Shown here: piece after piece, positions 1-64,000 of the stretch | Layout of the letters: each line of letters opens with the position of its first letter | Position numbering within the stretch: position 1 is the first letter of the stretch | DNA from: Paratractidigestivibacter faecalis | Lineage (GTDB): Bacteria > Actinomycetota > Coriobacteriia > Coriobacteriales > Atopobiaceae | Length of the DNA: 64,000 nt | Reading direction: 5' to 3' | Assembly (NCBI RefSeq): GCF_003416765.1 | Contig: NZ_QSNG01000001.1 | Span: 460,742 to 524,741, forward strand | Position numbers and translations under genes: made by a program | The notes under the pieces: model-generated | What the model saw: only the letters and a program-made list of their open reading frames with translations | What the model was told of the DNA's origin: nothing | Databases searched by the model: none

Positions 1-1
1 C

Positions 2-256
2 GTGCAGGCCGCCGGCGACACCGCGCCGGCCCGCACCGCCGTCGCCGGCCGAGGCGTGCGTGTCATGGCGGCCCGCGTGTCGGCAGACCTCCTTGCGCCC
101 CGGGGCGGCGTCGTTGTGGAGCACGGCCGCGTGGGCCTGGGCTGCTCTAACGGCACGCTCGAGCTGCTGCGCGTGAAGCCGGACGGCAAGCGCGAGATGG
201 AGGCCTCCGCCTGGGCCGCCGGCCTTCGCGGCGAGCTCTCTTGGGAGCGCATCTAG
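2..256 (+). CDS. fmt: Methionyl-tRNA formyltransferase, C-terminal fragment (cut by window edge)
   Basis: The frame is open from the left edge and encodes the last 84 residues of a protein. The stretch GTLELLRVKPDGKREM is typical of the C-terminal tRNA-binding domain of Fmt, which formylates Met-tRNA(fMet) for translation initiation in the cytoplasm. The catalytic N-terminal domain lies outside the window. Its stop codon overlaps the GTG start of rsmB (TAGTG), and fmt-rsmB is a common gene order, so the context supports the call. Only the tail is visible; another OB-like C-terminal domain is possible but less likely. Confidence 0.75.
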   Translation: MQAAGDTAPARTAVAGRGVRVMAARVSADLLAPRGGVVVEHGRVGLGCSNGTLELLRVKPDGKREMEASAWAAGLRGELSWERI

Positions 257-1581
257 TGGCTGGCCAGGCCGGGCTGGCGCCCGCGCGCAGGGTGGCCCTC
301 GGCGTGACGTCCGAGCGCCGCCGCCGGGACGCCCGTGCCCGTGACCTCTTGCGCGCCTACGCCGCCATGGGCGCCCTCGACGAGCGCGACCGCGCCCTGG
401 CGAGCCGCCTGGTGCTGGGAAGCGTGGCCGCCGAGGGCGAGCTTGACCGCGTCATAGACTCCCACCTGCGCCGGGGCGCCAAGCTGGAGCCCCGCGTGAG
501 GGACGCGCTGCGCCTCGCCGTCTTCGAGGTGCTCTACCTGGACACCCCGGACTCCGTTGCTGCGAGCCAGGGCGTCGAGCTCGTCCGTACGGTGGCCCCG
601 CGCGCGGCGGGCCTGGCAAACGCCGTCCTGCGCCGCGTGGCCGGCGAGGACGTCGCCCGCCTGGCCGCCAGCCGCGAGGCCCTGGCTCGCGGGCGCTTCT
701 CGGTGTACGACATGGCCCACGTGGGCGGGCTTCCCATCTGGCTCTGCGAGGCCGCGCTGGGCGCCCTTGGGCGCGAGGGTGCCGCCTCCTATGCCGAGGA
801 CGCGCTCGCGCCCGCGCTGCCCACCGTGGCGGCAAACCGCTGCAGACACAGCGAGGCCGAGGCCGTCTCGCTGCTTAGGGAGGCCGGCTGCGACCCGGCT
901 GCCGGCGTGCTGCCGGGAAGCATCCTGCTCGGCCGCATGGCGCGGCTCGCCCCCTCGGGCCTGGTTGACGCCGTGGACGTGCTCCCGTGCGACTACGCCG
1001 CCCAGGAGGTGGCGCTTCTCGCCAGGCCCCGCCCGGGCTCCCGCGTGCTAGAGGTGGGGCAGGGCCGCGGCACCAAGACGGTGCTGCTGGAGTCCGTTGC
1101 CTGCGCCGCCGGCGGGCCGTGCGAGGTCACGGCCGTTGAGGTGGACGCCGCAAAGTCCGCTGCCGCCGCAAGGCGCATGGAGAAGGCCGGCTTGGCCGAG
1201 CACGTGAGGTGCGTGGCCGACGACGGGCGCGCCCTCGATGCCCTTGGCGATGACCTCTTTGACCTGGTCTTTGTTGACGCACCCTGCACGGGCACGGGCA
1301 CGCTCTCGCGCCACCCCGAGATTGCGTGGTCGCTGGCCGATTCCTCAGTGGCGGGCCTTTCTCGCCTGCAGCTCGAGATGCTGACGGCGGCGTCGGCCCA
1401 CGCGCGCCGTGGCGGGCGGCTGGTCTACTCCACCTGCTCCATCCTCGCCGAGGAGAACGAGCGCCTGGTGGAGGCCTTCCTCTCTAGCCCGTCGGGCGCC
1501 CGCTACGAGCTCGTGGGCACGCATCGCACCGCCATCCCCGGCGCCGACCGCCACTTCTGCGCCACCTTCCGCCGCCGCTAG
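256..1581 (+). CDS. rsmB: 16S rRNA (cytosine-967-C5) methyltransferase RsmB
   Basis: About 441 residues, the normal length for RsmB, which methylates C967 of 16S rRNA using S-adenosylmethionine. The N-terminal ~140 residues have the NusB-like RNA-binding fold pattern (ARDLLRAYAAMGALDERDRALASRLV). A SAM-binding motif VLEVGQGRGTKT lies near residue 263. The catalytic and release cysteines are seen in APCTGTGTLSRHPEIAW (about residue 341) and YSTCSILAEENE (about residue 390). I chose GTG 256, which overlaps the fmt stop; an in-frame TTG at 241 would add five residues. Translational coupling with fmt is likely. Confidence 0.93.
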   Translation: MAGQAGLAPARRVALGVTSERRRRDARARDLLRAYAAMGALDERDRALASRLVLGSVAAEGELDRVIDSHLRRGAKLEPRVRDALRLAVFEVLYLDTPDSVAASQGVELVRTVAPRAAGLANAVLRRVAGEDVARLAASREALARGRFSVYDMAHVGGLPIWLCEAALGALGREGAASYAEDALAPALPTVAANRCRHSEAEAVSLLREAGCDPAAGVLPGSILLGRMARLAPSGLVDAVDVLPCDYAAQEVALLARPRPGSRVLEVGQGRGTKTVLLESVACAAGGPCEVTAVEVDAAKSAAAARRMEKAGLAEHVRCVADDGRALDALGDDLFDLVFVDAPCTGTGTLSRHPEIAWSLADSSVAGLSRLQLEMLTAASAHARRGGRLVYSTCSILAEENERLVEAFLSSPSGARYELVGTHRTAIPGADRHFCATFRRR

Positions 1582-1610
1582 GCGCCACCTCTGCCCCTGC
1601 CGTCCCGCGC

Positions 1611-1673
1611 TTTGCATGTGAACCTGGTCGCTGCCATGGCGCCCACCGACCACATTCGCATGCAAGCTGCGGG
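1611..1673. repeat. Intergenic palindromic element, copy 1 (TTGCATGTGAA...TTCGCATGCAA)
   Basis: Arms at 1612-1622 and 1655-1665 are inverted repeats with one mismatch. An inner pair GGTCG (1626-1630) / CGACC also can fold. The right arm and flank CATGCAAGCTGCGGG (1659-1673) recur exactly at 23320-23334, where the left arm is also shared, so this is one of at least two dispersed copies. It is followed by CTTCTCGTC (1676-1684), a variant of the window-wide 9-mer. It could serve as a terminator for rsmB, but there is no T-run. Confidence 0.7.
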
Positions 1674-1684
1674 CACTTCTCGTC

Positions 1685-1745
1685 TTGCAAATAATACGAA
1701 GTCGGACTAAACTGTCCCGTGCTTTGTCCGAAATCGGATTAAGTT
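1685..1745 (+). promoter_or_regulatory. Promoter with two candidate MarR operators
   Basis: A good sigma-70-like promoter is visible: TTGCAA at 1685-1690, a 17-base spacer, and TAAACT at 1708-1713. Two similar sites lie on it: AGTCGGACTAAACT (1700-1713) and AATCGGATTAAGTT (1732-1745). Each begins with a near-perfect 9-bp palindrome (AGTCGGACT, AATCGGATT). They are 32 bp apart, about three helical turns. One covers the spacer and -10 and the other the start of the transcript, as expected for autorepression by the MarR protein encoded next. The role is inferred. Confidence 0.7.
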
Positions 1746-1758
1746 AGCGAGGTCAAAC

Positions 1759-2229
1759 ATGGCGAGAAACACGCAGGACTCCCTGCGCGAGCAGTCGCGC
1801 CAGATGGACTGCCTCTACAACGAGACCGACCGCCTCTACAACGGCTTTGCCCGCAGCTGCGGGCTCTCCGAGTGCGCGTACTGGGTCATGTACGAGATCG
1901 AGGTCTCCTCGGGCTCCGCCTCCCTGCGGGGCATGGCCGAGGCCTTCTCACTCAGCAAGCAGACGCTGAGCTCGGCCGTCAAGTTGCTGGAGGCCAAGGG
2001 CCTCATCGAGCTCTCCTTTGAGGAGGGGAGCCGCAAGAACAAGGTGGCCTCGTTCACCGAGGCGGGCCGCGCGTTCTCGCGCGAGCGCATCGTCCCGGCC
2101 ATCGAGGCCGAGTCGCGCGCCTTTGGCTCGCTTGAGCCCGAGGAGCGCAAGCGGCTGGTGGCCCTCGTCTCCAAGTACGCCAGCGCCATTCGTCGCGAGC
2201 TCGACGCCCTGAAGGAGGGGGAGAAGTGA
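1759..2229 (+). CDS. MarR-family transcriptional regulator
   Basis: 156 residues, typical for MarR. The winged helix-turn-helix is visible around residues 55-95 (MAEAFSLSKQTLSSAVKLLE, then AKGLI, then a basic wing EEGSRKNKV). The flanking helices would form the dimer interface. The start is ATG with GAGG upstream. The stop overlaps the start of the downstream ABC exporter gene (TGATG), so the three genes form one operon. By analogy with other marR-ABC-ABC operons it probably represses exporter expression until a substrate or drug binds. The ligand cannot be told from sequence. Confidence 0.9.
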   Translation: MARNTQDSLREQSRQMDCLYNETDRLYNGFARSCGLSECAYWVMYEIEVSSGSASLRGMAEAFSLSKQTLSSAVKLLEAKGLIELSFEEGSRKNKVASFTEAGRAFSRERIVPAIEAESRAFGSLEPEERKRLVALVSKYASAIRRELDALKEGEK

Positions 2230-4049
2230 TGCAGACCCAGACGAAGCAAGCCAAGGCCAAGAAGACGGGCGAGCTCGCCCTGCTTCTGCGCCTGATGTCT
2301 CCGTACAAGGCGCTCATCGCGGGCCTCGTGGTCACACTCATGTGCGACATCACGGGCATGCTGGTCATCCCGACGCAGCTCAGCGCCCTTCTCAACACCG
2401 CCATCACCACGCGCGACATGGCCGAGGTGGCCCGTCACGGCATCATCATGCTCGTGGCCGCGCTAGTGGGCTCCGGCGGAAACGTGATCTCGTACCGCCT
2501 GGCCGCGCGACTGGCGGCAAACGTGGGCCGCGACCTGCGCTGCGAGGTCTACCGCAAGTCCCTCGAGCTCTCGGGCTATGAGTTTGGCCAGCTGGGCGCC
2601 GGCTCCATGATCACGCGCACCCTCTCTGACGCCAACGTGGTCCAGCAGACCATCATCATGTCCTTCGTCATGATCAGCCCGGTGCCCGTGACCTGCGTCA
2701 TCGCCACCGTCATGGCCTTTGGCATAGACCCGGTCATGGGCTGGCTGCTGCTTGCCGTCATCGTGCTCACCCTGGGCGCCATGGCCTTTGCCGTGTGGAA
2801 GTCCGCGCCGGTCTTCACCGTGCTGCAGGGCTTCATCGACCGCATGAACACCCGCCTGCGCGAGTCCATCACCGGCGTGCGCGTCATCCGCGCCTTTGGC
2901 AAGGAGCCCCACGAGCGCCAGAAGCTCGACCAGACCTTTGAGGACTACGCCGGCCGCGCCATCCGCGTGAACCTGGTCTTTGCGACCGTAGACTCGCTGA
3001 CGTTCTTCTTCATGAACGCCGTGGAGTCTGCCATCTTCTGGGTGGGCGCTGACCGCGTGGGCGCTCACGCCATGCAGATCGGTTCCATATCCGCCCTGGT
3101 GGGGTATGCCATGCTCATCATGTTCTTCATGATGATGGCCCAGTTCTGCGTCCTGCAGATTCCGCGCGCCTGGGCGTGCCTCTCTCGCGCCAACGAGGTC
3201 CTGGACATAGATCCCGCAATCAAGGACCCGGCTGCCGGCAACCTGGCTGCCGCCGGCCGCGCTGACGGCGAGAAGCCCGCGTCGCCCGCGGCCCCCGACG
3301 CCGACGAGGTCGCCCGCTTTGACCATGTGAGCTTCCGCTTTGAGGACGCTGACGAGGACACCCTGCGCGACCTGGACTTTGTTCTGCGCCGCGGCCAGAC
3401 CACGGCCATCATAGGCAACACCGGCTCGGGCAAGTCCACCATCGCCAAGCTCCTGCTGCGCTTCCACGACGTCACCTCGGGCAGCGTCCGGCTGGGCGGC
3501 GCCGACGTGCGCGACCAGACCCAGGACGCCCTGCGCGCCCAGGTGGCCTATGTGCCCCAGGCGGCGTGGCTCTTCTCGGGGACCATCGCCCAGAACCTGC
3601 GGCACGGACGCGCCGAGGCCACCGACGAGGAGCTCTGGCACGCGCTTGACGTTGCCCAGGCCGACTTCGTGCGCGGCCTTCCCGACGGGCTGGGCTCGCG
3701 CGTGGCCCAGGGCGGCTCCAACTTCAGCGGCGGCCAGCGCCAGCGCCTGGCCATCGCCCGCGCCCTCGTGCGCCACGCCGACCTCTACGTCTTTGACGAC
3801 TCCTTCTCGGCGCTGGACTTCCGTACCGACGCGGCCCTGCGCCGCGCGCTGGCACCCGAGCTCGCCCACGCGGCCACGCTCGTCATTGCGCAGCGCGTGA
3901 GCACCATCCGCGACGCGGACCAGATCGTGGTCCTCTCCGAGGGTCGCGTCGTGGGCCTGGGCACCCACGACGAGCTCATGCGCGCGTGCCCCACGTACAA
4001 GGAGATCGCCGACTCCCAGGCAAGGGGAGGGGAGCAGAACGATGACTAG
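2229..4049 (+). CDS. ABC exporter half-transporter, degenerate-site subunit
   Basis: About 606 residues: an N-terminal six-helix exporter domain (roughly residues 20-310) followed by an ATPase domain. Walker A GNTGSGKST lies near residue 396, the signature FSGGQRQR near 498 and Walker B near 521. The catalytic glutamate after Walker B is aspartate (FDDSFSALD) and the switch histidine is glutamine (IAQRVST, about 552). These changes are characteristic of the non-canonical site in heterodimeric exporters such as BmrCD and TM287/288. It overlaps marR by one base and the next gene by 8 bp, consistent with a coupled heterodimer. The substrate is unknown; drug or peptide/lipid export is plausible. 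Confidence 0.92.
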   Translation: MQTQTKQAKAKKTGELALLLRLMSPYKALIAGLVVTLMCDITGMLVIPTQLSALLNTAITTRDMAEVARHGIIMLVAALVGSGGNVISYRLAARLAANVGRDLRCEVYRKSLELSGYEFGQLGAGSMITRTLSDANVVQQTIIMSFVMISPVPVTCVIATVMAFGIDPVMGWLLLAVIVLTLGAMAFAVWKSAPVFTVLQGFIDRMNTRLRESITGVRVIRAFGKEPHERQKLDQTFEDYAGRAIRVNLVFATVDSLTFFFMNAVESAIFWVGADRVGAHAMQIGSISALVGYAMLIMFFMMMAQFCVLQIPRAWACLSRANEVLDIDPAIKDPAAGNLAAAGRADGEKPASPAAPDADEVARFDHVSFRFEDADEDTLRDLDFVLRRGQTTAIIGNTGSGKSTIAKLLLRFHDVTSGSVRLGGADVRDQTQDALRAQVAYVPQAAWLFSGTIAQNLRHGRAEATDEELWHALDVAQADFVRGLPDGLGSRVAQGGSNFSGGQRQRLAIARALVRHADLYVFDDSFSALDFRTDAALRRALAPELAHAATLVIAQRVSTIRDADQIVVLSEGRVVGLGTHDELMRACPTYKEIADSQARGGEQNDD

Positions 4050-5937
4050 CAAGAAAGAAGAGGCGCGCGAGAGGGACGCGCTTCTCGCCGAGAAGGACAT
4101 GGCTGACGGTGTCGTGGCCGCCGACGCCGCCCCCGCGGACCCGGCCCCCGACGAGGAGTCCGAGGTCCCCACCGACGCCGCCACAACCGCCCGTCGCCTC
4201 TGGGAGGCCGCGACCGGCCAGCGCTGGCGCGTGGTGGTGGCCGCCGCCAGCGCGGTGGCCTACGTCTGCTTCAGCCTGGCCGCCCCCGCCTACAGCGCGG
4301 GGCTGGTGGACCTGCTGTGGGCAAACATCCAGGAGGCCTTTGCCGCGGGCACGGGCTTTGTGGTCACGCTGGACAACGGCGGCACTCAGATTCTGACCTT
4401 CCTGGGCATCTGGACGGCCGCGTGGGTCTTCTACACCGTGCAGTCCCTGGTCATGGCGAGCTTTGCCGAGCGCCTGAACCTGGGCCTGCGCCGTCAGATC
4501 TCCGCCAAGGTCGGGCGCCTGCCGCTTTCCTACTATGACGCCCACCAGCCCGGAGACACCATCAGCCGTGCAACCAACGACCTGGACAAGGTCTCCGAGG
4601 TGCTGCAGCGCGGCCTTCTGCAGCTGCTCATCTCGGTGGTCACCCTCGTGGGCGCAACCATCATGATGGCCCGCTACAGCCTCGCGCTCACGGGCGTCTT
4701 CCTGGTGTTTTCCGTGGCGTCCTTCGTGCTGACCAAGGTGGTCTCGGCCCGCACGCTGGTCTACGCCTCGGAACGCCAGGCCTCGCTGGGCAGGCTCACC
4801 GGCAAGGTGGAGGAGGCCTACTCAGGCCGTGCCGTCATCAAGTCCTTCGGGCGCGACGACGCCAGCGCGGCGGAGATCGCCGAGGCAGCCGAGGCCTTTG
4901 CCCGCACGAGCGAGCGCATGGACTTTGTGACCAACGCCATCAGCCCGGCCATCCGCTTCCTCACGCGCCTGGCGCAGGTGGGCATCGGCCTGCTCGCGGG
5001 CGGTATGCTGGTTGCGGGGCAGCTCACCGTCGGCGTCTTCCAGGCGTTCTTCCAGTACGTGACCCAGGCCACCGAGCCCCTGACGCAGCTCTCGCTCACG
5101 GTGAACCAGCTGCAGGGCGCCCTGGCCGCCGCCGAGCGCGTCTTCCGCCTGCTCGACGAGCCCGAGGTGGAGCCCGACCCGGCCGAGCCCCTGCGTCCCG
5201 TCGAGCCCGTGCGCGGACAGGTGGCCTTCGAGCACGTGCGCTTTGGCTACGACCCGGCGCGTCCGCTCATGCATGACGTGAGCCTCGTCGCCGAGCCCGG
5301 CCAGAAGGTGGCCATCGTGGGTGCCACGGGAGCGGGCAAGACCACCCTCATCAACCTCCTCATGCGCTTCTACGAGGTGGACGGCGGCCGCATCACGCTG
5401 GACGGCGTGGACACCCGCCAGATGACCCGCGCCGACCTGCGCCGCCAGTTTGGCATGGTGCTGCAGGACGCCTGGCTCTTCGAGGGCAGCATCGCCCAGA
5501 ACATTGCCTACGGCCACCCGGGCGCCACGCGCGAGGAGGTTGAGGCCGCGGCCCGTGCCGCCCACGTGGACTTCTTCGTGCGCACCCTGCCCCAGGGCTA
5601 CGATACCAAGATCTCCAACGACGGCGAGAACATCAGCCAGGGCCAGCGCCAGCTCCTGACCATCGCCCGTGCCATGCTCTGCGACCCTGCCATCCTCATC
5701 CTGGACGAGGCCACCTCAAGCGTGGACACCCGCACCGAGCAGGCCATCGTGCGCGCCATGGAGGCCATCATGGAGAACCGCACGAGCTTCGTCATCGCCC
5801 ACCGCCTCTCCACCATCGTGGACGCCGACCTCATCCTGGTCATGGACCACGGCACCATCATCGAGCAGGGCACCCACGCCGAGCTCCTCGCCGCGGGCGG
5901 CACCTACGCCGAGCTCTATCAGTCGCAGTTTGCATAG
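4042..5937 (+). CDS. ABC exporter half-transporter, catalytic subunit
   Basis: 631 residues. An acidic, Ala/Pro/Asp-rich N-terminal extension of about 55 residues precedes the first membrane helix, then a six-helix exporter domain and an ATPase domain. Walker A GATGAGKTT lies near residue 427, the signature SQGQRQ near 531, LDEATSSVD near 553 and switch histidine AHRLST near 586. Unlike its partner it keeps the catalytic Glu and His, so it should supply the hydrolytic residues for one ATP site of the heterodimer. Its start overlaps the partner's stop by 8 bp. It is followed by a strong hairpin terminator. Confidence 0.92.
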   Translation: MTSKKEEARERDALLAEKDMADGVVAADAAPADPAPDEESEVPTDAATTARRLWEAATGQRWRVVVAAASAVAYVCFSLAAPAYSAGLVDLLWANIQEAFAAGTGFVVTLDNGGTQILTFLGIWTAAWVFYTVQSLVMASFAERLNLGLRRQISAKVGRLPLSYYDAHQPGDTISRATNDLDKVSEVLQRGLLQLLISVVTLVGATIMMARYSLALTGVFLVFSVASFVLTKVVSARTLVYASERQASLGRLTGKVEEAYSGRAVIKSFGRDDASAAEIAEAAEAFARTSERMDFVTNAISPAIRFLTRLAQVGIGLLAGGMLVAGQLTVGVFQAFFQYVTQATEPLTQLSLTVNQLQGALAAAERVFRLLDEPEVEPDPAEPLRPVEPVRGQVAFEHVRFGYDPARPLMHDVSLVAEPGQKVAIVGATGAGKTTLINLLMRFYEVDGGRITLDGVDTRQMTRADLRRQFGMVLQDAWLFEGSIAQNIAYGHPGATREEVEAAARAAHVDFFVRTLPQGYDTKISNDGENISQGQRQLLTIARAMLCDPAILILDEATSSVDTRTEQAIVRAMEAIMENRTSFVIAHRLSTIVDADLILVMDHGTIIEQGTHAELLAAGGTYAELYQSQFA

Positions 5938-5938
5938 G

Positions 5939-5958
5939 GGCGAGAAGCGCTTCTTGCC
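5939..5958. repeat. Palindromic dimer of the over-represented 9-mer
   Basis: GGCGAGAAG-CG-CTTCTTGCC sits two bases after the stop of the exporter gene. It is a 20-bp palindrome with one mismatch. The same layout (9-mer, two bases, inverted 9-mer) recurs at 6051-6070 and 8374-8393. Confidence 0.7.
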
Positions 5959-5974
5959 TGGCCGTCTGCCTGTC

Positions 5975-6038
5975 TGTCTGCCACAAAAACCGACCTGGGT
6001 ATCCACCTCCGGACACCCAGGTCGGTTTTTTGGCAGAC
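5975..6038. terminator. Bidirectional hairpin terminator between convergent genes
   Basis: The arms AAAAACCGACCTGGGT (5985-6000) and ACCCAGGTCGGTTTTT (6015-6030) are perfectly complementary. The stem is extended outward by GTCTGCC/GGCAGAC. T-runs on both strands and convergent flanking genes (exporter on plus, FmdB protein on minus) indicate a terminator for both directions. Confidence 0.9.
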
Positions 6039-6050
6039 GGTCTGTCGGTC

Positions 6051-6070
6051 GTCGAGAAGCCCTTCTCGCC
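6051..6070. repeat. Palindromic dimer of the over-represented 9-mer
   Basis: GTCGAGAAG-CC-CTTCTCGCC lies just past the end of the minus-strand FmdB gene. It differs from the perfect dimer at 8374-8393 only at one arm position and the two central bases. Confidence 0.65.
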
Positions 6071-6073
6071 GCG

Positions 6074-6310
6074 CTATGCGTTGGGGCAGCCCTCACAGCA
6101 GCCACCGCTGGTGGCCTCGGTGCAGGAGTCGCCGCCGCGCTGGTCGGTGTTGTAGAAGCCGGAGCCCTTGAAGACGATGCCGGAGGCGCCAAAGACCTGC
6201 GCGGCCTCGGCCCCGCAGCTGGGGCAGGTTACCTCGGGGTGGGAGCCCATGGGGTGCTCGACCTCAAAGGTGGTGCCGCAGGACGTGCACTTGTAGTCAT
6301 AACGAGCCAT
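6074..6310 (-). CDS. FmdB-family zinc-ribbon protein
   Basis: 78 residues from ATG at 6310, which has GGAGG at 6317-6321; an upstream extension in the same frame lacks a ribosome-binding site. The N-terminal MARYDYKCTSCGTTFEVEH and Cys8, Cys11, Cys29 and Cys32 match the FmdB/CxxC-CxxC family (putative regulatory zinc ribbon). The short C-terminal tail is cysteine-rich (DSCTEATSGGCCEGCPNA), which is common in these proteins. Family members are small and of uncertain function; a role in DNA or RNA binding or metal homeostasis is only inferred. Confidence 0.88.
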   Translation of the reverse strand: MARYDYKCTSCGTTFEVEHPMGSHPEVTCPSCGAEAAQVFGASGIVFKGSGFYNTDQRGGDSCTEATSGGCCEGCPNA

Positions 6311-6473
6311 TTGTATCCTCCGTGCAAAAGCGTGTCCGGGCGCGCGTGCGCCGCAATCGTTCAAACAGGGGATACCTTACCCAAACGAGGCCGCTCGCGT
6401 ATCCGCCGCGCGGCGTTAACATGGACTCTGCCAAACAGGTCAGGGCCGCAAAGCCAGACAGAAAGGGGCTCGC

Positions 6474-7850
6474 ATGCCCATCACCGGTGCCATCTTTGAC
6501 TGCGACGGAACCCTCGCCGACTCCATGGGCATGTGGCGGCAGGTGGTGGAGGGCCTCCTGGTCAAGCGCGGCATGCCCGTCCCGCCCGACTTCTACGAGC
6601 GTACCGAGCCCGTGAGCCTGCGCGACGGCTGCGTCATGGTCCACGAGGAGTTTGGCCTGGGGCGGGATGCGGAGTCCCTCTACGAGGAGCTCTGCGCGGA
6701 CGTGCGCGCGGCCTACGCCCGCGTGCCGCTCCTGCCGGGTGCGCGCGAGTTCCTGCAGGAGCTGGCCTGTGCCGGCATTCCCATGGTCATGGCCTCCTCC
6801 ACGCCGGTGCGCGAGCTCAGGAGCTGCCTTGAGACCCACGGCATCGCCGGCTTCTTCAAGGACGTGGTCTCAACCGAGGACGTGGGCGGGCGCGACAAGG
6901 AGTTCCCCGACGTCTACGAGGAGGCCCTGCGCCGCCTGGGCACGTCCAAGGAGTCCACGTGGGTCTTCGAGGACGCCCCCTTTGGCGTGCAGACCTCCCA
7001 CAGGGCGGGCTTCAACGTGGTGGGCCTCATGAACGACCATGACGGCCGCCGCGAGGAGGACGTGCGTCCCTACTGCGACGTCTACGCGCACGGATACGCC
7101 GAGCTCTCCCTCGCGCTGCTGAACGACTACGCAAGGCCCGCGGACGCCTCCGCCCTCGGCTCCTCGGCTGGCGAGAAGCCCCTGCAGGTCCTGGTGGTCG
7201 ACGGCTCGCCCGAGCCCAGCTCGCCGGAGACGGTGGCCCGCCTTGCCGCCGAGGCGGACTACGTGGTCTGCGCCGATGGCGGGGCCGCCGCGTGCCGCGC
7301 CGCCGGCGTTGCGCCCGACGTCTTCTGCGGCGATGCCGACTCCGCAAGCGCTGACGACGCCGACTGGGCGCGCGCCGCCGCCAAGACCGACATTCGCTTT
7401 CCCGCCGAGAAGTACGCCACGGACCTCTCGCTGGCGCTTGACTGCGCCCGCCACGAGGCCGCGCGCCAGGGTCGCGCGCTGTCGCTGACGCTTACCTGCG
7501 CGAGCGGCGGCAGGCCCGACCACGCCCTGGCCGTGGTGGGCCTCCTGGCGGGGCTCGCCCAAGAGGGGGCCGCGTGCGCACGCCTGGTGGAGGACGCCTC
7601 CGAGCTGCGCGTCCTTGCGCCTGTCGGGCAGGCCGAGTGGCGCCTGGGCCCTGACGCCTGCGGACGCACCTTCAGCGCCGTCGCCGTTGCCCCCAACACC
7701 CGCATTGACGAGAAGGGCCTCAAGTGGGAGCTTGCGGACAAGCCCATGGGGCTTCTCGACGACCTGGGCATCTCCAACGTGGTCGTTGACGCCGACGCCT
7801 GCGTGACCTGCCGCTCCGGCGCCGTCGCCGCGTTCCTGCTGGGGGACTAG
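6474..7850 (+). CDS. Fusion: HAD-family phosphatase/mutase domain + thiamine pyrophosphokinase domain
   Basis: 458 residues with two complete domains. Residues 1-225 form a HAD hydrolase of the beta-phosphoglucomutase type: DCDGTLADS with Asp9/Asp11, a serine motif SSTPVREL near 108, and EDAPFGVQ near 165. From about residue 238 a thiamine pyrophosphokinase domain follows: VVCADGGAA, then VFCGDADSA, then IRFPAEKYATDL, then TCASGGRPDHAL. TPK makes thiamine diphosphate from thiamine and ATP. The HAD half could dephosphorylate thiamine monophosphate or a related metabolite, but that is inference. No frameshift or internal stop separates the domains. RBS AAAGGGG lies just upstream. Confidence 0.85.
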   Translation: MPITGAIFDCDGTLADSMGMWRQVVEGLLVKRGMPVPPDFYERTEPVSLRDGCVMVHEEFGLGRDAESLYEELCADVRAAYARVPLLPGAREFLQELACAGIPMVMASSTPVRELRSCLETHGIAGFFKDVVSTEDVGGRDKEFPDVYEEALRRLGTSKESTWVFEDAPFGVQTSHRAGFNVVGLMNDHDGRREEDVRPYCDVYAHGYAELSLALLNDYARPADASALGSSAGEKPLQVLVVDGSPEPSSPETVARLAAEADYVVCADGGAAACRAAGVAPDVFCGDADSASADDADWARAAAKTDIRFPAEKYATDLSLALDCARHEAARQGRALSLTLTCASGGRPDHALAVVGLLAGLAQEGAACARLVEDASELRVLAPVGQAEWRLGPDACGRTFSAVAVAPNTRIDEKGLKWELADKPMGLLDDLGISNVVVDADACVTCRSGAVAAFLLGD

Positions 7851-7904
7851 CGGCAATGGCCTGCCCGCGGCACAAAAAAGCCACACGTGAGGGCGGCGTT
7901 TTGG

Positions 7905-7932
7905 TTGCAACGGGCGTCTGCTGTGATACACT
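7905..7932 (+). promoter_or_regulatory. Promoter of rpmB
   Basis: TTGCAA (7905-7910), a 16-base spacer and TACACT (7927-7932) form a plausible sigma-70-type promoter about 60 bases upstream of the rpmB start. Confidence 0.55.
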
Positions 7933-7991
7933 CATACAGCTTTTGGAAATTGCGGGCGCGATTTGCGCCGCGCCCCTGAGGAGGTCTAGTC

Positions 7992-8180
7992 ATGTCGAAG
8001 GTTTGTGAGTTCTGCGGTAAGCACGCGGTTGCTGGTCGTTCCATCAGCCACTCCCACCGCACCGTCGCCCGTACGTTCAAGCCCAACATTCAGCGTGTCA
8101 CCGTCGTCGTCGACGGCCACAAGAAGAAGGCCAACGTCTGCACCCGCTGCCTGAAGTCCGGCAAGATCGCCCGCAGCTAG
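7992..8180 (+). CDS. rpmB: 50S ribosomal protein L28, zinc-binding form
   Basis: 62 residues, the usual length of bacterial L28, a protein of the large ribosomal subunit. The sequence CEFCGKHAVAGRSISHSHR and the C-terminal KSGKIAR are diagnostic. Cys5, Cys8, Cys50 and Cys53 form two CxxC pairs, so this is the zinc-ribbon (C+) version, not the zinc-independent paralogue. RBS GAGGAGG lies about 8 bases upstream. It is a monocistronic unit with its own promoter and terminator. Confidence 0.97.
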   Translation: MSKVCEFCGKHAVAGRSISHSHRTVARTFKPNIQRVTVVVDGHKKKANVCTRCLKSGKIARS

Positions 8181-8206
8181 TACGTGCGCAAAATCAGTGC
8201 TTCTGC

Positions 8207-8236
8207 AAGGAGGTCGCTTCGGCGGCCTCCTTTTTT
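8207..8236 (+). terminator. Rho-independent terminator of rpmB
   Basis: AAGGAGGTCGC, a TTCG tetraloop, then GCGGCCTCCTT followed by a T-run: a compact GC-rich hairpin directly after rpmB. Confidence 0.92.
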
Positions 8237-8298
8237 GTTGATGGGGCGGGACGCTCTTCTCGCCGCTCGTCCTTCTCGCCGTCCGCCTTCCCGATTGC

Positions 8299-8366
8299 CG
8301 TTCTCATCCCAAATCGACATTTGACCCCCTCCGAGGGGTAGCAAATGTCGATTCAGGATGAGAACG
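8299..8366. repeat. Long imperfect intergenic inverted repeat
   Basis: CGTTCTCATCC (8299-8309) pairs with GGATGAGAACG (8356-8366), and ATCGACATTTG (8313-8323) pairs with CAAATGTCGAT (8342-8352). Three-base bulges separate the two stems. The loop contains CCCCTC/GAGGGG. There is no T-run, so it is not an ordinary terminator. It resembles a repetitive palindromic element, but no second copy was seen in the window. Confidence 0.8.
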
Positions 8367-8373
8367 CTTGCGC

Positions 8374-8393
8374 GGCGAGAAGAGCTTCTCGCC
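8374..8393. repeat. Perfect palindromic dimer of the over-represented 9-mer
   Basis: GGCGAGAAG-AG-CTTCTCGCC is a 20-bp inverted repeat, perfect except for the two central bases. It is the best of three such dimers in the first 8.4 kb. Confidence 0.85.
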
Positions 8394-8411
8394 GGGAAGA
8401 GCGTCTGCCGC

Positions 8412-8424
8412 GACAATTATTGTC
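8412..8424. promoter_or_regulatory. Candidate operator, 13-bp palindrome
   Basis: GACAAT-T-ATTGTC is a perfect palindrome about 150 bases upstream of the SPFH-cluster start. Position and symmetry suggest a repressor site, but no regulator gene is adjacent and no clear -35/-10 pair was found here. Confidence 0.35.
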
Positions 8425-8571
8425 CGGTCGTCAGACTAGGCTGAGCTTACGTCTACCGCGCCGGGACGTCCGCTGAACAAGGGGGCGAATCGCCCCGCTG
8501 CCTGTTCGGCGTACCATGGCGAGGTGTTTCGTACCGTCCCTTAGGCCAAGTCTTGCGGGAGGAATGCAACC

Positions 8572-9945
8572 ATGTCCCTGTTCCACAGCGAGAACCCCAA
8601 GGAAGAGCAGCATTCGGGCATCCTCGGCGCGTTCTCTGTAGACAACATCAAGTGGGAGCCGGGTGACGAGGCGGGCGCCTCTCTCGTTGCCTTCCGCTAC
8701 CCGTACGAGGACTTTCCCAACGGGTCCTACCTTCACGTGGCCCAGTCTCAGGTGGCGGTTTTCACCAACAACATGGAGGCTGGCAGCTCCCTTGATGCCA
8801 CCGGAGCGGGGGACTCCCAGGTCAGCGTCTTCGTCGGACCGTGCAAGATCAAGCTGGACACCGGAGATAGCCGCTTTGCACCATTCCGCAACGTGACTCA
8901 TGCGCTAACTGGCGGCTCCTCGGCATTCCACTCGGTGGTTTACTTCATCAATACCAACTACATGAACGAGCTCAAGTGGGGCACCACCGATCCCATCATC
9001 GTCCAGGACCCAGAGGAGCAGGTCAACGTTCACGTGCGTGCCTATGGCCTCTTTGGCGTGCACATCGAGCAGAATGACCCGGGCCTCGCCCCCATCCAGG
9101 CGCGCAAGTTCCTGGTCAAGGTCGTTGGCACGCGTAGCCAGTACACTCGCGAGGAGCTCACCTCCTTCATGCGCGCCAAGATTCTCGAGTACGTGCCCGA
9201 CCTTCTGGCAAAGTCCATCATCGAGAGGGGCATCTCGGTCCTCAAGATCTCGGCGTATCTCAGCGAGTTCTCGTCTCTGCTTCAGGAGAGACTCTCTGCT
9301 CACTTTGACTCCTTCGGCCTTGCTCTGGACAACTTCTCGTTCAACAGCATCAAGCCCTTCGAGGATGACCTTGCCGCGCTCAATCAGGCAAAGATTGTTC
9401 GCCAGACGAGCATTCTCGAGGCTCAGGGCAACGCCGCCAAGATGGACATAGAGTCCGAGGCTCTTGCGAGGAAGCGTGCCCGCGAGGGGTTCACCTATCA
9501 GCAGGAGCGCGGCATGGACGTCATGCAGAGCGCCGCGTCCAACGAGGGCGGTGGTGCCTCGGGTCTCATGGGTGCCGGAATGGGTCTGGGCATGGGCGTC
9601 GGCGTTGGCGGTGCCTTTGGAGCGGGTTTTGCCAACCTGGCAAACCAAGCCGTCGAATCCATGGGGGCGGGGGCGACGCAACCCACACAGCCTGCTTCTG
9701 CCCAGGGTACCGCATGCCCTGCCTGTGGACATGCCAACCCCGCGGACGCCAAGTTCTGCCTGGAGTGTGGAACCAAGCTCGAGCGAGGCAAGGCCTGCCC
9801 TGCCTGCGGCCACGTCAATCCGCCCGAGGCAAAGTTCTGCCTGGAGTGCGGCGCCAGGCTGGGAGTTCCTGTCTGTCCCGACTGTGGTACCCAGCTGCCT
9901 GGGGGAACCAAGTTCTGCCCCAACTGCGGAAGAAAGATCCAGTAA
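8572..9945 (+). CDS. SPFH-domain (virion-core-like) protein with three C-terminal zinc ribbons
   Basis: 457 residues. The first ~300 residues resemble the SPFH/Band-7 'virion core protein' family (YdjI-like): WEPGDEAGASLVAFRYPYEDFPNGSYLHV near the N terminus and FDSFGLALDNFSFNSI later. A Gly/Met-rich hydrophobic stretch (about 325-365) is followed by three zinc ribbons, two of the form CPACG...FCLECG and one CPDCG...FCPNCG. Family members form membrane-associated oligomers, often under envelope stress. It heads a co-directional cluster of five genes and is followed closely (12 bases) by a membrane-protein gene. The RBS is GGGAGGAATG. The exact role is unknown. Confidence 0.82.
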   Translation: MSLFHSENPKEEQHSGILGAFSVDNIKWEPGDEAGASLVAFRYPYEDFPNGSYLHVAQSQVAVFTNNMEAGSSLDATGAGDSQVSVFVGPCKIKLDTGDSRFAPFRNVTHALTGGSSAFHSVVYFINTNYMNELKWGTTDPIIVQDPEEQVNVHVRAYGLFGVHIEQNDPGLAPIQARKFLVKVVGTRSQYTREELTSFMRAKILEYVPDLLAKSIIERGISVLKISAYLSEFSSLLQERLSAHFDSFGLALDNFSFNSIKPFEDDLAALNQAKIVRQTSILEAQGNAAKMDIESEALARKRAREGFTYQQERGMDVMQSAASNEGGGASGLMGAGMGLGMGVGVGGAFGAGFANLANQAVESMGAGATQPTQPASAQGTACPACGHANPADAKFCLECGTKLERGKACPACGHVNPPEAKFCLECGARLGVPVCPDCGTQLPGGTKFCPNCGRKIQ

Positions 9946-9957
9946 GGAGGGCGTGTC

Positions 9958-10662
9958 GTGAACGGAATGACTAAACGCGTCGTGGTGGGAGAGGCCGTTG
10001 CGCTCGTAGCCTGGCTCATCGTCATGCTGGCCTGCCAGAACGTCCTCATGAGCCCCTTTGTCTTCTATACGTCTCTGCTCTTTGGGCTTCTCGCCTTTGT
10101 GGTGTCTGCTGTCTCCATGGCGCTGGCAGACCGCCAGGGAGGGTCTCGCGCCATGACGGAGACCGGCTTTGGGCTCTCGACGGTGCTCTCCGTCGGGCTC
10201 TTTGCAGTGCTCCTTCTGGTCAACACGGTTTTCTGCTTTGCCTCCTTTGCCTGGATCTCCACTACGCTGCCGGTCGTCGTGAACGTGGCCATCTTGGCCG
10301 TCATGGTGATTGCGCGTGTGGGGCTTGACTCTCACGCAAAGACGGCCCAGGCAAACGTCAATTCGGCGGCGGCAAAGACGGGGGCTTTCGCTGGCTTCTC
10401 CGGTCGTCTGGGCGATCTTCTGGCGCAGGCGGACGAGCCCGAGGTCAGGGCTGCCCTTCTCGCCCTCAAGGAGGACGTCTCCATGAGCTCGAATGTCTCT
10501 CAGCCCCACACACTGGACTTGGAAGGGCAGTTTGCGTCGGAGCTCCGCGCCATAGAGGCCTCCATCCAGAAGAATGATCCGATTGAGGAGACGCTTGGCC
10601 TGGTGGCCCAAGCGAGGACTACGTGGCGCAAGCGCAATGCGGCGCTGACCTCGATCAAGTAG
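9958..10662 (+). CDS. Four-helix membrane protein with cytoplasmic helical tail
   Basis: 234 residues starting at GTG, with AAGGAGG at 9944-9950 seven bases upstream. Four hydrophobic segments occupy roughly residues 8-125 (LVAWLIVMLACQNVLM, FYTSLLFGLLAFVVSAVSM, VGLFAVLLLVNTVFCFASF, VVVNVAILAVMVIARV). The last ~110 residues are polar and probably helical and cytoplasmic. I do not recognise a family. It sits 12 bases after the SPFH gene and 51 bases before a zinc-ribbon gene, so it is probably the membrane anchor of this cluster. Confidence 0.7.
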   Translation: MNGMTKRVVVGEAVALVAWLIVMLACQNVLMSPFVFYTSLLFGLLAFVVSAVSMALADRQGGSRAMTETGFGLSTVLSVGLFAVLLLVNTVFCFASFAWISTTLPVVVNVAILAVMVIARVGLDSHAKTAQANVNSAAAKTGAFAGFSGRLGDLLAQADEPEVRAALLALKEDVSMSSNVSQPHTLDLEGQFASELRAIEASIQKNDPIEETLGLVAQARTTWRKRNAALTSIK

Positions 10663-10713
10663 GCGTCCGGGATACCCAAAGTGGCATCCCGGTTAGGTGA
10701 ACGGAGGCTTGTC

Positions 10714-11526
10714 TTGGAGGTATTCGGGCTCACGTGCGCTGGTTGCGGCAGCACCGACGTCGACTTCAACACGGAGACTAGGAAGGTCACCTGCAACCAG
10801 TGTGGCAAGGTGGAGTACTACTCCAGGGCGCAGCTGGGCGCTACGGGCAAGATTGTCATTGCCAAGGACAACGCCATCAAGTTCTTTGGGGAAGGCAACC
10901 TTTCGGGAGCGCGCGAGTTTGCCGTTGACGTGCTGAACGTCATGCAGGACAACGCTGCAGCCCTCTTCATCGTGGCGTATTGCGACGAATTCGTCGAGGG
11001 GCAGGCGGGCGCAATGGAAGGGTTCTTCCGCAGGACGGACCCCATGCCGCTCGAGTCAGACGAGGTGAAGGACCTCATGGCGCTCTTCGAGGACAAGCTG
11101 CCCAACCTGCGTGACTTTGAGGTCCAGATGGTGACGCTCGTGGTCAAGAACCTCCAGAGCCCTGATGACCGTGCGAGGCTCAGCGAGTTCATCGACCGTG
11201 TGTGTCCGTACTGCATCTTGCACTATGCGTCCGAGGACTTCATGACGCCTGAGCGCGAGGACTTCTATCGTGACGTCGCCGGCCACTGCGATGTGCCCAA
11301 GACCTGCCTGGCTCTTCTCAGGGGAATCCGCGAGATTCCAAGCTCTCCCTGGAAGGCGGGCTCTTTCGCCATGAGGGCCAGGGCGACGTACTTTCTTGAG
11401 CACTACGTCGAGCCGGTGGGAAGGGTCGTTTCGGCAATGAGGGACGGTCAGTTCAAGCCAAAGTTCCTGCAGGCATACGCTCAGGAGCACGAGAAGTACC
11501 TAGCTGCTATGTCGCAGTCGGCATAG
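10714..11526 (+). CDS. Zinc-ribbon protein of unknown function
   Basis: 270 residues from TTG 10714, chosen because GGAGG lies at 10703-10707 with six-base spacing; a GTG at 10681 in frame has no such site. The N terminus is a TFIIB-like zinc ribbon: CAGCG (about residues 7-11) and CNQCGKVEYYSR about 25 residues later. The rest is helical and acidic with no membrane segment; HCDVPK- and CPYC-type cysteines/histidines occur at 165-200. I know no assigned family. Shared zinc ribbons with the SPFH protein suggest a common partner or scaffold. Confidence 0.65.
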   Translation: MEVFGLTCAGCGSTDVDFNTETRKVTCNQCGKVEYYSRAQLGATGKIVIAKDNAIKFFGEGNLSGAREFAVDVLNVMQDNAAALFIVAYCDEFVEGQAGAMEGFFRRTDPMPLESDEVKDLMALFEDKLPNLRDFEVQMVTLVVKNLQSPDDRARLSEFIDRVCPYCILHYASEDFMTPEREDFYRDVAGHCDVPKTCLALLRGIREIPSSPWKAGSFAMRARATYFLEHYVEPVGRVVSAMRDGQFKPKFLQAYAQEHEKYLAAMSQSA

Positions 11527-11590
11527 TCCGCTTCCTTAGTTTCTTTCTTAATGTTTTGCAATTGGGACATACCCAGAAGGGACAGCAAGG

Positions 11591-13234
11591 ATGGGAACTG
11601 AAGTCATCAACCTTGGCGGAGTCGAGCGCGAGCTTGCCCGTCTTGGCAACAAGGTCGACGCCCTGGGCTCTCACGTCTCCAGCGTGGAGTCCCAGATTTC
11701 CGAGGTCAGGGATGACCTCGCTGCTCTACGCAATGACTTTTTGACCATGATGGAGGAGCAACGACGTGCCTCCGCCCTGGAGCAGGCCGCCACCGAGTTG
11801 GTTAGCGTCAGACAGGAGATGGAGAGGAAGTTCGGAAACTACGGCGTCGTGCGCAACACCATGGTCGGCATCCTGCAGGCCACCGATGCGGCACTGGTCA
11901 GGAAGGCCACCATCTCCACGGTCTCAGAAGAGCTCATGATCTCTACCCCGGACTATTGGCTGGCCCCGGTCCTCGTGGCGCTGGCGGCGTGGATCAACAA
12001 CAACCGAGACCTGGCCGAGCGCGCCATTACCGAGGCCGTGCGTCGCGACAACGAGCATTCCTCCCTGGCCATGGCACTAATCTGCAGAAGAAACCATCGT
12101 ACCGGCACGTGTTACGAGTGGCTTGCTCGGTACTTCTCGACGCAGAATGCTGCCAAGATAGACATGGACTCCATGGTCTACATCGACGCCTACGTCAACG
12201 GAATCTTTGGACCAGACGAGAAGCACCTCTGCGACGACTACATGACTCGCTGGATCGCTCAGATCCAGAGCCAGACCCCACAGTTTGAGGAGAAGCAGTC
12301 GCAGTCCTGGGCTGAGTACTTCCGGACCTACGAGACCGACGGCGGCTCCAAGTACCCCGCGCTCAAGGCCGTGGTCAAGGAGTTTGGCTACATAGACAAG
12401 TACTTGGGCAAAATCAATGCCATCGAGAAGATCTCGACGGGCTTCGAGGGCATCAGGAATGCTGAGATCGACTCCCGCACGCTGGCCGAGCAGGTGGACA
12501 GTCACCTTATGGAGCTCGTCAACTCCGACGATCCCAAGGAACGCCAGCTGCGGGAGGAGGAAGAGTACCTCCTTGCGGTCAAGGCTTGCGAGGGTGACGT
12601 GACACAGGCTCGTCGCATGGTCAATCAGCGCAGGCAGGAGAAGCGTGAGCAGACCGTGAGCATCGTCGAGCAGATGACGCGCGTCGCGAGGGATAAGAGC
12701 CGCGGCGTCGATCACCACAAGAAGACTGCGTTGCGCTTCCTGGGCGGATACATCAACGATGGCTTTGCGAGGTATCGCGATGAGGAGACGCCTGACTTCC
12801 CGCAGGAGGTCACGCTCGAGCTTGACGGCTGGAGCGGACGGGCCACGACGGGGGATGAGGCTGCTGCTCTGAAGAGCGACTATGCCACCTTCATGGAGGG
12901 ACAGAAGGCCGCGGAGCTTGCCGAGCTCCAAAGGAAGACTGAGCCCAAGAACCTCAAGGTCGCGGCCATGGTCTGCGCGGTCGCGGGCATTGTGTTCTTC
13001 TTCATTAATGCGACGCTGGGCATCGCTCTGCTCCTGGCGGCGGCCGTCTGCTTTGTGACCCTGAAGGGCAAGGAGAAGGCTCGCGTGAAGGGCGCTGAGG
13101 AGATTGCCGCAAAGTATGGGGCCAAGACAGAGGATGGCGCCAGGGAGATTGACCTTGCGCTGGGACAGTGGAAGGCTGCCAAGGCCGAGGCGAGCGAGCG
13201 CGGTTCCCTGCTCAAGATGGAGAAGGTCGCCTAA
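11591..13234 (+). CDS. Coiled-coil protein with C-terminal membrane hairpin
   Basis: 547 residues. Residues ~5-85 have heptad-like hydrophobic spacing (VERELARLGNKVDALGSHV, then VESQISEVRDDLAAL), indicating a coiled coil. The middle is helical and charged. Two adjacent hydrophobic segments at about 456-492 (VAAMVCAVAGIVFFFI and GIALLLAAAVCFVTL) form a membrane hairpin, followed by a charged tail. It belongs to the SPFH cluster by direction and spacing (64 bases). The design, long cytoplasmic coiled coil plus membrane hairpin, fits a structural or membrane-remodelling partner. No named family was recognised. Confidence 0.7.
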   Translation: MGTEVINLGGVERELARLGNKVDALGSHVSSVESQISEVRDDLAALRNDFLTMMEEQRRASALEQAATELVSVRQEMERKFGNYGVVRNTMVGILQATDAALVRKATISTVSEELMISTPDYWLAPVLVALAAWINNNRDLAERAITEAVRRDNEHSSLAMALICRRNHRTGTCYEWLARYFSTQNAAKIDMDSMVYIDAYVNGIFGPDEKHLCDDYMTRWIAQIQSQTPQFEEKQSQSWAEYFRTYETDGGSKYPALKAVVKEFGYIDKYLGKINAIEKISTGFEGIRNAEIDSRTLAEQVDSHLMELVNSDDPKERQLREEEEYLLAVKACEGDVTQARRMVNQRRQEKREQTVSIVEQMTRVARDKSRGVDHHKKTALRFLGGYINDGFARYRDEETPDFPQEVTLELDGWSGRATTGDEAAALKSDYATFMEGQKAAELAELQRKTEPKNLKVAAMVCAVAGIVFFFINATLGIALLLAAAVCFVTLKGKEKARVKGAEEIAAKYGAKTEDGAREIDLALGQWKAAKAEASERGSLLKMEKVA

Positions 13235-13273
13235 TTGACAATCGCCGCATGCCGGCGAGGAATGGAGCGTGAC

Positions 13274-13468
13274 ATGTCTGACAACATGAACGTGACGGAT
13301 TCCAGCCCCTCCCTGACCGAGGGCATGGACGCCCTTGCGGAGCTCAATGACCTCTTCTCTGAGGATGACGAGAAGATCAAGGAGTCCGAGGCCAACGTCT
13401 TGAGCCAGAACCTCACGGGCTTTGCGAGCTGCTTTCCCGACTGGGACCTGCATCCGCCAGTAGCATAG
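13274..13468 (+). CDS. Small acidic protein at the end of the SPFH cluster, possibly truncated
   Basis: 64 residues from ATG 13274, with GGAG at 13264-13267; an upstream TTG start has no ribosome-binding site. The sequence MSDNMNVTDSSPSLTEGMDALAELNDLFSEDDEK begins strongly acidic, then becomes NLTGFASCFPDWDLHPPVA at the end. The abrupt stop, and coding-like sequence in another frame about 85 bases later, suggest it may once have been longer. Function unknown. Confidence 0.5.
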   Translation: MSDNMNVTDSSPSLTEGMDALAELNDLFSEDDEKIKESEANVLSQNLTGFASCFPDWDLHPPVA

Positions 13469-13753
13469 GGGCCGTCGTGTTTGCGCCAATTGTGACTCTC
13501 GTACGCGAGGGATGATTCTGGATTTGAGCAGCGACCACTTCCGTGTGAGGGATGCACTCGTATCGGAAGATGCTCGAGTGGAAGCCCGAGGACCCGTCCA
13601 TTGAGACCGTCGTCGTCACCACATGGGAGAAATGCGGCGAGGGACAAGAGCCGTACGAGCTTCTCGTCCACGCCCTCCAGGCGCATGAGGTCGCCGGCGA
13701 GTGCAGCCGTGACGTCAACGGCGCTCTGACCTTGAGTGGGATTTGCCGAATTA
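13469..13753 (+). pseudogene. Degraded coding remnant upstream of the IS3 insertion
   Basis: No intact gene is convincing. A short frame from ATG 13512 (MILDLSSDHFRVRDALVSED) stops after 30 residues. A second frame from ATG 13552 (MHSYRKMLEWKPEDPS) runs through ETVVVTTWEKCGEGQE and continues into the IS left end. Both look partly coding, as expected from a frameshifted gene cut by the insertion element. I do not recognise the parent protein. Confidence 0.35.
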
Positions 13754-13756
13754 CAC

Positions 13757-15195
13757 GGGGGTGCGGACAATTTCTTAGACACTACGGAGAGAGTACCCCA
13801 GGTCCCTGCGGTACTGCTCCGGGCTCCTCCACCCCAGGCTCCGCTTGATCCTGCCCGAGTTGTAGTAGGCGAGGTAGCCCGCCAGGCGCCGCCGGAACTC
13901 CTCGAAGCCCACCCCGGACCAGTCCCTGCCGTGGTAGAACTCCTGCTTGAGCCGGCCGAAGAAGCCCTCGGCCGCGGCGTTGTCGGGGCTGCGGCCCTTC
14001 CTCGACATGCTGCGCACCAGGCCGTGGCGCTCGCATATCGCCGCCCAGCCCGGCCACCTGTAGTGGCAGCCGCGGTCGGTGTGGACCACGGGCCGCTCGC
14101 CGGCCGCGAGCGTCGAGGCCGCCGCCTCCAGCATCGAGTCGGCCATGCGGGCGTCGGGGGACTCCGACAGGGTCCACGCCACGACCGCCCCGTCGAAGCA
14201 GTCGACCACCGGCGACAGCCAGCAGCGCCCCGACCCTATCGTGAACATGGTGACGTCGGTGACCCACAGCTCGTTGGGGCGCGAGGCGGAGAAGTCGTGG
14301 GTGCCGTCGGGGCGCAGCGGCAGGTTGGGAGGGGCCTCGGAGACCTCGCCGGCATAGCTGCTCCAGCGCCTGCGGCGCCTCAGGTAGCGCACCTCGAGCC
14401 CCTCCTCGCGCATGACGCGCCTCACGACCTTCTCGGAGACCGCCAGGGGCTCGTCGGGGTCCAGGCGCAGCCTCGCCCATATCGTGCGGTAGCCCCAGGC
14501 CCCGCCCCCGGCCTCGAACAGGGCGCGCACCCGCGCCCTCAGGGCGGCCAGGCGGTCGGGGGCGCCCCTGCGGGCGCGGTGGTAGTAGTAGGTGCTGCGC
14601 GCCACGCCGGCCGCGCGCAGGGCGTCCTCCAGGCCGAACCCGGGCCTAAGGGCGTCGGCGACCAGCGCCCTCTCCGCCGCCGTCAGCGAGTCCGGGCCCC
14701 GCCCCGGGCCGCCTCCTTTTAGGACGTCCAACACCGCCTCGGCCCTGGCGAGCTCCAGCCTCAGGGCCCGGTTCTCGGCCCTGAGGGCCTCCAGGTCCCC
14801 GGGGTCGGCCGGCGGCGGCACGCGCGGGGCGCCCCGTCCGTTCGCGAGCGACACCTCGCCCTCCCTCCCCGCGGCGCGGGCCCAGCCGCGCACGGTCTCC
14901 GGGTGGCAGCCGATCGACGCGGCGACCTCGGCGGGGTCCTCCCCGGCGAGCGCCCTGCGCGCGGCGTCGGCCCTCTGGGCAAGAGTATAGGGGGCGTGCC
15001 AGCCGACGCCCAGGTCGCCGGACGCCCAGCGCCTGATCGACTCGGCGGAGGCGAGCCCCGACTCCCTGGCGAACCTGTGGGCCGGCCGGCCGGACTCGCG
15101 CCAGAGCCCCAGGATGGCGTCCCTCTCGTCGCTCGAGTACATTGCGGGCTCCAATCCGGACGCCTGTCGGCGTCCAACTTTTCGTCCGCACCCCC
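13757..15195 (-). mobile_element. IS3-family insertion sequence with 3-bp target duplication
   Basis: Terminal inverted repeats GGGGGTGCGGAC (13757-13768) and GTCCGCACCCCC (15184-15195) bound a 1,439-bp element; weaker similarity continues inward (TT.GAC). The trinucleotide CAC flanks both ends (13754-13756 and 15196-15198), a 3-bp duplication as expected for the IS3 family. One transposase gene fills the element on the minus strand. The ends look intact, so the copy may be recent or active. Confidence 0.9.
13775..15142 (-). CDS. IS3-family transposase, single continuous ORF
   Basis: 455 residues from ATG 15142 (GGAG at 15149-15152 on the minus strand). The N-terminal part contains helix-turn-helix sequence (AEVAASIGCHPETVRGWARA) and a leucine-rich coiled region (LEALRAENRALRLELARAEAV) as in OrfA. 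The C-terminal part is the DDE integrase domain: VTDVTMF, HTDRGCHYRW and DNAAAEGFFGRLKQEF carry the D, D and E residues. Most IS3 elements split these as OrfA/OrfB joined by a programmed frameshift; here they are one frame. It catalyses transposition of the surrounding element. Confidence 0.93.
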   Translation of the reverse strand: MYSSDERDAILGLWRESGRPAHRFARESGLASAESIRRWASGDLGVGWHAPYTLAQRADAARRALAGEDPAEVAASIGCHPETVRGWARAAGREGEVSLANGRGAPRVPPPADPGDLEALRAENRALRLELARAEAVLDVLKGGGPGRGPDSLTAAERALVADALRPGFGLEDALRAAGVARSTYYYHRARRGAPDRLAALRARVRALFEAGGGAWGYRTIWARLRLDPDEPLAVSEKVVRRVMREEGLEVRYLRRRRRWSSYAGEVSEAPPNLPLRPDGTHDFSASRPNELWVTDVTMFTIGSGRCWLSPVVDCFDGAVVAWTLSESPDARMADSMLEAAASTLAAGERPVVHTDRGCHYRWPGWAAICERHGLVRSMSRKGRSPDNAAAEGFFGRLKQEFYHGRDWSGVGFEEFRRRLAGYLAYYNSGRIKRSLGWRSPEQYRRDLGYSLRSV

Positions 15196-15198
15196 CAC

Positions 15199-15345
15199 CT
15201 TCCGCTGGAACGCCATTCTGAGCGCCGACCCAAAAGGGCATCTAGTCGCTCGCTTATTGCTTCCACTGGAACGGCAAAGTGAGCGAATGGCAGAGGTTAT
15301 ATCTGACGCGCGGAATCGCCTTCCAGCGGGAGCCCCATTTGAGCA
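15199..15345. repeat. Three imperfect 26-bp repeats at ~60-bp period
   Basis: CTTCCGCTGGAACGCCATTC (15199 onward), CTTCCACTGGAACGGCAAAG (15260 onward) and CTTCCAGCGGGAGCCCCATT (15320 onward), each followed by a TGAGC-like end. They begin directly at the IS3 target site. Spaced multiple repeats of this size are seen at the ends of IS21-type elements, so this may be the surviving terminus of an older element into which the IS3 copy jumped. That origin is inference; no istA/istB sequence is present. Confidence 0.6.
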
Positions 15346-15444
15346 AGGCGCTGTCTAAGGCCGCTTGGCGAGTAGCCGTCCTGCCGTCCCTTGCTACCAT
15401 AGATCTCCCGACCCCGCGCACTTCTCGCCAGCAAAGGAGCCACG

Positions 15445-16239
15445 ATGGACCTGCCCGACACGCTCGCCGCCGACCTCTACGACTTTGCCTTCTGCCCCGA
15501 GCCCTGCTATGAGCGGCTCGTTGACCTCGCAAACCCCGAGCCGTGGGGAGAGGGCAATCGCGTCCTCAAGAACTACCTGCTGTTCTCGTTCAAGCGGGCA
15601 GTGCAGCTGACCAAGCGGGACCACACCACGGCCGCCGCGCCCTCGGCCCTGCCGATCGTCTTTGACGAGGGACTCTGCCTCTTCAACACCGGCCTCTACA
15701 CCCGCCGCTACGAGACCGTCTACGCGCTCTTTGAGCCCAACACGCGCGAGGACGCTCGCCAGAGGTGGTTCCTCAAGGGCTTCTTCAAGGAGAGCGACCC
15801 GGCGCTGCTCTCGTTTGAGTACCTGCCCTGCCGTGTGCGCTTTGCCGAGGACCCGTCCGAGCTGGTCTTTGACTATCGCCTGCCCATCCGCTCCAACATC
15901 GACCACATCCTGGGGGATGAGCGCAACCTCACGCGCATCCCGGCGAGCCTCAAGGGAGAAGAGAACTCCCTGCTGCTGCGACGTGCCTTCGAGGGCGCCG
16001 TAGTGGAGGCGGCGCGCCGTGCAGCGGCCAACTACACGCTTGCCGTTCCGCAGTTCTACAACGGGCGGATTCAGCTGCTCCTGCCGCTGTGTCTCACGGG
16101 AGACGAGCCCGAGCTCGCGCTCACCATCCAGCGCGAGGACGGCTTCTACTCGGCGCGCACCTGCCTCACGCTGGACATGGCCTACAACAACGCGCGCCTG
16201 ATCTGCCGTCCGGAGTCTTCTTGGATTAAGCGCGGCTAG
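15445..16239 (+). CDS. DUF3825 domain-containing protein
   Basis: 264 residues with AAAGGAG upstream of the ATG. The sequence matches my recall of the DUF3825 family: LYDFAFCPEPCYERLVDLA at the start, then NRVLKNYLLFSF, LCLFNTGLYTRRYETVYALF, and a C-terminal NARLICRPESSW. The family often occurs as the C-terminal part of proteins with OST-HTH/LOTUS RNA-binding domains; here it stands alone. Function is unknown, possibly RNA-related. It lies between mobile-element debris and a tRNA gene, a typical accessory position. Confidence 0.8.
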   Translation: MDLPDTLAADLYDFAFCPEPCYERLVDLANPEPWGEGNRVLKNYLLFSFKRAVQLTKRDHTTAAAPSALPIVFDEGLCLFNTGLYTRRYETVYALFEPNTREDARQRWFLKGFFKESDPALLSFEYLPCRVRFAEDPSELVFDYRLPIRSNIDHILGDERNLTRIPASLKGEENSLLLRRAFEGAVVEAARRAAANYTLAVPQFYNGRIQLLLPLCLTGDEPELALTIQREDGFYSARTCLTLDMAYNNARLICRPESSWIKRG

Positions 16240-16357
16240 CTCGTGTCCAGCTTGCGCCCGGCTCGCGGCAGATTCTCTCAAAAAAGTTCTTGCGCTGCCC
16301 TGACGACTCCTGTAATCTATCCCTTGCTGCAACCCCAGCAGCGAGTCACCAAGCTTC

Positions 16358-16432
16358 GGGCGTTTAGCTCAGGGGGAGAGCGCTTCCCTGACACGGAAGA
16401 GGTCACAAGTTCAAATCTTGTAACGCCCACCA
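16358..16432 (+). tRNA. tRNA-Val (anticodon GAC)
   Basis: A 75-nt cloverleaf with encoded CCA. The acceptor stem is GGGCGTT (16358-16364) / AACGCCC (16422-16428), discriminator A, then CCA 16430-16432. The anticodon stem CTTCC/GGAAG encloses the loop CTGACAC, giving anticodon GAC. The T-arm contains GTTCAAATC. It reads Val GUC/GUU codons. Confidence 0.95.
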
Positions 16433-16441
16433 CAAAGTCTG

Positions 16442-16477
16442 CGCGTCGTCGGAGAACTCCGGCGACGCGTTTTTTTG
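16442..16477 (+). terminator. Terminator of tRNA-Val
   Basis: CGCGTCGTCGGAG and CTCCGGCGACGCG pair with one mismatch around an AA loop and are followed by seven T residues. Confidence 0.9.
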
Positions 16478-16573
16478 TTGCGCGTGCAAACCGCGGCGTG
16501 CCATTCGCCCCCGTCCCCAATGGCACTCACCCAATGGCATACTCGCGGCGAGAAGCCTGACTCGGCCCTAAAG

Positions 16574-16630
16574 CGCCACAAATACCGGGGTATGGCGGCA
16601 ATCTCCTGCCATACCCCGGTTTTTGTGGCG
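16574..16630. terminator. Large hairpin, probable terminator or leader attenuator
   Basis: CGCCACAAATACCGGGGTATGG pairs with CCATACCCCGGTTTTTGTGGCG across a short loop, with one small mismatch region. A TTTTTG run interrupts the distal arm. It may insulate tRNA-Val from gltB or act in the gltB leader. Confidence 0.6.
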
Positions 16631-16667
16631 GGGCCAGACGGAGCAGGGGCTTCCTTGCGTCACCAAA

Positions 16668-16718
16668 CGTTTCTCGCCCGTTTCCCGTCCGCGTCAGCCC
16701 TGCGTCAGGCGAGAAACG
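16668..16718. repeat. Inverted repeat built from 9-mer variants upstream of gltB
   Basis: CGTTTCTCGCC (16668-16678) and GGCGAGAAACG (16708-16718) are perfect 11-bp arms 29 bases apart. The arms contain TTCTCGCC/GGCGAGAA, one base off the over-represented 9-mer. Confidence 0.65.
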
Positions 16719-16814
16719 CCCTCGCTTCGGGCGCGTAGCATCTTGGTCTCGCTTTTTCGCCGCCCTCCGGACGCCCCGTAGACTTCTCCCCGACATCGTT
16801 TTGAGGGGAGTCCC

Positions 16815-19800
16815 ATGAGCCAGAACCTTGCATCCGCGCAGGCGCCCGCGCAGTCCGGCGACGCCGAGCCCGCCCAGCCGCGCGACCTGTACCGCAGCGA
16901 GTACGAGCACGACGCCTGCGGCATCGGCGCCATCGCGCACCTCAAGGGCAAGCGCAGCCACCAGACCCTGGACGACGCGCTGTCCGTCCTGGTCAACCTG
17001 GAGCACCGCGGCGGCACCGGCCTGGAGCGCAACACCGGCGACGGCGCCGGCGTGCTCTTCCAGATCCCGCACCGCTTCTTCCGCAAGGAGGCGCAGAAGG
17101 AGGGCCAGCTCCTGCCCGACGAGGGCGACTACGGCGTGGCCATGCTCTTCTTCCCGCACGACGACCCCCAGGGCGTCGCCGACGCGCGCCGCGTCTTCGA
17201 GGAGGGCTGCGCCGCGGCCGGCGTGCCCCTCATGTTCTGGCGAGAGGTGCCCGTGGACCCGCACGACCTGGGCAGCACGGCCCAGGCCTGCATGCCCACC
17301 ATCCTGCAAGCCTTCCTGCGCCGCCCGGAGTCCACGCCGCGCGGCCAGGACTTCGAGCGCAAGCTCTACGTCTGCCGCCGCACCATCGAGCGCATGGCCG
17401 ACGCCAACCCCGCGCTTGCCGGCAAGATCTTCTACGTGTGCTCCATGTCCAGTCGCACCATCGTCTACAAGGGCATGCTCGTGGCCACGCAGATGCGCCG
17501 CTTCTTCACCGACCTCAACGACGCTGCGGTGGAGACCTCGCTGGCCCTGGTGCACTCCCGCTACTCCACCAACACCACGCCCAGCTGGGAGCGCGCGCAC
17601 CCCAACCGCTACATCATCCACAACGGAGAGATCAACACCCTGCGCGGCAACGTGTCCTGGATCCGCGCCCGCGAGCCGCACCTCTACAGCCCCGTCCTCG
17701 GGCATGACCTCGAGAAGGTCGTTCCCATCATCAACAAGGAGGGCTCGGACTCCGCCATCCTGGACAACGTCCTGGAGTTTTTGACCATGAACGGCCGCCC
17801 GCTGGACCGCGCGGTGACGCTCATGATTCCCGAGCCCTGGGACAAGAACCCCAACATCTCCGACAAGCGCCGCTCCTACGACGCATACCAGTCCATGCTC
17901 ATGGAGCCCTGGGACGGGCCGGCCGCCATCGCCTTCACCGACGGCCGCATCCTGGGCGCCGCCCTCGACAGAAACGGCCTGCGCCCGGCGCGCTACTACG
18001 TCACCCGCGACGACCGCATCATCCTCTCGTCCGAGGTGGGCACCATCGACGTGGACCCGGCAAACGTGCTGCGCACGGGCTGCCTCGGCCCCGGCGAGAT
18101 GCTGGAGGTCGACCCCTCCCAGGGCCGCGTCATCTGGAACGACGAGATCCGCGACCGCTTTGCAAACGAGAAGCCCTACCGAGACTGGCTCGACGAGGAG
18201 ACCCTCGACATCTCCGACCTGCGCGAGCCCGGAGAGGCCGAGCTGCCCGACGCCCCCGACGGGGCCATCCCGCTGACCGAGCGCATGGCTCGCCTGGGCT
18301 ACCACTACGACGACGTGGACGAGGCCATCCGCCCCATGGCAACCGCGGCCAAGGTGCCCCTGGCCTCCATGGGCGTGGACGCGCCGCTGGCGTGCCTCTC
18401 CAAGAAGACCCGCTCGTTCTTTGACTACTTCAACCAGCTCTTTGCGCAGGTCACCAACCCGCCCATCGACGCCCTGCGCGAGAGCCTGGTCACCAGCCAG
18501 GTGCTCTACCTGGGCAACCATGGCAACCTCCTGGAGGACTGCCGCGACACCTGCCGCCTGGTGCGCCTGCAGGGCCCCATGCTCACCAGGGACGCCTTCG
18601 AGCGCATCTGCGCCATCGACCGCGTGGGCTTCAAGACGGTGCGCCTGACCTGCTCCTACCCGAGGGACGGCCAAGAGGGCGCCCTCGCCGCGGCGCTTGA
18701 CCGCCTGGCGGCCGACGCCGAGGCCGCCGTGCGCGGCGGGGCCAACATCGTCGTGCTCTCCGACCGCGCCGCCGCCGGGGAGGTGCCGGTGCCGTCCCTG
18801 CTCTCGCTGGGCTGCGTGCACAACCACCTCATCCGCGTGGGCCTGCGCATGAACGCCGACCTGGTGGTGGAGACCGGCGACGCCATCAACGCGCACGACT
18901 TTGCCTGCCTGGTGGGCTACTCCGCCTCCGGCATCTACCCCTACATGGCCCACGAGTGCATCGCAGACCTCTGCGAGAGGGGCGCCATCGAGCTTCCCGT
19001 GGAGGAGGCCCAGGCCAACTATGACCGCGCCGTCACGGCAGGCATCGTCTCCATCATGTCCAAGATGGGCATCTCCACCATGCAGGGCTACCACTCCGCC
19101 CAGATCTTCGAGGTGCTCGGCCTCTCCGAGGACCTGGTTGAGCGCTACTTCACGTCCACGGCCACGCGCATCGGCGGCCTTGGCATCGGTGACGTCCAGC
19201 GCGAGCTCTCCGAACGCTATGACTCCGCCCGCGCCCTGGCCAAGACCCCCGCGCCCGACCAGCTGCCCTCCCTGGGCCTCACCAAGTGGCGTCCGCAGGG
19301 CGGCGAGGAGCACCTCATCGACCCCAAGGCCGTCTACCTGCTGCAGCATGCCTGCCGCGAGGGAAGCTACGAGGAGTTCAAGGAGTTCTCCGCCTGGGTG
19401 CACCGCCCCGGCCGCGCCGTCACCCTGCGCGACCTCATGGGCTTCTCGCCAAAGGGCGCGCCCGTGCCGCTTGACGAGGTCGAGCCTGTGGAGAGCATCC
19501 TCACCCGCTTCAACACCGGCGCCATGAGCTACGGCTCCATCAGCCGGGAGCAGCACGAGTGCCTGGCCATCGCCATGAACCGCATCCACGGCCGCTCCAA
19601 CACCGGCGAGGGCGGAGAGGATCCCGCGCGCGAGACCCCGCTTCCCAACGGGGACTCCAGGAAGAGCGCCATCAAGCAGGTGGCCTCCGGCCGCTTTGGC
19701 GTCACGAGCCGCTACCTGAGGAGCGCCATAGAGATCCAGATCAAGATGGCCCAGGGCGCCAAGCCCGGCGAGGGCGGCCACCTGCCCGGCAAGAAGGTCT

Positions 19801-21464
19801 ACCCCTGGATTGCCGAGGTGCGCCAGTCCACGCCCGGCGTCGGTCTCATCAGCCCGCCTCCCCACCACGACATCTACTCCATCGAGGACCTGGCCGAGCT
19901 CATCTTTGACCTCAAGAACGCCAACCCCGATGCGCGCATCTCGGTCAAGCTCTGCGCCCTGGCGGGCGTGGGCACCATCGCCACCGGCGTGGCCAAGGGC
20001 GGCGCCGACAAGATCACCATCTCGGGCCACAACGGCGGCACCGGCGCGGCCCCGCGCGACTCCATCTACCACGCCGGCATCCCCTTTGAGATCGGCCTGG
20101 CCGAGACCCAGCAGACGCTCGTGCGCAACGGTCTGCGCTCCCGCGTCGTGGTGGAGACGGACGGCAAGCTCATGAGCGGCCGAGACGTCGCCATCGCCGC
20201 CCTTCTGGGCGCCGAGGAGTTCGGCTTTGCCACCATGCCGCTCATCGCCTGCGGCTGCCTCATGCAGCGCGACTGCCAGCAGGACACCTGCCCGGCGGGC
20301 ATCGCCACGCAGAACTGCAGGCTGCGCGGCCGCTTTGCCGGCAAGCCCGAGCACGTGGTCAACTTCATGACCTTCGTGGCCCAGGAGCTGCGAGAGATCA
20401 TGGCCAGTCTCGGCTTCCGCACGGTGGACGAGATGGTAGGCCACCCCGAGTGCCTGCGACAGGTGGAGGTCGAGGGCAACTGGAAGGCCAACCGCATGGA
20501 CCTTTCCGACCTTCTCGCCGAGGGAACCTGCGAGTTCGGACGGCACATCCCGGGCGCCGACGGCCGCCACTTCCTGCAGTCCATGGCGCCTGACCTGGGC
20601 ATTGGCAAGACGCTGGATGCCACGCTCTTTGTGCCCTACACCGAGAGCGCCCGCGCCCACCTCACGCCCATCCGCTTCCACGCGGACATCTCCAACGTCA
20701 ACCGCTGCGTGGGCACGCTGCTTGGCTCCATGGTCACCAAGAGCCACCCCGAGGGGCTGCCCGAGGGTTCCGTCACGGTGGACTGCGAGGGAGCGGGCGG
20801 CCAGAGCTTCGGCGCGTTTTTGCCGGCGGGCGTGACGCTCAACATCTGCGGCGACGCCAACGACTACTTTGGCAAGGGCCTCTCCGGAGGCGTGCTCTCC
20901 GTGCGCCCGCCCGAGGATGCCACGTTCAAGTTCGACGAGAACATCGTGGTGGGCAACGTGGCGTTCTACGGCGCGACGAGCGGCCGCGGATTTGTGAACG
21001 GCCTGGCCGGCCAGCGCTTTGCCGTGCGCAACTCCGGCGCCACCGTGGTGGTGGAGGGCTGCGGCAACCACGGCTGCGAGTACATGACCGGCGGCCTCGC
21101 CCTCATCCTGGGCGAGGTGGGCATGAACTTTGCCGCGGGCATGAGCGGCGGCGTGGCCTACGTCTACGACGCCTTCGGCACCCTGGCGCAGAAGTGCAAC
21201 CTGGACATGGTTGACCTCAGGCAGCCCACCGAGGCCGAGCTCGACCTCATCCACGAGCTCATCGAGGAGCACGCGCTGCGCACCCAGAGCCCGCGTGGCA
21301 TCAAGATGCTCTACCGCTTCAAGGCCGTGGCGAAGGACTTCGTCAAGGTCATTCCGAGGGACTACGAGCGCGTCCTCGCGCACGCGCAGGAGGCCGAGGG
21401 CAGGGGCATGTCCCATGCCGACGCCCTGCAGTACGCCTTCGACGCAATGAAGGAGGGGAAGTAG
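16815..21464 (+). CDS. gltB: Glutamate synthase (NADPH) large subunit
   Basis: 1,549 residues, the full size for GltB. It hydrolyses glutamine and transfers the ammonia to 2-oxoglutarate, giving two glutamates. Cys35 (in DACGIGAIAHLKG) should be the N-terminal nucleophile of the amidotransferase domain after propeptide removal. The FMN-binding synthase domain spans about 800-1200 (GEGGEDPARETPLPNGDSR, GHNGGTGAAPRDS). A 3Fe-4S motif CGCLMQRDCQQDTCPAG lies near 1146. The C-terminal GXGXG beta-helix repeats are present (GRGFVNGLAGQRFAVRNSG). It is followed one base later by gltD, so the two subunits are co-expressed. Confidence 0.97.
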   Translation: MSQNLASAQAPAQSGDAEPAQPRDLYRSEYEHDACGIGAIAHLKGKRSHQTLDDALSVLVNLEHRGGTGLERNTGDGAGVLFQIPHRFFRKEAQKEGQLLPDEGDYGVAMLFFPHDDPQGVADARRVFEEGCAAAGVPLMFWREVPVDPHDLGSTAQACMPTILQAFLRRPESTPRGQDFERKLYVCRRTIERMADANPALAGKIFYVCSMSSRTIVYKGMLVATQMRRFFTDLNDAAVETSLALVHSRYSTNTTPSWERAHPNRYIIHNGEINTLRGNVSWIRAREPHLYSPVLGHDLEKVVPIINKEGSDSAILDNVLEFLTMNGRPLDRAVTLMIPEPWDKNPNISDKRRSYDAYQSMLMEPWDGPAAIAFTDGRILGAALDRNGLRPARYYVTRDDRIILSSEVGTIDVDPANVLRTGCLGPGEMLEVDPSQGRVIWNDEIRDRFANEKPYRDWLDEETLDISDLREPGEAELPDAPDGAIPLTERMARLGYHYDDVDEAIRPMATAAKVPLASMGVDAPLACLSKKTRSFFDYFNQLFAQVTNPPIDALRESLVTSQVLYLGNHGNLLEDCRDTCRLVRLQGPMLTRDAFERICAIDRVGFKTVRLTCSYPRDGQEGALAAALDRLAADAEAAVRGGANIVVLSDRAAAGEVPVPSLLSLGCVHNHLIRVGLRMNADLVVETGDAINAHDFACLVGYSASGIYPYMAHECIADLCERGAIELPVEEAQANYDRAVTAGIVSIMSKMGISTMQGYHSAQIFEVLGLSEDLVERYFTSTATRIGGLGIGDVQRELSERYDSARALAKTPAPDQLPSLGLTKWRPQGGEEHLIDPKAVYLLQHACREGSYEEFKEFSAWVHRPGRAVTLRDLMGFSPKGAPVPLDEVEPVESILTRFNTGAMSYGSISREQHECLAIAMNRIHGRSNTGEGGEDPARETPLPNGDSRKSAIKQVASGRFGVTSRYLRSAIEIQIKMAQGAKPGEGGHLPGKKVYPWIAEVRQSTPGVGLISPPPHHDIYSIEDLAELIFDLKNANPDARISVKLCALAGVGTIATGVAKGGADKITISGHNGGTGAAPRDSIYHAGIPFEIGLAETQQTLVRNGLRSRVVVETDGKLMSGRDVAIAALLGAEEFGFATMPLIACGCLMQRDCQQDTCPAGIATQNCRLRGRFAGKPEHVVNFMTFVAQELREIMASLGFRTVDEMVGHPECLRQVEVEGNWKANRMDLSDLLAEGTCEFGRHIPGADGRHFLQSMAPDLGIGKTLDATLFVPYTESARAHLTPIRFHADISNVNRCVGTLLGSMVTKSHPEGLPEGSVTVDCEGAGGQSFGAFLPAGVTLNICGDANDYFGKGLSGGVLSVRPPEDATFKFDENIVVGNVAFYGATSGRGFVNGLAGQRFAVRNSGATVVVEGCGNHGCEYMTGGLALILGEVGMNFAAGMSGGVAYVYDAFGTLAQKCNLDMVDLRQPTEAELDLIHELIEEHALRTQSPRGIKMLYRFKAVAKDFVKVIPRDYERVLAHAQEAEGRGMSHADALQYAFDAMKEGK

Positions 21465-21465
21465 C

Positions 21466-22953
21466 ATGGGCAAGCCCGGCGCATTCCTTGACCTGGGCCG
21501 CCGTGCCCACGACCTTCGTCCCGTTGTCGAGCGCACGGGCGACTACGACGAGCTCTACGTGACGCTTCCCGCCGAGGAGCAGCGCGCGCAGGCCAGCCGC
21601 TGCATGATGTGCGGCGTGGCCTTCTGCCAGACGGGCGCCTCCTTTGGCAAGGCGCGCCCCTCCGGCTGCCCGCTGCACAACCTCATCCCGGAGTGGAACG
21701 ACCTGCTCTACCGTGGCCAGTGGGCAGAGGCCGCAAAGCGCCTCTCGCTCACGAGCCCGCTGCCCGAGTTCACGAGCCGCGTCTGCCCGGCCCTGTGCGA
21801 GGCGGCCTGCAACCTGGGCCGCGACGACGAGCCCGAGACCATCCACGACAACGAGCGCGCCATCTCCGACTGGGAGTGGGCGCACGGCGGGCCCATGCGG
21901 TTCTCGCCTGCCGCGCCAGACGCGCCGCGCGTGGCCGTGGTGGGCTCCGGCCCCTCCGGCCTGGCGAGCGCCTGGGAGCTCGCGCGCCGCGGGGCACGCG
22001 TGACCGTCGTGGAGAAGGCCGACCGCGCGGGCGGCCTGCTCATGTATGGCATCCCCAACATGAAGCTGCCCAAGGACGTGGTGGAGCGCCGCGTGGGGCT
22101 CATGCGCGAGCTGGGCATCGAGTTCCGCCTTGAGACCGATGCCTCCGAGGCTGACGTGGCCGAGGGGCTGCTTGCCGACTTTGACGCCGTGGTGGTGGCC
22201 GCAGGGGCCGGTGCCCCGCGCGGGCTTGGCGCCGAGGGCTTTGCCGAGGGCCTGGCCGCCGGCGGCGTGGTCTTTGCCGTGGACTACCTCACGTCAGCGA
22301 CCAAGGCGGTGCTGGGCGGCGGCGCGCCCGCCATCGACGCGGTCGGCAAGGACGTCGTGGTCATCGGCGGCGGAGACACGGGCAACGACTGCCTGGGCAC
22401 GGCCGTGCGCCAGGGCGCCAGAAGCGTGCGCCAGCTGGAGTTCATGCCCTACGCGCCCGAGGTCCCGGCGGCGACAAACGCCTGGCCGCAGTGGCCCAAC
22501 GTCAAGAAGACCGACTACGGCCAGCAGGAGGCCATCGCCCTCATGGGGGCCGAGATGCGCGAGTGGGCCGTGGACACCCTCGAGGTCCTGCGTGACGAGA
22601 AGGGCGCCGTGAGCGGCATCCGCGTCGTGGACCTCGACTGGTCGGCCGGCCGCCCCGAGCGCCGCATGGAGACCGAGCGCGTCATGGGCGCCCAGCTGGT
22701 GCTCATTGCCTGCGGCTTCACCGGCCCCAAGACCGACGTGCTCTCTGCGCTGGGCGTGGAGCTTGCTCACGAGGGGCGTCCGCTTCCCGTCATGGCCTGC
22801 CGCTGCTCCCACCGCGCGGCGGGGGAGAAGCGCGCGGGCAAGGCCTCCGTCTACGTTGCCGGCGACGCCCGCAACGGCAGCTCCCTTGTGGTCTCCGCCA
22901 TCGCCGACGCCATGGCCTGCGCCTCCGAGGTTGCCGCAGAGCTGGGGCTCTAG
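21466..22953 (+). CDS. gltD: Glutamate synthase (NADPH) small subunit
   Basis: 495 residues. GltD takes electrons from NADPH through FAD and iron-sulfur clusters to GltB. N-terminal cysteines in RCMMCGVAFCQTG and SRVCPALCEAACNLG form the 4Fe-4S clusters. The FAD site is VAVVGSGPSGLASAWELA and the NADPH site is VVIGGGDTGNDCLGTAVRQGA. The C-terminal VYVAGDARNGSSLVVSAI closes the FAD domain. ATG follows the gltB stop by one base with AAGGAGGGGAAG upstream. Confidence 0.97.
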   Translation: MGKPGAFLDLGRRAHDLRPVVERTGDYDELYVTLPAEEQRAQASRCMMCGVAFCQTGASFGKARPSGCPLHNLIPEWNDLLYRGQWAEAAKRLSLTSPLPEFTSRVCPALCEAACNLGRDDEPETIHDNERAISDWEWAHGGPMRFSPAAPDAPRVAVVGSGPSGLASAWELARRGARVTVVEKADRAGGLLMYGIPNMKLPKDVVERRVGLMRELGIEFRLETDASEADVAEGLLADFDAVVVAAGAGAPRGLGAEGFAEGLAAGGVVFAVDYLTSATKAVLGGGAPAIDAVGKDVVVIGGGDTGNDCLGTAVRQGARSVRQLEFMPYAPEVPAATNAWPQWPNVKKTDYGQQEAIALMGAEMREWAVDTLEVLRDEKGAVSGIRVVDLDWSAGRPERRMETERVMGAQLVLIACGFTGPKTDVLSALGVELAHEGRPLPVMACRCSHRAAGEKRAGKASVYVAGDARNGSSLVVSAIADAMACASEVAAELGL

Positions 22954-22955
22954 CC

Positions 22956-23228
22956 ATGCCCGACCTGGGCGACATTCCCGTCCTCGCCCGCGGTGCCATC
23001 CCCGGTGTCGCGGACTCGGGCCCCGGCGGTGCGTCTGTTGGCGCCGACCCCGGGCCCGCGCCGGGCCTTGTCTGGCTCGAGGACGGCCTCGAGGTGCCCT
23101 TCTGCGACGCGGGCGCCTCTCGCCCCTGGCTGGAGGCCTCATCGGACGCCCCTGACGCGCCCGTCGAGCACCTGCGCCCCCGCGACCATCACGACGAAGA
23201 CGAGCCCCCGACCCTCCTGTGGGTCTAG
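22956..23228 (+). CDS. Small acidic hypothetical protein downstream of gltD
   Basis: A 90-residue frame starts at ATG two bases after the gltD stop. It is rich in Pro, Gly, Asp and Ala (VADSGPGGASVGADPGPAPG, then HHDEDEPPTLLWV) and has no recognised domain or membrane segment. The tight spacing suggests co-transcription with gltBD, but there is no strong ribosome-binding site. It may be a real accessory protein or a chance open frame in GC-rich DNA. Confidence 0.4.
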   Translation: MPDLGDIPVLARGAIPGVADSGPGGASVGADPGPAPGLVWLEDGLEVPFCDAGASRPWLEASSDAPDAPVEHLRPRDHHDEDEPPTLLWV

Positions 23229-23271
23229 GGGCTCGTCCCTTCTCGCCGTGCGCTTCTTACCTGCTCCGCCG

Positions 23272-23334
23272 TTTGCATGTGAAATTGGTCTGTCAGCGTG
23301 ACCTCTCCGTCCAATTTCACATGCAAGCTGCGGG
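23272..23334. repeat. Intergenic palindromic element, copy 2 (TTGCATGTGAAATTGG...)
   Basis: Perfect 16-bp arms TTGCATGTGAAATTGG (23273-23288) and CCAATTTCACATGCAA (23311-23326) with a 22-base loop. The outer part of both arms and the flank CATGCAAGCTGCGGG match the element at 1611-1673. It lies between convergent genes and may also act as a terminator, though no T-run follows. Confidence 0.8.
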
Positions 23335-23347
23335 GCATCGCCGCCGG

Positions 23348-24277
23348 CTACGCCCCGTCCACGCGGCCGTTGTAGTTGACACCTGCCACGAGCTCCTCCA
23401 CGCGGCTGCGCTCGCCGCGGACGAGGGCCTCGGCCAGGGCGGGGTAGTAGCCCAGCGCCTCGTCGAAGAGGTCGGCCATGCTCTCGTGGCGCACGCGTCC
23501 GGTCTGGGGGTCGCACCACTCGTGGCGGGCGAGGTTGGCCGCCGGGCAGTCGCAGGTGCGCACCACGCGGTGGGCCATGGACTGTGCAAAGGAGTGCGGG
23601 CGCACCAGCCGCTCCGCCACGCCCACGGCGCGCGTGAGGGGCTTCTCGGCGGGGTCTATGAGGCGGTACTGAAGCTCGTAGTCGGCCGTGCAGCCGGCGT
23701 ACTCCTCGGCGGCAAGCTCCACGCCAAAGGCGGCGTAGGCCACCTGGCTGAGCAGCGCGCCCGCCACGCGGTCGATGCGCTCGGTGCGCATGAGGTTGTC
23801 CGCGGCGGGGCGGTCCAGCACCGTGGCGCGGCGCTTCTCCCACAGAATCCAGGTGTCGATGTCGCTCTCGATGACGGCGTGAAGCTCCGAGCCCGCCCCC
23901 GCGAGGGAGGCCTCTGCGGCCGCCAGCGCCTCCTGCTGCGCGAAGACAAAGGGGTGCGCCGTGCGGTCCAGCGCGTAGTGGCCGAGCGCTCCCAGGGCAA
24001 AGGCGCGCCCCACGCGCTCGTCTGCCACGGGCAGGTGGCTCACGCCGTCCCTCATGGCAAAGGCGGCCTCTACCACGCGCCCGTCGTGCATGGCGTGCCC
24101 CAGGCGCCGGCACCGCACAGCCACCGAGGGCGCCGTGGAGAAGCGCGCAAAGAGTGGGTCGGGCCCCTGGTTTCCCAGGAGGAACGCCAGGACCTCCTCC
24201 TCGCCCTCGACCATTCCGGCCGGCAGCGTCCTCAGGACGTCCTCGCCAAAGATGTGGTGCGTGATGATGGCAGGCAT
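23348..24277 (-). CDS. Zinc-dependent phospholipase C-like protein
   Basis: 309 residues. Metal-ligand-like motifs of the zinc-dependent phospholipase C/S1-P1 fold are visible: ITHHIFGEDVL at the N terminus, NQGPDPLFARF, GHAMHDGRV, GALGHYALDRTAHPF and ESDIDTWI. There is no signal peptide, so it is probably cytoplasmic, unlike secreted toxins of the family. ATG 24277 has GGAGG immediately upstream on the minus strand. It is the only gene of its unit, convergent with gltBD. Substrate is unknown; a phosphodiesterase or phosphatase role is possible. Confidence 0.8.
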   Translation of the reverse strand: MPAIITHHIFGEDVLRTLPAGMVEGEEEVLAFLLGNQGPDPLFARFSTAPSVAVRCRRLGHAMHDGRVVEAAFAMRDGVSHLPVADERVGRAFALGALGHYALDRTAHPFVFAQQEALAAAEASLAGAGSELHAVIESDIDTWILWEKRRATVLDRPAADNLMRTERIDRVAGALLSQVAYAAFGVELAAEEYAGCTADYELQYRLIDPAEKPLTRAVGVAERLVRPHSFAQSMAHRVVRTCDCPAANLARHEWCDPQTGRVRHESMADLFDEALGYYPALAEALVRGERSRVEELVAGVNYNGRVDGA

Positions 24278-24461
24278 GGGCCCTCCTCGTCTCTGTCCGC
24301 AAGACTCTAGGGTACCCCAAACATCCCGGCGCCGGCCCGCGTGAGCCCCGCGCGCTTCTCGTCTGACAACGCGCTTACGAACGCTCTAACCGTTTAAATG
24401 GCATGTTCGCTCAAACGAGCGGCAGGTCACGGGCTGACTGGTACCGTTCGGCAGAAACCAT

Positions 24462-24490
24462 TTGTTAACCAGGGGCAAAAGGGTTACAAC
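24462..24490 (+). promoter_or_regulatory. Promoter of the ferric-iron-type ABC operon
   Basis: TTGTTA (24462-24467), exactly 17 bases, then TACAAC (24485-24490). Upstream, CGCTC-AAA-CGAGCG near 24410 is a small palindrome that might bind an activator. Confidence 0.6.
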
Positions 24491-24506
24491 ACTTTGCAGG
24501 GAGAAC

Positions 24507-24527
24507 GCCACGTAACCCTTACGTGGC
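24507..24527. promoter_or_regulatory. Candidate operator or leader hairpin: perfect 9-bp inverted repeat
   Basis: GCCACGTAA-CCC-TTACGTGGC is a perfect inverted repeat starting about 16 bases past the -10, so it sits at the start of the transcript. That is a standard repressor position, and as RNA it would form a stable hairpin. It does not match the iron-box consensus I know (Fur/DtxR types), so the regulator is open. Confidence 0.6.
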
Positions 24528-24572
24528 GCGGACGTTTCTCCGACAAGGGGAAACCGACAGAAGGGGAAAGCA

Positions 24573-25718
24573 ATGACTAACCTCACTCGTAGGAACTTCA
24601 TCGGCGTCGCGGGCATCGCGGCCGCTGGCCTCGGCCTCGTTGGCTGCGGCGGCTCCGGCTCCAGCGACACCAAGACGGACGACGGCAAGTCCGACGCCAC
24701 CACCGACAAGGTCGGCGCCTCCGAGGACCTGGTCAAGGCCGCCAAGGACGAGGGCTCGCTCATCGTCTACGGCTCCTGCGAGGAGGACTACCTCGCCGCC
24801 GCCTGCAACCACTTCCAGGAGCTCTACGGCATCGACGTCCAGTACCAGCGCCTCTCCACCGGTGAGGTCCAGGCCAAGATCGAGGAGGAGAAGGGCAACC
24901 CCTCCGGCGACGTCTGGTTCGGCGGCACTTCCGACCCCTACAACGTGGCCGCCGCCGAGGACCTGCTCATGCCGTACGAGGCCGCCAACGCCTCCCACAT
25001 CACGGCTCCGCAGTACAAGGACGCCAACAACAACTGGTTCGGCATCTATACCGGTATGCTCGGCATCATGTACAACAAGGACGAGCTCGAGCGCAAGGGC
25101 CTGGACGCCCCCAAGGACTTCGCCGACCTCACCGACGAGAAGTACAAGGGCCTGATTTGGTCCTCCAACTACAACACCGCCGGCACCGCCAAGCTCATCG
25201 TCAACACGATGATCCAGAAGTACGGCCACGACGACGGCATCAAGTTCCTCGTCGACCTCGACAAGAACATCGCCGTCTACACCAAGTCCGGCTCCGGCCC
25301 GTCCAAGAACATCGGCACCGGCGAGTGCACCATCGGCCTGGGCTTCCTGCACGACGGCATCTACCAGATCGTGGACAACGGCTACGACAACATCGGCCTG
25401 CAGGTCCCCACGTCCGGCACCTCCTGCGAGATTGGTGCCACCGCCATCTTCAAGGGCGCCAAGCACGAGAACGCCGCCAAGCTGTGGATTGAGTACGCCC
25501 TGTCCCCGGAGTGCGTCGAGCTGGCCGCCAAGAACGGCTCCTACCAGTTCCTGGTCATCGACAACGCCGAGCAGCCCGCGGTTGCCACCGAGTACGGCCT
25601 CGATCCCAAGAACACCATGGACTACGACTTCGACCAGGCCAAGGCTGACACCAAGCAGAACGTCGAGGACGTCATGGCCGCCCTCGGCGGTGGCGACGAC
25701 CGCTTCCAGACCGAGTAG
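24573..25718 (+). CDS. ABC transporter substrate-binding lipoprotein, ferric-iron/AfuA type
   Basis: 381 residues. A twin-arginine-like start (TRRNFIGVAGIAAAGLGLVGC) leads to a lipobox cysteine at residue 25, followed by a Ser/Asp-rich linker. The mature part (SLIVYGSCEED, GDVWFGGTSDPYN, FGIYTGMLGIMYNKDEL, and EIGATAIFKGAKHENAAKLWIEY) is that of the Fe3+/AfuA/PotD-like binding proteins. It would be tethered outside the cell and feed the adjacent permease. The family also carries sugar phosphates, phosphonates and thiamine, so iron is only the leading guess. Confidence 0.85.
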   Translation: MTNLTRRNFIGVAGIAAAGLGLVGCGGSGSSDTKTDDGKSDATTDKVGASEDLVKAAKDEGSLIVYGSCEEDYLAAACNHFQELYGIDVQYQRLSTGEVQAKIEEEKGNPSGDVWFGGTSDPYNVAAAEDLLMPYEAANASHITAPQYKDANNNWFGIYTGMLGIMYNKDELERKGLDAPKDFADLTDEKYKGLIWSSNYNTAGTAKLIVNTMIQKYGHDDGIKFLVDLDKNIAVYTKSGSGPSKNIGTGECTIGLGFLHDGIYQIVDNGYDNIGLQVPTSGTSCEIGATAIFKGAKHENAAKLWIEYALSPECVELAAKNGSYQFLVIDNAEQPAVATEYGLDPKNTMDYDFDQAKADTKQNVEDVMAALGGGDDRFQTE

Positions 25719-25856
25719 GCGCCCGGAGTCTCCCAAGCTCTGCGCGCAGGCGTAGAATTTGACTTTGGTTAAGTGCCGGGCGGACGCTTTGATGGTCCGC
25801 CCGGCTCTGTGCTGCGAGGGTTTGTTCGACCGTCCGCAAGAGAGAGGAGCAAGCGT

Positions 25857-27572
25857 ATGGCAAAGGACCAAGGCGCGGCTCTCGACCGTAAGAAGTTGAT
25901 GGGCGACCCCATCATGGTGACCACCATCGTGGTGCTCATCGCCTTCCTGACCCTGTTCATCCTGTACCCGCTGGCAATCCTGCTCGTGGACTCCTTCGTC
26001 ACGGACTCCGGTCCGAGCTTCGAGGTCTTCACGCGCATCTTCCAGATGGGTTCGTTCACCACGGCCATCACCAACACCCTGGCCGTCGGCTTCCTCGTGA
26101 GCATCGTGTCCGCGCTCGTGGGCCTGCTGTTTGCCTACGTTGAGGTCTACGTCAAGCTCAAGACCAAGTTCATGAGCGGCCTGTTCCAGGTCGTCTCCAT
26201 GCTGCCCGTGGTCTCCCCGCCGTTCGTGCTCTCGCTCTCCATCATCATGCTCTTCGGCAAGTCTGGCCTCATCACCCGCTATCTGCTGGGCATGTACGAC
26301 AACTCTGTCTACGGCTTCTGGGGCATTTTCGTCGTCCAGACCCTGACCTTCTTCCCGGTCTGCTACATGATGCTCAAGGGCCTGCTCAAGAACATCGACC
26401 CCTCCCTCGAGGAGGCCGCGCGCGACATGGGCGCCTCCCGCTGGAAGGTCTTCACCAGCGTCACGCTGCCCCTCGTCCTTCCCGGCCTGGGCAACGCCTT
26501 CCTGGTCACGTTCATCGAGTCCATCGCCGACTTTGCCAACCCCATGATCATCGGCGGCTCCTACGACACGCTGGCCACCACCATCTATCTGCAGATCACC
26601 GGCGCCTACGACAAGCAGGGCGCGGCCGCCATGGCAGTCGTGCTTCTCTGCATCACGCTTTTGATGTTCATCGTCCAGAAGTACGTGCTGGAGGCCAAGT
26701 CCACGGCCACGCTCTCCGGCAAGGCCAGCCGCGCCCGCATGCTCATCACTGACGCCTCCGTGCGCATCCCGCTCACCGTCATCTGCTGCGCGCTTGCCAT
26801 CTTCGTCGTCGTGATGTACCTCTGCGTGCCCTTCGGCGCCCTGTTCAAGACCTGGGGCTACGACTTCAGCCTGACCACCAAGTGGTTCGAGCAAGTCTTC
26901 ACCAAGTACCACGGCTTCCAGGCGTTCCGCGATTCCTTCCTGCTGTCGCTCATCGCCGCCCCGATCACGGCCATCCTGTCCATGGTCATCTCCTATCTCG
27001 TGGTCAAGCGTAACTTCCGCACCAAGGGCTTCATCGAGGCCGTTTCCATGCTCGCCATGGCCGTCCCCGGCACCGTCCTGGGCGTCGGCTACATCCGCGG
27101 CTTCTCCGGCGGCATCTTCCACACGGGCGTCCTGCAGGGCATCTACGGCTCTGCCGCCATCCTGATCATCGTCTTCATCGTGCGCTCGCTGCCCACCGGC
27201 ACCCGCTCGGGCATCTCGGCGCTGAGGCAGATCGACAAGTCCATCGAGGAGTCCGCCTACGACATGGGCGCCGACAGCTTCACCGTTTTCCGCACGGTCA
27301 CGCTGCCCCTCATCAAGGACTCGTTCTTCAGCGGCCTCGTCACCGCGTTCGTGCGCTCCATCACCGCAATCTCCGCGATCATCCTGCTGGTCACGCCGCA
27401 GTTCTTCCTCATCACGGTGCAGATCAACGAGTTCGCCGAGAAGGGCAACTACGGCATCGCCTGCGCGTTCGCAACCATCCTGATCGTCATCACGTACGGC
27501 TCGGTTCTCCTCATGAACCTTGCCATCAAGCACTTCGGTACCAGCAAGAAGCTCGCAACTGAGGAGGACTAG
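25857..27572 (+). CDS. ABC transporter permease, fused double-domain (FbpB/AfuB type)
   Basis: 571 residues from ATG 25857 (GAGGAG at 25844-25849); an upstream in-frame start lacks a ribosome-binding site. Two permease domains are fused in tandem, giving about 12 membrane helices. Each has the ATPase-contacting EAA loop: EEAARDMGASRWKVF near residue 184 and EESAYDMGADSFTVF near 464. This double permease is typical of ferric-iron-type importers. It lies between the binding protein and the ATPase gene, whose start is two bases after its stop. Confidence 0.9.
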   Translation: MAKDQGAALDRKKLMGDPIMVTTIVVLIAFLTLFILYPLAILLVDSFVTDSGPSFEVFTRIFQMGSFTTAITNTLAVGFLVSIVSALVGLLFAYVEVYVKLKTKFMSGLFQVVSMLPVVSPPFVLSLSIIMLFGKSGLITRYLLGMYDNSVYGFWGIFVVQTLTFFPVCYMMLKGLLKNIDPSLEEAARDMGASRWKVFTSVTLPLVLPGLGNAFLVTFIESIADFANPMIIGGSYDTLATTIYLQITGAYDKQGAAAMAVVLLCITLLMFIVQKYVLEAKSTATLSGKASRARMLITDASVRIPLTVICCALAIFVVVMYLCVPFGALFKTWGYDFSLTTKWFEQVFTKYHGFQAFRDSFLLSLIAAPITAILSMVISYLVVKRNFRTKGFIEAVSMLAMAVPGTVLGVGYIRGFSGGIFHTGVLQGIYGSAAILIIVFIVRSLPTGTRSGISALRQIDKSIEESAYDMGADSFTVFRTVTLPLIKDSFFSGLVTAFVRSITAISAIILLVTPQFFLITVQINEFAEKGNYGIACAFATILIVITYGSVLLMNLAIKHFGTSKKLATEED

Positions 27573-27574
27573 CA

Positions 27575-28651
27575 ATGGCTAAGGAGAAGAAGGGCGTCCG
27601 TCTGGACCACGTCTCCAAGATCTACCAGGACCCCAAGACCGGCAAGGACTTCTACGCCGTCCACGACGCCAACATCAACATTGAGCCCGGCGAGTTCGTC
27701 ACCCTGCTCGGCCCGTCCGGCTGCGGCAAGACCACCATCCTGCGCATGATCGCCGGCTTCGAGAGCCCCAACGAGGGAGAGATCTACCTCGGCGGCGAGC
27801 CCATCAACGAGCTCACCCCCAACAAGCGCGACACCGCCATGGTGTTCCAGAGCTACGCGCTTCTCCCGCACTACAACATCTTTGACAACGTGGCCTACGG
27901 CCTGAAGCTGCGCAAGCTGCCCAAGGACCAGATCACCGAGAAGGTCCACGGCATCCTGGGCATGGTCGGCCTGGAGGGCATGGAGGACCGCATGACCAAC
28001 CAGCTCTCCGGCGGCCAGCAGCAACGCGTCGCCCTGGCGCGCGCCCTGGTCCTGGAGCCGGGTGTCCTCCTCTTTGACGAGCCGCTCTCCAACCTGGACG
28101 CCAAACTGCGCGTCGACATGCGCAACGAGATCCGCCGCATCCAGCAGCAGGCTGGCATCACCGCCATCTACGTCACGCACGACCAGTCCGAGGCCATGGC
28201 GCTCTCCGACAACATCATCATCATGAAGAAGGGCGTCGTAGACCAGATCGGCGACCCGCACACCGTCTACTACCACCCCGTGGACGAGTTCGTGGCCGAC
28301 TTCATCGGAGAGTCCAACTTCCTGCGCGGCTCCATCTCCAAGAAGGACGGCGAGAGCGGCCTTGCCACCATCGAGGGCCACGAGGTCGAGGTCGCCAGCA
28401 TCGGCCACCTCTCCGAGGGCGACAAGTGCGTCCTGGTTCTGCGTCCCGAGAGCGCCCAGCTCGCCGAGGAAGGCGTGCTGCCCTGCAAGGTCACGCTGTC
28501 CCGCTTCATGGGCAACTACCAGAACTACCAGGTCATGGTTGGCGACACCCTCGTCAAGATCACCGACTTCAACCCCAAGAACCACAAGATCTTCGAGGTT
28601 GGCGACGAGGCCTTCGTCAAGTTTGGCAAGGAGGACGTGCACGTCCTGTAG
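27575..28651 (+). CDS. ABC transporter ATP-binding protein (FbpC/PotA type)
   Basis: 358 residues. Walker A GPSGCGKTT near residue 46, Q-loop VFQSYALLPH, signature LSGGQQQR near 144 and Walker B LLFDEPLSNLD near 165 are intact. The C-terminal ~110 residues are a TOBE-type regulatory domain (CVLVLRPESAQL). It powers import by the upstream permease. The operon ends in a strong terminator. Confidence 0.93.
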   Translation: MAKEKKGVRLDHVSKIYQDPKTGKDFYAVHDANINIEPGEFVTLLGPSGCGKTTILRMIAGFESPNEGEIYLGGEPINELTPNKRDTAMVFQSYALLPHYNIFDNVAYGLKLRKLPKDQITEKVHGILGMVGLEGMEDRMTNQLSGGQQQRVALARALVLEPGVLLFDEPLSNLDAKLRVDMRNEIRRIQQQAGITAIYVTHDQSEAMALSDNIIIMKKGVVDQIGDPHTVYYHPVDEFVADFIGESNFLRGSISKKDGESGLATIEGHEVEVASIGHLSEGDKCVLVLRPESAQLAEEGVLPCKVTLSRFMGNYQNYQVMVGDTLVKITDFNPKNHKIFEVGDEAFVKFGKEDVHVL

Positions 28652-28676
28652 CCGGGTTGCAAGCGGTTGAAGCACT

Positions 28677-28709
28677 GGGGCCACCTCGCGTCGGGGTGGC
28701 CCCTTTTTT
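28677..28709. terminator. Terminator of the ferric-iron-type ABC operon
   Basis: GGGGCCACC and GGTGGCCCC enclose a short loop and are followed by TTTTTT. The T-run includes the stop codon (TTA on plus) of the convergent oxidoreductase gene. Confidence 0.9.
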
Positions 28710-30312
28710 ACAGCACGTCGGCCAGCCGCATGATGGTGGGACGTGCCTGTGCCGGGTCCTCGTCGGGAGCGTCCGCGCGGAAGTGTGCGCCGCGGCTCTC
28801 ACGGCGGTTCAGCATTGCCGTGGCCAGAGCCCGGGCGGTCAGAAGCGCGTCCTGCGCGCGGCGCGTCTCGGCCAGCTGGCGTGCGTCCTCGCAGGGCTCA
28901 AGGGCGCCCTGGATGCGTTCCTCGAGCTCGTGTAGCCCCGCAAGGCAGGCCAGAAGCCCCTCCTCGCTGCGCACGACCATGCAGCGCTCCTGCATGAGGC
29001 CCCTGAGCCCCGCCAGCGCGCCTGCCGCCTCTCGCGACGCAAGGCAGGGGAGAAGCGCGTCCTTCTCGCCTGTAGGCTCGGGCGTGTGGTGGGTGCCAAA
29101 TGCCCAGGCTGCGGCGCTCGTGCCGGCGATGTGCCCAAAGACCAGGCCGTTTGCGCTCGAGAGGCCGCCGATGCGGTCCGCACCGTGCATGCCGCCCGTG
29201 CACTCGCCGCAGGCGTAGAGCCCGGCGACGCCGGTCGAGGCAGCGGCGTCTATGCGGATGCCGCCATTTGACGCGTGCGCGTAGGGCGCAATGCGCACGC
29301 CGTCGGCGGGGTCGCGCCCAAAGGAGGCGCGGAACCAGTCAAAGTAGGTCTGCATGAACTCCGGAAGGCGCTCCGGCAGGTGGTAACCCACCTGGGCGCC
29401 GGCGTCTCCGGCGGCAACCACGGCCAGGTCAACGGCCCTGTCCGCAAGGCTTGCGGTGAAGGGGCCGTGGCCTGCGCGCTCGTCCAGGAGCTCCTCGGCG
29501 TATCCGCCGTCCAGCCCCTCGACGTGTGCGTAGCGAAAGGTCCTCTCGTTGAAGACGACGTTCTGGACGGGCTCGGTGAGGCCCGGCATGATCTGGATGA
29601 ACTCCGGGTTGACGAGGCTCGCCCCATGCCGCAGCGCCACCGCCTGCGCCGTGCCCAGGACGTCGGGCATGGTGAGGGTTCGGCTGTAGAGCCCGCCCAC
29701 GCCGCCGGTGGCAAGCACCACCGCCTTGGTCCCAATGACCTGCAGCTCGTTTGACTCCGAGTCATAGAGCACGGCGCCCGTCACGCACTTCTCGCCGTCC
29801 TGGGAGCTGCTGCTGACGAGGTCCAGCAGCTCGCGGTGGGGGAGTACCTCCACGCCCGCCGCGGCAAGGGCCGCGCCCATGGCGCCGCGGTAGGACTCGC
29901 GCCCCAGGCCGTGCCAGTTCCTGTGCTTGCGGTCAAAGCAGGGGATGAAGTCCCTCTCGCCTGCGTTGCTTGCCTCCTGGAGCTCGCAGCCCAGGGCCTG
30001 GAGCCGTGCCACGGCAGGTCCCGCTCCCGCGGCAAGGACGCGTGCCAGCGCGGGGTCGGCCACGCCGCGCCCGACCTCGCAGATGGCATCCACAAGGTCG
30101 TCCACGTCATTCTTGCCGTCGGGAGCGATGAGCCCTAGCCCCCAGGTGCCGGCAAAGAAGCTCGAGCCCGAGAACGTGCCACCCGCGCTTGCCAGCGCCA
30201 CGCGGACGTCTGACTGCGCCGCGGCCAGCGCCGCCTGTGTCCCGGCGATGCCCGCCCCCACCACCAGCACGTCGCAGCAGCCGTCCGTCCCGTTGGTTAC
30301 AACTCTGGTCAT
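28708..30312 (-). CDS. FAD-dependent oxidoreductase, L-aspartate oxidase/fumarate reductase flavoprotein family
   Basis: About 534 residues from ATG 30312, which has GGGAG at suitable distance; a GTG 27 bases upstream is less likely. The FAD-binding motif [19 protein letters not shown] is at the N terminus. The capping domain and the active-site region [24 protein letters not shown] (seen as two parts) and [17 protein letters not shown] follow. Overall organisation is NadB-like with a helical C-terminal domain, but nadA/nadC are absent nearby. It could be an L-aspartate oxidase or a fumarate-reductase-like enzyme acting on another acid. There is no Tat signal, so it is cytoplasmic. Confidence 0.75.
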
Positions 30313-30378
30313 GGCATGCGCTCCCTGCGTCGCGGGCACTCTAGTTTGCTAAAGTGGCAAGGGACCAAAGGAGGCCCC

Positions 30379-30756
30379 ATGTCATCAGGTTCAGAGGATT
30401 ATACCTACGCTGGCGAGAGGCCCCAGGCCGTGGACCTGGCGGACGCCCGCGTGAAGTTCGACGAGCGGGGCCTGGTGCCCTGCGTGGTGCAGCAGGCGGG
30501 CACCGGTGAGGTCCTCATGGTGGCGTGGATGAGCGAGGAGTCCCTGCGCCTCACGCTTGAGACCGGCACCACCTGGTTCTGGAGCCGCAGCCGCCAGGAG
30601 CTCTGGAACAAGGGCGCCACCAGCGGAAACATGCAGCAGGTGAGGCGCCTTCTGGTGGACTGCGACGCAGACACGCTGCTCGTCGAGGTGGACTCGCCGG
30701 GCCCCGCGTGCCACACCGGCCACCGCAGCTGCTTCTTCCGAGAGATCTCCCGCTAG
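30379..30756 (+). CDS. hisI: Phosphoribosyl-AMP cyclohydrolase
   Basis: 125 residues from ATG 30379 with AAAGGAGG just upstream. It opens the purine ring of PR-AMP in the third step of histidine synthesis. [34 protein letters not shown] and the zinc-binding [11 protein letters not shown] are diagnostic. Only the HisI domain is present; HisE is a separate gene 49 bases downstream. No other his genes are in the window. Confidence 0.95.
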
Positions 30757-30805
30757 GCCGGTCGCGGGGCCGGCCGCAACCCACATACCGCAAAGGAGGC
30801 CCGCC

Positions 30806-31123
30806 ATGGGCGTCAGGACAGCAAACGTGCAGGACGGCAACATCGGGGAGACCCTCACCGGGCTGGCCGAGGTCATCCACGGGCGCCGCGAGGCCTCGCC
30901 CGAGCAGTCCTACACCGCCAGGCTGCTGCAGGGCGAGGAGGACGAGCTTCTCAAGAAGATCGCCGAGGAGGCCAGCGAGGTCATCATGGCCTGCAAGGAC
31001 AACGACCACGACCACATCCGCTACGAGGCGGGCGACCTGGTCTACCACCTCATGGTCACCCTGGAGCGCTATGGCGTGACCCTCCCCGAGCTCGCCGGCG
31101 AGCTCGACGCCCGCCACAAGTAG
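30806..31123 (+). CDS. hisE: Phosphoribosyl-ATP pyrophosphatase
   Basis: 105 residues with AAAGGAGG upstream. It hydrolyses PR-ATP to PR-AMP, the step before HisI. Metal-binding helices EDELLKKIAEEASEVIMA and YEAGDLVYHLMVTLE match the MazG-like HisE fold. It is co-directional with hisI, which catalyses the next reaction. Confidence 0.94.
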   Translation: MGVRTANVQDGNIGETLTGLAEVIHGRREASPEQSYTARLLQGEEDELLKKIAEEASEVIMACKDNDHDHIRYEAGDLVYHLMVTLERYGVTLPELAGELDARHK

Positions 31124-31180
31124 CTCTCGCCTGGCGCCGTCCCCTTTGGCACGCCCTTTTGGTGTTTCGGGGGTGGCGGG

Positions 31181-31196
31181 CTTCTCGGCGTACAAT
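31181..31196 (+). promoter_or_regulatory. Promoter-like CTTCTCG-N3-TACAAT element
   Basis: CTTCTCG (31181-31187), three bases, then TACAAT (31191-31196), 40 bases before the start of the FemAB/ATP-grasp gene. No -35-like hexamer occurs 16-18 bases upstream of the -10. The same arrangement is seen upstream of fruR, rapZ and secG. Confidence 0.5.
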
Positions 31197-31236
31197 AAAA
31201 GGTCGCAAAGACCGTACGCCAACGCGAGGAGTCCGC

Positions 31237-33516
31237 ATGCAGCTGAGAGAGGTCACGTTCCAGAGGTTCGAGGAGGAGGCCCAGGAGCTGGGCGTCTGCC
31301 TTCCCATCGAGCAGACCTCGGCCTGGGCCCGCCTTGAGGCCACCATCGAGGGCCGCTCCCAGTGGGGCTGCTTCCGCATCACCGAGCCCGCGGCCGATGG
31401 CGGCGAGAAGACCGTCGCGCTCATCTCCTTTGCGGACTACCTCACGCACGGCTACCACTACCTGCGTGCCCACCACGCCCCCGTCTGGGTGGGCGGCGCG
31501 CCCACGCCCGAGCAAGAGTCCGAGGCGCTCGACGCCATTGCCTCCTACGTCCGCCGCCGGGACCGCAAGGTGGCCTTCGTGCGCCTGGCCGTTGCCGCCG
31601 AGCTGCCCCAGACCAGCCCCGTGCTCTCCGGCATCCCCTACGACAACACCGTGGTCGTGGACCTCACCGGCGGAGACGAGGCCATCCTTGACCGCATGAA
31701 GACCCGCGGCAGGCGAGACGTGCGCAAGGCCCTGCGCGAGTCCCCGGTGACCTGCGCGGACGAGACCGAGCGCGCCACCGAGTGCTTTGACGAGTACTAC
31801 GACGTCATGGTCGAGACCGCCGAGCGTGACGGCTTCAGCCCCGCCCCCAAGTCCGACTACCAGGACATGATTCGCATCCTCGGCCCGGAGCACTGCCGCG
31901 TCTTTGCCGGCCGCGACCCCGAGGGCAAGGTCGTGACCTGGGCCATCTCCACCATCTCGGGCACCCACGCCGTCTACTACTACGCCGCCTCCCGCGGCGC
32001 CACCAAGAGCCAGTTCGTGACCGACAAGCTCTTCTACTTCGAGTGCTGCGAGCTGGGCCGTCGCGGCTGCACCCAGTACGACCTCATGGGCATCGGCTCG
32101 GACTTCTCGCCGGCGCTGCTGGGGCTCAACATGTTCAAGACCAAGTTTGCCAAGGAGGTCACCGTGGTGGCCCCCGACCGCGACCTTCCCGTCAAGCGCG
32201 GCTTCTACAACGCCCTGCAGTCCCTGCAGTCGGTCCGCCGCAGCCGCCGCGAGGCCGCCCGCGCCAAGGCCGCCGAGGCCCAGAAGGCCCGCCCGCGCGA
32301 GGACCTTCTCCCCGTCATCCTGGGCGGGGACATCTCCGCCTACGCCTACGGCCGCGAGTTCCACGAGGCCTTCCACGTGCGTTCCCACGCCATGAACCAG
32401 GCCTTCGTCGGTGCGCTGGAGCACTCGGCGCTCTTTGACTTCACGGTCACCTCCTCCATCGAGCCTGCGGAGCTCAGGCAGAAGATCTCCGCGCTCGCAG
32501 AGGCCAATCCCGCAAAGAAGCTGCCGGTCATCCCCTCCACGGACGCCCTCGTGGCCTCTCTGGAACAGATTCGCGACGAGCTCCCGGCTAACGTGGTCCT
32601 GCCCATCCCCACGCCCGAGGCCTTTGCCCGCGTCTGCGACAAGCGCGCCTTCCAGGAGGCCTGCGAGAGGCTCGGCCTGCCCACGCCCGCAACCGAGGTC
32701 GTGAGCCTTGCCGGGCCTGCGGCCCCCGCGCCCTGCGGCCTGCCCTTCCCGGTGGTGGCAAAGCCGGCCCGCACGGCCGAGTACAGCCACCTCTACGAGC
32801 AGGGCTTCAAGAAGATCTACTCCTGCGACGACCAGGCTGCGCTGGACGCCCTCTGGGCGAGCCTGCGCGACGCCGGCTTTGCGGGCGACTTCCTCGTCCA
32901 GGAGCGCATAGACGGCGACGACACCCACATGGGCGCCCTCACGTTCTACGTGGGCGCAAACGGCCAGATGCAGGCCTTCGGCGCCGCCCAGGCGCTGCTG
33001 GAGGACCACGCGCCCACCATGCGCGGCAACTCCGTGGCCATGGTCAGCCGCGTTTGGCCCGACCTCATGGAGAAGTGCCAGCGCCTGGTGGCCGAGCTCG
33101 GCTACACGGGCCTGGGCGAGGTCGACGTCAAGCGCGACCCCAGGACGGGGGAGTGGCTCTTCCTGGAGCTCAACCCGCGCGCGGGCCGCAACTCCTACTA
33201 CATGGCGGCGGCTGGCGTGAACCCCATGCGCGCCATGGTGACTGACCTCGTGGACGGCCGAGGCAAGAAGCTCTGGGTGGCCGACGAACCGGCCCTCTAC
33301 ACGCTGGTGCCGCAGTCCCTCCTCGAGCGCTACATAGCGGACCCCGCGCTTCTCGCCGAGGTGAGGGACCTCGTGGCCCAGGGCCGCAGCTTTGACCCGC
33401 AGCGCTACGACGCCGACCGCGGCCTGCGCCGCATGCTCGACGTGGAGCTCACCGAGAAGAACCAGATCCGCAAGTTCGCCCGCTTCTACCCCGAGCGCAC
33501 GGACAGCTCGTTCTAG
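31237..33516 (+). CDS. Fusion: FemAB-type aminoacyltransferase + ATP-grasp ligase
   Basis: 759 residues from ATG 31237 (GAGGAG upstream; an earlier in-frame start lacks a site). Residues ~1-335 are a FemX/FemAB-like double GNAT transferase (QTSAWARLEA at the start, GRRDVRKALRE, and YDLMGIGSDF near 290). These enzymes add amino acids to peptidoglycan precursors from aminoacyl-tRNA. A basic helical linker (about 330-352) leads to an ATP-grasp domain (about 355-690): FPVVAKPARTAEY near 508, VQERIDGDDTHMG and FLELNPRAGRNSYY near 643. A bifunctional cross-bridge enzyme is inferred. UvrC follows two bases later. Confidence 0.82.
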   Translation: MQLREVTFQRFEEEAQELGVCLPIEQTSAWARLEATIEGRSQWGCFRITEPAADGGEKTVALISFADYLTHGYHYLRAHHAPVWVGGAPTPEQESEALDAIASYVRRRDRKVAFVRLAVAAELPQTSPVLSGIPYDNTVVVDLTGGDEAILDRMKTRGRRDVRKALRESPVTCADETERATECFDEYYDVMVETAERDGFSPAPKSDYQDMIRILGPEHCRVFAGRDPEGKVVTWAISTISGTHAVYYYAASRGATKSQFVTDKLFYFECCELGRRGCTQYDLMGIGSDFSPALLGLNMFKTKFAKEVTVVAPDRDLPVKRGFYNALQSLQSVRRSRREAARAKAAEAQKARPREDLLPVILGGDISAYAYGREFHEAFHVRSHAMNQAFVGALEHSALFDFTVTSSIEPAELRQKISALAEANPAKKLPVIPSTDALVASLEQIRDELPANVVLPIPTPEAFARVCDKRAFQEACERLGLPTPATEVVSLAGPAAPAPCGLPFPVVAKPARTAEYSHLYEQGFKKIYSCDDQAALDALWASLRDAGFAGDFLVQERIDGDDTHMGALTFYVGANGQMQAFGAAQALLEDHAPTMRGNSVAMVSRVWPDLMEKCQRLVAELGYTGLGEVDVKRDPRTGEWLFLELNPRAGRNSYYMAAAGVNPMRAMVTDLVDGRGKKLWVADEPALYTLVPQSLLERYIADPALLAEVRDLVAQGRSFDPQRYDADRGLRRMLDVELTEKNQIRKFARFYPERTDSSF

Positions 33517-33518
33517 CC

Positions 33519-35468
33519 GTGGCAGAGCCCTCCGCAGACAGCGCGCCCTCCCTGGCCGAGCAGGTGGCCCAGGTTCCTACGGACCCGGGCTGCTACCTGT
33601 GGAAGGACGCCTCCGGCAAGGTGGTCTACGTGGGCAAGGCCAAGAACCTGCGCGCCCGCATGCGCCAGTACGTCACGCTCCAGGATGACCGCGCCAAGAT
33701 CCCCCTCATGATGGAGGTCATCCGCGGCTTTGACTACGTGGTGGTGGGCAGCGAGCACGAGGCCCTGGTGCTGGAGAGAAACCTCATAGCCCAATACCAC
33801 CCCTACTTCAACGTGGACCTCAAGGACGACAAGTCCTACCCCTACATTGCCATCACGGAGTCTGACGTATTCCCGGCCATCAAGTACACGCGCGAGCGCC
33901 ACCGCGCCGGCACGCGCTACTTTGGCCCCTACACCGACGCCAAGGCCGCGCGAGAGACCATGGACACCCTGCGCAAGTGCGTGCCCATCTGCGTGGCCAC
34001 CTGCGCGGAGTGGAAGCGCGCCAAGCGCCTGCTCGAGAAGGCCCCTGACCAGGCCTCCGTTGCCAACCTCATGCTTGCCGAGAAGTGCCGGCCCTGCTTT
34101 AACTCCCACGTTGGCAAGGGTCCGGGCGTCTGCTGCGGCGCCATCGACACCGTGGAGTACGCCCGTCACGTGGACCAGGTGGAGCGCTTCCTGCAGGGCC
34201 ACCGAGCGGGCGTCGTGGGCGAGCTCACCCAGCAGATGACCGACGCTGCGGCCGACCTCGACTTCGAGCGTGCCGGCCGCATCAAGCGCCGCCTGGACGC
34301 CATCGGGGCCCTTGACGTGCGCCAGCAGGTGATGTTCCCGGACAACACGAGCCTTGACGCCATCGGCGTGTACCGCGAGGAGACCATCAGCGCCGCCTGC
34401 GTCTTCGTGGTGCGCGAGGGCCGCGTCATCCGCTCCGTGGAGTTCATCCTCGACAAGGGCCTGGACGTGGGGGAGGAGGAGCTCCAGGGCGGCTTCCTCA
34501 AGCGCTACTACGACGAGACGGCTGACATCCCCGCCGAGGTCTGCCTCTCCTGCGACCTCCCCGACGCGGAGGTCCTGGAGGGCTGGCTCGCGCAGAAGCG
34601 CGGGCACCTCTGCCGCCTCCACCGTCCTCAGCGCGGCGAGAAGAAGCGTCTTCTTGACATGGCTGCCGCCAACGCGCGTCACGCCCTCATGCGCTACATG
34701 GTGCGCACCGGCTATGCCGACGACCGCACCAACAAGGCCCTGCTCCAGCTCGAGAGCGCGCTCGCGCTGGACGCCCCGCCCATGCGCATAGAGTGCTTCG
34801 ACATCTCCACCCTGCACGGCCGCTTCACGGTGGCCTCCATGGTGGTCTTCACCAACGGCCGGCCCGACAAGTCCCAGTACCGCCGCTTCAAGATCAAGGC
34901 CGACCTCGACGAGGCAAACGACTTCGTCTCCATGTCCGAGGTCCTGGGCCGCCGCTACTCTCCCGAGCGCATGGACGACGAGCGGTTTGGCTCCCGGCCG
35001 GACCTGCTGGTGGTCGATGGCGGAAAGCCCCAGCTCACGGCCGCCATGGAGCAGCTCGCGGCCCTTGGGCTGGACATCCCGGTCTGCGGCCTTGCCAAGT
35101 CCGACGAGGAGGTCTTCGTCCCCTGGGACGAGACCCCGGTGGTGCTGCCCTCCGGCTCCGCCTCGCTCTACCTCATCAAGCAGGTCAGAGACGAGTCCCA
35201 CCGCTTTGCCATCACGTTCCACCGCGAGCTCAGGGACCGCGCGATGACGGTCTCCGTACTGGACGACGTGCCGGGCGTGGGCCCCAAGCGCAAGCGCCAG
35301 ATCATGCGCCACTTCGGCTCGCTCAAGCGCCTCAAGGCCGCCTCCGAGGAGGAGATAGCCGCCATCCCCGGCGTGCCCGCCGAGGTGGCCCACTCCGTCT
35401 GGCAGACCCTGCGTGCCTGGGACGCCGAGGCCGCAGGCGTCGCCGAGAAGGCCGCCAAGCCCGAGTAG
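33519..35468 (+). CDS. uvrC: UvrABC system subunit C, excinuclease
   Basis: 649 residues. UvrC makes both incisions around bulky DNA damage. The GIY-YIG nuclease is at the N terminus (DPGCYLWKDASGKVVYVGKAKNLRARM, in two motifs). The UVR helical domain, which contacts UvrB, is near residue 230 (DLDFERAGRIKRRLDAI). The RNase H-like nuclease begins near 425 (CFDISTLHG, VASMVVF). Tandem helix-hairpin-helix motifs close the protein (VPGVGPKRKRQIMRHFGS). The start is GTG two bases after the previous stop, implying translational coupling. Confidence 0.96.
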   Translation: MAEPSADSAPSLAEQVAQVPTDPGCYLWKDASGKVVYVGKAKNLRARMRQYVTLQDDRAKIPLMMEVIRGFDYVVVGSEHEALVLERNLIAQYHPYFNVDLKDDKSYPYIAITESDVFPAIKYTRERHRAGTRYFGPYTDAKAARETMDTLRKCVPICVATCAEWKRAKRLLEKAPDQASVANLMLAEKCRPCFNSHVGKGPGVCCGAIDTVEYARHVDQVERFLQGHRAGVVGELTQQMTDAAADLDFERAGRIKRRLDAIGALDVRQQVMFPDNTSLDAIGVYREETISAACVFVVREGRVIRSVEFILDKGLDVGEEELQGGFLKRYYDETADIPAEVCLSCDLPDAEVLEGWLAQKRGHLCRLHRPQRGEKKRLLDMAAANARHALMRYMVRTGYADDRTNKALLQLESALALDAPPMRIECFDISTLHGRFTVASMVVFTNGRPDKSQYRRFKIKADLDEANDFVSMSEVLGRRYSPERMDDERFGSRPDLLVVDGGKPQLTAAMEQLAALGLDIPVCGLAKSDEEVFVPWDETPVVLPSGSASLYLIKQVRDESHRFAITFHRELRDRAMTVSVLDDVPGVGPKRKRQIMRHFGSLKRLKAASEEEIAAIPGVPAEVAHSVWQTLRAWDAEAAGVAEKAAKPE

Positions 35469-35893
35469 CCATTCGCTCCCCGTCCCCAATGACACGCGAT
35501 TCTCCCTTGCCTTGCAACTGGTATCGGACCGTGGCACAAACGGCGAGTGGCGCGGCTCAAAACGGTTTCAGACGTGTTTCTCGCCTGGCGCGCGCCTTAA
35601 GCACGCAAGGTACTCCATGAGTAATACCAGTTCAAATGAGCCGCACGTAGAACGTAATGCCACTGGAACAAAACTCAATACTCCAGAAAAGCCCGGGAAA
35701 CCTCTTCCGACTGGTTCCTAAGTAAGGTAACAACCAGAGCCATTCGCGCTCGCAAATCTACCGTTGGGGGCAACCTAACCCGCCGTTCGGCGGTGCGTGA
35801 AACCGATTCCACCCGGGTGCGGGTAGGTTGCAATCAAGGACGGGACGTAGGGCAAAGGGCCCTGCGCCCGCAGGAGGAGAAATAGAGGCAATC
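35469..35893. other. 425-bp gene-free leader region of the sialic-acid locus
   Basis: No gene seen. The first ~25 bases (35469-35495) resemble the palindromic unit at 16498-16526 (CCATTCGC..CCCGTCCCCAATG.CAC). The middle is lower in GC. AACTGGTAT (about 35516) and ATACCAGTT (about 35623) are inverted 9-mers. A long-range hairpin near the 3' end is listed separately. I could not choose a promoter with confidence. Confidence 0.6.
35770..35831 (+). promoter_or_regulatory. Structured leader upstream of the binding-protein gene
   Basis: GCAACCTAACCCGC (35770-35783) pairs with GCGGGTAGGTTGC (35819-35831) with a single bulge, enclosing a small CGCCG-TT-CGGCG hairpin. It lies about 60 bases before the start codon, so it would be in the mRNA leader. 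It could be an RNA regulatory element or an inverted-repeat operator; it matches no riboswitch I recognise. Confidence 0.45.
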
Positions 35894-37510
35894 ATGAAGA
35901 ACTTTGCGAACCACGCCGTTTCCCGTCGCGCGTTCCTCGGTGGCTCTGCGGCCGCCGCGGCTCTGGGCCTCGCGGCTTGCGGCGGCAACAGCGGCTCCGA
36001 CGCCAAGACCGACGCCGGCACCACCACGGGCGGCAAGGAGGGCGGTGGCACCCTGACCGTCGGCTCCGCCTACTCCCCGTCTTCCTATGACCCGGCCAAC
36101 TGCTCCTCCGCGTTCTGCCTGAGCGCCAACATGAACGTCATGGAGGGCCTGTACAACATCGACTTCACCGACTACTCCGTCATCTCCGGCCTTGCCGCCG
36201 GCGACCCCGTCGAGGTCGACGCCAACACCTACGAGGTCACCCTGCGTGACGGCGCCAAGTTCTCTGATGGCACCGACGTCACCGCTGACGACGTGGTCAG
36301 CTCCTTCGAGCGCGCCACCGCCGAGGGCGGCCTGTACGTCTCCTTCCTCACCATGTTCGACGGCATCGAGAAGAAGGACGACAAGACCGTCACCGTCAAG
36401 GTGAGCATCCCCAACTTCTCGCTGCTGAAGGAGCGCCTGGCCATCATCAAGGTCATGCCGTCCTCCCTCTCCGCCGACGACGCCAAGGCCAAGCCCGTGG
36501 GTTCTGGCCCCTGGATGTACACCGAGGTCTCCGACACCTACGCCACCCTGGCCCCCAACCCCAACTACAACGGCGAGTTCCCGGCCAAGGACAACGAGCT
36601 GCGCATCGAGTCCCTCACCGACACCACCGCCCGCGTCACCGCCCAGCAGGAGGGCACCACGCTCGTCACCGAGTCCGTGCCTCCCGAGTCCATCGACCAG
36701 CTCAAGGCCGCCGGCTGTGACGTCGACCAGGTCAACGGCTTCGGCACCCGCTTCATCATGTTCAACGTCAAGAAGGCCCCGTGGGACGATGTCAAGGTCC
36801 GTCAGGCCATCATGTACGCCCTCAACACCGAGCAGATGATCGCCAACGCCTTCTCCGGCCTGGCCGCCATCCCGACCTGCTACCTGCCCGAGTCCTTCAC
36901 CAACTACCACAAGGCCGCCAACACCTACACCTATGACGCCGACAAGGCCAAGAGCATGCTCTCCGAGGCCGGCGTCACCCCGGGCGACCTCGTCCTTCGC
37001 ACCACCGACAACGCCCAGGTCGTCGCCATGGGCACCCAGGCCCAGGAGGACCTCAAGGCCCTTGGCTTCAACGTGACCCTGACCTCCGACCAGTCCCCGG
37101 CTACCTACGCCGCCATCGACCAGGCCGACGACTCCTGGGACATCCTCATCGCCCCTGGCGACCCGTCCTGCTTCGGCGGCGACACCGACCTGCTCCTCAA
37201 CTGGTGGTTCGGTGACAACGTCTGGATGAAGACCCGCTGCGCCTGGAACACCTCCGACGAGTGGAAGAAGCTCAACGGCCTCATGTCCGACGCCCTGGCC
37301 ACCTCCGGCTCCGACCAGCAGGACTGCTGGAACCAGTGCTTCGACATCCTGTCCGAGCAGGTCGTCCTCTACCCGGTCCTCCAGGTCGTCACCCCGACCG
37401 GCTCCTGGCGCTCCGCCGCCAGCCCCAAGGGCGAGTCCGTCAGCTCCGACTTCAAGGGCATCGGCACCACGGGCGTTCAGCTGACCGGCATCAACACCGT
37501 CACCGCCTAG
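35894..37510 (+). CDS. Substrate-binding lipoprotein of a Dpp/Sat-type ABC importer (probable sialic acid binding)
   Basis: 538 residues from ATG 35894. A twin-arginine-like signal (SRRAFLGGSAAAAALGLAAC) ends in a lipobox cysteine at residue 29. The rest is an SBP_bac_5 (peptide/nickel) binding protein: TYEVTLRDGAKFSDGTDVTADDVV, and GSGPWMYTEV. Genes for both permeases and ATPases follow, then sialic-acid catabolic genes. That neighbourhood matches SatA-type sialic-acid binding proteins better than peptide uptake. The substrate is inferred from context only. Confidence 0.82.
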   Translation: MKNFANHAVSRRAFLGGSAAAAALGLAACGGNSGSDAKTDAGTTTGGKEGGGTLTVGSAYSPSSYDPANCSSAFCLSANMNVMEGLYNIDFTDYSVISGLAAGDPVEVDANTYEVTLRDGAKFSDGTDVTADDVVSSFERATAEGGLYVSFLTMFDGIEKKDDKTVTVKVSIPNFSLLKERLAIIKVMPSSLSADDAKAKPVGSGPWMYTEVSDTYATLAPNPNYNGEFPAKDNELRIESLTDTTARVTAQQEGTTLVTESVPPESIDQLKAAGCDVDQVNGFGTRFIMFNVKKAPWDDVKVRQAIMYALNTEQMIANAFSGLAAIPTCYLPESFTNYHKAANTYTYDADKAKSMLSEAGVTPGDLVLRTTDNAQVVAMGTQAQEDLKALGFNVTLTSDQSPATYAAIDQADDSWDILIAPGDPSCFGGDTDLLLNWWFGDNVWMKTRCAWNTSDEWKKLNGLMSDALATSGSDQQDCWNQCFDILSEQVVLYPVLQVVTPTGSWRSAASPKGESVSSDFKGIGTTGVQLTGINTVTA

Positions 37511-37558
37511 CTTTGCAAACCGGCGGGGCCATAGCTCCGTCGCAATGAGCGCCTGATC

Positions 37559-37594
37559 GCGGGGGCCCGAGACATGAACTCTTCGGGCCCCCGC
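37559..37594 (+). terminator. Hairpin between binding-protein and permease genes
   Basis: GCGGGGGCCCGA and TCGGGCCCCCGC form a perfect 12-bp stem with a short T-run after (ACTTTT). Such partial terminators commonly reduce permease expression relative to the binding protein, which is the likely role here. Confidence 0.75.
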
Positions 37595-37635
37595 ACTTTT
37601 GGACGTTCAACGTCTTACTGAGAGGAGAGAATCGC

Positions 37636-38592
37636 ATGAACAACCTCCTGCGACTCGTCGGTCGGCGTCTCGTCGCCCTGCCCATCATGGCGCTTGGCGT
37701 GACGTTCCTGATCTTCTTCCTCATGTCCTTCTCGCCCATCGACCCTGCATATAAGGCCCTTGGCGAGAGCGCGACTCCGGAGCAGATCCAGCAGTACCAC
37801 GAGGAGTATGGCCTGGACGACCCCTGGCCCGTCCGTTACGTCCGCTATATGGGCGACCTTCTCCACGGAGACCTGGGCACCTACAGCGCCCGCCGCAGTT
37901 CCGTCGCCGACCGCGTGGCCACCGCCCTGCCCGTCACCATGCAGCTCACCTTCTTCGGCCTGCTGCTGGGTGCCGTGGTCTCGTTCCTTCTGGGCATCAT
38001 CGCGGCCCTCTACCGTGACCGCTGGCCTGACCAGGTGATCCGAATAGTCTCCATCGCAGGCCTTGCCACCCCCTCGTTCTGGCTGGCCGTCCTGCTCATC
38101 CTGGTCTTCTCGTCCTACCTGCACCTGCTGCCCGCCTCCGGCGCCCTGCCCGACCCGGCCACCAACTTCGGCGGCTACATGGGCCGCATGATCATGCCGG
38201 CCGTGGCCCTCGCGGTGCCCCTGACGGGCCAGATGACCCGCATCGTCCGCACCGCCATGGTCGAGGAGCTCGACAAGGACTACGTGCAGACCGCCAAGGG
38301 CTCCGGCCTTCCGCAGAAGGTCATCATCGCCCGCAACGTCCTGCGCAACGCCCTCATCACGCCCGTCACCACCCTTGGCATGAAGATCGGCTACCTCATG
38401 GGCGGCGCCGTCGTCATCGAGGTCATCTTCAACCTGCCCGGCATGGGCATGGCCATCCTCGACGGCGTCTCTGGCAACGAGCCCATGCTCGTCATGGGCG
38501 TCGTCATAGTCGTGGCGCTCTCCTTCATCATCATCAACATCGTGGTTGACATGCTGTATCTGCTCATCAACCCCAGGATCAGGAGCGTGTAG
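37636..38592 (+). CDS. Dpp/Sat-type ABC importer permease 1
   Basis: 318 residues with six predicted membrane helices and an EAA loop (VQTAKGSGLPQKVIIARNVLRNA). The N terminus LLRLVGRRLVALPIMALGVTFLIFF is typical of DppB-like permeases. AGAGGAGAG lies upstream. The next gene starts two bases after its stop. It would form one half of the membrane channel. Confidence 0.92.
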   Translation: MNNLLRLVGRRLVALPIMALGVTFLIFFLMSFSPIDPAYKALGESATPEQIQQYHEEYGLDDPWPVRYVRYMGDLLHGDLGTYSARRSSVADRVATALPVTMQLTFFGLLLGAVVSFLLGIIAALYRDRWPDQVIRIVSIAGLATPSFWLAVLLILVFSSYLHLLPASGALPDPATNFGGYMGRMIMPAVALAVPLTGQMTRIVRTAMVEELDKDYVQTAKGSGLPQKVIIARNVLRNALITPVTTLGMKIGYLMGGAVVIEVIFNLPGMGMAILDGVSGNEPMLVMGVVIVVALSFIIINIVVDMLYLLINPRIRSV

Positions 38593-38594
38593 CC

Positions 38595-40619
38595 ATGCTT
38601 ACCCAGAGAAAAGAGGGGGCGGAGAAGCTCGAGGGCATGGCCAAGTCCAAGGGCCTCAAGTTCACCGGCCTCAAGAACATGAAGACGAGCTCCAAGATCG
38701 CGCTGGTCATCCTCGTGGCCGTGGTGCTCATCTCCATCCTCGCGCCCGTCATCGCCCCGTATGATCCCTACGCCATCGGCATGGCCCGCCAGGCCCCCGA
38801 CGCCGCCCACATCTTCGGCACCGACGACAAGGGCCGCGACATCCTGAGCCGCATCCTCTACGGCGGCCGCATCTCGCTGGTCATCGGCTTTGGCTCCGTG
38901 CTCTTCGCCCTCGTGCTGGGCTCCATCGTCGGCGCCCTGGCCGCGGTCTCCCGCAAGGCCGTCTCCGAGGTCATCATGCGCATCCTGGACATCATCATGT
39001 CCGTCCCGGGCATCGCCCTGGCGGCCGTGCTGGTGACCATCCTGGGCAACTCCGTCCCGGCCATCATCTTCTCCATCGGCTTCATGTACACGCCGCAGAT
39101 CGCCCGCATCGTGCGAGCCAACATCGTGAGCGAGTACGGCGAGGACTACGTCCGCGCGGTCATCGTCTCCGGCGCCCGCGCCCCGTGGATCCTCATGAAG
39201 CACGTCCTGCGCAACTGCGCGGCGCCCATCATGGTCTTCACCGTGACGCTCGTGGCCGACGCCATCATCTTCGAGGCGTCCCTGACGTTCCTCTCCGCCG
39301 GCATCGCCGAGCCTACGCCCACCTGGGGCAACATCCTCGCCGACGCCCGCGCTGGCGTGCTGTCCGGCCGTTGGTGGCAGGCGCTCTACCCGGGCATCGC
39401 CATCATGCTGACCTGCCTGGCCCTGAACATCCTGTCCGAGGGCATCACCGACGCCATGGCCGCGGCCCCCTCCGCTCCCGTGGACACCGAGAACTCCGAG
39501 AGCCGCCGCGAGGCCGACCTTCTGGTCGCAGACCCCGTCCGCGCCTACAAGGAGCAGGCCGAGAGCCTGGCCGTCCGCCTGTCCGCCCTGCGCGAGGTCG
39601 AGCTCGCCCGCACCGACCGCCGCGTGCCCGACTACTCCGTGGAGCCCCTGCTGCAGGTCAAGAACCTCTCCATCGGCTTCCCGCGCCACGGCGACGTCAA
39701 CGTGGTCGACAACGTCTCCTTTGACGTGCGCCCCGGCCAGTGCATGGCCCTGGTCGGCGAGTCCGGCTGCGGCAAGTCCATCACCACCAAGACGATAATG
39801 AACCTGCTGCCTGACACCGCCCGCATCCAGGGCGAGGTCCTCTACAAGGGCCAGGACCTGCTCAAGCTCAGCCCCGAGGAGCACCGCAAGCTACTGGGCA
39901 CCGAGATCGCCATGGTCTACCAGGACTCGCTTTCCGCTCTCAACCCGTCCATGCTCATCTCTGCCCAGATGAAGCAGCTGACGAGCCGCGGCGGCACCCG
40001 CTCCGCCGAGGAGCTGCTCGAGCTCGTCGGCCTGGATCCCAAGCGCACCCTCGAGAGCTACCCGCACGAGCTCTCCGGCGGTCAGTGCCAGCGCGTCATC
40101 ATCGCCATGGCCCTGACGCGCGACCCGTCCCTGGTCATCTGCGACGAGCCCACCACCGCCCTTGACGTGACCGTCCAGAAGCAGGTCATCAAGCTCCTGA
40201 ACGACCTGCAGAAGAAGCTCGGGTTCGCCATGATCTTCGTGTCCCACGACCTTGCCCTCGTGGCCGAGGTCGCTTCCGAGATCACCGTCATGTACGCCGG
40301 CCAGGTCGTTGAGTCCGCCCCCACCAAGGAGCTTCTCACCAACCCCATCCACGAGTACACGCAGGGCCTGCTCGGTTCCGTGCTCTCCATCGAGGCCCAC
40401 GACGGCAGCCGCCTGCACCAGGTGCCCGGCTCCGTGCCGAGCCCGGCGGACTTCCCCGCGGGAGACCGCTTTGCCCCGCGCTCCAGCCACCCCACGGTTG
40501 GTCTGGACGTGCACCCCATCCTCAAGCCGGTCCCCGGCGTGGAGCACCACTTCGTCGCGGAGATCCCCGATGAGGAGCTCGCCAAGAACGGCCTCGTTTC
40601 TCGACTGGAGGTGAGGTAG
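38595..40619 (+). CDS. Fused permease 2 + ATP-binding protein of the Dpp/Sat-type importer
   Basis: 674 residues in one frame. Residues 1-290 are a DppC-like permease (IALVILVAVVLISILAPVIAPYDP, FGTDDKGRDILSRILYG, and EAA loop YVRAVIVSGARAPWILMKHVL). After a linker, residues ~349-674 are a DppD-like ATPase: Walker A GESGCGKS near 388, LSGGQCQR near 493 and VICDEPTTALD near 514. I recall the same permease-ATPase fusion in SatABCD-type sialic-acid importers, supporting that assignment here. The stop abuts the ATG of the second ATPase gene. Confidence 0.9.
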   Translation: MLTQRKEGAEKLEGMAKSKGLKFTGLKNMKTSSKIALVILVAVVLISILAPVIAPYDPYAIGMARQAPDAAHIFGTDDKGRDILSRILYGGRISLVIGFGSVLFALVLGSIVGALAAVSRKAVSEVIMRILDIIMSVPGIALAAVLVTILGNSVPAIIFSIGFMYTPQIARIVRANIVSEYGEDYVRAVIVSGARAPWILMKHVLRNCAAPIMVFTVTLVADAIIFEASLTFLSAGIAEPTPTWGNILADARAGVLSGRWWQALYPGIAIMLTCLALNILSEGITDAMAAAPSAPVDTENSESRREADLLVADPVRAYKEQAESLAVRLSALREVELARTDRRVPDYSVEPLLQVKNLSIGFPRHGDVNVVDNVSFDVRPGQCMALVGESGCGKSITTKTIMNLLPDTARIQGEVLYKGQDLLKLSPEEHRKLLGTEIAMVYQDSLSALNPSMLISAQMKQLTSRGGTRSAEELLELVGLDPKRTLESYPHELSGGQCQRVIIAMALTRDPSLVICDEPTTALDVTVQKQVIKLLNDLQKKLGFAMIFVSHDLALVAEVASEITVMYAGQVVESAPTKELLTNPIHEYTQGLLGSVLSIEAHDGSRLHQVPGSVPSPADFPAGDRFAPRSSHPTVGLDVHPILKPVPGVEHHFVAEIPDEELAKNGLVSRLEVR

Positions 40620-41447
40620 ATGGCCGACGAGAAGAGCAGCGCCCAGGAGCCCATCATCTTCCTGGACAACATCTCGGTCACCTTCAAGACCCGCACCGGC
40701 TCCATCCTGCACCCCAACCTCGTCCACGCCGTGAACGGCCTCACCCTGAAGCTCATGCCCGGCGAGACCATCGGCCTCGTGGGCGAGTCCGGCTGCGGCA
40801 AGTCCACCACGGCTAACGTCATGTGCGGCCTGCAGTCGCCCACGAGCGGCCACGTGTACTTCAAGGGCGAGGACGTCACCAAGCGCACCGCCGAGCTCCG
40901 CAAGAAGATCGGCCGCGTGGTCTCCGTGGTCTTCCAGAACCCTGCGACCGCGCTGAACCCCCGCATGGCCGTCCACGACCAGCTGCTCGACCCGCTGATC
41001 GTCCACTCCGTGGGCAGCGAGGACGAGCGCGAGGACCGCATCCGCGAGCTCTTTGGCCTCGTCGGCCTGCCGACGTCGGCCATGTACGCGCTTCCCGGCC
41101 AGCTCTCCGGCGGTCAGCGCCAGCGCGTGGCCATCGCTCGCGCACTTTCGCTGCAGCCCGACGTCATCATCGCCGACGAGCCCACCAGCGCCCTTGACGT
41201 CTCCGTCCGCGCGCAGATCCTCAACCTGCTGACGGACCTCAAGAAGGAGCTCGGCCTGGCCATGGTCTTCATCAGCCACGACATCCAGACGGAGCGCTAC
41301 ATCTCCGACCGCATCGTGGTCATGAACCACGGCCAGATCATGGAGGAGGGTCCCGCCAGGCAGGTCTTCGAGAACCCGCAGGACGCCTACACCAAGACGC
41401 TCCTCGCCGCGGCCCCGTCCCTGCTGCACCCCAACCTCGGCCAGTAG
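40620..41447 (+). CDS. Second ATP-binding protein of the Dpp/Sat-type importer
   Basis: 275 residues. Walker A GESGCGKST near residue 55, signature LSGGQRQR near 162 and Walker B IIADEPTSALD near 183 are intact. It is shorter than typical OppF because the C-terminal extension is reduced. It starts immediately after the previous stop (TAGATG) and completes an importer of binding protein, two permease domains and two ATPase domains. Confidence 0.92.
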   Translation: MADEKSSAQEPIIFLDNISVTFKTRTGSILHPNLVHAVNGLTLKLMPGETIGLVGESGCGKSTTANVMCGLQSPTSGHVYFKGEDVTKRTAELRKKIGRVVSVVFQNPATALNPRMAVHDQLLDPLIVHSVGSEDEREDRIRELFGLVGLPTSAMYALPGQLSGGQRQRVAIARALSLQPDVIIADEPTSALDVSVRAQILNLLTDLKKELGLAMVFISHDIQTERYISDRIVVMNHGQIMEEGPARQVFENPQDAYTKTLLAAAPSLLHPNLGQ

Positions 41448-41461
41448 TAACGCACCTTCCC

Positions 41462-41492
41462 GCGGGCGCGTCCGGCACCCGGGCGCGCCCGC
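41462..41492 (+). terminator. GC-rich hairpin between importer and esterase genes
   Basis: GCGGGCGCG (41462-41470) and CGCGCCCGC (41484-41492) form a 9-bp stem. No T-run follows, so it is more likely a processing or attenuation hairpin than a full terminator. Confidence 0.45.
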
Positions 41493-41515
41493 ATGCATGA
41501 AAGGGGATGAGACAC

Positions 41516-42487
41516 GTGCCGATTTCCGCCAGTCGCCTGCGCGAGCTGGAGTCCTGCAGGGGGGCAAACCCCATTCCGGAGGACTTTGACGAGTTCTGGG
41601 CCAAGCGGATGGTCGAGGCCGACGCCGTCGACCTCGACTACGAGATAGTGCCTTCCAAGATCCCGACCTTTGACACCTGCACCTACTACGACCTGTGGTT
41701 CACCGGCATGGGCGGCGCCCGCGTCTACGCCAAGTACGTGGTGCCCAAGACCGAGGGCAAGCACCCACTGGTGCTGCAGTTCCACGGGTACCCTGGCTGC
41801 ACGCGCAGCTGGGCCGAGCAGTCCTCCTTCCCGGGCATGGGCTGCGCCATCCTGTCCATGGACAACCCCGGCCAGGGCGGCCGCAGCGAGGACGTGGGCG
41901 GCTTCAAGGGAACCACCGTCTCAGGCCACCTCATCGCCGGCCTGGACGGAGGGCCCGAGAACCTCTACTACGTTCGCCTCTACCAAGACCAGCGCATTCT
42001 CTGCCGCATTGCGCGCGAGCTTGACGGCGTCGACCTCTCGCGCGTCTTCGTCAACGGCAGCTCCCAGGGCGGCGGCATGGGCCTTGCCTGCTGCGCCCTC
42101 AACAGCGACCTCGTCAACCGCGCATCCATCCTCTATCCCTTTCTCTCGGACTTCCGCGAGGTCTTCGAGCTGGGCCGCGACGAGATCGCCTACGACGGCA
42201 TCCGCTACTACTCGCGCTGGTTCGACCCGGACGGCGCCCGCCTCGACGAGTGCTTCCACACGCTCGGCTACATCGACACGCTCTCCTTCGCCCACCTCGT
42301 CCGCTGCCCCGTCCTCTTCGGCACGGGCCTGGCCGACGTGGTCTGCCCGCCGGAGACACAGTTTGCCGTCTACAACGCCCTCACGTGCCCCAAGAGGCAC
42401 GTGCTCTTCCCGGACTTCGGCCACGAGGAGATCCAGGCCTACGACGACATGATCATCGGCTTCTACCAGGGGGAGGTTGACTTCTGA
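41516..42487 (+). CDS. AXE1-family acetyl esterase (cephalosporin-C deacetylase/acetylxylan-esterase type), catalytic
   Basis: 323 residues from GTG 41516, with AAGGGG at 41501-41506; an ATG at 41507 is too close to that site. The N terminus RLRELESCRGANPIPEDFDEFW is typical of the family. The triad is visible: Ser183 in NGSSQGGG, Asp in GTGLADVVCPP and His in FGHEEIQAY. No signal peptide, so it acts in the cytoplasm. Inside a sialic-acid locus it may remove O-acetyl groups from imported sugars. This is inference; the family also acts on xylo- and other acetylated sugars. Confidence 0.85.
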   Translation: MPISASRLRELESCRGANPIPEDFDEFWAKRMVEADAVDLDYEIVPSKIPTFDTCTYYDLWFTGMGGARVYAKYVVPKTEGKHPLVLQFHGYPGCTRSWAEQSSFPGMGCAILSMDNPGQGGRSEDVGGFKGTTVSGHLIAGLDGGPENLYYVRLYQDQRILCRIARELDGVDLSRVFVNGSSQGGGMGLACCALNSDLVNRASILYPFLSDFREVFELGRDEIAYDGIRYYSRWFDPDGARLDECFHTLGYIDTLSFAHLVRCPVLFGTGLADVVCPPETQFAVYNALTCPKRHVLFPDFGHEEIQAYDDMIIGFYQGEVDF

Positions 42488-43410
42488 TGGCCACGGTCTC
42501 GCAGATTCGCGCCGCAGGGGAGAAGTACCTCGGCGCAGACGCCGCCCCCGAGGACCTTGCGTCCTACTGGTCCGCCCGCGCCGGGCGTGCCCTGGCGGCC
42601 AGGCCCCACGAGCTTGCCGAGGTTGGCATCGACACCCCGGTGGCCGCCTACCGCGAGCTCTCCTTCGCGTCCACCGACGGGCAGGGGGTGCGCGCACGCG
42701 TACTTCTCCCCAAGGCGGAGGGCCCGCACCCGCTCATCCTGGTCTTCCACGACATGGACCGCGGCGTGCGCGGCTGGCACCACCTGACGCGCTACCTGGC
42801 ACCCGGCTACGCCGTCTGCCACCTTGGGTGCCGCCCGTGGGCCAAGGACGTCACGGCCGGCTGGCAGGACGGGGCCGACGGCCTCGTGCTGGCGCAGCTG
42901 GTGGACGACGCCCTGGCCATGGCCGGCATCGCCCGCACGCTCGAGGGCGTGGACGCCAGCCGCGTCGTGACCTGGGGCGAGGGCCTGGGTGGCCTTCTCT
43001 CCCTGGCCTGCGCGGCGCTGGTGCCCGGCGTGGCCAAGTGCGCGGCCTTCAACCCCACGCCGGCGGACTTCCGTGGCTCTTGGGAGGCGGGCGCGTCCGA
43101 CCTGGCCTTCTCGGGCGTCACGCGCCACTTCCGCGAGGAGGACCCGGCGGCCGAGCGGCTTGGGGAGTTCTTCGGCGCGCTCGGGTACGTGGACGCGGCG
43201 TCCTTTGCCGCGCTGCTGCCCGCGGGCACCGAGCTTCTCTGCGGCTGCGGCCTCATGGACGCGGCCCAGCCGCCGCTTGGGTGCTACGCCGCCTACAACC
43301 GCGCGGCCTGCGCCAAGAAGGAGCTGGCCACGTACCCCAAGTTTGTCCACGAGCGCATCAACGACTTCGAGGACAGACTCCTTGCTTTCATGCATTTCGG
43401 CGAGCGGTGA
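42487..43410 (+). CDS. AXE1-family esterase paralogue lacking the catalytic serine
   Basis: 307 residues, overlapping the previous stop by one base (TGATG). It aligns along its length with the preceding esterase, including the Asp and His regions (GCGLMDAAQPP and YPKFVHERIN). At the nucleophile elbow the motif is WGEGLGG, so Gly166 stands where Ser183 is in the partner (GSSQGG). It is unlikely to hydrolyse esters by the usual mechanism. AXE1 enzymes form oligomers, so it may be a structural or regulatory partner of the active esterase. The reading frame is intact and co-transcribed, which argues against simple decay. Confidence 0.8.
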   Translation: MATVSQIRAAGEKYLGADAAPEDLASYWSARAGRALAARPHELAEVGIDTPVAAYRELSFASTDGQGVRARVLLPKAEGPHPLILVFHDMDRGVRGWHHLTRYLAPGYAVCHLGCRPWAKDVTAGWQDGADGLVLAQLVDDALAMAGIARTLEGVDASRVVTWGEGLGGLLSLACAALVPGVAKCAAFNPTPADFRGSWEAGASDLAFSGVTRHFREEDPAAERLGEFFGALGYVDAASFAALLPAGTELLCGCGLMDAAQPPLGCYAAYNRAACAKKELATYPKFVHERINDFEDRLLAFMHFGER

Positions 43411-43503
43411 CGCCCGTCGCCCTCTGAGGTCTAGTATCACTGGGGCCCGCAAGGGCCGATGGCGGGGGAGAAGCCCCCGCCGCCAACAGAAAGGTTTTCT
43501 CCC

Positions 43504-44427
43504 ATGGCTGACAAGTTCCAGATTCGCGGCGTCGTCCCGCCCGTCGTCGTTCCCGACACGCCCGACCACGAGCTGGACGTCCCCTCCTTCGAGCGCCTGA
43601 TCAACCGCCTCATCGATGCCGGCGTGGACGGCCTGTTCTTCCTGGGCTCCTCCGGCGAGGTCGTCTTCTCCACCGACGAGCGTCGCCGCCAGATCATCTC
43701 TGAGGCCGTGCGCATCGTGAACCACCGCGTGCCCGTCCTCATCGGCATCATCGACACCGAGACCGAGCGCATGATCGAGCAGGGCAAGCAGGCCCAGGAG
43801 CTCGGTGCCGACGCCCTCGTCGCCACCTGCCCGTTCTACGCCCTGCAGGGCATGACCGAGGTCGAGGAGCACTTCCGCATCCTGCACGAGGAGCTCGACC
43901 TCCCCATCTTTGCCTATGACATCCCCGTCTGCGTCCACACCAAGCTTCCTTGGAAGCTCCTCGCCAAGCTCGGCGCCGAGGGCGTGCTCGCCGGCGTCAA
44001 GGACTCCTCCGGCGACGACGTCTCCTTCCGCTACCTGGTCCAGGAGAACGAGAAGCTCGGTCACCCGCTGACGCTGCTCACCGGCCACGAGGTCGTCGTC
44101 GACGGCGCCTACCTCGGCGGCGCCGACGGCTCCGTCCCGGGCCTGGCCAACGTCGAGCCCGAGGGCTACGTCCGCATGTGGAAGGCCGCCCAGGCCGGTG
44201 ACTGGGCCACCGTCAAGGCCGAGCAGGACCGCCTGAACGAGATCTCCCACATCTGGGACGTCACCTCCGGCGTCCAGGGCTACGCCGGCGGCGTGGGCGC
44301 CTTCAAGACCGCCCTCAACCTCATGGGCGTCTTCGACAGCCCCACGATGCCCCGTCCCGTCAAGGCCATGACCGGCGAGAACGTCGAGGCCATCCGCAAG
44401 GTCCTCGCGGACAACGGCCTGCTCTAA
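43504..44427 (+). CDS. nanA: N-acetylneuraminate lyase-type aldolase (DapA/NanA superfamily)
   Basis: 307 residues from ATG 43504 (AAAGG upstream). It is a class I aldolase of the DHDPS/NAL superfamily. GSSGEVVF is the pyruvate-carboxylate loop, Tyr138 is in FAYDIPV and the Schiff-base lysine Lys166 is in AGVKDSSGD. These positions are within one residue of Tyr137 and Lys165 of E. coli NanA. NanA splits sialic acid to ManNAc and pyruvate. Adjacent ROK kinase and nanE fit. A different 2-keto-3-deoxy acid lyase cannot be excluded. Confidence 0.82.
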   Translation: MADKFQIRGVVPPVVVPDTPDHELDVPSFERLINRLIDAGVDGLFFLGSSGEVVFSTDERRRQIISEAVRIVNHRVPVLIGIIDTETERMIEQGKQAQELGADALVATCPFYALQGMTEVEEHFRILHEELDLPIFAYDIPVCVHTKLPWKLLAKLGAEGVLAGVKDSSGDDVSFRYLVQENEKLGHPLTLLTGHEVVVDGAYLGGADGSVPGLANVEPEGYVRMWKAAQAGDWATVKAEQDRLNEISHIWDVTSGVQGYAGGVGAFKTALNLMGVFDSPTMPRPVKAMTGENVEAIRKVLADNGLL

Positions 44428-44484
44428 GCGGCAGAAGAGGGGAGCGGCCGCCCAACCCGCGGGCGCACCCTTTTCATCCCCCTG

Positions 44485-44513
44485 CGGGCGGGCGTCCTTT
44501 TCGGCGCCCGCCC
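44485..44513 (+). terminator. Hairpin between nanA-type and ROK genes
   Basis: CGGGCGGGCG and CGCCCGCCCG flank a TCCTTTTCGG-like loop, a strong stem without a following T-run. It probably tunes read-through into the kinase gene. Confidence 0.45.
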
Positions 44514-44596
44514 GTCCTCTGGGGCGGCAGGCACCCATGCGCGCCGCGGCCGCCCGATCTTATCGACACGTCAGAACGTCTGGTGTAGGAGGAACC

Positions 44597-45562
44597 ATGG
44601 CACAGGGCAAGAAGGTAGTGGCCATCGACATCGGCGGCACCAAGATCGCGTCCGCTCTGGTGACCCTCGAGAAGGGCGCCAAGCCCGTCGTGGAGTTCTA
44701 CGACAAGATTCCGACCGAGGCCAAGAAGGGCGGCCAGCAGGTCCTGGCCAACGCCATCAAGATGGCCAGGCGCGTCATCGAGCTTGCCGGCGAGGATGTC
44801 TGCGGCATCGGCGTCTCGTCCGGCGGCGTCATCGACCCGCGCACCGGCGACGTCACCTACGCAAACGACATGATGCCCGGCTGGGGCGGCACCCACCTGG
44901 GCGTCGAGCTCACCGCGGCCACGGGCCTTCCCGCGCGCGTCCTGAACGACGTGCACGCCCACGCCCTGGGCGAGGCCCGCTGGGGCGCCGGCCGCGACGC
45001 CTCAAGCTGCCTGGTGGTTGCCGTGGGCACGGGCATCGGCGGCGCCTTCGTGGAGCGCGGCTCCATCATGCTGGGCGCCCACAATGAGGCCGGCCACATC
45101 GGTCATGTGAGCTGCACGGACGCGGCGGGCGTGCCCTGCCAGTGCGGTGCCACCGGCCACCTCGAGACCATCGCCTGCGGCCCGGGCATCATCAACCGCT
45201 ACCTGGAGCTGGGCGGAGACCCCAAGGACGAGGACGGCAACGACGTGGACGGCGCCGTCATCGACCGCCGCGCCGCGGCAGGCGAGAAGGCCGCCATCGA
45301 CGCCGAGGCCCGAAGCGGGCACGCCATCGGCGAGGTCCTGGGCAGCCTGGTCAACATGCTCGACCCCGACTGCATCATCCTCTCCGGCTCCGTGGCCCAG
45401 TGCGGCCCGGCCTGGCACGACGCCATGGCCGCCGGCTGGTCCGAGGCCGTCATGCCCCCGTGCGCCAAGACGCCCATCGTCTCCGGCAACCTGGGCGGCG
45501 ACGCGCCCCTCGTCGGCGCCGCCGAGAACATCGTCAAGTCCGCCTACGTCGAGTTCGAGTGA
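44597..45562 (+). CDS. ROK-family sugar kinase (probable N-acetylmannosamine kinase)
   Basis: 321 residues from ATG 44597 with AGGAGG upstream. The ATP-binding motif DIGGTKIASAL is at the N terminus and the ROK signature follows (LVVAVGTGIGGAFV, NEAGHIGHVSC). The zinc motif is CQCGATGHLE, where the usual third cysteine is histidine; this should still bind zinc. Between nanA and nanE it most likely phosphorylates ManNAc (NanK role). Glucokinase activity is a possible alternative, since ROK specificity is hard to read from sequence. Confidence 0.8.
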   Translation: MAQGKKVVAIDIGGTKIASALVTLEKGAKPVVEFYDKIPTEAKKGGQQVLANAIKMARRVIELAGEDVCGIGVSSGGVIDPRTGDVTYANDMMPGWGGTHLGVELTAATGLPARVLNDVHAHALGEARWGAGRDASSCLVVAVGTGIGGAFVERGSIMLGAHNEAGHIGHVSCTDAAGVPCQCGATGHLETIACGPGIINRYLELGGDPKDEDGNDVDGAVIDRRAAAGEKAAIDAEARSGHAIGEVLGSLVNMLDPDCIILSGSVAQCGPAWHDAMAAGWSEAVMPPCAKTPIVSGNLGGDAPLVGAAENIVKSAYVEFE

Positions 45563-45572
45563 CGCGATAACG

Positions 45573-45601
45573 TGATACGAAGGGACAGTCCCTTCGTATC
45601 A
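45573..45601. terminator. Perfect 29-bp palindrome with T-run
   Basis: TGATACGAAGGGAC-A-GTCCCTTCGTATCA, followed by TTTT. It can form a 14-bp stem and act as a terminator between the kinase and nanE. The core GGGACAGTCCC resembles dispersed palindromes I associate with gut Coriobacteriia and Firmicutes genomes (recall, not checked). Confidence 0.7.
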
Positions 45602-45663
45602 TTTTCGCGCCAGCTGCCGATGCGGTGGGCACTTCTCGCCGTGTCGGTCTGAAAGGAGCAAGC

Positions 45664-46353
45664 ATGGCAATCAGTCCGCTCGTCCAGTCCATCAAGGGCA
45701 AGCTCATCGTTAGCGTCCAGGCGTACCCCGGCGAGCCTCTGCGCCATCCGGAGACCATGGCCCAGATGGCCCGCGCCTGTGAGCTTGGCGGTGCCGCCGC
45801 CATCCGCTGCCAGGGCCTCTCTGACATCGCGGCCATCAAGGGCCGCTGCGACGTGCCCGTCATCGGCCTGTGGAAGGAGGGCCACGAGGGCGTCTACATC
45901 ACCCCGACCCTGCGCCACGCCGTGGCCTGCGTCAACGCCGGCGCCGACGTGGTGGCCCTCGACGCCACCGACCGCCCCCGCCCGGACGGCCGCACCTTCG
46001 AGGAGACCGTGCGCGACCTGCGCGCCCAGTGCGACACCCTCATCATGGCCGACTGCATGACCATCGAGGACATCCGCCGCGGCGTCGCCTGCGGCTGCGA
46101 CCTGGTCTCCACCACGCTCAGCCACAACAAGGCGGCTATCGACACCACCATGAACGACGGCCCGGACATCCCCATCCTGCGCCAGGCGCTCGAGGAGTTC
46201 CCCGGCTTCCCTGTGATCTGCGAGGGCCACGTCCACACGCCGGCCGACGCCAAGCTCGTCATGGACGAGGGCGCCTGGGCCGTGGTCGTGGGCACCGGCA
46301 TCACGCACCCCACGAGCCTGACCAGCTGGTTCAAGGCCGCCATCGAGGAGTAG
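45664..46353 (+). CDS. nanE: N-acylglucosamine-6-phosphate 2-epimerase
   Basis: 229 residues from ATG 45664 with AAAGGAG upstream. NanE converts ManNAc-6-P to GlcNAc-6-P. GGAAAIRCQGLSDIAAIKG, PVIGLWKEGHEGVYITPT, GADVVALDATDRPRP, and CEGHVHTPADAKLVMDEGAWAVVVGTGITHP (in two motifs) are characteristic. It completes the pathway from sialic acid to GlcNAc-6-P; nagA/nagB are not in the window. Confidence 0.95.
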   Translation: MAISPLVQSIKGKLIVSVQAYPGEPLRHPETMAQMARACELGGAAAIRCQGLSDIAAIKGRCDVPVIGLWKEGHEGVYITPTLRHAVACVNAGADVVALDATDRPRPDGRTFEETVRDLRAQCDTLIMADCMTIEDIRRGVACGCDLVSTTLSHNKAAIDTTMNDGPDIPILRQALEEFPGFPVICEGHVHTPADAKLVMDEGAWAVVVGTGITHPTSLTSWFKAAIEE

Positions 46354-46391
46354 CCCCTGCCGGCGCTTCTCACCATACGCGCGTCCCCCGC

Positions 46392-46424
46392 GGGGCCCGG
46401 ACTCCTCCGGGCCCCGTTATTTTG
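46392..46424 (+). terminator. Terminator of the sialic-acid locus
   Basis: GGGGCCCGG (46392-46400) and CCGGGCCCC (46407-46415) form a perfect stem followed by GTTATTTTG. Confidence 0.85.
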
Positions 46425-46614
46425 TTGACACTCTACGGGCGCCATGGAGGTCCTCTGGAGTTTTCCGAGTCATAAAGTGTGGAATCAAGCTCCGGGCGTG
46501 CCGCCTGAACGGCCCCTTTGGCGCTTCCCGGAAAGTCAGCCGTCCGCGTTCTGCAAGCTTTGTGCAAGCGGCATCGGCTAGGCTCTTTCGTCACATTCGT
46601 CGGGGGAGGCAGCC

Positions 46615-47727
46615 GTGGACGTGGTGCTTGCTGGTGCAGACTCGCTTTGGGTGTTGAGAAGGGCAAGGTCAGATGCGGCACTTGGGCTGGCACGGGGCGT
46701 CCCCGCGCCCGCAAAGACCCGTGCCGCCGAGCTTGCCGCCATAGCGGACGTCCTTCCGGACGGCTTTCGCCCCCTTGGCAGCAAGACCCCTCTTGACCTG
46801 ACGTACTTCTCCCGGCGCCAGCGCCCCTTCCTTGCGGCGGTCCATGCGGTGACGCATCTCTCGCCCGTATTGGAGGACACGTATCTGCTGGTCACAGGAG
46901 CTGGCGAGAATGGCGTACGGCTCTTTGTGGAAGGTCCCGCGCTGACGCTGTCGCACATGGCCGAGAGGCTGAGGGTTGCCGTGGGGCATGGGTCGCTCAC
47001 GCGCACGGCCGCCTTCTTCAGGCTGATGGGACTTGCCTCGGAGCTCTGCGGAACCTATGCGCGCGATCCATCCAATCCGGCGTCGGGGGACTGCGCGTGG
47101 AAGGTCGACGTCCTCTGCGGGCCCGAAGAGCTGCGAAGGTCCCTGTCCCTGGCCTCTGGCGTTCGCGGCGTGGCCGAGGCAAGGCGGGTCGCGTCGCTGG
47201 TCGTCGGCGGGTCGGCTTCGCCCACGGAGAGCCTCCTTGCCATGGCGATGAGCCTGCCTGTGGAGTTGGGCGGCGTGCCCATGTCCGCGTTCCTGCACAA
47301 CGAGGAACTGGCTTGGCCCAAGGGCACGCGCCAGCTGGTCAACCACCAGACCATGACGCCCGACTTCTACTGGCCGCGTCACGCCGTGGCCCTGGAGTAT
47401 GACGACGCCGTCCACGAGGACCGCAAGAACGTCCGCGAGGACCACCGGCGCCAGCAGGATTACGCCGCGTGCGACATCGCGCTCGTGACCTCGCAGGCAG
47501 ATGACCTAAGAAGTGCCCATGCCCTCGAGCGACTGATGCGGCTCGTCGCCCTCAGGCTGGCTCCCTGCGAGGAGTCTGGGTTCATGCTGCTGGTGGAGCA
47601 GGCCCTCCAAGACTCATCGGCCTCCTCGATGCGGACCACGCTCCTCTCGCAGCTTCTTCCGTCGCGACCGGAGGGCCGTGAGGACAAGAAGCGGGCCCCG
47701 GCTGGCGACAAGTCCCTGCACTCATGA
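46615..47727 (+). CDS. Predicted PD-(D/E)XK-type (DUF559/Vsr-like) protein
   Basis: 370 residues from GTG 46615 (GGGGGAGG upstream). The last ~170 residues resemble endonuclease-like DUF559 domains: a conserved SPTESLLAMAM glutamate near residue 205, then PDFYWPRHAVALEYDD near 249-263, an H-x-DR segment and ACDIALVTSQADDL. The Asp...Glu-x-Asp spacing suits a PD-(D/E)XK nuclease core. The N-terminal half is unrecognised. It stands alone and its composition is typical of the host. It could be a defence nuclease, an AbiEi-like factor or a housekeeping DNA enzyme. Confidence 0.55.
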   Translation: MDVVLAGADSLWVLRRARSDAALGLARGVPAPAKTRAAELAAIADVLPDGFRPLGSKTPLDLTYFSRRQRPFLAAVHAVTHLSPVLEDTYLLVTGAGENGVRLFVEGPALTLSHMAERLRVAVGHGSLTRTAAFFRLMGLASELCGTYARDPSNPASGDCAWKVDVLCGPEELRRSLSLASGVRGVAEARRVASLVVGGSASPTESLLAMAMSLPVELGGVPMSAFLHNEELAWPKGTRQLVNHQTMTPDFYWPRHAVALEYDDAVHEDRKNVREDHRRQQDYAACDIALVTSQADDLRSAHALERLMRLVALRLAPCEESGFMLLVEQALQDSSASSMRTTLLSQLLPSRPEGREDKKRAPAGDKSLHS

Positions 47728-47736
47728 GTGCGGCCC

Positions 47737-47856
47737 CATCCAGTGCAGGTCGGGCTGGCGAGAAACCCCTGCACTGGATGCCGCTCTGGCGAGAAAACCG
47801 CAGGTGGGTCTCGTCGGGTCCAATCCAGTGCAGGTGGTCAGGCCTGCACTGGATTG
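47737..47856. repeat. Two hairpins sharing a 13-14-bp stem
   Basis: CATCCAGTGCAGG (47737-47749) pairs with CCTGCACTGGATG (47768-47780), and CAATCCAGTGCAGG (47821-47834) pairs with CCTGCACTGGATTG (47843-47856). All four arms carry the same core ATCCAGTGCAGG or its complement. GGCGAGAAA, one base off the 9-mer, occurs twice between them (about 47757 and 47789). Function unknown; possibly a repetitive palindromic element pair. Confidence 0.85.
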
Positions 47857-47910
47857 ACGGATGGAGACGGAACGCCCGGCAAGCGGCGCGGCGTGCCGGC
47901 TGTCGGCGCA

Positions 47911-47926
47911 CTTCTCGGCGTATACT
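47911..47926 (+). promoter_or_regulatory. Promoter-like CTTCTCG-N3-TATACT element of fruR
   Basis: CTTCTCG (47911-47917), three bases, then TATACT (47921-47926), about 38 bases before the regulator start. No -35-like sequence at the usual distance. Confidence 0.55.
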
Positions 47927-47964
47927 TGCGCGAAGTTGGAAGAAATTGGAAGGGGAGAAGCGCT

Positions 47965-48717
47965 ATGCTCGCGGACAAGCGCCACTCAAAGATCTTGGGC
48001 ATCGTCAACGACGAGGGCTCGGCCACCGTTGGGGACCTCGCCGAGCGCATTGGCATCTCCGAGTCGACCATCCGCCGGGACCTGGCCCAGCTCGCCGACG
48101 CCGGCAAGCTCAACAAGGTGCACGGCGGCGCCGTGGCGCTTGACGCCGAGGACGTCCAGCACGACGTGCCCGTGGCCGAGCGCTCCGCCAAGAACGTGGC
48201 CCAGAAGCGCGCCATCGCTCAGGCCGCCGCGCGCCTGGTGGGCCCGCAGGACTTTGTCTACCTGGACGCCGGCTCCTCCGTCGACCTGCTGGTTGACTGC
48301 CTTGACGAGATGCGCGCGACCTACGCCACCGACAGCGTCTCGCACGCGCTCAAGCTGGCCTCGCGCGGCTTTGAGGTCATCGTCCTGGGCGGCAGCCTCA
48401 AGAGCGCCACACAGGCCGTCGTCGGTCCCGACACCAACTCGGCCATCGCCCGCTACCACTTCACGCTGGGCTTCTGGGGCGCCAACGGCATCACGCGCGA
48501 GGACGGCTTCACCACGCCCGACGCTGCCGAGGCCGAGGTCAAGCGCCTCTCCATGCGCCAGACCCTCCACCGCTTCGTGCTTGCGGACGCCAGCAAGGCG
48601 GACCGCGTGAGCCGCGTGACCTTTGCGGACTTCGAGGACGCCACCCTGGTCACGAGTGCCCTTCCCGCCAGCTCCGCGCTCCTGGGCTGCGAGAACGTCA
48701 TGGTTGTGGACGCCTAG
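47965..48717 (+). CDS. fruR: DeoR-family regulator of the fructose operon
   Basis: 250 residues from ATG 47965, with GGGGAG at 47953-47958. The DeoR helix-turn-helix is at the N terminus (KRHSKILGIVNDEGSATVGDLAERIGISESTIRRDL, read in parts) followed by the sugar-phosphate-sensing domain (DFVYLDAGSSVDLL, LGGSLKSATQAVVGP, FVLADASKADRVS). It is followed by fruK and fruA, so it is probably their repressor, with fructose-1-phosphate as the expected inducer. Direct repeats upstream of fruK are candidate binding sites. Confidence 0.85.
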   Translation: MLADKRHSKILGIVNDEGSATVGDLAERIGISESTIRRDLAQLADAGKLNKVHGGAVALDAEDVQHDVPVAERSAKNVAQKRAIAQAAARLVGPQDFVYLDAGSSVDLLVDCLDEMRATYATDSVSHALKLASRGFEVIVLGGSLKSATQAVVGPDTNSAIARYHFTLGFWGANGITREDGFTTPDAAEAEVKRLSMRQTLHRFVLADASKADRVSRVTFADFEDATLVTSALPASSALLGCENVMVVDA

Positions 48718-48791
48718 CCGCGCAGGCTGCGCTCCGCGCCCTTCTCGCCTCCGCTCGCCGTTGAAAGAAATTGCCGACTTTTGCAAATTTC

Positions 48792-48823
48792 TGCGCACAA
48801 ACGCGCAAGAATGCGCAATAATA
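48792..48823 (+). promoter_or_regulatory. Three 10-bp-phased direct repeats upstream of fruK
   Basis: TGCGCA (48792), CGCGCA (48802) and TGCGCA (48812) repeat every 10 bases, each followed by an A-rich tetrad (CAAA, AGAA, ATAA), and end at a -10-like ATAATA (48818-48823). One-turn phasing puts them on the same helix face. They are candidate FruR (DeoR-type) operators overlapping the promoter. Confidence 0.6.
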
Positions 48824-48881
48824 CCCAACAACGAGCAAGACAAGCGCCCACAAGGGCCAGAGGAGAGGGCGGAGGCACCGC

Positions 48882-49781
48882 ATGATCTTCACCGTCACGT
48901 TCAACCCCTCGCTGGACTACATCGTCCGCGTTGACGAGATGCGTCTCGGCACCATCAACCGCACCAACTACGAGCAGCTCCTTCCCGGTGGCAAGGGGAT
49001 CAACGTCTCAATCGTCCTGGGTAACCTCGGCCACCCCTCGCGCGCACTGGGCTTCAGCGCCGGCGTCACGGGGGTCGCGCTGGAGAAGCTCCTTGCGGAC
49101 GCCGGCGTGGACGCGGACCTCGTCCACGTCAAGGAGGGCTTCACGCGCATCAACGCCAAGGTCAAGGCCGTCGAGGAGACCGAGCTCAACGGCCAGGGCC
49201 CCCGCATTGCCCCCGAGGACGTGGATGCGCTCTTCTCCAAGCTGGACGTCCTTGGCCAGGACGACACCCTCGTCATCTCCGGCTCCGTACCCAACACGCT
49301 GCCCTCCGACATGTACGAGCAGGTCATGGAGCGCCTGGCCGGCCGCGGCGTGCGCATCGTCGTGGACGCGGAGCGCGATCTGCTCACCCGCGTGCTGCCC
49401 TACCGCCCCTTCCTCGTGAAGCCCAACAACCACGAGCTCGGGGACATCTTTGGCGTCACGCTCAAGACCCGCGACGAGGTCGTTCCCTACGCCCGCCGCA
49501 TGCAGGAGATGGGCGCCCAGAACGTGCTCGTCTCCATGGCGGGGGAGGGTGGCGTGCTCGTGGCCGCTGACGGCCAGGTCTACCAGAGCCCGGCCGCCAA
49601 AGGCACCGTGGTCAACTCCGTCGGCGCGGGAGACTCCTGCGTGGCGGGCTTCCTCGCCGGCCTCATGGAGACCGGCAGCTACCAGACGGCCTTCCGGATG
49701 GGCCTGGCCGCCGGCTCCGCGAGCGCGTTCAGCGACCACCTGGCAACGCGCCCTGAGGTTGAGGACCTGATGTCCCGCTAG
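48882..49781 (+). CDS. fruK: 1-phosphofructokinase (PfkB family)
   Basis: 299 residues. It converts fructose-1-phosphate to fructose-1,6-bisphosphate. The PfkB/ribokinase signatures GGKGINVSIVLGNLG near residue 37 and VNSVGAGDSCVAGFLAG near 245, and NPSLDYIVRVDEM at the start, are typical of FruK. It lies between the regulator and the PTS enzyme. The start is ATG after GGAGGC. Confidence 0.93.
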   Translation: MIFTVTFNPSLDYIVRVDEMRLGTINRTNYEQLLPGGKGINVSIVLGNLGHPSRALGFSAGVTGVALEKLLADAGVDADLVHVKEGFTRINAKVKAVEETELNGQGPRIAPEDVDALFSKLDVLGQDDTLVISGSVPNTLPSDMYEQVMERLAGRGVRIVVDAERDLLTRVLPYRPFLVKPNNHELGDIFGVTLKTRDEVVPYARRMQEMGAQNVLVSMAGEGGVLVAADGQVYQSPAAKGTVVNSVGAGDSCVAGFLAGLMETGSYQTAFRMGLAAGSASAFSDHLATRPEVEDLMSR

Positions 49782-49815
49782 CGCGGGGCCAGCCAATAAG
49801 GAAAGGGGTTTTGAA

Positions 49816-51780
49816 GTGAGAATCACCGACCTGCTCAAGCCTGAGGCCGTGGCCATCGACGCCAGCGCCTCGACGCGCGACGAGGTCATCGACCAGCTAG
49901 TGGCCCTGCACGTCGCCGCCGGCAACGTCACCGACGCCACCGCGTACAAGGCGGGCGTACTGGCCCGCGAGGCGGAGTTCTCCACCGCCGTGGGCGAGGG
50001 CATCGCCATCCCGCACGCCAAGGTGGCCGCCGTCGCCCAAGCCGGGCTTGCGGCCATGACCGTGCCCGCTGGCGTCGACTGGAACGCCCCCGACGAGAAG
50101 CCCTGCGATCTTGTCTTCATGATCGCGGCCCCCGAGGGCAAGAACAACCTGCACCTCGAGATGCTCGCCAAGCTCTCCGCCCTCCTCATGCACGAGGACT
50201 TTGCGGCCGAGCTGCGCGCCGCCAAGACCCCTGAGGAGTTCCTCGCCGCCATCGACGCCGCCGAGGCCGCCCGCGACGAGGCCGAGGCCACGCGCGAGGC
50301 AGCCGCTGCCCAGCCCAAGGCCGCAGCCTCCGACTGGCCCGAGGTCCTGGCCATCACCGCCTGCCCCACCGGCATCGCCCACACCTACATGGCCGCCGAG
50401 AACCTCGAGAAGAAGGCCGCCGAGCTGGGCGTCACCCTCAAGGCCGAGACCCAGGGCTCCGCGGGCGCCAAGAACGTCCTCACCGCCGAGGAGATCGCCC
50501 ACTGCAAGGGCGTCGTCATCGCCGCGGACAAGAACGTCGACCTCTCGCGCTTTGACGGCAAGCCCGTCTACGTGACTAACGTCTCCGCCGGCATCAACGA
50601 CGCCGAGAAGCTCATCGACGTGGTGCTCTCCGGCAAGGCTCCCATCCATCACAACGCCGGCGGCGCTGCCGCTCCCATCGAGGCCGGCGAGGCCGAGTCC
50701 GCCTGGCACAAGGTGTACAAGCACCTGATGAACGGCGTCAGCCACATGCTGCCCTTCGTCATCGGCGGCGGCATCCTGACGGCCATTGCCTTCCTGGTTG
50801 ACCAGCCGGGCCTGGGCACCGCGGCCTACGGCTCCTCCATTCCGGCGGCGGCCCTGTTCAAGACCATCGGCGGCGAGGCCTTTGGCCTCATGCTGCCCAT
50901 TCTGGCGGGCTACATCGCCAGCTCCATCGCCGACAGGCCGGGCCTGGCGCCGGGCTTCGTGGGCGGCCTGTTTGCCAAGGCGGGCTACGACTTTGCCTAC
51001 CTGGGCACGCTCGACTCCACGGCGCTCGTCTCCGGCGGCTTCATCGCCGCGCTCTTCGCGGGCTTTGCGGCCGGCTACATCACCCTGGGCATCGAGCGCG
51101 CCTGTGACAAGCTCCCCAGCTCGCTCGAGGGTATCAAGCCCATGCTCATCTATCCCATCCTGGGCGTCCTTGCCATCGGCGTGGTCATGCTCGCGCTGAA
51201 CCCGCTCTTTGCCTGGATCAACACCGCCCTGAATGGCTTTCTCGCCAGCCTGGGCACGAGCAATATCGTCATCCTCGGCATGGTGCTCGGCGGCATGATG
51301 TCCGTCGACATGGGCGGCCCCTTCAACAAGGCCGCGTACGTCTTTGGCACCGCTGCCCTTGACCCCAGCTCCGGCCTGGGCGCCACCGGCCAGGTCATCA
51401 TGGCCTCCGTCATGGTGGGCGGCATGGTCCCGCCGCTGGCCATCGCCCTTTCCACTACGTTCTTCAAGAACCGCTGGAGCAAGTCCGACCGCAACGCCGG
51501 CCTGGTGAACTACATCATGGGCCTCTCCTTCATCTCCGAGGGCGCCATCCCGTTTGCCGCCGCCGACCCCGGCCACGTGCTGCCCAGCTGCATCATCGGC
51601 TCCGCCATCGCCGGCGGCCTCTCCGCAGCCTTTGGCTGCACGAGCCCCGCTCCCCACGGCGGCGCCTGGGTCACCGCCGTCATCGGCAACCCTGTCATGT
51701 GGCTCGTCGCCTGCCTCGTCGGCTCCATCGTCGGCTGCCTGATCCTCTCCCTTTGGAAGAAACCCCTGAACACCGACTAG
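49816..51780 (+). CDS. fruA: Fructose-specific PTS enzyme IIABC
   Basis: 654 residues starting with GTG after AAAGGGG. Order: EIIA (1-150; phospho-His near residue 67 in AIPHAK), EIIB (about 178-275; phospho-Cys near 183 in TACPTGIAHTYMAAE) and EIIC membrane domain (about 300-650; MLPFVIGGGILTAIAF, MSVDMGGPFNKAAYVF). All three parts are on one chain, so only EI and HPr are needed from elsewhere. It imports fructose as fructose-1-phosphate, the FruK substrate. Confidence 0.95.
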   Translation: MRITDLLKPEAVAIDASASTRDEVIDQLVALHVAAGNVTDATAYKAGVLAREAEFSTAVGEGIAIPHAKVAAVAQAGLAAMTVPAGVDWNAPDEKPCDLVFMIAAPEGKNNLHLEMLAKLSALLMHEDFAAELRAAKTPEEFLAAIDAAEAARDEAEATREAAAAQPKAAASDWPEVLAITACPTGIAHTYMAAENLEKKAAELGVTLKAETQGSAGAKNVLTAEEIAHCKGVVIAADKNVDLSRFDGKPVYVTNVSAGINDAEKLIDVVLSGKAPIHHNAGGAAAPIEAGEAESAWHKVYKHLMNGVSHMLPFVIGGGILTAIAFLVDQPGLGTAAYGSSIPAAALFKTIGGEAFGLMLPILAGYIASSIADRPGLAPGFVGGLFAKAGYDFAYLGTLDSTALVSGGFIAALFAGFAAGYITLGIERACDKLPSSLEGIKPMLIYPILGVLAIGVVMLALNPLFAWINTALNGFLASLGTSNIVILGMVLGGMMSVDMGGPFNKAAYVFGTAALDPSSGLGATGQVIMASVMVGGMVPPLAIALSTTFFKNRWSKSDRNAGLVNYIMGLSFISEGAIPFAAADPGHVLPSCIIGSAIAGGLSAAFGCTSPAPHGGAWVTAVIGNPVMWLVACLVGSIVGCLILSLWKKPLNTD

Positions 51781-51864
51781 CCTCCCAGGTTCAACAAGAG
51801 GCGGCACTCTCATCCGGCCGCGGGCTCCCGTCTGAGCTCGCGGCCGGTCGCGCTTCCGTCACCG

Positions 51865-51946
51865 CAGGCCGCAGGCCCCCGTCCTTCTCGGCAAAAGTTC
51901 TTTGCGCAGCGTAACTTTTGCGAGAAGGGCGGGGGCCTGCGGCCTG
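51865..51946. repeat. Very long inverted repeat between fruA and rapZ
   Basis: About 34-bp arms (51865-51899 and 51913-51946) pair with one mismatch and one bulge around a 13-base loop. The arms read CAGGCCGCAGGCCCCCG, then CCTTCTCGGCAAAAGTT on the left. CTTCTCG/CGAGAAG is embedded mid-stem. There is no terminal T-run; it probably blocks read-through from fruA or is a mobile palindromic repeat. Confidence 0.85.
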
Positions 51947-51965
51947 CGATGCCCGACCCCGCGGC

Positions 51966-51982
51966 CTTCTCGCCTGTATACT
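51966..51982 (+). promoter_or_regulatory. Promoter-like CTTCTCG-N4-TATACT element of rapZ
   Basis: CTTCTCGCC (51966-51974), then TG, then TATACT (51977-51982), 33 bases before the rapZ start. The TG at 51975-51976 abuts the -10. No -35-like hexamer at standard distance. Confidence 0.55.
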
Positions 51983-52015
51983 CAGACGAAGGAAACCAGG
52001 GCAGGGGAGACCAAC

Positions 52016-52939
52016 ATGGGGGATAGCCAGAGCATGCGCGTGGCGGAGATCCGCAACCGCGTCCCGGACGTCGTCGTGATCACCGGCATGAGCGGCAGCG
52101 GCCGCACGCAGGCGCTCCACGTCTTCGAGGACATGGGCTACTTCTGCATAGACAACCTGCCGCCGCGCCTCATGCTCCAGCTGGCCGAGCTCGTGGGCAT
52201 CAACTCGGGCGTGGGCCGCCACCTGGCCGTCACGTGCGACCTGCGCAGCCAGGGCCTCTTTGACGAGATTACGGAGTCCCTCTCGCAGCTGCGCGAGCAC
52301 GAGCTCTCCTGCCAGGTGGTCTTCCTGGACACCTCCGACGAGGTCCTCATGCGCCGCTACGACGAGAACCGCCGCCGCCACCCGCTGGCCAAGCCCGGCG
52401 AGTCCCTTGCCAGCGCCATCTCCCGCGAGCGCGCCCAGCTTTCTGCGGTGCGCGACGCCGCCGACCTGGTCATCGACACCAGTAAGCTGCGCACGCAGGC
52501 CCTGCGCACCCGCCTGCGCCGCGCGTTCTCGGAGCTCACCGACCAGCAGCTCATGGAGGTCTCGGTCTTCTCGTTTGGCTTCAAGCACGGCATGCCCGTG
52601 GAGGCCGACCTCATGATCGACGTGCGCTTCCTGCCCAACCCGTTCTACGACCCCGAGATGCGCCGCCTCACCGGCAACGACCGCAAGGTGGCGGACTTCG
52701 TGCTCAACAACGAGGTCACGTCCAAGTTCCTGGAAGCCTGGTACCAGCTGCTGGACGTGGCCATGCCCGGCTACGTGGCGGAGGGCAAGAGCCACCTCTC
52801 CATTGCCGTGGGCTGCACGGGCGGCCAGCACAGGAGCGTGGCCATCGCCAACGCCACGGCCGCCTACCTGGAGAAGGCCGGCTACCATGTGAGCCTCTCC
52901 CACCGCGACCTGTCCCTGGCCAACGTGAGGACGAGCTAG
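52016..52939 (+). CDS. rapZ: RapZ/YvcJ-family nucleotide-binding protein (RNase adapter)
   Basis: 307 residues from ATG 52016 (GGGGAG upstream). Walker A VVITGMSGSGRTQALHVFED near residue 20, then FCIDNLPPRL, and the C-terminal GCTGGQHRSVAIANATAAYL and VSLSHRDL are diagnostic. In E. coli RapZ controls GlmS expression through small-RNA decay; in Gram-positives YvcJ is less defined. It is followed one base later by whiA. In many genomes yvcK lies between them; here it is absent. Confidence 0.94.
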   Translation: MGDSQSMRVAEIRNRVPDVVVITGMSGSGRTQALHVFEDMGYFCIDNLPPRLMLQLAELVGINSGVGRHLAVTCDLRSQGLFDEITESLSQLREHELSCQVVFLDTSDEVLMRRYDENRRRHPLAKPGESLASAISRERAQLSAVRDAADLVIDTSKLRTQALRTRLRRAFSELTDQQLMEVSVFSFGFKHGMPVEADLMIDVRFLPNPFYDPEMRRLTGNDRKVADFVLNNEVTSKFLEAWYQLLDVAMPGYVAEGKSHLSIAVGCTGGQHRSVAIANATAAYLEKAGYHVSLSHRDLSLANVRTS

Positions 52940-52940
52940 C

Positions 52941-53873
52941 ATGTCGTTTACCGCCGAGGTCAAAGACGAGCTCTCCCGCCTTGAGGACCGCGACAAGAGC
53001 GCGCAGCTGGCGCAGCTCTCCGCCCTCATGCGGGTCTGCGGCACGCTCTCCTTCAGGGGCAGCGGCCGCTACTCCATCCGCATAGCCACCGAGACGGGCG
53101 CCGTCGCGCGCACCGTCATCAAGATGACGCACAAGCTCTTTGACCTGGACACGGCCCTCACCGTGCGCAGGAGCGTCCTGCACAAGACCAGGAACTACCT
53201 CATAGAGATGCCCGAGCAGGACGAGCTGGCAGACGCCCTCCTTGAGCTGAGCATCCTCGCGCCGGGCCACGGCCTGGCCGCGGGCGTGCCCACGCGTCTT
53301 TTGGGCAGCCGCGCCTCGCGCTGCGCCTTCGTGCGCGGCGCCTTCATGGCTGGCGGCTTCATCGCGGACCCACGCGGGGACTTCCACCTGGAGATCGCCG
53401 TGACGGGGGAGGAGTTTGCCCAGGGCCTGGTCGCCGTCATGGGGACGCTGGGCGTGGCGGCGCGCCTCAACCGCCGCCGCGGCGCCTTTGCCATCTACGT
53501 CAAGAGCTTCGAGGACATCGTCACGCTGCTGGTGGCCATGGGCGCCGGGAGGATGGCGCGCGTGGTCAGGGTGGCGCAGGCAAAGAAGTCCGTGAAGAAC
53601 GACGTCAACCGCCGCGTCAACGCCGAGATGGCCAACCAGGCGCGCTCCACCGGCGCCGCCGTGGCCCAGCTCGAGCTCATAGACCGCGCCGAGAAGACCA
53701 TCGGCCTCGCCTCTCTGCCGCCTGCACTGCGGGCCTTCTGCGAGGCACGTCGGGAAAACCCCGAGCTTAGCCTCGCTGCCCTCGGGCAGGAGATGGACCC
53801 GCCCGCGTCCAAGTCGGCGATGTACCACCGGGTTCTTCGCCTGCAGCAGCTCGTGGACGAAGCGAAATCGTAA
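52941..53873 (+). CDS. whiA: Sporulation/cell-division regulator WhiA
   Basis: 310 residues. WhiA joins a LAGLIDADG-homing-endonuclease-like N-terminal domain (SFTAEVKDELSRL, RGAFMAGGFIADPRGDFHLE) to a C-terminal helix-turn-helix (RENPELSLAALGQEMDPPASKSAMYHRVLRL, in two parts). In non-sporulating bacteria it influences cell division and chromosome segregation. Start one base after the rapZ stop. Confidence 0.95.
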   Translation: MSFTAEVKDELSRLEDRDKSAQLAQLSALMRVCGTLSFRGSGRYSIRIATETGAVARTVIKMTHKLFDLDTALTVRRSVLHKTRNYLIEMPEQDELADALLELSILAPGHGLAAGVPTRLLGSRASRCAFVRGAFMAGGFIADPRGDFHLEIAVTGEEFAQGLVAVMGTLGVAARLNRRRGAFAIYVKSFEDIVTLLVAMGAGRMARVVRVAQAKKSVKNDVNRRVNAEMANQARSTGAAVAQLELIDRAEKTIGLASLPPALRAFCEARRENPELSLAALGQEMDPPASKSAMYHRVLRLQQLVDEAKS

Positions 53874-54112
53874 ATCGAGTAGCCAATAATCGCCAAAGGT
53901 GCCCAAACCTCGGCAAACAGGTCCTGGAAAGAAGCCCTCGGGAACTTTGAGACCGTCACTTCACAGTCACGGTGAGGAATGCGGCGGCGTAAAATATGAA
54001 CTTGATCCCGTTTCTATTTGTGCTTGTCTCGACCGGCCCCGGTATGGATTGCCGCGCTGGGACCCATTCATGGGGAGAGCCTTGGCTCTACCCCGGAAAG
54101 GTGGCGAAAAAG

Positions 54113-54892
54113 TTGCTTCTCGAGAAATCTACGTGGCCAGCTGTTGAGGCCTACTTCGCAAACAGCGACCTAGTTGTTCTTGGTTTTGGCAGCACGGAGA
54201 ATCATGGACGGCATAATCCCCTGGGTACCGATTGGATGGCACCCCAGAGGATAGTGGACCTTATGGATGAGCGTCGCCCTGAAGTTCTCTATGGGCCGAC
54301 GCTTCGACTTGGGTCTGCCGACCACTTCATCGATTATCCCGGAACATTGTCCCTTGGGGACGACCTTCTGCACCAGGTCGCCGCGCGCATCTGCGGTCAG
54401 CTCTACCATTACGGCGCTCGGCACTTCTGCTTCGTCAACGGTCATGGCGGCAACACCCGCGCCCTTACCATGACCGGCTATGAGCTCAATGACCGCGGCT
54501 GCCAAGTAGCGCTTCTTAACTGGTGGAAGCTGGCAGGCGAACTTAACCCCGCATGGGGCGGCGGCCACGGTGGCGCGCAGGAGACTTCGGCAGATCTCTG
54601 GATAGACCCAGAATCCGTGGATATGACGGCTCTTGGACCCATGGGCCTTGTGGATGACGGCGGAAGCAATATCAAGACGCAGGGGTTTGACGTTGTGGAG
54701 TTTGAGGGGGTTCACCCGTCGCTCATTCGTCGTGCTCGCAGGTACGCAACGAATGGGTGGATTGGGAAGGACGATCCCAGGCAGGCATCCGCTGAGTGGG
54801 GGGAGCAGATGCTCACCGCCTTTGCGGACTGGGCAGTCAAGTTTGTGGACGCTTTTGCTCAGTCCCCGCTTCCTCCCCAGGTGGATCGTTAG
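54113..54892 (+). CDS. Creatininase-family amidohydrolase, paralogue 1
   Basis: 259 residues from TTG 54113, chosen because AAAGGTGG lies about eight bases upstream and because its two paralogues also begin a few residues before the conserved STW. An in-frame ATG at 53996 would add 39 unusual residues. Metal ligands of the family are visible: FGSTENHGRHNPLGTDW (Glu, His, Asp), VNGHGGN (His) and GGHGGAQETS (Glu). The family includes creatininase, MftE peptidase and several amide hydrolases. Substrate unknown. Two related genes follow further right. Confidence 0.82.
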   Translation: MLLEKSTWPAVEAYFANSDLVVLGFGSTENHGRHNPLGTDWMAPQRIVDLMDERRPEVLYGPTLRLGSADHFIDYPGTLSLGDDLLHQVAARICGQLYHYGARHFCFVNGHGGNTRALTMTGYELNDRGCQVALLNWWKLAGELNPAWGGGHGGAQETSADLWIDPESVDMTALGPMGLVDDGGSNIKTQGFDVVEFEGVHPSLIRRARRYATNGWIGKDDPRQASAEWGEQMLTAFADWAVKFVDAFAQSPLPPQVDR

Positions 54893-54971
54893 ACAAGAAG
54901 GACGAGGCATATCCTTTCGATTACTGAATTCTTGCCGGCGTCTGGTCCTTCGCTCCTGCTTTTATACATAA

Positions 54972-55010
54972 ACGGGGCCCATCGGCATCTGCCGATGGGC
55001 CCCGTTGTTT
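54972..55010. terminator. Bidirectional terminator between convergent genes
   Basis: ACGGGGCCCATCGGCA (54972-54987) and TGCCGATGGGCCCCGT (54990-55005) are perfectly complementary with a TC loop and TTGTTT after. It separates creatininase paralogue 1 from the minus-strand binding protein. Confidence 0.9.
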
Positions 55011-55027
55011 ACCTTGGGGCTTCGGAA

Positions 55028-56674
55028 CTACTTCGCAAGCGTTGCGTTTTGCAGCTCGGGCAGGCGCGCGGCGTTGACCTTGATGTTGGTGAACTTATTC
55101 GAGGTCACCTTGTTCAGCGTCTTGTGCAGCATGGGGATGATGGGCATATCCTCGGCAGCAATCACGTCCGCCTCGTGCATAAGCTGGATACGCTCGCTCT
55201 CGTCGACGGTCCTTCTCGCCTCGTCAAGCTTGGCGTCGAAATCTGCGTTGGAGTAGTGCGAGACGTTATCGCCCACGCCGGTGTACATGAGGGGCTGCAG
55301 GAAGTTGTCCATGATGGGGTAGTCCGCCGTCCAGCCGCGGAAGCCAATCTGGAAGTTGCCGGCAATGTAGTCGTCGAGCATCGTTGCGTATTCCTTCTGG
55401 TCGATGGTCACCTCGATGCCCACCGCCTTCCAGTCGCTCTGAAGGATCTCGCTCTCATCCGTCTTGACGTTGGAAGACACCATGACGGTGAGTTCGATTC
55501 CGCGCATCCCGTCAGGGCCAGCGGGATAGCCCGCCTCGTCAAGAAGCTTGTTGGCCTTGTCGACGTCGTAGCCGCAGTACTGCCACGTGGTCTCGTCGTT
55601 GCCCTTGATTCCCGGCGGGACGATGTCGCCTGCGGGCTTTGCGAAGCCCTCGTACAGCGTGTCGCAGAGGTTCTGGCGGTTAATGGCGAGCGACATTGCC
55701 TGGCGAACCCTCTTGTCAGAGAGGACGGGATCGTTGACGTTGTACGCGAGGTACTCCGTGTACAGAACCTCGCCGACCAACGTCTGCTTGTTGGGGGAGG
55801 TGGTGTAGCCGTCATCCGACTGGCCGTACTTGTCTACCGTCTCTTTGACGCGTCCTGCCGGGATGTCGCAAATGTCGAGGTTGCCGGCCTCAAACTCGCG
55901 ATATGCCGTAGTTGTGTCCTTGTAGATGTTGTAGCGGATGGCGTCGCATTTGACGGGCCTGTCGCCGGCGTAGCCCTCATAGCGCGTCATGTTGATGTAC
56001 TGGCCATCGTTCCAGGCGCCGTCCATCTGGAGGGGGCCATTGCCTACGGGCGACTTGGAGTAAGTATCGAAGTTGCCCTTGGCGCAGTCGGGAATGGGCG
56101 AGAGGGGTGCGCAGGACACAACGAAGGGGAAGTCGGCGTAGGGCTCGTCGAGCTCAACCTTGAGGGTGTAATCATCGGGGCAAGAAAGCCCCTCAAGCTC
56201 CTCGGCCTTTCCATTTACCACATCGTCGTAGCCCTTGACCATTGCGAGGTGGTACGAGACCACGGAAGGCGCCACGGTGGTTTTGGGGTTGCAAAGTCGG
56301 TTCCACGCGTACTGGAACGACTTGGCCGTCACATCGGAACCGTCATGGAACTTGAGCCCCTGCTTGATACGGAACGTCCACGTCGCTGCTTCGTCGGACG
56401 ACTCCCACGACTCGGCAACGCTGGGCTTGATCTCTTCCGTGTCATAGTCGTAGGTCGTGAGCTGGTCGAAGAGCTGGGAAGCAACGGCTGCGCCATAGAA
56501 CTCCTCAATGTCGAAGGGGTCGATCGACGTGGGGTTCGTGATTGCATAGTTGATGGTCCCGCCGGAGGGCTTCCCGCCGCCGGACGAACGCTGCCCGCAG
56601 GCGGCAAGACTGGTTGCCGCAACTGCGGCGGCTCCGCCCTTGATGAAGGTACGACGATTCATCGAGTGATCCAT
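55028..56674 (-). CDS. Peptide-type ABC substrate-binding lipoprotein
   Basis: 548 residues; ATG 56674 with AGGAGG upstream. A twin-arginine-like signal (NRRTFIKGGAAAVAATSLAAC) ends at lipobox Cys26. The body is an SBP_bac_5 protein with oligopeptide-binding features (TWTFRIKQGLKFHDGSDVTA, SPVGNGPLQMDGAWNDGQYI, RVRQAMSLAINRQNLCDTLYEGF). No permease or ATPase gene is next to it, so it must use a transporter encoded elsewhere. Flanked by creatininase-family genes, it may collect their substrate. Confidence 0.88.
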   Translation of the reverse strand: MDHSMNRRTFIKGGAAAVAATSLAACGQRSSGGGKPSGGTINYAITNPTSIDPFDIEEFYGAAVASQLFDQLTTYDYDTEEIKPSVAESWESSDEAATWTFRIKQGLKFHDGSDVTAKSFQYAWNRLCNPKTTVAPSVVSYHLAMVKGYDDVVNGKAEELEGLSCPDDYTLKVELDEPYADFPFVVSCAPLSPIPDCAKGNFDTYSKSPVGNGPLQMDGAWNDGQYINMTRYEGYAGDRPVKCDAIRYNIYKDTTTAYREFEAGNLDICDIPAGRVKETVDKYGQSDDGYTTSPNKQTLVGEVLYTEYLAYNVNDPVLSDKRVRQAMSLAINRQNLCDTLYEGFAKPAGDIVPPGIKGNDETTWQYCGYDVDKANKLLDEAGYPAGPDGMRGIELTVMVSSNVKTDESEILQSDWKAVGIEVTIDQKEYATMLDDYIAGNFQIGFRGWTADYPIMDNFLQPLMYTGVGDNVSHYSNADFDAKLDEARRTVDESERIQLMHEADVIAAEDMPIIPMLHKTLNKVTSNKFTNIKVNAARLPELQNATLAK

Positions 56675-57014
56675 AGCTTCCTCCTATATGTCTGTCGCCT
56701 TGCAGGCGGCGCGCAGCGCGAAAGCCCGCATCGTGGGATTAATACTCTTCCTATTGGGGAGGGGTGACGGAAGAATGAAACAGATTTGAAGCAATTGTTT
56801 CCGCATCAATGCGTCCACCTCAGCCTTCCTACCGTTTGCTGTTTGCTCCATATGAACTTCACAATTCAAAGGTGGGGTGGAGCTTGCCCTCCAACCCTAT
56901 TTTGTAATGTCGCGTTCAAGTTAATAGATGAGCCGTTGAACCCGAAGTCAGTTTCCTCCGACACCTTCGAGTCTAAGCTGCTAGCCTAAAGCTTTGTTAT
57001 AAGGAGGAAGTCAC
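56675..57014. other. Divergent regulatory region, lower GC
   Basis: 340 bp between the minus-strand binding-protein gene and creatininase paralogue 2 on plus. No gene seen. CGCATCAATGCG (56802-56813) is a palindrome that could control both directions. Ribosome-binding sites are visible at each end (AGGAGG on minus, AAGGAGG on plus). No promoter pair could be fixed by eye. The stretch is clearly less GC-rich than flanking operons. Confidence 0.5.
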
Positions 57015-57830
57015 ATGTACATGGCGAGAAGCACTTGGACACAGGTTCGTGATTACTTTAAGAGGCATGACCTGGTGATTATTGGGGTCGGCTCGACCGA
57101 GTGCCACGGCAGGCACAATCCGCTGGGCACCGACACCATGGCGCCAGACAGAATCCTCGAGCTGTTGGAAGTGCGTGATGGAACATATCTCGTTGCGCCG
57201 ACCCTTCCCTATGGTGCGACGGATGACCTTGTTGGGTATCCGGGCACGGTGAGCCTTGGCGTGCAGGGGCTCTACGATGTCCTCTCGAGCATCACGCGGC
57301 AGCTGGTCAGCTACGGCGCGCGTCGCTTTGTCTTCCTTAACGGCCATGGCGGCAACGTGAAGTCGCTCTCGATGGTGTCAATGGATCTGAACGACGCCGG
57401 GTGCCTCGCGGCAGTTGTCAACTGGTGGAAGGTGGCTCCGCAGCTTAACCCGGCATGGGGCGGCGGGCATGGCGGCGCCATGGAGACGAGCGCCAATCTC
57501 GCCATTGATCCCGCTTCCGTCGACATGTCGCAGGTGACCGACGAGGGCCTGCTCAACGACATCGGAGAGGATATGCCCTCGTGCGGCTGGAACACCGTGA
57601 GCTTTGGCGGAGCCGAGGTCGAGTTCCCACGCCGGCTTGCGCGTTTTGCGAGTTCCGGGTGGGTTGCCGAGGGGCATGAGGACCACCCGAGTGGCGCCAG
57701 CGCAGAGCTTGGCACCGCGATGCTCGAGGGCACGGCAACGTGGCTCCAGGGCTTTACGCACGCCTTGGAGGCCGAGGAGCTGCCCCAACCGATCGACTTC
57801 TCCCACGAGACGGACCGCCTCGACCGCTAA
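57015..57830 (+). CDS. Creatininase-family amidohydrolase, paralogue 2
   Basis: 271 residues; ATG with AAGGAGG upstream. Ligand motifs are VGSTECHGRHNPLGTDT, LNGHGGN and GGHGGAMETS, very close to paralogue 1. The fold binds two metals and hydrolyses cyclic or linear amides, or acts as a peptidase in MftE. It lies 78 bases before paralogue 3 on the same strand, probably in one transcript with it and the M42 gene. Confidence 0.87.
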   Translation: MYMARSTWTQVRDYFKRHDLVIIGVGSTECHGRHNPLGTDTMAPDRILELLEVRDGTYLVAPTLPYGATDDLVGYPGTVSLGVQGLYDVLSSITRQLVSYGARRFVFLNGHGGNVKSLSMVSMDLNDAGCLAAVVNWWKVAPQLNPAWGGGHGGAMETSANLAIDPASVDMSQVTDEGLLNDIGEDMPSCGWNTVSFGGAEVEFPRRLARFASSGWVAEGHEDHPSGASAELGTAMLEGTATWLQGFTHALEAEELPQPIDFSHETDRLDR

Positions 57831-57908
57831 CGTGGGCATGTCCGACGGCCATGCCTAGAACAATATGTTCCGACCTGCCGCAGGGCAGGCTGGAGTCAAG
57901 GAGGAAAG

Positions 57909-58730
57909 ATGCGCATCGAACTAAGTACTTGGCCTGCGGTCGAAGACTACTTCCAGCGGGGAAACGATCTTGTCGTCATGGCAATAGGAAGCACGGAGGA
58001 GCACGGCAGGCACAACCCGCTGGGAACAGACACCCTCGCTCCCAACCTGCTGCTCGACAAGATCGAGGCCGCCCTTGGCAAGGACGTTCTCATCGCTCCA
58101 ACAATTCCCTTCGGCAACGCCGATGACCTCCTGGGGTTCCCGGGAACGCTCTCGATAGGCTACGACCTTCTCCGTTCGCTGGTCCGGACGCTCAGCATGC
58201 AGCTCTATGACTACGGCGCGCGAAGGTTCCTCTTCATAAACGGCCACGGGCCCAACATCAAGCCCATCTCAAGCGTGTGCGAGGAGCTTAACCGGCGCGG
58301 GTGCCTTGCCGCCAGGGCGGATTGGTGGCTCATGGCCGGCGAGCTCAACCCCGCATGGCGCGGGGGACATGGCGGGGCGGAGGAGACGGCTGCCGTGATG
58401 GCCGTCGACCCCTCGCTGGTGGACGTCTCCGAGATCGGCCCCATGGCCTTGGCAAACGATATCTCAGACGAGCTTCCCACCTCTGGATGGGACAACGTTG
58501 AGTTTAAGGGGGCCCACGTTGCGGTCCCCCGCGATGCCTGCCGCTATGCTGGCAACGGCTGGATAGGCCCCGATGACCCGGTTCTTGCCGACTCTGAGTG
58601 GGGAGGCCAGATGATGGACGGCGTCGCCGAGTACCTCGTCGACTTCATCGGAGCCCTCGGGCGTGCCCCGCTTCCAGCGCCCATGCCTGTCCGCACGACC
58701 AAGGCATACAGCGAAGTCGGCAACAAGTGA
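57909..58730 (+). CDS. Creatininase-family amidohydrolase, paralogue 3
   Basis: 273 residues; ATG with AAGGAGG upstream. It has IGSTEEHGRHNPLGTDT and GGHGGAEETA, but the histidine motif reads NGHGPN instead of NGHGGN, and WRGGHGG replaces WGGGHGG. These changes near the metal site suggest a different substrate from paralogues 1 and 2. It is followed 48 bases later by an M42 aminopeptidase gene. Confidence 0.87.
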   Translation: MRIELSTWPAVEDYFQRGNDLVVMAIGSTEEHGRHNPLGTDTLAPNLLLDKIEAALGKDVLIAPTIPFGNADDLLGFPGTLSIGYDLLRSLVRTLSMQLYDYGARRFLFINGHGPNIKPISSVCEELNRRGCLAARADWWLMAGELNPAWRGGHGGAEETAAVMAVDPSLVDVSEIGPMALANDISDELPTSGWDNVEFKGAHVAVPRDACRYAGNGWIGPDDPVLADSEWGGQMMDGVAEYLVDFIGALGRAPLPAPMPVRTTKAYSEVGNK

Positions 58731-58778
58731 TATCGGCGCGTACGCGACAGTAGGTACTAGTGAGAAAGGCTATCAACC

Positions 58779-59852
58779 ATGGAATTTAATGACAGCGAGG
58801 TCGCGGACCTTCTTGGCAGGCTTTCTAACGCAAAGTCTCCCTCGGGCTTCGAGGACGAGGTCGTTGACGTCGTGCGTGACTTTTGCAGCGGGTGGGCAAA
58901 GGTCGAGAGCAACACCGTCCACGATGCTCTCATCACTCCCAACAATTTCACGGGCGATAAGCCCGTCCTCATGCTCGACGCGCACGGCGACGAGGTCGGG
59001 GGCATGGTCAAGTCCATCCGCTCCAACGGCACGATGACGTTCGTCGAGCTTGGCCGCTTCTCTCCCAACGTGCTCGCTGGTCAGGATGTCCTGGTCAGAA
59101 ACACGCTCGGCGAGTGGGTGCACGGCGTCATCGGCGTGAAGCCGCCGCACTTCATGAGCACTGCCGAGCGCGCGACCGGGGAGCTCCAGCTCATCCTGGA
59201 TGTCGGTGCCACCTCCAAGGAGGAGGCGGTGAACGTCTTCCACATGGGCATGGGCGAGCCCTTTGTGCCCGCTACGAAGTTTGAGTACAACGAGGCGACC
59301 GGTGTTGCGCTGGGCAAGGCGTTCGACTGCCGCGCAGGAGTCGCCGCCGAGCTTCTCGCCCTGCGTGAGCTTTCCGGCCGCGATGATCTTCCCTTCGACG
59401 TCGTGGCGTCGGTGAGCGCCATGGAAGAGGTAGGCGAGCGGGGCGTGCTCGCAGCGGCCATGCGCTTCAACCCCATGGTCGCCTTCATGTTCGAAGGCTG
59501 CCCGGCCGATGACACCTTCACCATTCCCGATGACGTTCAGACCGCCTTCCGCCACGGCCCGATGTTCCGCTACTTCGACTGCTGCATGATCACCAATCCG
59601 CGTTACCAGCGCTTCGTTCTCAAGTGCGCTTCAGAGGCGGGGCTTGTGTGCCAAACGAGCGTTCGCGAGGGCGGCGGCACCGATGGCGGACCTATCCACA
59701 TGCTTGACGTGCCTTGTGTGGTTGCCGGCGTTCCCAGCCGCTACGTCCACTCCGGGACCGCCCTGTGCACGCTCTACGACGTCAAGATGACGGCGGAGGT
59801 TGCGGTCGCGGTGGCCGAGCGCATGACCCCCGAGGACGTCCGCGCGTTCTAG
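58779..59852 (+). CDS. M42-family metallo-aminopeptidase
   Basis: 357 residues. M42 enzymes are large cytoplasmic peptidase complexes with two zinc or cobalt ions. Ligand regions are LMLDAHGDEVGG, GKAFDCRAGVAAE, SAMEEVGERG and EGCPADDTF, and the C-terminal EGGGTDGGPIHMLDVPCVVAGVPSRYVHS block is clear (two motifs). The expected Asp-Asp of GKALDDR is Asp-Cys here (FDCRAG), a small deviation. Downstream of two creatininase-family genes it fits peptide breakdown. It may also act as a glutamyl or deblocking aminopeptidase. Confidence 0.88.
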   Translation: MEFNDSEVADLLGRLSNAKSPSGFEDEVVDVVRDFCSGWAKVESNTVHDALITPNNFTGDKPVLMLDAHGDEVGGMVKSIRSNGTMTFVELGRFSPNVLAGQDVLVRNTLGEWVHGVIGVKPPHFMSTAERATGELQLILDVGATSKEEAVNVFHMGMGEPFVPATKFEYNEATGVALGKAFDCRAGVAAELLALRELSGRDDLPFDVVASVSAMEEVGERGVLAAAMRFNPMVAFMFEGCPADDTFTIPDDVQTAFRHGPMFRYFDCCMITNPRYQRFVLKCASEAGLVCQTSVREGGGTDGGPIHMLDVPCVVAGVPSRYVHSGTALCTLYDVKMTAEVAVAVAERMTPEDVRAF

Positions 59853-60145
59853 TGGGGAATGCCGCGTCGGATCGCTCCGAGGCCGCGCTGCGTCTACGAC
59901 AGCTTGCCGATGAAGCCAAAACCTCATCCGAGTAGGTCAAATTTCGCTCAAAGGCTCGAAAATATCGGCAGACGGGTAATTTTGTGGCTATTTTTTAGCG
60001 ATTTTGCCCGACATCGGCGATTCAATTTGCTGAGCGCGGTATAAAGTCGGCCCTGATTGCGGTACACTCCAAAACGGCAATGTTTTGCCAATCGCAAACA
60101 GGCCCAAGGGGAGAAGCCCCCAAGGACCATGTGAAAGGAGAAGGC

Positions 60146-61171
60146 ATGGCAGTAAAGGTTGCTATTAACGGCTTTGGTCGCATCGGCCGTCTGGCTTTCC
60201 GCCAGATGTTCGGTCACGAGGGCTCCGAGATCGTCGCCATCAACGACCTCACCTCCCCCGACATGCTCGCGTACCTGCTGAAGTACGACTCCACGCAGGG
60301 CAACTACGCTCGCGACCACAAGGTCGAGGCTACCGAGGACTCCATCATCGTTGATGGCAAGGAGATCAAGATCTACAAGGAGGCCGACGCCAACAACCTG
60401 CCTTGGGGCGAGCTGAACGTCGACGTCGTCCTTGAGTGCACCGGCTTCTACACCTCCAAGGCCAAGGCTCAGGCCCACATCAACGCTGGCGCCAAGAAGG
60501 TCGTCATCTCCGCTCCCGCCGGCAACGACCTGCCCACCATCGTCTACAACGTCAACCACGAGCAGCTCACCGCTGATGACAACATCATCTCCGCTGCCTC
60601 CTGCACCACCAACTGCCTCGCCCCGATGGCCAAGGGCCTGAACGACTTCGCCCCCATCGTCTCCGGCATCATGACCACCATCCACGCCTTCACCGGCGAC
60701 CAGATGCCGCTCGACGGCCCGCAGCGCAAGGGCAACAAGCGTCGCTCCCGCGCCTGCTCCGAGAACATCGTCCCCAACTCCACGGGTGCCGCCAAGGCCA
60801 TCGGCCTGGTTCTCCCCGAGCTCAACGGCAAGCTGATCGGCGCCGCCCAGCGCGTTCCCACGCCCACCGGCTCCCTCACCAACCTCTACGCCGTCGTTGA
60901 CAAGACCGTCACCGTCGAGGAGGTCAACGCTGCCATGAAGGCCTACGCCGAGACCATCCCCGAGACCTTCGCCTACAACGAGGACGAGATCGTCTCTCGT
61001 GACATCGTCGGCGAGACCCACGGCTCCATCTTCGACGCCACCCAGACCATGGTCCAGGACCTCGGCAACGGCCAGTCCCTCGTCCAGGTCACCTCTTGGT
61101 ACGACAACGAGAACTCCTACACCTCCCAGATGGTCCGCACCATCAAGTACTTCGAGAAGTTCGTCGCCTAG
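60146..61171 (+). CDS. gap: Glyceraldehyde-3-phosphate dehydrogenase
   Basis: 341 residues from ATG 60146 (AAAGGAGAAGG upstream). NAD binding [15 protein letters not shown], catalytic Cys in [13 protein letters not shown] and the phosphate-binding SCTTNC/STGAAKA regions are complete. It oxidises glyceraldehyde-3-phosphate in glycolysis. It heads the gap-pgk-tpiA block. The 293-bp region upstream is AT-rich with TATAAA (60040) and TACACT (60063) as possible -10 elements. Confidence 0.98.
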
Positions 61172-61194
61172 TCGGTACCTCGGCTTTGCATCTA

Positions 61195-61242
61195 GGGGGT
61201 GCGGTCGCAGCTCTCGGGCCGCGGCCGCGCCCCTTTTGTGTT
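61195..61242 (+). terminator. Hairpin between gap and pgk
   Basis: GGGGTGCGGTCGC and GCGGCCGCGCCCC pair imperfectly and are followed by TTTTGTG. It is likely a partial terminator lowering pgk-tpiA expression relative to gap. Confidence 0.7.
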
Positions 61243-61270
61243 TGCACCTTCCACCAGCTAAGGAGTAAGC

Positions 61271-62461
61271 ATGGCCTTTACCAAGAAGACCGTCCGCGAC
61301 GCCGACGTCGAGGGCAAGCGCGTCCTCATGCGCGTTGACTTCAACGTGCCCCTGAAGGACGGCGTGGTCACCGACGACACGCGCGTGCGTGCCGCCATCC
61401 CCACCATCCAGTACCTCAAGGAGCACAACGCCAAGATCATCCTGATGAGCCACCTCGGCCGTCCGGATGGCACCGGCTTCCAGCCCGAGCTCTCCCTGCG
61501 CCCCGCCGCCGAGAAGCTCGCCGAGCTCACCGGCTATGACGTGAAGTTCGTCGAGGACACCTACGGCGACAAGGCCACCGAGGCCGTGGCCGCCCTCAAC
61601 GATGGCGACATCCTCGTCCTCGAGAACGTCCGCTTCGACAAGCGCGAGAAGAAGAACGACCCGGAGATTGCCAAGAAGCTTGCCTCCTACGGCGACATCT
61701 TCGTCCTCGACGCCTTCGGCACCGCACACCGCGCCCAGGGCTCCGTCGTGGGCCCCGCCGCCTACCTGCCCGCCTACGCCGGCTTCCTGCTCGAGAAGGA
61801 GGTCGACACCCTGACCAGCATCTTCGCCGAGCCCGAGCGTCCGTTCGTGGCCATCGTCGGCGGCTCCAAGGTCTCCTCCAAGATCGGCGTCCTCGACCAC
61901 CTCATCGACTCCGCCGACACCCTGATCATCGGTGGCGGCATGGCCTACACCTTCTTCCTGGCCCAGGGCATGACCGTCGGCCAGTCCCTCAAGGAGGAGG
62001 ATTGGGTCGAGCGCGCGGGCGAGATGCTCAAGAAGGCCGAGGCCAAGGGCGTCAAGATTCTGCTCCCCATCGACAACCGCGTCGCCGACCACTTTGGCGA
62101 GGACGCCGTGCCGGAGGTCGTTCCCTCCAACGCCATTCCCGATGACCGCGAGGGCATGGATATTGGCCCCAAGACCGAGGAGCTCTACGCCGAGGCCATC
62201 AAGGGCGCCAAGACCGTCTTCTGGAACGGCCCCATGGGCGTCTTCGAGTTCGACAACTTCGCTCACGGCACCGAGGCCGTCTGCCGCGCCGTGGCCGAGT
62301 CTGACTGCACGTCCATCATCGGTGGTGGAGACTCCGTCGCCGCTGTCAACAAGTTCGGCCTGGCCGACAAGATGAGCTGGATCTCCACCGGCGGTGGCGC
62401 TTCCATGGAGCTCGTCGAGGGCAAGGCCCTTCCCGGAGTGGAGGCGCTTCTCGATGCGTAA
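61271..62461 (+). CDS. pgk: Phosphoglycerate kinase
   Basis: 396 residues with AAGGAGT upstream. N-terminal KRVLMRVDFNVPLKDG, MSHLGRPDG and the C-terminal nucleotide site (GPMGVFEFDNFAHGT and GGGDSVAAV) are diagnostic. It makes ATP from 1,3-bisphosphoglycerate in glycolysis. Its last 8 bases overlap the start of tpiA. Confidence 0.98.
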   Translation: MAFTKKTVRDADVEGKRVLMRVDFNVPLKDGVVTDDTRVRAAIPTIQYLKEHNAKIILMSHLGRPDGTGFQPELSLRPAAEKLAELTGYDVKFVEDTYGDKATEAVAALNDGDILVLENVRFDKREKKNDPEIAKKLASYGDIFVLDAFGTAHRAQGSVVGPAAYLPAYAGFLLEKEVDTLTSIFAEPERPFVAIVGGSKVSSKIGVLDHLIDSADTLIIGGGMAYTFFLAQGMTVGQSLKEEDWVERAGEMLKKAEAKGVKILLPIDNRVADHFGEDAVPEVVPSNAIPDDREGMDIGPKTEELYAEAIKGAKTVFWNGPMGVFEFDNFAHGTEAVCRAVAESDCTSIIGGGDSVAAVNKFGLADKMSWISTGGGASMELVEGKALPGVEALLDA

Positions 62462-63218
62462 CCGTATGATCGCTGGCAACTGGAAGATGAACAAGACCTA
62501 CGTCGAGGGCGTCGAGCTCGCGCAGGGTCTGGCCGACCAGCTTGCCGATGGCACCGGCGACGTCGACGTCGTCGTCTGCCCGCCCACCGTTGACCTCAAG
62601 GGCGTCTCCGAGGTCATCGAGCAGTCCGAGGCCCCCTTCGCCCTCGGTGCCCAGAACGTCTACTTCGAGGAGTCCGGCGCCTTCACCGGCGAGACCGCTC
62701 CCAACATGCTCGAGGCCGTGAGTGCCACCTACTGCATCATCGGCCACTCCGAGCGTCGCGGCTACTTCGGCGAGACCGACGAGGACATCAACAAGAAGGC
62801 CAAGGTCCTCATGGCCCACGGCATCGTCCCCATCTCCTGCTGCGGCGAGCCCCTCGAGGTCCGCGAGGCCGGCACGCACGTTGACTTTGTCGTGAACCAG
62901 ATCAAGGCCGACACCGAGGGCCTGGAGATCTCCGACCCCTCCAAGTACGTCGTCGCCTACGAGCCCATCTGGGCCATCGGCACCGGCAAGACCGCCACTG
63001 CCGATGACGCCCAGGAGGTCTGCGGCGCCATCCGCAAGACCCTGGCCGAGGTCTTTGGCCAGGAGACTGCCGACGGCATCCGCGTCCTCTACGGCGGCTC
63101 CGCCAAGCCCGAGAACGTCGCCGGCTTCCTCGAGAAGGAGGACGTCGACGGTGCCCTCGTCGGCGGCGCCTCCCTCAAGGCCGACTCCTTCTCCGCCATG
63201 GTGAAGGCTGCCATGTAG
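62454..63218 (+). CDS. tpiA: Triosephosphate isomerase
   Basis: 254 residues from ATG 62454; GGAGTGGAGG lies about 10 bases upstream. NWKMNK (catalytic Lys), IIGHSERR (His) and VVAYEPIWAIGTG (Glu) and the phosphate loop RVLYGGSAKPENV are intact. It interconverts DHAP and G3P. Overlap with pgk suggests translational coupling. Confidence 0.98.
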   Translation: MRNRMIAGNWKMNKTYVEGVELAQGLADQLADGTGDVDVVVCPPTVDLKGVSEVIEQSEAPFALGAQNVYFEESGAFTGETAPNMLEAVSATYCIIGHSERRGYFGETDEDINKKAKVLMAHGIVPISCCGEPLEVREAGTHVDFVVNQIKADTEGLEISDPSKYVVAYEPIWAIGTGKTATADDAQEVCGAIRKTLAEVFGQETADGIRVLYGGSAKPENVAGFLEKEDVDGALVGGASLKADSFSAMVKAAM

Positions 63219-63234
63219 CTTTAAGGAGCACGCG

Positions 63235-63250
63235 CTTCTCGCCAGATAAT
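63235..63250 (+). promoter_or_regulatory. Promoter-like CTTCTCG-N3-GATAAT element
   Basis: CTTCTCGCC (63235-63243), then A and GATAAT (63245-63250). It lies just ahead of the tpiA terminator, so a transcript from it would meet the hairpin at once. It may be a short leader/attenuator promoter or a chance match. Confidence 0.35.
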
Positions 63251-63258
63251 GGCAGACA

Positions 63259-63292
63259 GACGCCGGGTCCTGGTGGCCCGGCGTCTTCTTTT
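63259..63292 (+). terminator. Terminator of the glycolytic operon
   Basis: GACGCCGGG (63259-63267) and CCCGGCGTC (63277-63285) form a perfect stem followed by TTCTTTTT. Confidence 0.92.
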
Positions 63293-63302
63293 TATGGGGT
63301 AG

Positions 63303-63331
63303 GGGACAGTCGCTGCGGGTTGTGATATTCT
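63303..63331 (+). promoter_or_regulatory. Promoter of secG
   Basis: GGGACA (63303-63308), 17 bases, then TATTCT (63326-63331), about 38 bases before the secG start. The -35 is weak but spacing is ideal. Confidence 0.45.
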
Positions 63332-63368
63332 GAACCACTGACTGTGAAACCCCTATAAGGAGCTCTAC

Positions 63369-63620
63369 GTGAATCCTCTGAACATCATCCTCACCATCCT
63401 GCTGTTCCTCTCCGGTGTCCTCACCGTCATCCTCGTTCTCATGCACTCCGGCAAGGGCACGGGCGTCTCCGACATGATCGCCTCCTCCCTCTACAACGCC
63501 GGCACCGGCTCCGGCATCCTCGAGAAGAACCTGGACCGTCTGACGGTCATCACCGCCACGGTCTTCATCGTCTGCGTCATCGTCATGGCCCTCTCCTTCC
63601 CGCTGGGAGCCATCGGCTAG
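63369..63620 (+). CDS. secG: Preprotein translocase subunit SecG
   Basis: 83 residues starting with GTG after AAGGAG. Two membrane helices (NIILTILLFLSGVLTVILVLM and LTVITATVFIVCVIVMALSF, each about 20) are separated by the conserved HSGKGTGVSDMIASSLYNAG segment. SecG assists SecYEG-mediated export. Its position after gap-pgk-tpiA is common. Confidence 0.95.
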   Translation: MNPLNIILTILLFLSGVLTVILVLMHSGKGTGVSDMIASSLYNAGTGSGILEKNLDRLTVITATVFIVCVIVMALSFPLGAIG

Positions 63621-63642
63621 GCTTGGCAACACTGAACCTGGT

Positions 63643-63676
63643 GGGGGCGTCCGACTTCGGGCGCCCCCTTTTTTTG
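63643..63676 (+). terminator. Terminator of secG
   Basis: GGGGGCG and CGCCCCC enclose a CCGACTTCGG mini-hairpin and are followed by seven T residues. Confidence 0.92.
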
Positions 63677-63901
63677 CCGGGCTTGGCCCTTTCTCCGCCC
63701 ATGGGCCCCGTAAATCCACAACTCGTGTTGTGAAAACGAATAGATAACGTTACGTAATGGTGTCGTAGCGCATGACATGGCGCTTTTTCGCCTAAAGTAA
63801 GAAAACTTGTATTAGTCAGGGGTCTGTCCTCTGGCTAGACAAGATCGGGGGATGGGACAAACAGGTTGTCCACCCCGAAGACTGCAAGAGGAGGATCGTC
63901 T

Positions 63902-64000
63902 ATGACTCTCGACAGGAACGGTGGCGGCGTCACTCGCCGCACCTTCGTCAAGGGTGGCCTGGCCGCCAGCGCCCTCGCGGCCCTCGCGGCCTGCGGCAAG
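63902..64000 (+). CDS. Start of another binding-protein lipoprotein gene (cut by window edge)
   Basis: Only the first 33 residues are visible. ATG follows AGAGGAGG. The peptide has a twin-arginine motif (VTRRTFVKGGLAASALAALAAC) ending in a lipobox cysteine at residue 31. It is the same signal type as the binding proteins at 24573, 35894 and 56674 in this window, so an ABC importer binding protein is the best guess. The mature part is outside the window. Confidence 0.7.
   Translation, partial: MTLDRNGGGVTRRTFVKGGLAASALAALAACGK

Follow-up and report, generated by a model that had tools for sequence, protein, structure and literature searches.

Known uptake sequences and a candidate in Paratractidigestivibacter faecalis

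According to the available text of a 2025 paper, DNA uptake sequences are known only from the Neisseriaceae and the Pasteurellaceae. In the accessible portions of two publications on these systems (PMC1939737 and PMC3630211), the DUS and USS words are described as lacking orientation bias, having many genic copies and an excess outside genes, and forming some inverted repeats; the DUS of the Neisseriaceae additionally has dialects and is read by the minor pilin ComP (PMC3630211). Flp/Tad-pilus-dependent competence is described for Micrococcus luteus in the text available of PMC6370729. Within the open-licence PMC literature, as far as its accessible text extends, we found no uptake word reported for Actinomycetota, including Coriobacteriia, Olsenella, Lancefieldella, Atopobium, and Collinsella, and no report of competence in Atopobiaceae; among the literature matches listed for the 9-mer string described below, all were unrelated by title. 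The word GNNCTTCTCGCC comprises 12 bases with ten fixed positions and occurs in about 800 copies in the genome of P. faecalis. We propose it as a candidate DNA uptake sequence of this species, with a probability of roughly 0.6, uptake itself being predicted from the properties of the word.

Copies of the word in the window

The window, that is, the whole 64,000-nt stretch of DNA that was analyzed, contains 32 exact copies of the 9-mer CTTCTCGCC, 23 on the plus strand and 9 on the minus strand (binomial p = 0.02). On recount, every copy listed in a preliminary description was present, and all coordinates agreed except one, which was off by one base (55213, correctly 55212). Its chance expectation of about one copy was matched by dinucleotide shuffles of the window, which gave a mean of 1.27 copies and a maximum of 4 (n = 100). 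Among the 9-mers with at least 8 copies in the window, CTTCTCGCC has the top z under a second-order Markov model. Genes in the window were called with a purpose-written script, and these independent calls likewise placed 13 of the 32 copies outside genes. The 9-mer extends upstream to the longer word GNNCTTCTCGCC, a feature absent from the earlier account, and position −3 is a G in 29 of the 32 copies.

Intergenic copies of GNNCTTCTCGCC lie on the plus strand at 6059..6070, 15418..15429, 45629..45640, 48738..48749, 51963..51974, and 63232..63243 and on the minus strand at 5939..5950. Two more intergenic copies, at 8253..8264 and 8269..8280 (both plus), belong to a cluster of four, and the copies at 8374..8385 (minus) and 8382..8393 (plus) form a head-to-head inverted pair with a 2-bp spacer. 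Within genes, sense copies are found at 1012..1023, 4078..4089, 10084..10095, 10453..10464, 20508..20519, 33346..33357, and 59349..59360 (all plus), and antisense copies at 3267..3278, 7170..7181, 31402..31413, and 45281..45292 (all minus). The plus-strand copies at 29059..29070, 29785..29796, and 55209..55220 (the last out of frame) are antisense to minus-strand genes, so that the 9-mers previously noted in such genes (29062, 29788, and 55212) do all read on the plus strand. Out-of-frame copies occur in genes at 19439..19450, 32100..32111, and 37725..37736 (plus) and near the start of a plus-strand gene at 57023..57034 (minus). CTTCTCGCC is found without the −3 G at 16547..16555 (minus, intergenic), 23239..23247 (plus, intergenic), and 34635..34643 (minus, antisense in a gene).

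Abundance across the genome

The whole genome holds 884 copies of CTTCTCGCC, compared with 50 of the reversed 9-mer, and 808 copies of the 12-mer GNNCTTCTCGCC, compared with 22 of its reversed control. The genome-wide signal proposed in the preliminary description is therefore supported, but the strand bias reported with it is confined to the window: because the genome carries 441 forward and 443 reverse copies of the 9-mer, the 23:9 split is a local one.

A sample of 28 stretches of the genome, with about 260 to 262 copies (104 intergenic and 156 genic), was analyzed further. Of the sampled copies, 247/260 carried the −3 G, with 99/104 between genes and 148/156 within them. The sampled intergenic DNA (108.5 kb) contained its 104 copies against 2.4 expected under a second-order Markov model, a strong enrichment of the kind that had been suggested as a check, and the density was 0.96 per kb in intergenic DNA versus 0.33 per kb in genic DNA. 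Near misses were also in excess between genes, with a T at the first core base in 17 cases (0.7 expected) and a C replacing the core G in 16 (0.6 expected). An inverted partner (8/9 or better, within about 30 bp) accompanied 50/104 intergenic copies versus 96/1120 random intergenic places; samples from relatives, by contrast with this genome, each had few inverted pairs (between 0 and 3). Even spacing was not found in 116 bins of 5 kb (variance/mean of 1.24, close copies merged). A larger mobile repeat was rejected as well, the 15 flanking positions on each side being nearly featureless save for the −3 G and traces of inverted partners.

Relatives, dialects, and conservation

At least 150 copies of the word were found in 60 of 140 Atopobiaceae genomes and in 4/4 genomes of one genus in a second family. 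The main form reached this threshold in all genomes of g4 (31/31), g29 (8/8), g15 (5/5), g30 (3/3), and g1 (2/2). A dialect, GNNYTTCTCGGCA, occurs 626 times in one of the two g23 species and 623 times in the other (reversed control, 5 and 4 times, respectively), compared with 56 times in the P. faecalis genome. It keeps the 5′ half of the word, the change being confined to the 3′ end, and the G is present in 22 of 24 sampled copies of the dialect core, TTCTCGGCA. GNNYTTCTCGGCA overlaps the main form, with 59 to 350 copies in the 31 main-form genomes of g4, and the second form is partly represented in both g4 and g29. Dialects are shared within lineages, though that of g23 is not cleanly separate. 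No convincing dialect was found in samples of 49 to 100 kb from G007, G009, G016, G017, G021, G024, G027, and G037; for G028, the dialect search covered a 20-kb sample only. Words of the TGCCGCA type are in excess in G024, and strong intergenic repeats are present in G027.

At aligned intergenic sites, the word was conserved in 64/92 cases, against an average of 37.9%. At aligned genic sites, 246/445 were conserved, against 37.0%; conservation was 0.64 for sense and 0.39 for antisense copies, within a span of 0.21 to 0.71 for codon-like control words with at least 100 aligned cases. Two phage contigs related to a P. faecalis prophage contained 2 twelve-mers in 38 kb (a small sample), where 14.6 were expected (P = 6e-5), and in L020 the 8.5 kb of host DNA adjoining the prophage also lacked any copy.

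A putative uptake system

Among the functions listed in the preliminary description, uptake is favored and a chromosome-organizing role is possible, whereas the polarity of a KOPS-like or Chi-like sequence is absent. The word shares with DUS and USS an excess in coding and noncoding DNA, unbiased orientation, an intergenic excess with inverted pairs, overrepresented near misses, lineage dialects, scarcity in foreign DNA, and a genome with competence genes. The last include ComEA, ComEC, and DprA, along with a Tad/Flp-like pilus cluster and a single T2SSE ATPase. Neither ComEC nor the T2SSE ATPase discriminated word-bearing genomes among 60 relatives, and a link of the word to either was rejected: ComEC occurs in 57/60 and the ATPase in 59/60 (57 over the cutoff), including relatives without the word. 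Because both are equally common in the latter, the machinery does not track the word.

In the proposed mechanism, a putative receptor, acting either as part of the Tad/Flp-like pilus or in the ComEA step, would bind the word, and DNA of relatives would then be taken up preferentially. Imported copies could recombine into the chromosome, and such biased uptake may multiply the word and its near misses by molecular drive. More broadly, and with the balance tipping just in its favor, the word may represent a third DNA uptake sequence system that evolved independently of the other two. It would then be the first to lie outside Proteobacteria and the first in a Gram-positive phylum, would have two or more dialects across Atopobiaceae, with its main form shared by one genus of another family, and would depend on a Tad/Flp-type uptake machine to read the word.

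Alternative explanations

A genome-wide, symmetric, and specific word would also suit the site of a putative chromosome-associated protein (for nucleoid organization, segregation, or self-marking) that has no role in uptake, and uptake is here inferred, not demonstrated. We nevertheless consider this explanation unlikely, as the inverted pairs, excess near misses, and 3′-end dialect are known DUS/USS traits, although they are compatible with another binding protein.

It is quite improbable that the word is a Chi-like site, which is read on one strand and at which AddAB switches from degrading to repairing DNA. Such a site is possible because the genome has an AddAB-like pair (L176:6773-13671), in which a UvrD helicase with a PD-(D/E)XK domain adjoins a second PD-(D/E)XK protein. 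Chi words are likewise genome-wide and differ between species, and scarcity in two prophages would be compatible with one. However, the leading-strand bias of a Chi is missing: the leading:lagging ratio was 143:119 in the 28-stretch sample (p = 0.16) and 120:110 with the window left out, whereas the same script gave 44:14 for E. coli Chi, analyzed as a control. E. coli Chi is also rarer in intergenic than in genic DNA (0.075 versus 0.219 per kb, yet 4 copies versus 1.2 expected), the reverse of the densities seen for the word, and its 58 sites include no close pairs, whereas GNNCTTCTCGCC is often inverted. Ten fixed positions over 12 bases would be long for a Chi. Within the open-licence PMC literature, no publication was found that links GCTGGTGG as a Chi to both leading-strand and intergenic placement; for Chi and AddAB in Actinobacteria, the source consulted was the available text of PMC1193525.

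The inverted partners found beside 50/104 intergenic copies would be expected if the word were part of transcription terminators and multiplied as hairpins, and convergent intergenic regions are indeed the densest (22 copies in 11.5 kb, compared with 68 in 52.1 kb of tandem and 11 in 29.3 kb of divergent regions). But genes contain 156/262 sampled copies, of which 148 carry the −3 G, and 54/104 intergenic copies lack an inverted partner. The genic copies rule out terminators as the whole explanation, which is very improbable; terminator use as a by-product, however, is probable.

Even less credible is that the word is a by-product of codon use for Leu-Leu-Ala and Gly-Glu-Lys. In-frame placement of 126/156 genic copies would fit, as would the antisense form, whose 81 copies exceed only mildly the 64.6 (sd 3.8) left after synonymous shuffling. 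Sense copies, by contrast, numbered 75 versus 9.6 (sd 3.0) in 60 synonymous shuffles of the sample, well above the codon-aware expectation that the preliminary description had asked for, and the 104 intergenic copies contradict a codon origin. At in-frame Leu-Leu-Ala, the −3 G accompanied 50/52 word copies versus 75/159 other Leu-Leu-Ala sites (Fisher p = 1e-11); in-frame Gly-Glu-Lys copies had the matching C in 71/74 cases, versus 57% genome-wide; and 27/30 out-of-frame genic copies carried the G. Synonymous shuffling and the −3 G thus reject codon use as the explanation, and the word is maintained by something besides it.

A KOPS-like polar sequence for FtsK, to which only the local bias in the window would point, can be dismissed along with a polar Chi, since both are ruled out by the balanced strand counts genome-wide and between leading and lagging strands, the very skew once proposed as a check.

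Comparison with known systems

If the uptake reading is true, recognition of mates by a DNA word would have arisen at least three times and may have done so with another kind of pilus; a new receptor and dialect system would also become available for study. Word-rich Atopobiaceae would be predicted to be naturally transformable, and adding the word to DNA would provide a practical genetic handle for the family.

Compared with the DUS of the Neisseriaceae, as described in the available text of PMC3630211, the P. faecalis word is similar in its length of 10 to 12 bases, its many genic and intergenic copies, its intergenic inverted pairs, and its lineage dialects with a common core. It differs in sequence, in belonging to Actinomycetota rather than Proteobacteria, in accompanying a Tad/Flp-like cluster with a single T2SSE ATPase, in numbering about 800 copies instead of thousands, and in being known from sequence alone. 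The USS of the Pasteurellaceae, in the accessible portion of PMC1939737, resembles it in a core of about 9 bases, the lack of orientation bias, the intergenic excess, and some inverted repeats; the sequence, the phylum, and the purely genomic footing of the word set the two apart. With the Chi of RecBCD/AddAB, it has in common that it is a short word overrepresented genome-wide, in a genome with AddAB-like genes, but its strands are unbiased, its intergenic density exceeds the genic one, and it forms inverted pairs. Like competent M. luteus, P. faecalis has ComEA, ComEC, and a Tad/Flp-like cluster, here putative in function; unlike the P. faecalis system proposed here, that of M. luteus is described without mention of an uptake word in the text available of PMC6370729.

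Abundance of the word beyond codon use

The window contains 32 copies of the 9-mer CTTCTCGCC (23 on the plus strand and 9 on the minus), 13 of them outside genes by our own gene calls; this recount agrees with the preliminary description. The mean in 100 dinucleotide shuffles was 1.27, and among window 9-mers with at least 8 copies it had the highest z score under a second-order Markov model. The strand bias held within the window and disappeared over the whole genome of the window (G000; 2,107,986 bases in six contigs, the largest, C1, of 2,085,387 bases, with the window at C1:460742-524741), where 441 forward and 443 reverse copies were found, compared to 25 and 25 for the word read backwards.

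Further statistics were drawn from the window and 27 pieces of C1 of 20 kb each (604 kb, of which 16 kb is N, leaving 588 kb readable); the remaining five contigs, together 22.6 kb, were excluded along with their two copies, which both lie in stretch L008. Our script called 474 genes with approximate ends, for a coding fraction of 81.5%. This sample holds 262 copies of the 9-mer, 141 forward and 121 reverse: 104 in non-coding DNA (108.5 kb), 156 within genes, and 2 on edges. The 104 non-coding copies compare with 2.4 expected under a second-order Markov model, higher orders absorbing the word itself until the expectation reaches 78 at order 6. In genes, the sense form was found 75 times versus 9.6 (sd 3.0) in 60 synonymous shuffles, and the antisense form only 81 times versus 64.6 (sd 3.8); the shuffle expectation is if anything high, because shuffles retain codons contributed by the word itself. 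The codon-aware comparison and the intergenic enrichment that the preliminary description had proposed as checks thus both came out in favor of a genuine signal, and codon use as the source of the word is ruled out by the intergenic excess together with the sense copies above the synonymous shuffle. A scan of the window against Rfam gave only one hit reaching the gathering score, a tRNA-Val gene (gac) at 16358-16432.

The word extends to a G at position -3

The true word is longer than the 9-mer and extends to a G at -3, giving the 12-base word GNNCTTCTCGCC. The G was present in 99/104 intergenic and 148/156 genic copies, including 27/30 genic copies out of frame. Where the word encodes Leu-Leu-Ala in frame, 50/52 copies carry it, compared with 75/159 Leu-Leu-Ala sites elsewhere (p = 1e-11); for in-frame Gly-Glu-Lys, the matching C is present in 71/74 copies versus 9/13 other sites, third-base C being 57% genome-wide. 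The exact 12-mer occurs 99 times between genes (0.71 expected) and 148 times within them (51 in shuffles), and in genes A or C at -3 is rarer than in the shuffles (1 versus 6.5 and 3 versus 15.1, respectively). Intergenic one-base variants are most frequent at the first core base (T, 17 versus 0.7), the core G (C, 16 versus 0.6), and the last two bases (41 together). Substitutions are few at the -3 G and within TTCTC, the first T of which is C in 6 cases.

The G is also present in most 9-mers of other genomes rich in the word: 1393/1462 in G004, 1038/1084 in G036, 775/821 in G030, 427/492 in G015, 524/618 in G001, 663/849 in G012, and 435/565 in G029, with 808/884 in G000 itself. The share is lower in word-poor genomes (e.g., 76/159 in G016 and 8/29 in G028).

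Arrangement and strand polarity

In the G000 sample, the density of the 9-mer is 0.96/kb between genes versus 0.33/kb within them. Convergent gaps hold 22 copies in 11.5 kb, tandem gaps 68 in 52.1 kb, and divergent gaps 11 in 29.3 kb, a tally that omits three copies without a flanking gene on both sides. An inverted partner (at least 8/9 matching, within about 30 bp) accompanies 50/104 intergenic copies versus 96/1120 random intergenic places. Head-to-head pairs with 2-bp (6) and 6-bp (6) spacers are the most frequent of the 22 exact inverted pairs found within 25 bp; at the 2-bp spacer the partner's end supplies each copy's -3 G, and at the 6-bp spacer the G is present in 11/12 copies. Clustering is slight (variance/mean of 1.24 over 116 bins of 5 kb, with close copies merged first). 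Inverted pairs are infrequent in samples of relatives.

The intergenic region at 8240-8430 of the window contains four copies, including one perfect head-to-head pair, and its flanks look inverted-repeated by eye. Two other repeats were seen in the G000 chromosome outside the window. One is a dispersed intergenic repeat around TTTGCGCAAAAACGAACACGTCCCCAATTTGCG, often in inverted pairs, within which GAACACGTCC has 16 copies in 8/28 stretches (L005, L006, L017, L019, L021, L022, L025, and L030). The other, CTCACACGAAGG, has 22 copies in 6/28 stretches (L005, L006, L016, L024, L025, and L027), partly as direct pairs 40 bp apart, mirrored 105 to 226 bp away.

Gene direction suggests an origin close to 1.87 Mb and a terminus close to 0.77 Mb; on that basis, no leading-strand bias was detected in the G000 sample (leading:lagging, 143:119, p = 0.16; 120:110 without the window). 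Along with the equal genome-wide strand counts, this does not bear out the polarity that the preliminary description expected of a KOPS or Chi sequence. When 300 kb of E. coli K-12 was run through the same scripts, its 58 Chi sites were biased 44:14 to the leading strand, with 4 intergenic sites (1.2 expected), densities of 0.075/kb between and 0.219/kb within genes, and no two sites within 40 bp. The reading of the word as Chi is unlikely: the word differs from E. coli Chi in both strand bias and its distribution between and within genes.

Distribution among relatives

The nearest named genomes to G000 are Thermophilibacter (Atopobiaceae, Coriobacteriales), Olsenella, and further Atopobiaceae. 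By hand tally, GNNCTTCTCGCC reaches at least 150 copies on both strands together in 65/395 genomes of the order, including 60/140 in the family of the window. Both genomes of the window's own genus have it (808 and 524 copies), as do all members of genera g4 (31/31, 287 to 1393), g15 (5/5, 215 to 430), g29 (8/8, 399 to 521), and g30 (3/3, 769 to 932), and further genomes of the same family. In a second family, f10, genus g55 is rich in the word (4/4, 389 to 753), and one genome of family f9 has 179 copies (45 for the reversed control). The remaining 330 genomes have fewer than 150, e.g., 7 to 80 in genus g51 of f10 (controls, 2 to 26). Among the 53 of 80 named loci covered, Thermophilibacter loci carry 4 to 13 twelve-mers per ~21 kb and 13 Collinsella loci 0 to 3. 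A phylum-wide set of 198 genomes has clear outliers in G000, G004, and G036; outside the order, four genomes reach 150 or more, all of 7.9 to 9.9 Mb with controls of 64 to 82.

Genus g23 carries a different form, a dialect of the word. In 100 kb of samples from genome G023, CTTCTCGCC occurs only twice and TTCTCGGCA 24 times, 22 with a G in the same place; in genes, TTCTCGGCA with the G has 14 copies versus 1.3 shuffled. The corresponding 12-base form, GNNYTTCTCGGCA, occurs 626 and 623 times in the two g23 species (reversed control, 5 and 4) and 56 times in G000, and GNNCTTCTCGCC has only 40 and 26 copies in g23. GNNYTTCTCGGCA also stands beside the main form in g4 (59 to 350), g29 (185 to 254), g15 (80 to 145), g11 (91 to 241), and G033 (132). 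These counts indicate that the 5′ half, GNNYTTCTCG, is kept while the 3′ end varies, and that mixtures occur.

Across 13 named loci and the window, aligned sites were conserved in 64/92 intergenic and 246/445 genic cases, whereas the averages over every 12-base position were 37.9% and 37.0%; the ordered pairs are not independent, and alignments above 97% identity were excluded. Because codon-like control words scatter widely, the interpretation does not draw on this comparison. Other intergenic words were seen in two genomes and are probably repeats: GTTGTGATA-type words in G015 (L046-L050; 12 copies versus 0.2 expected), and GGGGAGTA and ACCTATCAAG in G027 (L078-L081; 16 and 9 copies versus about 0.4 and 0.1, hardly any genic).

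Foreign DNA and putative uptake machinery

Two G000 stretches with genes named by eye from translations, a prophage (L020) and a phosphotransferase and transposase region (L026), have zero copies of the word. Since the 8.5 kb host part of L020 likewise has none, absence from a single stretch carries little weight. The prophage (L020:8500-20000) carries tail genes, an amidase, and a holin-like protein, as judged by eye, and its 662-residue tail protein is identical to that of an IMG/VR contig. Two phage contigs akin to it (tail protein 100% and 72% identical), a small sample, hold 2 twelve-mers in 38 kb, where the density in the host would predict 14.6 (P = 6e-5). A further 78 phage contigs, with no assigned host and at most 45% identity, have 2 copies in 0.97 Mb and do not serve as a test.

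G000 encodes ComEA (SLBB plus helix-hairpin-helix) adjoining ComEC, and also DprA, an AddAB-like pair, and a single T2SSE ATPase. The ATPase lies in a cluster together with a T2SSF protein, a MinD/ParA-like protein, and two short proteins judged by eye to be Flp-like, for which Pfam gave no match; the name Tad/Flp was likewise assigned by eye. ComEC is present in 57/60 genomes and T2SSE in 59/60, whether or not the word is.

Comparison with known uptake sequences

It is possible that the word is the binding site of a chromosomal protein. The reading that we favor is a DNA uptake sequence. According to a 2025 paper, the use of such words is known from Neisseriaceae and Pasteurellaceae alone (PMC12616744), and the literature searches, including one for the 9-mer itself, turned up none for Actinomycetota. 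The traits described in three papers (PMC1939737, PMC3630211, PMC5031613) are many genic copies, an excess outside genes, no orientation bias, some inverted repeats, lineage dialects, and scarcity in accessory DNA. The word of G000 matches each of these traits that is testable here, with three qualifications: inverted pairs are rare in the samples of relatives, the host-related phage contigs are few, and the machinery occurs in genomes with and without the word.

Follow-up and report, generated by a model that had tools for sequence, protein, structure and literature searches.

A five-gene SPFH operon of Paratractidigestivibacter faecalis combines a widespread SPFH module with a candidate receptor and tail-ligand pair

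SPFH proteins are common in bacteria, and to our knowledge their cargo and triggers are mostly not established. YdjI, encoded by the pspA-ydjGHI operon of Bacillus subtilis, is a soluble member of the SPFH proteins that carries a zinc finger at its C-terminus; its placement at the membrane depends on the membrane proteins YdjG and YdjH, and it is itself required for the formation of PspA foci (PMC8581546, PMC11237479). YdjG combines two zinc ribbons, a YpeB/NTF2-like domain and a transmembrane (TM) segment (PMC11237479). Here we describe a five-gene operon in the window (the whole stretch of 64,000 nucleotides that was analysed) in which an SPFH gene is likewise encoded with membrane and zinc-ribbon partners. 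As the original prediction had it, the five genes are consecutive and co-directional, and each open reading frame (ORF) was verified at the coordinates given below.

Genes 1 to 3 and related SPFH modules

Gene 1 (8572..9945, + strand) encodes a 457-aa SPFH/Band_7_1 protein that matched PF13421 with an E value of 1.4e-25 in a profile search. The three zinc ribbons predicted for it were recovered at its C-terminus (residues ~380-455) as three stretches matched by DZR and Zn_Ribbon_1. Hydropathy revealed no TM-like hydrophobic segment, and hence no membrane anchor of its own; the membrane hairpin or transmembrane helix of the flotillins FloA and FloT is absent. Gene 1 therefore has the architecture of YdjI, with PF13421, a C-terminal zinc ribbon and no anchor. 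Gene 2 (9958..10662, + strand, 234 aa) was expected to be a four-helix membrane protein, in agreement with its four hydrophobic segments in the hydropathy profile (4-TM); its C-terminal part is helical. It is the fastest-evolving of the five genes, with 22-47% identity among cassettes. Gene 3 (10681..11526, + strand, 281 aa) encodes a soluble protein with an N-terminal zinc ribbon followed by a TPR-like helical repeat, both seen in its AF2 model (pLDDT 84). Cys19, Cys22, Cys38 and Cys41 of this supposedly TFIIB-like protein are invariant in the alignment, but the likeness of its ribbon to TFIIB/S27e is weak (E 0.04 and 0.01, under the cut-off). TPR proteins were among the best weak matches in structure searches with gene 3.

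Beyond the shared SPFH protein, the operon departs from pspA-ydjGHI. Gene 3 has one ribbon, an all-helical repeat and no TM segment, unlike YdjG, and the operon has an additional coiled-coil gene and a gene for a small protein with a conserved tail. Genes 1 to 5 gave no match to the PspA/IM30 domain and none to the TPM domain (YdjH type) at E <= 1, and PspA/IM30 (PF04012) was over the cut-off in none of the eight cassette-bearing genomes tested, on which ground we rejected a dependence of the cassette on PspA. Because PspA over the cut-off, TPM and a YdjG-like domain were all lacking, the operon is not a pspA-ydjGHI system, and only the idea of anchoring is carried over from YdjI, by analogy.

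SPFH genes of the PF13421 family were present in 60 of 150 genomes sampled from the order and in 19 of 149 in a second sample, drawn from the phylum of a metagenome-assembled genome (MAG) labelled Lachnospiraceae; the 2.1-Mb assembly of the window genome has one. A gene-2-like 4-TM gene follows the PF13421 gene in L046, L118, L122, L141, L142 and L080. In the first of these, the Butyrivibrio plasmid pNP21, the 4-TM gene lies directly after the SPFH gene and aligned with gene 2 at an hhalign E of 4e-8; L118, which comes from a genome of the same family as the window, has the order SPFH, 4-TM and two zinc-ribbon proteins, with genes 4 and 5 absent. Zinc-ribbon proteins encoded beside SPFH genes elsewhere resemble gene 3 in architecture, but their profile matches to it were weak (hhalign probability 33-71%). 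Genes 1 to 3 correspond in type and order to generic SPFH (Band_7_1)-4-TM-zinc-ribbon modules of Coriobacteriales, Bacillota and Bacteroides, which are without the coiled-coil/TM-hairpin gene and the tail gene of the window operon. These results bear on the claim that the last four genes belong to no nameable family. Apart from weak generic matches it held in Pfam, NCBIfam, PHROGs and PADLOC, where genes 2, 4 and 5 had no credible match and gene 3 had zinc-ribbon matches under the threshold. Yet gene-2-like and zinc-ribbon proteins usually partner such an SPFH gene elsewhere, so that only genes 4 and 5 are really unassigned. The operon is a composite of two modules, the widespread SPFH kind (genes 1 to 3, module A) and genes 4 and 5 (module B).

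Two details of the related loci were also recorded. The 4-TM gene of pNP21 seems to be broken by a tandem duplication of ~90 bp (~7883-8212), the annotated CDS beginning within the second duplicate copy. At L140 (5030-5779), a 4-TM protein beside the SPFH gene gave a weak match to PF17555 TssN (E 9e-5, under the cut-off).

Genes 4 and 5 and a cousin cassette with an AAA+ ATPase

Gene 4 (11591..13234, + strand, 547 aa) had been described as a long coiled-coil protein with a membrane hairpin, and both features were found. Its AF2 model (mean pLDDT 83; all AF2 models are of single chains) shows a long N-terminal coiled coil of ~90 residues and a middle of TPR-like helix pairs (~100-400), then a beta hairpin and the membrane hairpin, with a long helix at the C-terminus; hydropathy gave a single hydrophobic hairpin at residues 453-494. 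Residues 84-207 form a conserved region of the protein. Searches of the PDB with the models of genes 3 and 4 returned no match at E <= 0.001 with Foldseek and VIA Z-scores of 7 to about 10, and Z-scores of 7-10 are the usual level for helical repeats. Since the matches of both genes are common helical repeats, 'TPR-like' is used here as a description and not as a family, and peptide binding by a TPR-like groove is a hypothesis.

Gene 5 (13274..13468, + strand) encodes a 64-aa protein with a net charge of -12, in line with the small acidic protein that had been predicted. Its start is more likely the ATG at 13274, preceded by GGAG at 13265-13268, than the TTG at 13235. The protein ends in GFASCFPDWDLHPPV, and an alignment of seven sequences gave the tail consensus LxQNLxGFASCFPDWDLHPPV, in which P55, W57, D58, L59 and P61 belong to the stretch P-x-W-D-L-x-P. 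This motif occurs once in the window genome, likewise once in each cassette genome, and was found in none of the viral contigs, so that a general tag was rejected. A literature search on the motif found no paper. Genes 4 and 5 are an undescribed pair, and they make up the truly unassigned part of the operon.

The Streptococcus satellite phage Javan368 carries a gene 4 homologue (E 2e-54). Using the Javan368 protein as the query, we retrieved further homologues from a Fusobacterium record, a Comamonas plasmid and two Komagataeibacter plasmids, and searches by alignment brought in two more loci of the same type, on an IMG/VR contig and in G704. Gene 4 is 24-29% identical to these homologues over its full length, and the relationship across types was recovered at E <= 4e-87 with an HMM built from SPFH-type members only. 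In this cousin cassette, as in the window, the gene 4 homologue is followed by a small tail protein, whereas genes 1 to 3 are replaced by a Cdc48/FtsH-type AAA+ ATPase of ~520 aa (PF00004, E 7e-29) and two further proteins, one of 150-190 aa and one of ~160 aa. It is the last cargo of Javan368 and also occurs on plasmids and in chromosomes of other phyla; we sought a published name for it and found none. No homology was found between gene 3 and the helical 150-190-aa protein. The TPR of KLC2 with a tryptophan-acidic peptide (3zfw) was considered as a parallel for gene 3, an attractive one in view of the PDWDL in the tail, and rejected: the match was not significant (E 0.075), and the AAA-type cassette is without gene 3.

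Across both types, the tail gene lies immediately after gene 4 at 16 of 16 loci. In Javan368 (L026) it is an unannotated small ORF (~11412-11585) ending in GLPSWDIVPPQLLVRRKRQK, with one annotated CDS before it (9674-11395) and another after it (at 11585). The tails of both types have in common an A, a P, a W and a D/N-L/I step, giving the core P-x-W-D/N-L/I, although those of the AAA type terminate in RRK or similar, unlike gene 5. When the SPFH-type tail HMM was run against 9182 ORFs, its best other matches were AAA-type tails, one with E 8e-5 and three with E 0.1-0.2. Judged by sequence, homology of the tails across types is weakly suggested, and the suggestion leans on their position.

Distribution, conservation and flanks of the cassette

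Scanning of genome contigs with gene 4 yielded six loci, four of them in Collinsella, one in an uncultured Coriobacteriaceae MAG and one in the MAG labelled Lachnospiraceae, a label that could be a binning error. Two more genera of the window's family, Atopobiaceae, also bear gene 4. Wherever the locus is complete the five genes stand in identical order, and they are thus conserved together in several genera. Identity to the window is 35-67% for genes 3 and 4 and 75-79% for gene 1 in most of the cassette-bearing relatives from the contig scan. Codon position 3 is more divergent than positions 1 and 2 in all five genes, and all five are therefore under purifying selection. Since other genomes have the same genes in the same arrangement and position 3 is the most variable throughout, the cassette is more than a chance association. 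It is rare and patchily spread: 3 of 60 relatives have gene 4 (its own genome, with one copy, included), 4 of 150 relatives have the tail motif, and among 396 genomes of the phylum 2 matched the gene 3 profile at full strength. A plasmid search with gene 3 gave nothing useful, and neither did a search of plasmids and E. coli genomes for closely related DNA.

The flanks of the operon differ between genera and MAG lineages while its order stays the same. On the left of the window operon lies rpmB with a terminator-like hairpin, and the mobile DNA noted at the right end is an IS-type transposase ORF with HTH_21/rve domains (13775-15241, minus strand), ~300 bp past gene 5. The 13-bp palindrome reported upstream, GACAATTATTGTC (8412..8424, 147 bp upstream of gene 1), is exact and has one copy in the whole genome; it was missing upstream of those relatives' cassettes that were read. 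As the sequence is restricted to this genome, a conserved operator was ruled out, and the palindrome is at most a local one. The interval between rpmB and the cassette also contains a long inverted repeat (8300-8385), AATCGACATTTG ... CAAATGTCGATT, separate from the palindrome. In Collinsella the cassette lies left of an antitoxin/PIN-like pair, and one strain that has this pair without an adjoining cassette carries purM/purN-like genes in that place. Integration at a tRNA site was considered for the Collinsella cassette and dismissed, no tRNA gene being detected there.

A proposed membrane-surface complex and competing explanations

We propose that the products of all five genes assemble at the membrane surface into a single complex with two modules. 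In module A, the 4-TM protein would tether the SPFH scaffold to the membrane, much as YdjG and YdjH hold YdjI in B. subtilis, with the zinc-ribbon/TPR-like protein as a possible adaptor. In module B, gene 4 would be a membrane-anchored coiled-coil/TPR-like receptor. Gene 5 would be free to diffuse and is probably disordered, and its fixed P-x-W-D-L-x-P tail would dock on that receptor. Only the tail core and gene 4 recur in both cassette types, which makes gene 4 the simplest candidate for the partner of the tail. Bound or released upon membrane disturbance, the tail protein could act as a ligand or switch that alters the assembly state of the scaffold. The constant gene order across distinct genera supports the conserved grouping behind the earlier suggestion of an SPFH complex with membrane partners; the complex itself we infer. 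We regard the case for such a scaffold complex, with the tail as ligand or switch for gene 4, as evenly balanced. Each module is also seen without the other, module A alone at L118 and similar loci and module B alone at the AAA-type loci, and the SPFH scaffold and the AAA+ ATPase may be alternative assembly or remodelling engines for one receptor-tail pair. That genes 4 and 5 form an unrecognised bacterial receptor and tail-ligand pair, driven interchangeably by an SPFH scaffold or, on mobile elements, by an AAA+ ATPase, is offered tentatively, at somewhat under an even chance.

The operon might instead serve in anti-phage defence, with SPFH or AAA+ sensing a phage-induced membrane change, gene 4 permeabilising the membrane and the tail acting as inhibitor or trigger. 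Phage-resistance genes are frequent on phage satellites (PMC13376191), and the place of the AAA-type cousin as the last cargo of a satellite phage and on plasmids speaks for defence or another benefit to mobile elements; the patchy distribution, the differing flanks and the exchange of cassette for purMN beside the antitoxin/PIN-like pair of Collinsella point the same way. However, genes 1 to 5 had no credible full-length match in PADLOC, only weak coiled-coil matches, the AAA of the cousin matches IetA through the AAA domain only, and the SPFH-type cassette was found in no phage or viral contig searched. SPFH genes of this family are common in the order (60 of 150 genomes), which is what a general stress function would predict, and the wide use of SPFH modules speaks for a stress role. 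We consider defence possible but lean against it.

The other two explanations are weaker still. A rearranged pspA-ydjGHI (phage-shock) operon, with genes 1 to 3 standing for YdjI, YdjH and YdjG and gene 4 replacing PspA as the coiled-coil membrane effector, would account for the YdjI architecture of gene 1 and for its zinc-ribbon and membrane partners. It is unlikely, since membership already fails on the missing PspA, TPM and YdjG-like domains, and gene 3, with its single ribbon, TPR-like body and no TM, does not resemble the two-ribbon, NTF2-like, membrane-spanning YdjG. It is also conceivable that the widespread SPFH module and the pair of genes 4 and 5 are unrelated, ordinary neighbours that are co-transcribed with no joint function, as the existence of either module alone would allow; yet the order is kept across distinct genera at protein identities down to 22-38%, with gaps of 6-66 bp and differing flanks, and we think this very improbable. 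Returning to the proposed receptor and tail protein, the occurrence of the same two extra genes with an SPFH scaffold and with an AAA+ ATPase provides two backgrounds in which to study the work of the pair, and the fixed tail, being short and open to mutation, offers a simple handle for finding its partner. If defence or envelope surveillance proves true, the cassette would be a new type with a small-protein switch.

The AAA+ ATPase of the cousin cassette may be of the Ycf46 kind, to judge by its N-terminal part and by the DUF1257/DUF2997 genes that adjoin its relatives. The neighbours of other AAA relatives were DUF1257/DUF2997 modules and others, and the tail pair was not found among them. 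Plasmids of Rhodococcus, Geminocystis and Bacillus licheniformis (L152, L154 and L156) carry AAA+ relatives with DUF1257 and/or DUF2997 genes, and another relative is present on hundreds of enterobacterial conjugative plasmids. On pTRESU01 of Treponema succinifaciens (L153), an AAA+ relative lies directly 5' of a gene for phage baseplate assembly protein V, which suggests a contractile injection cluster.
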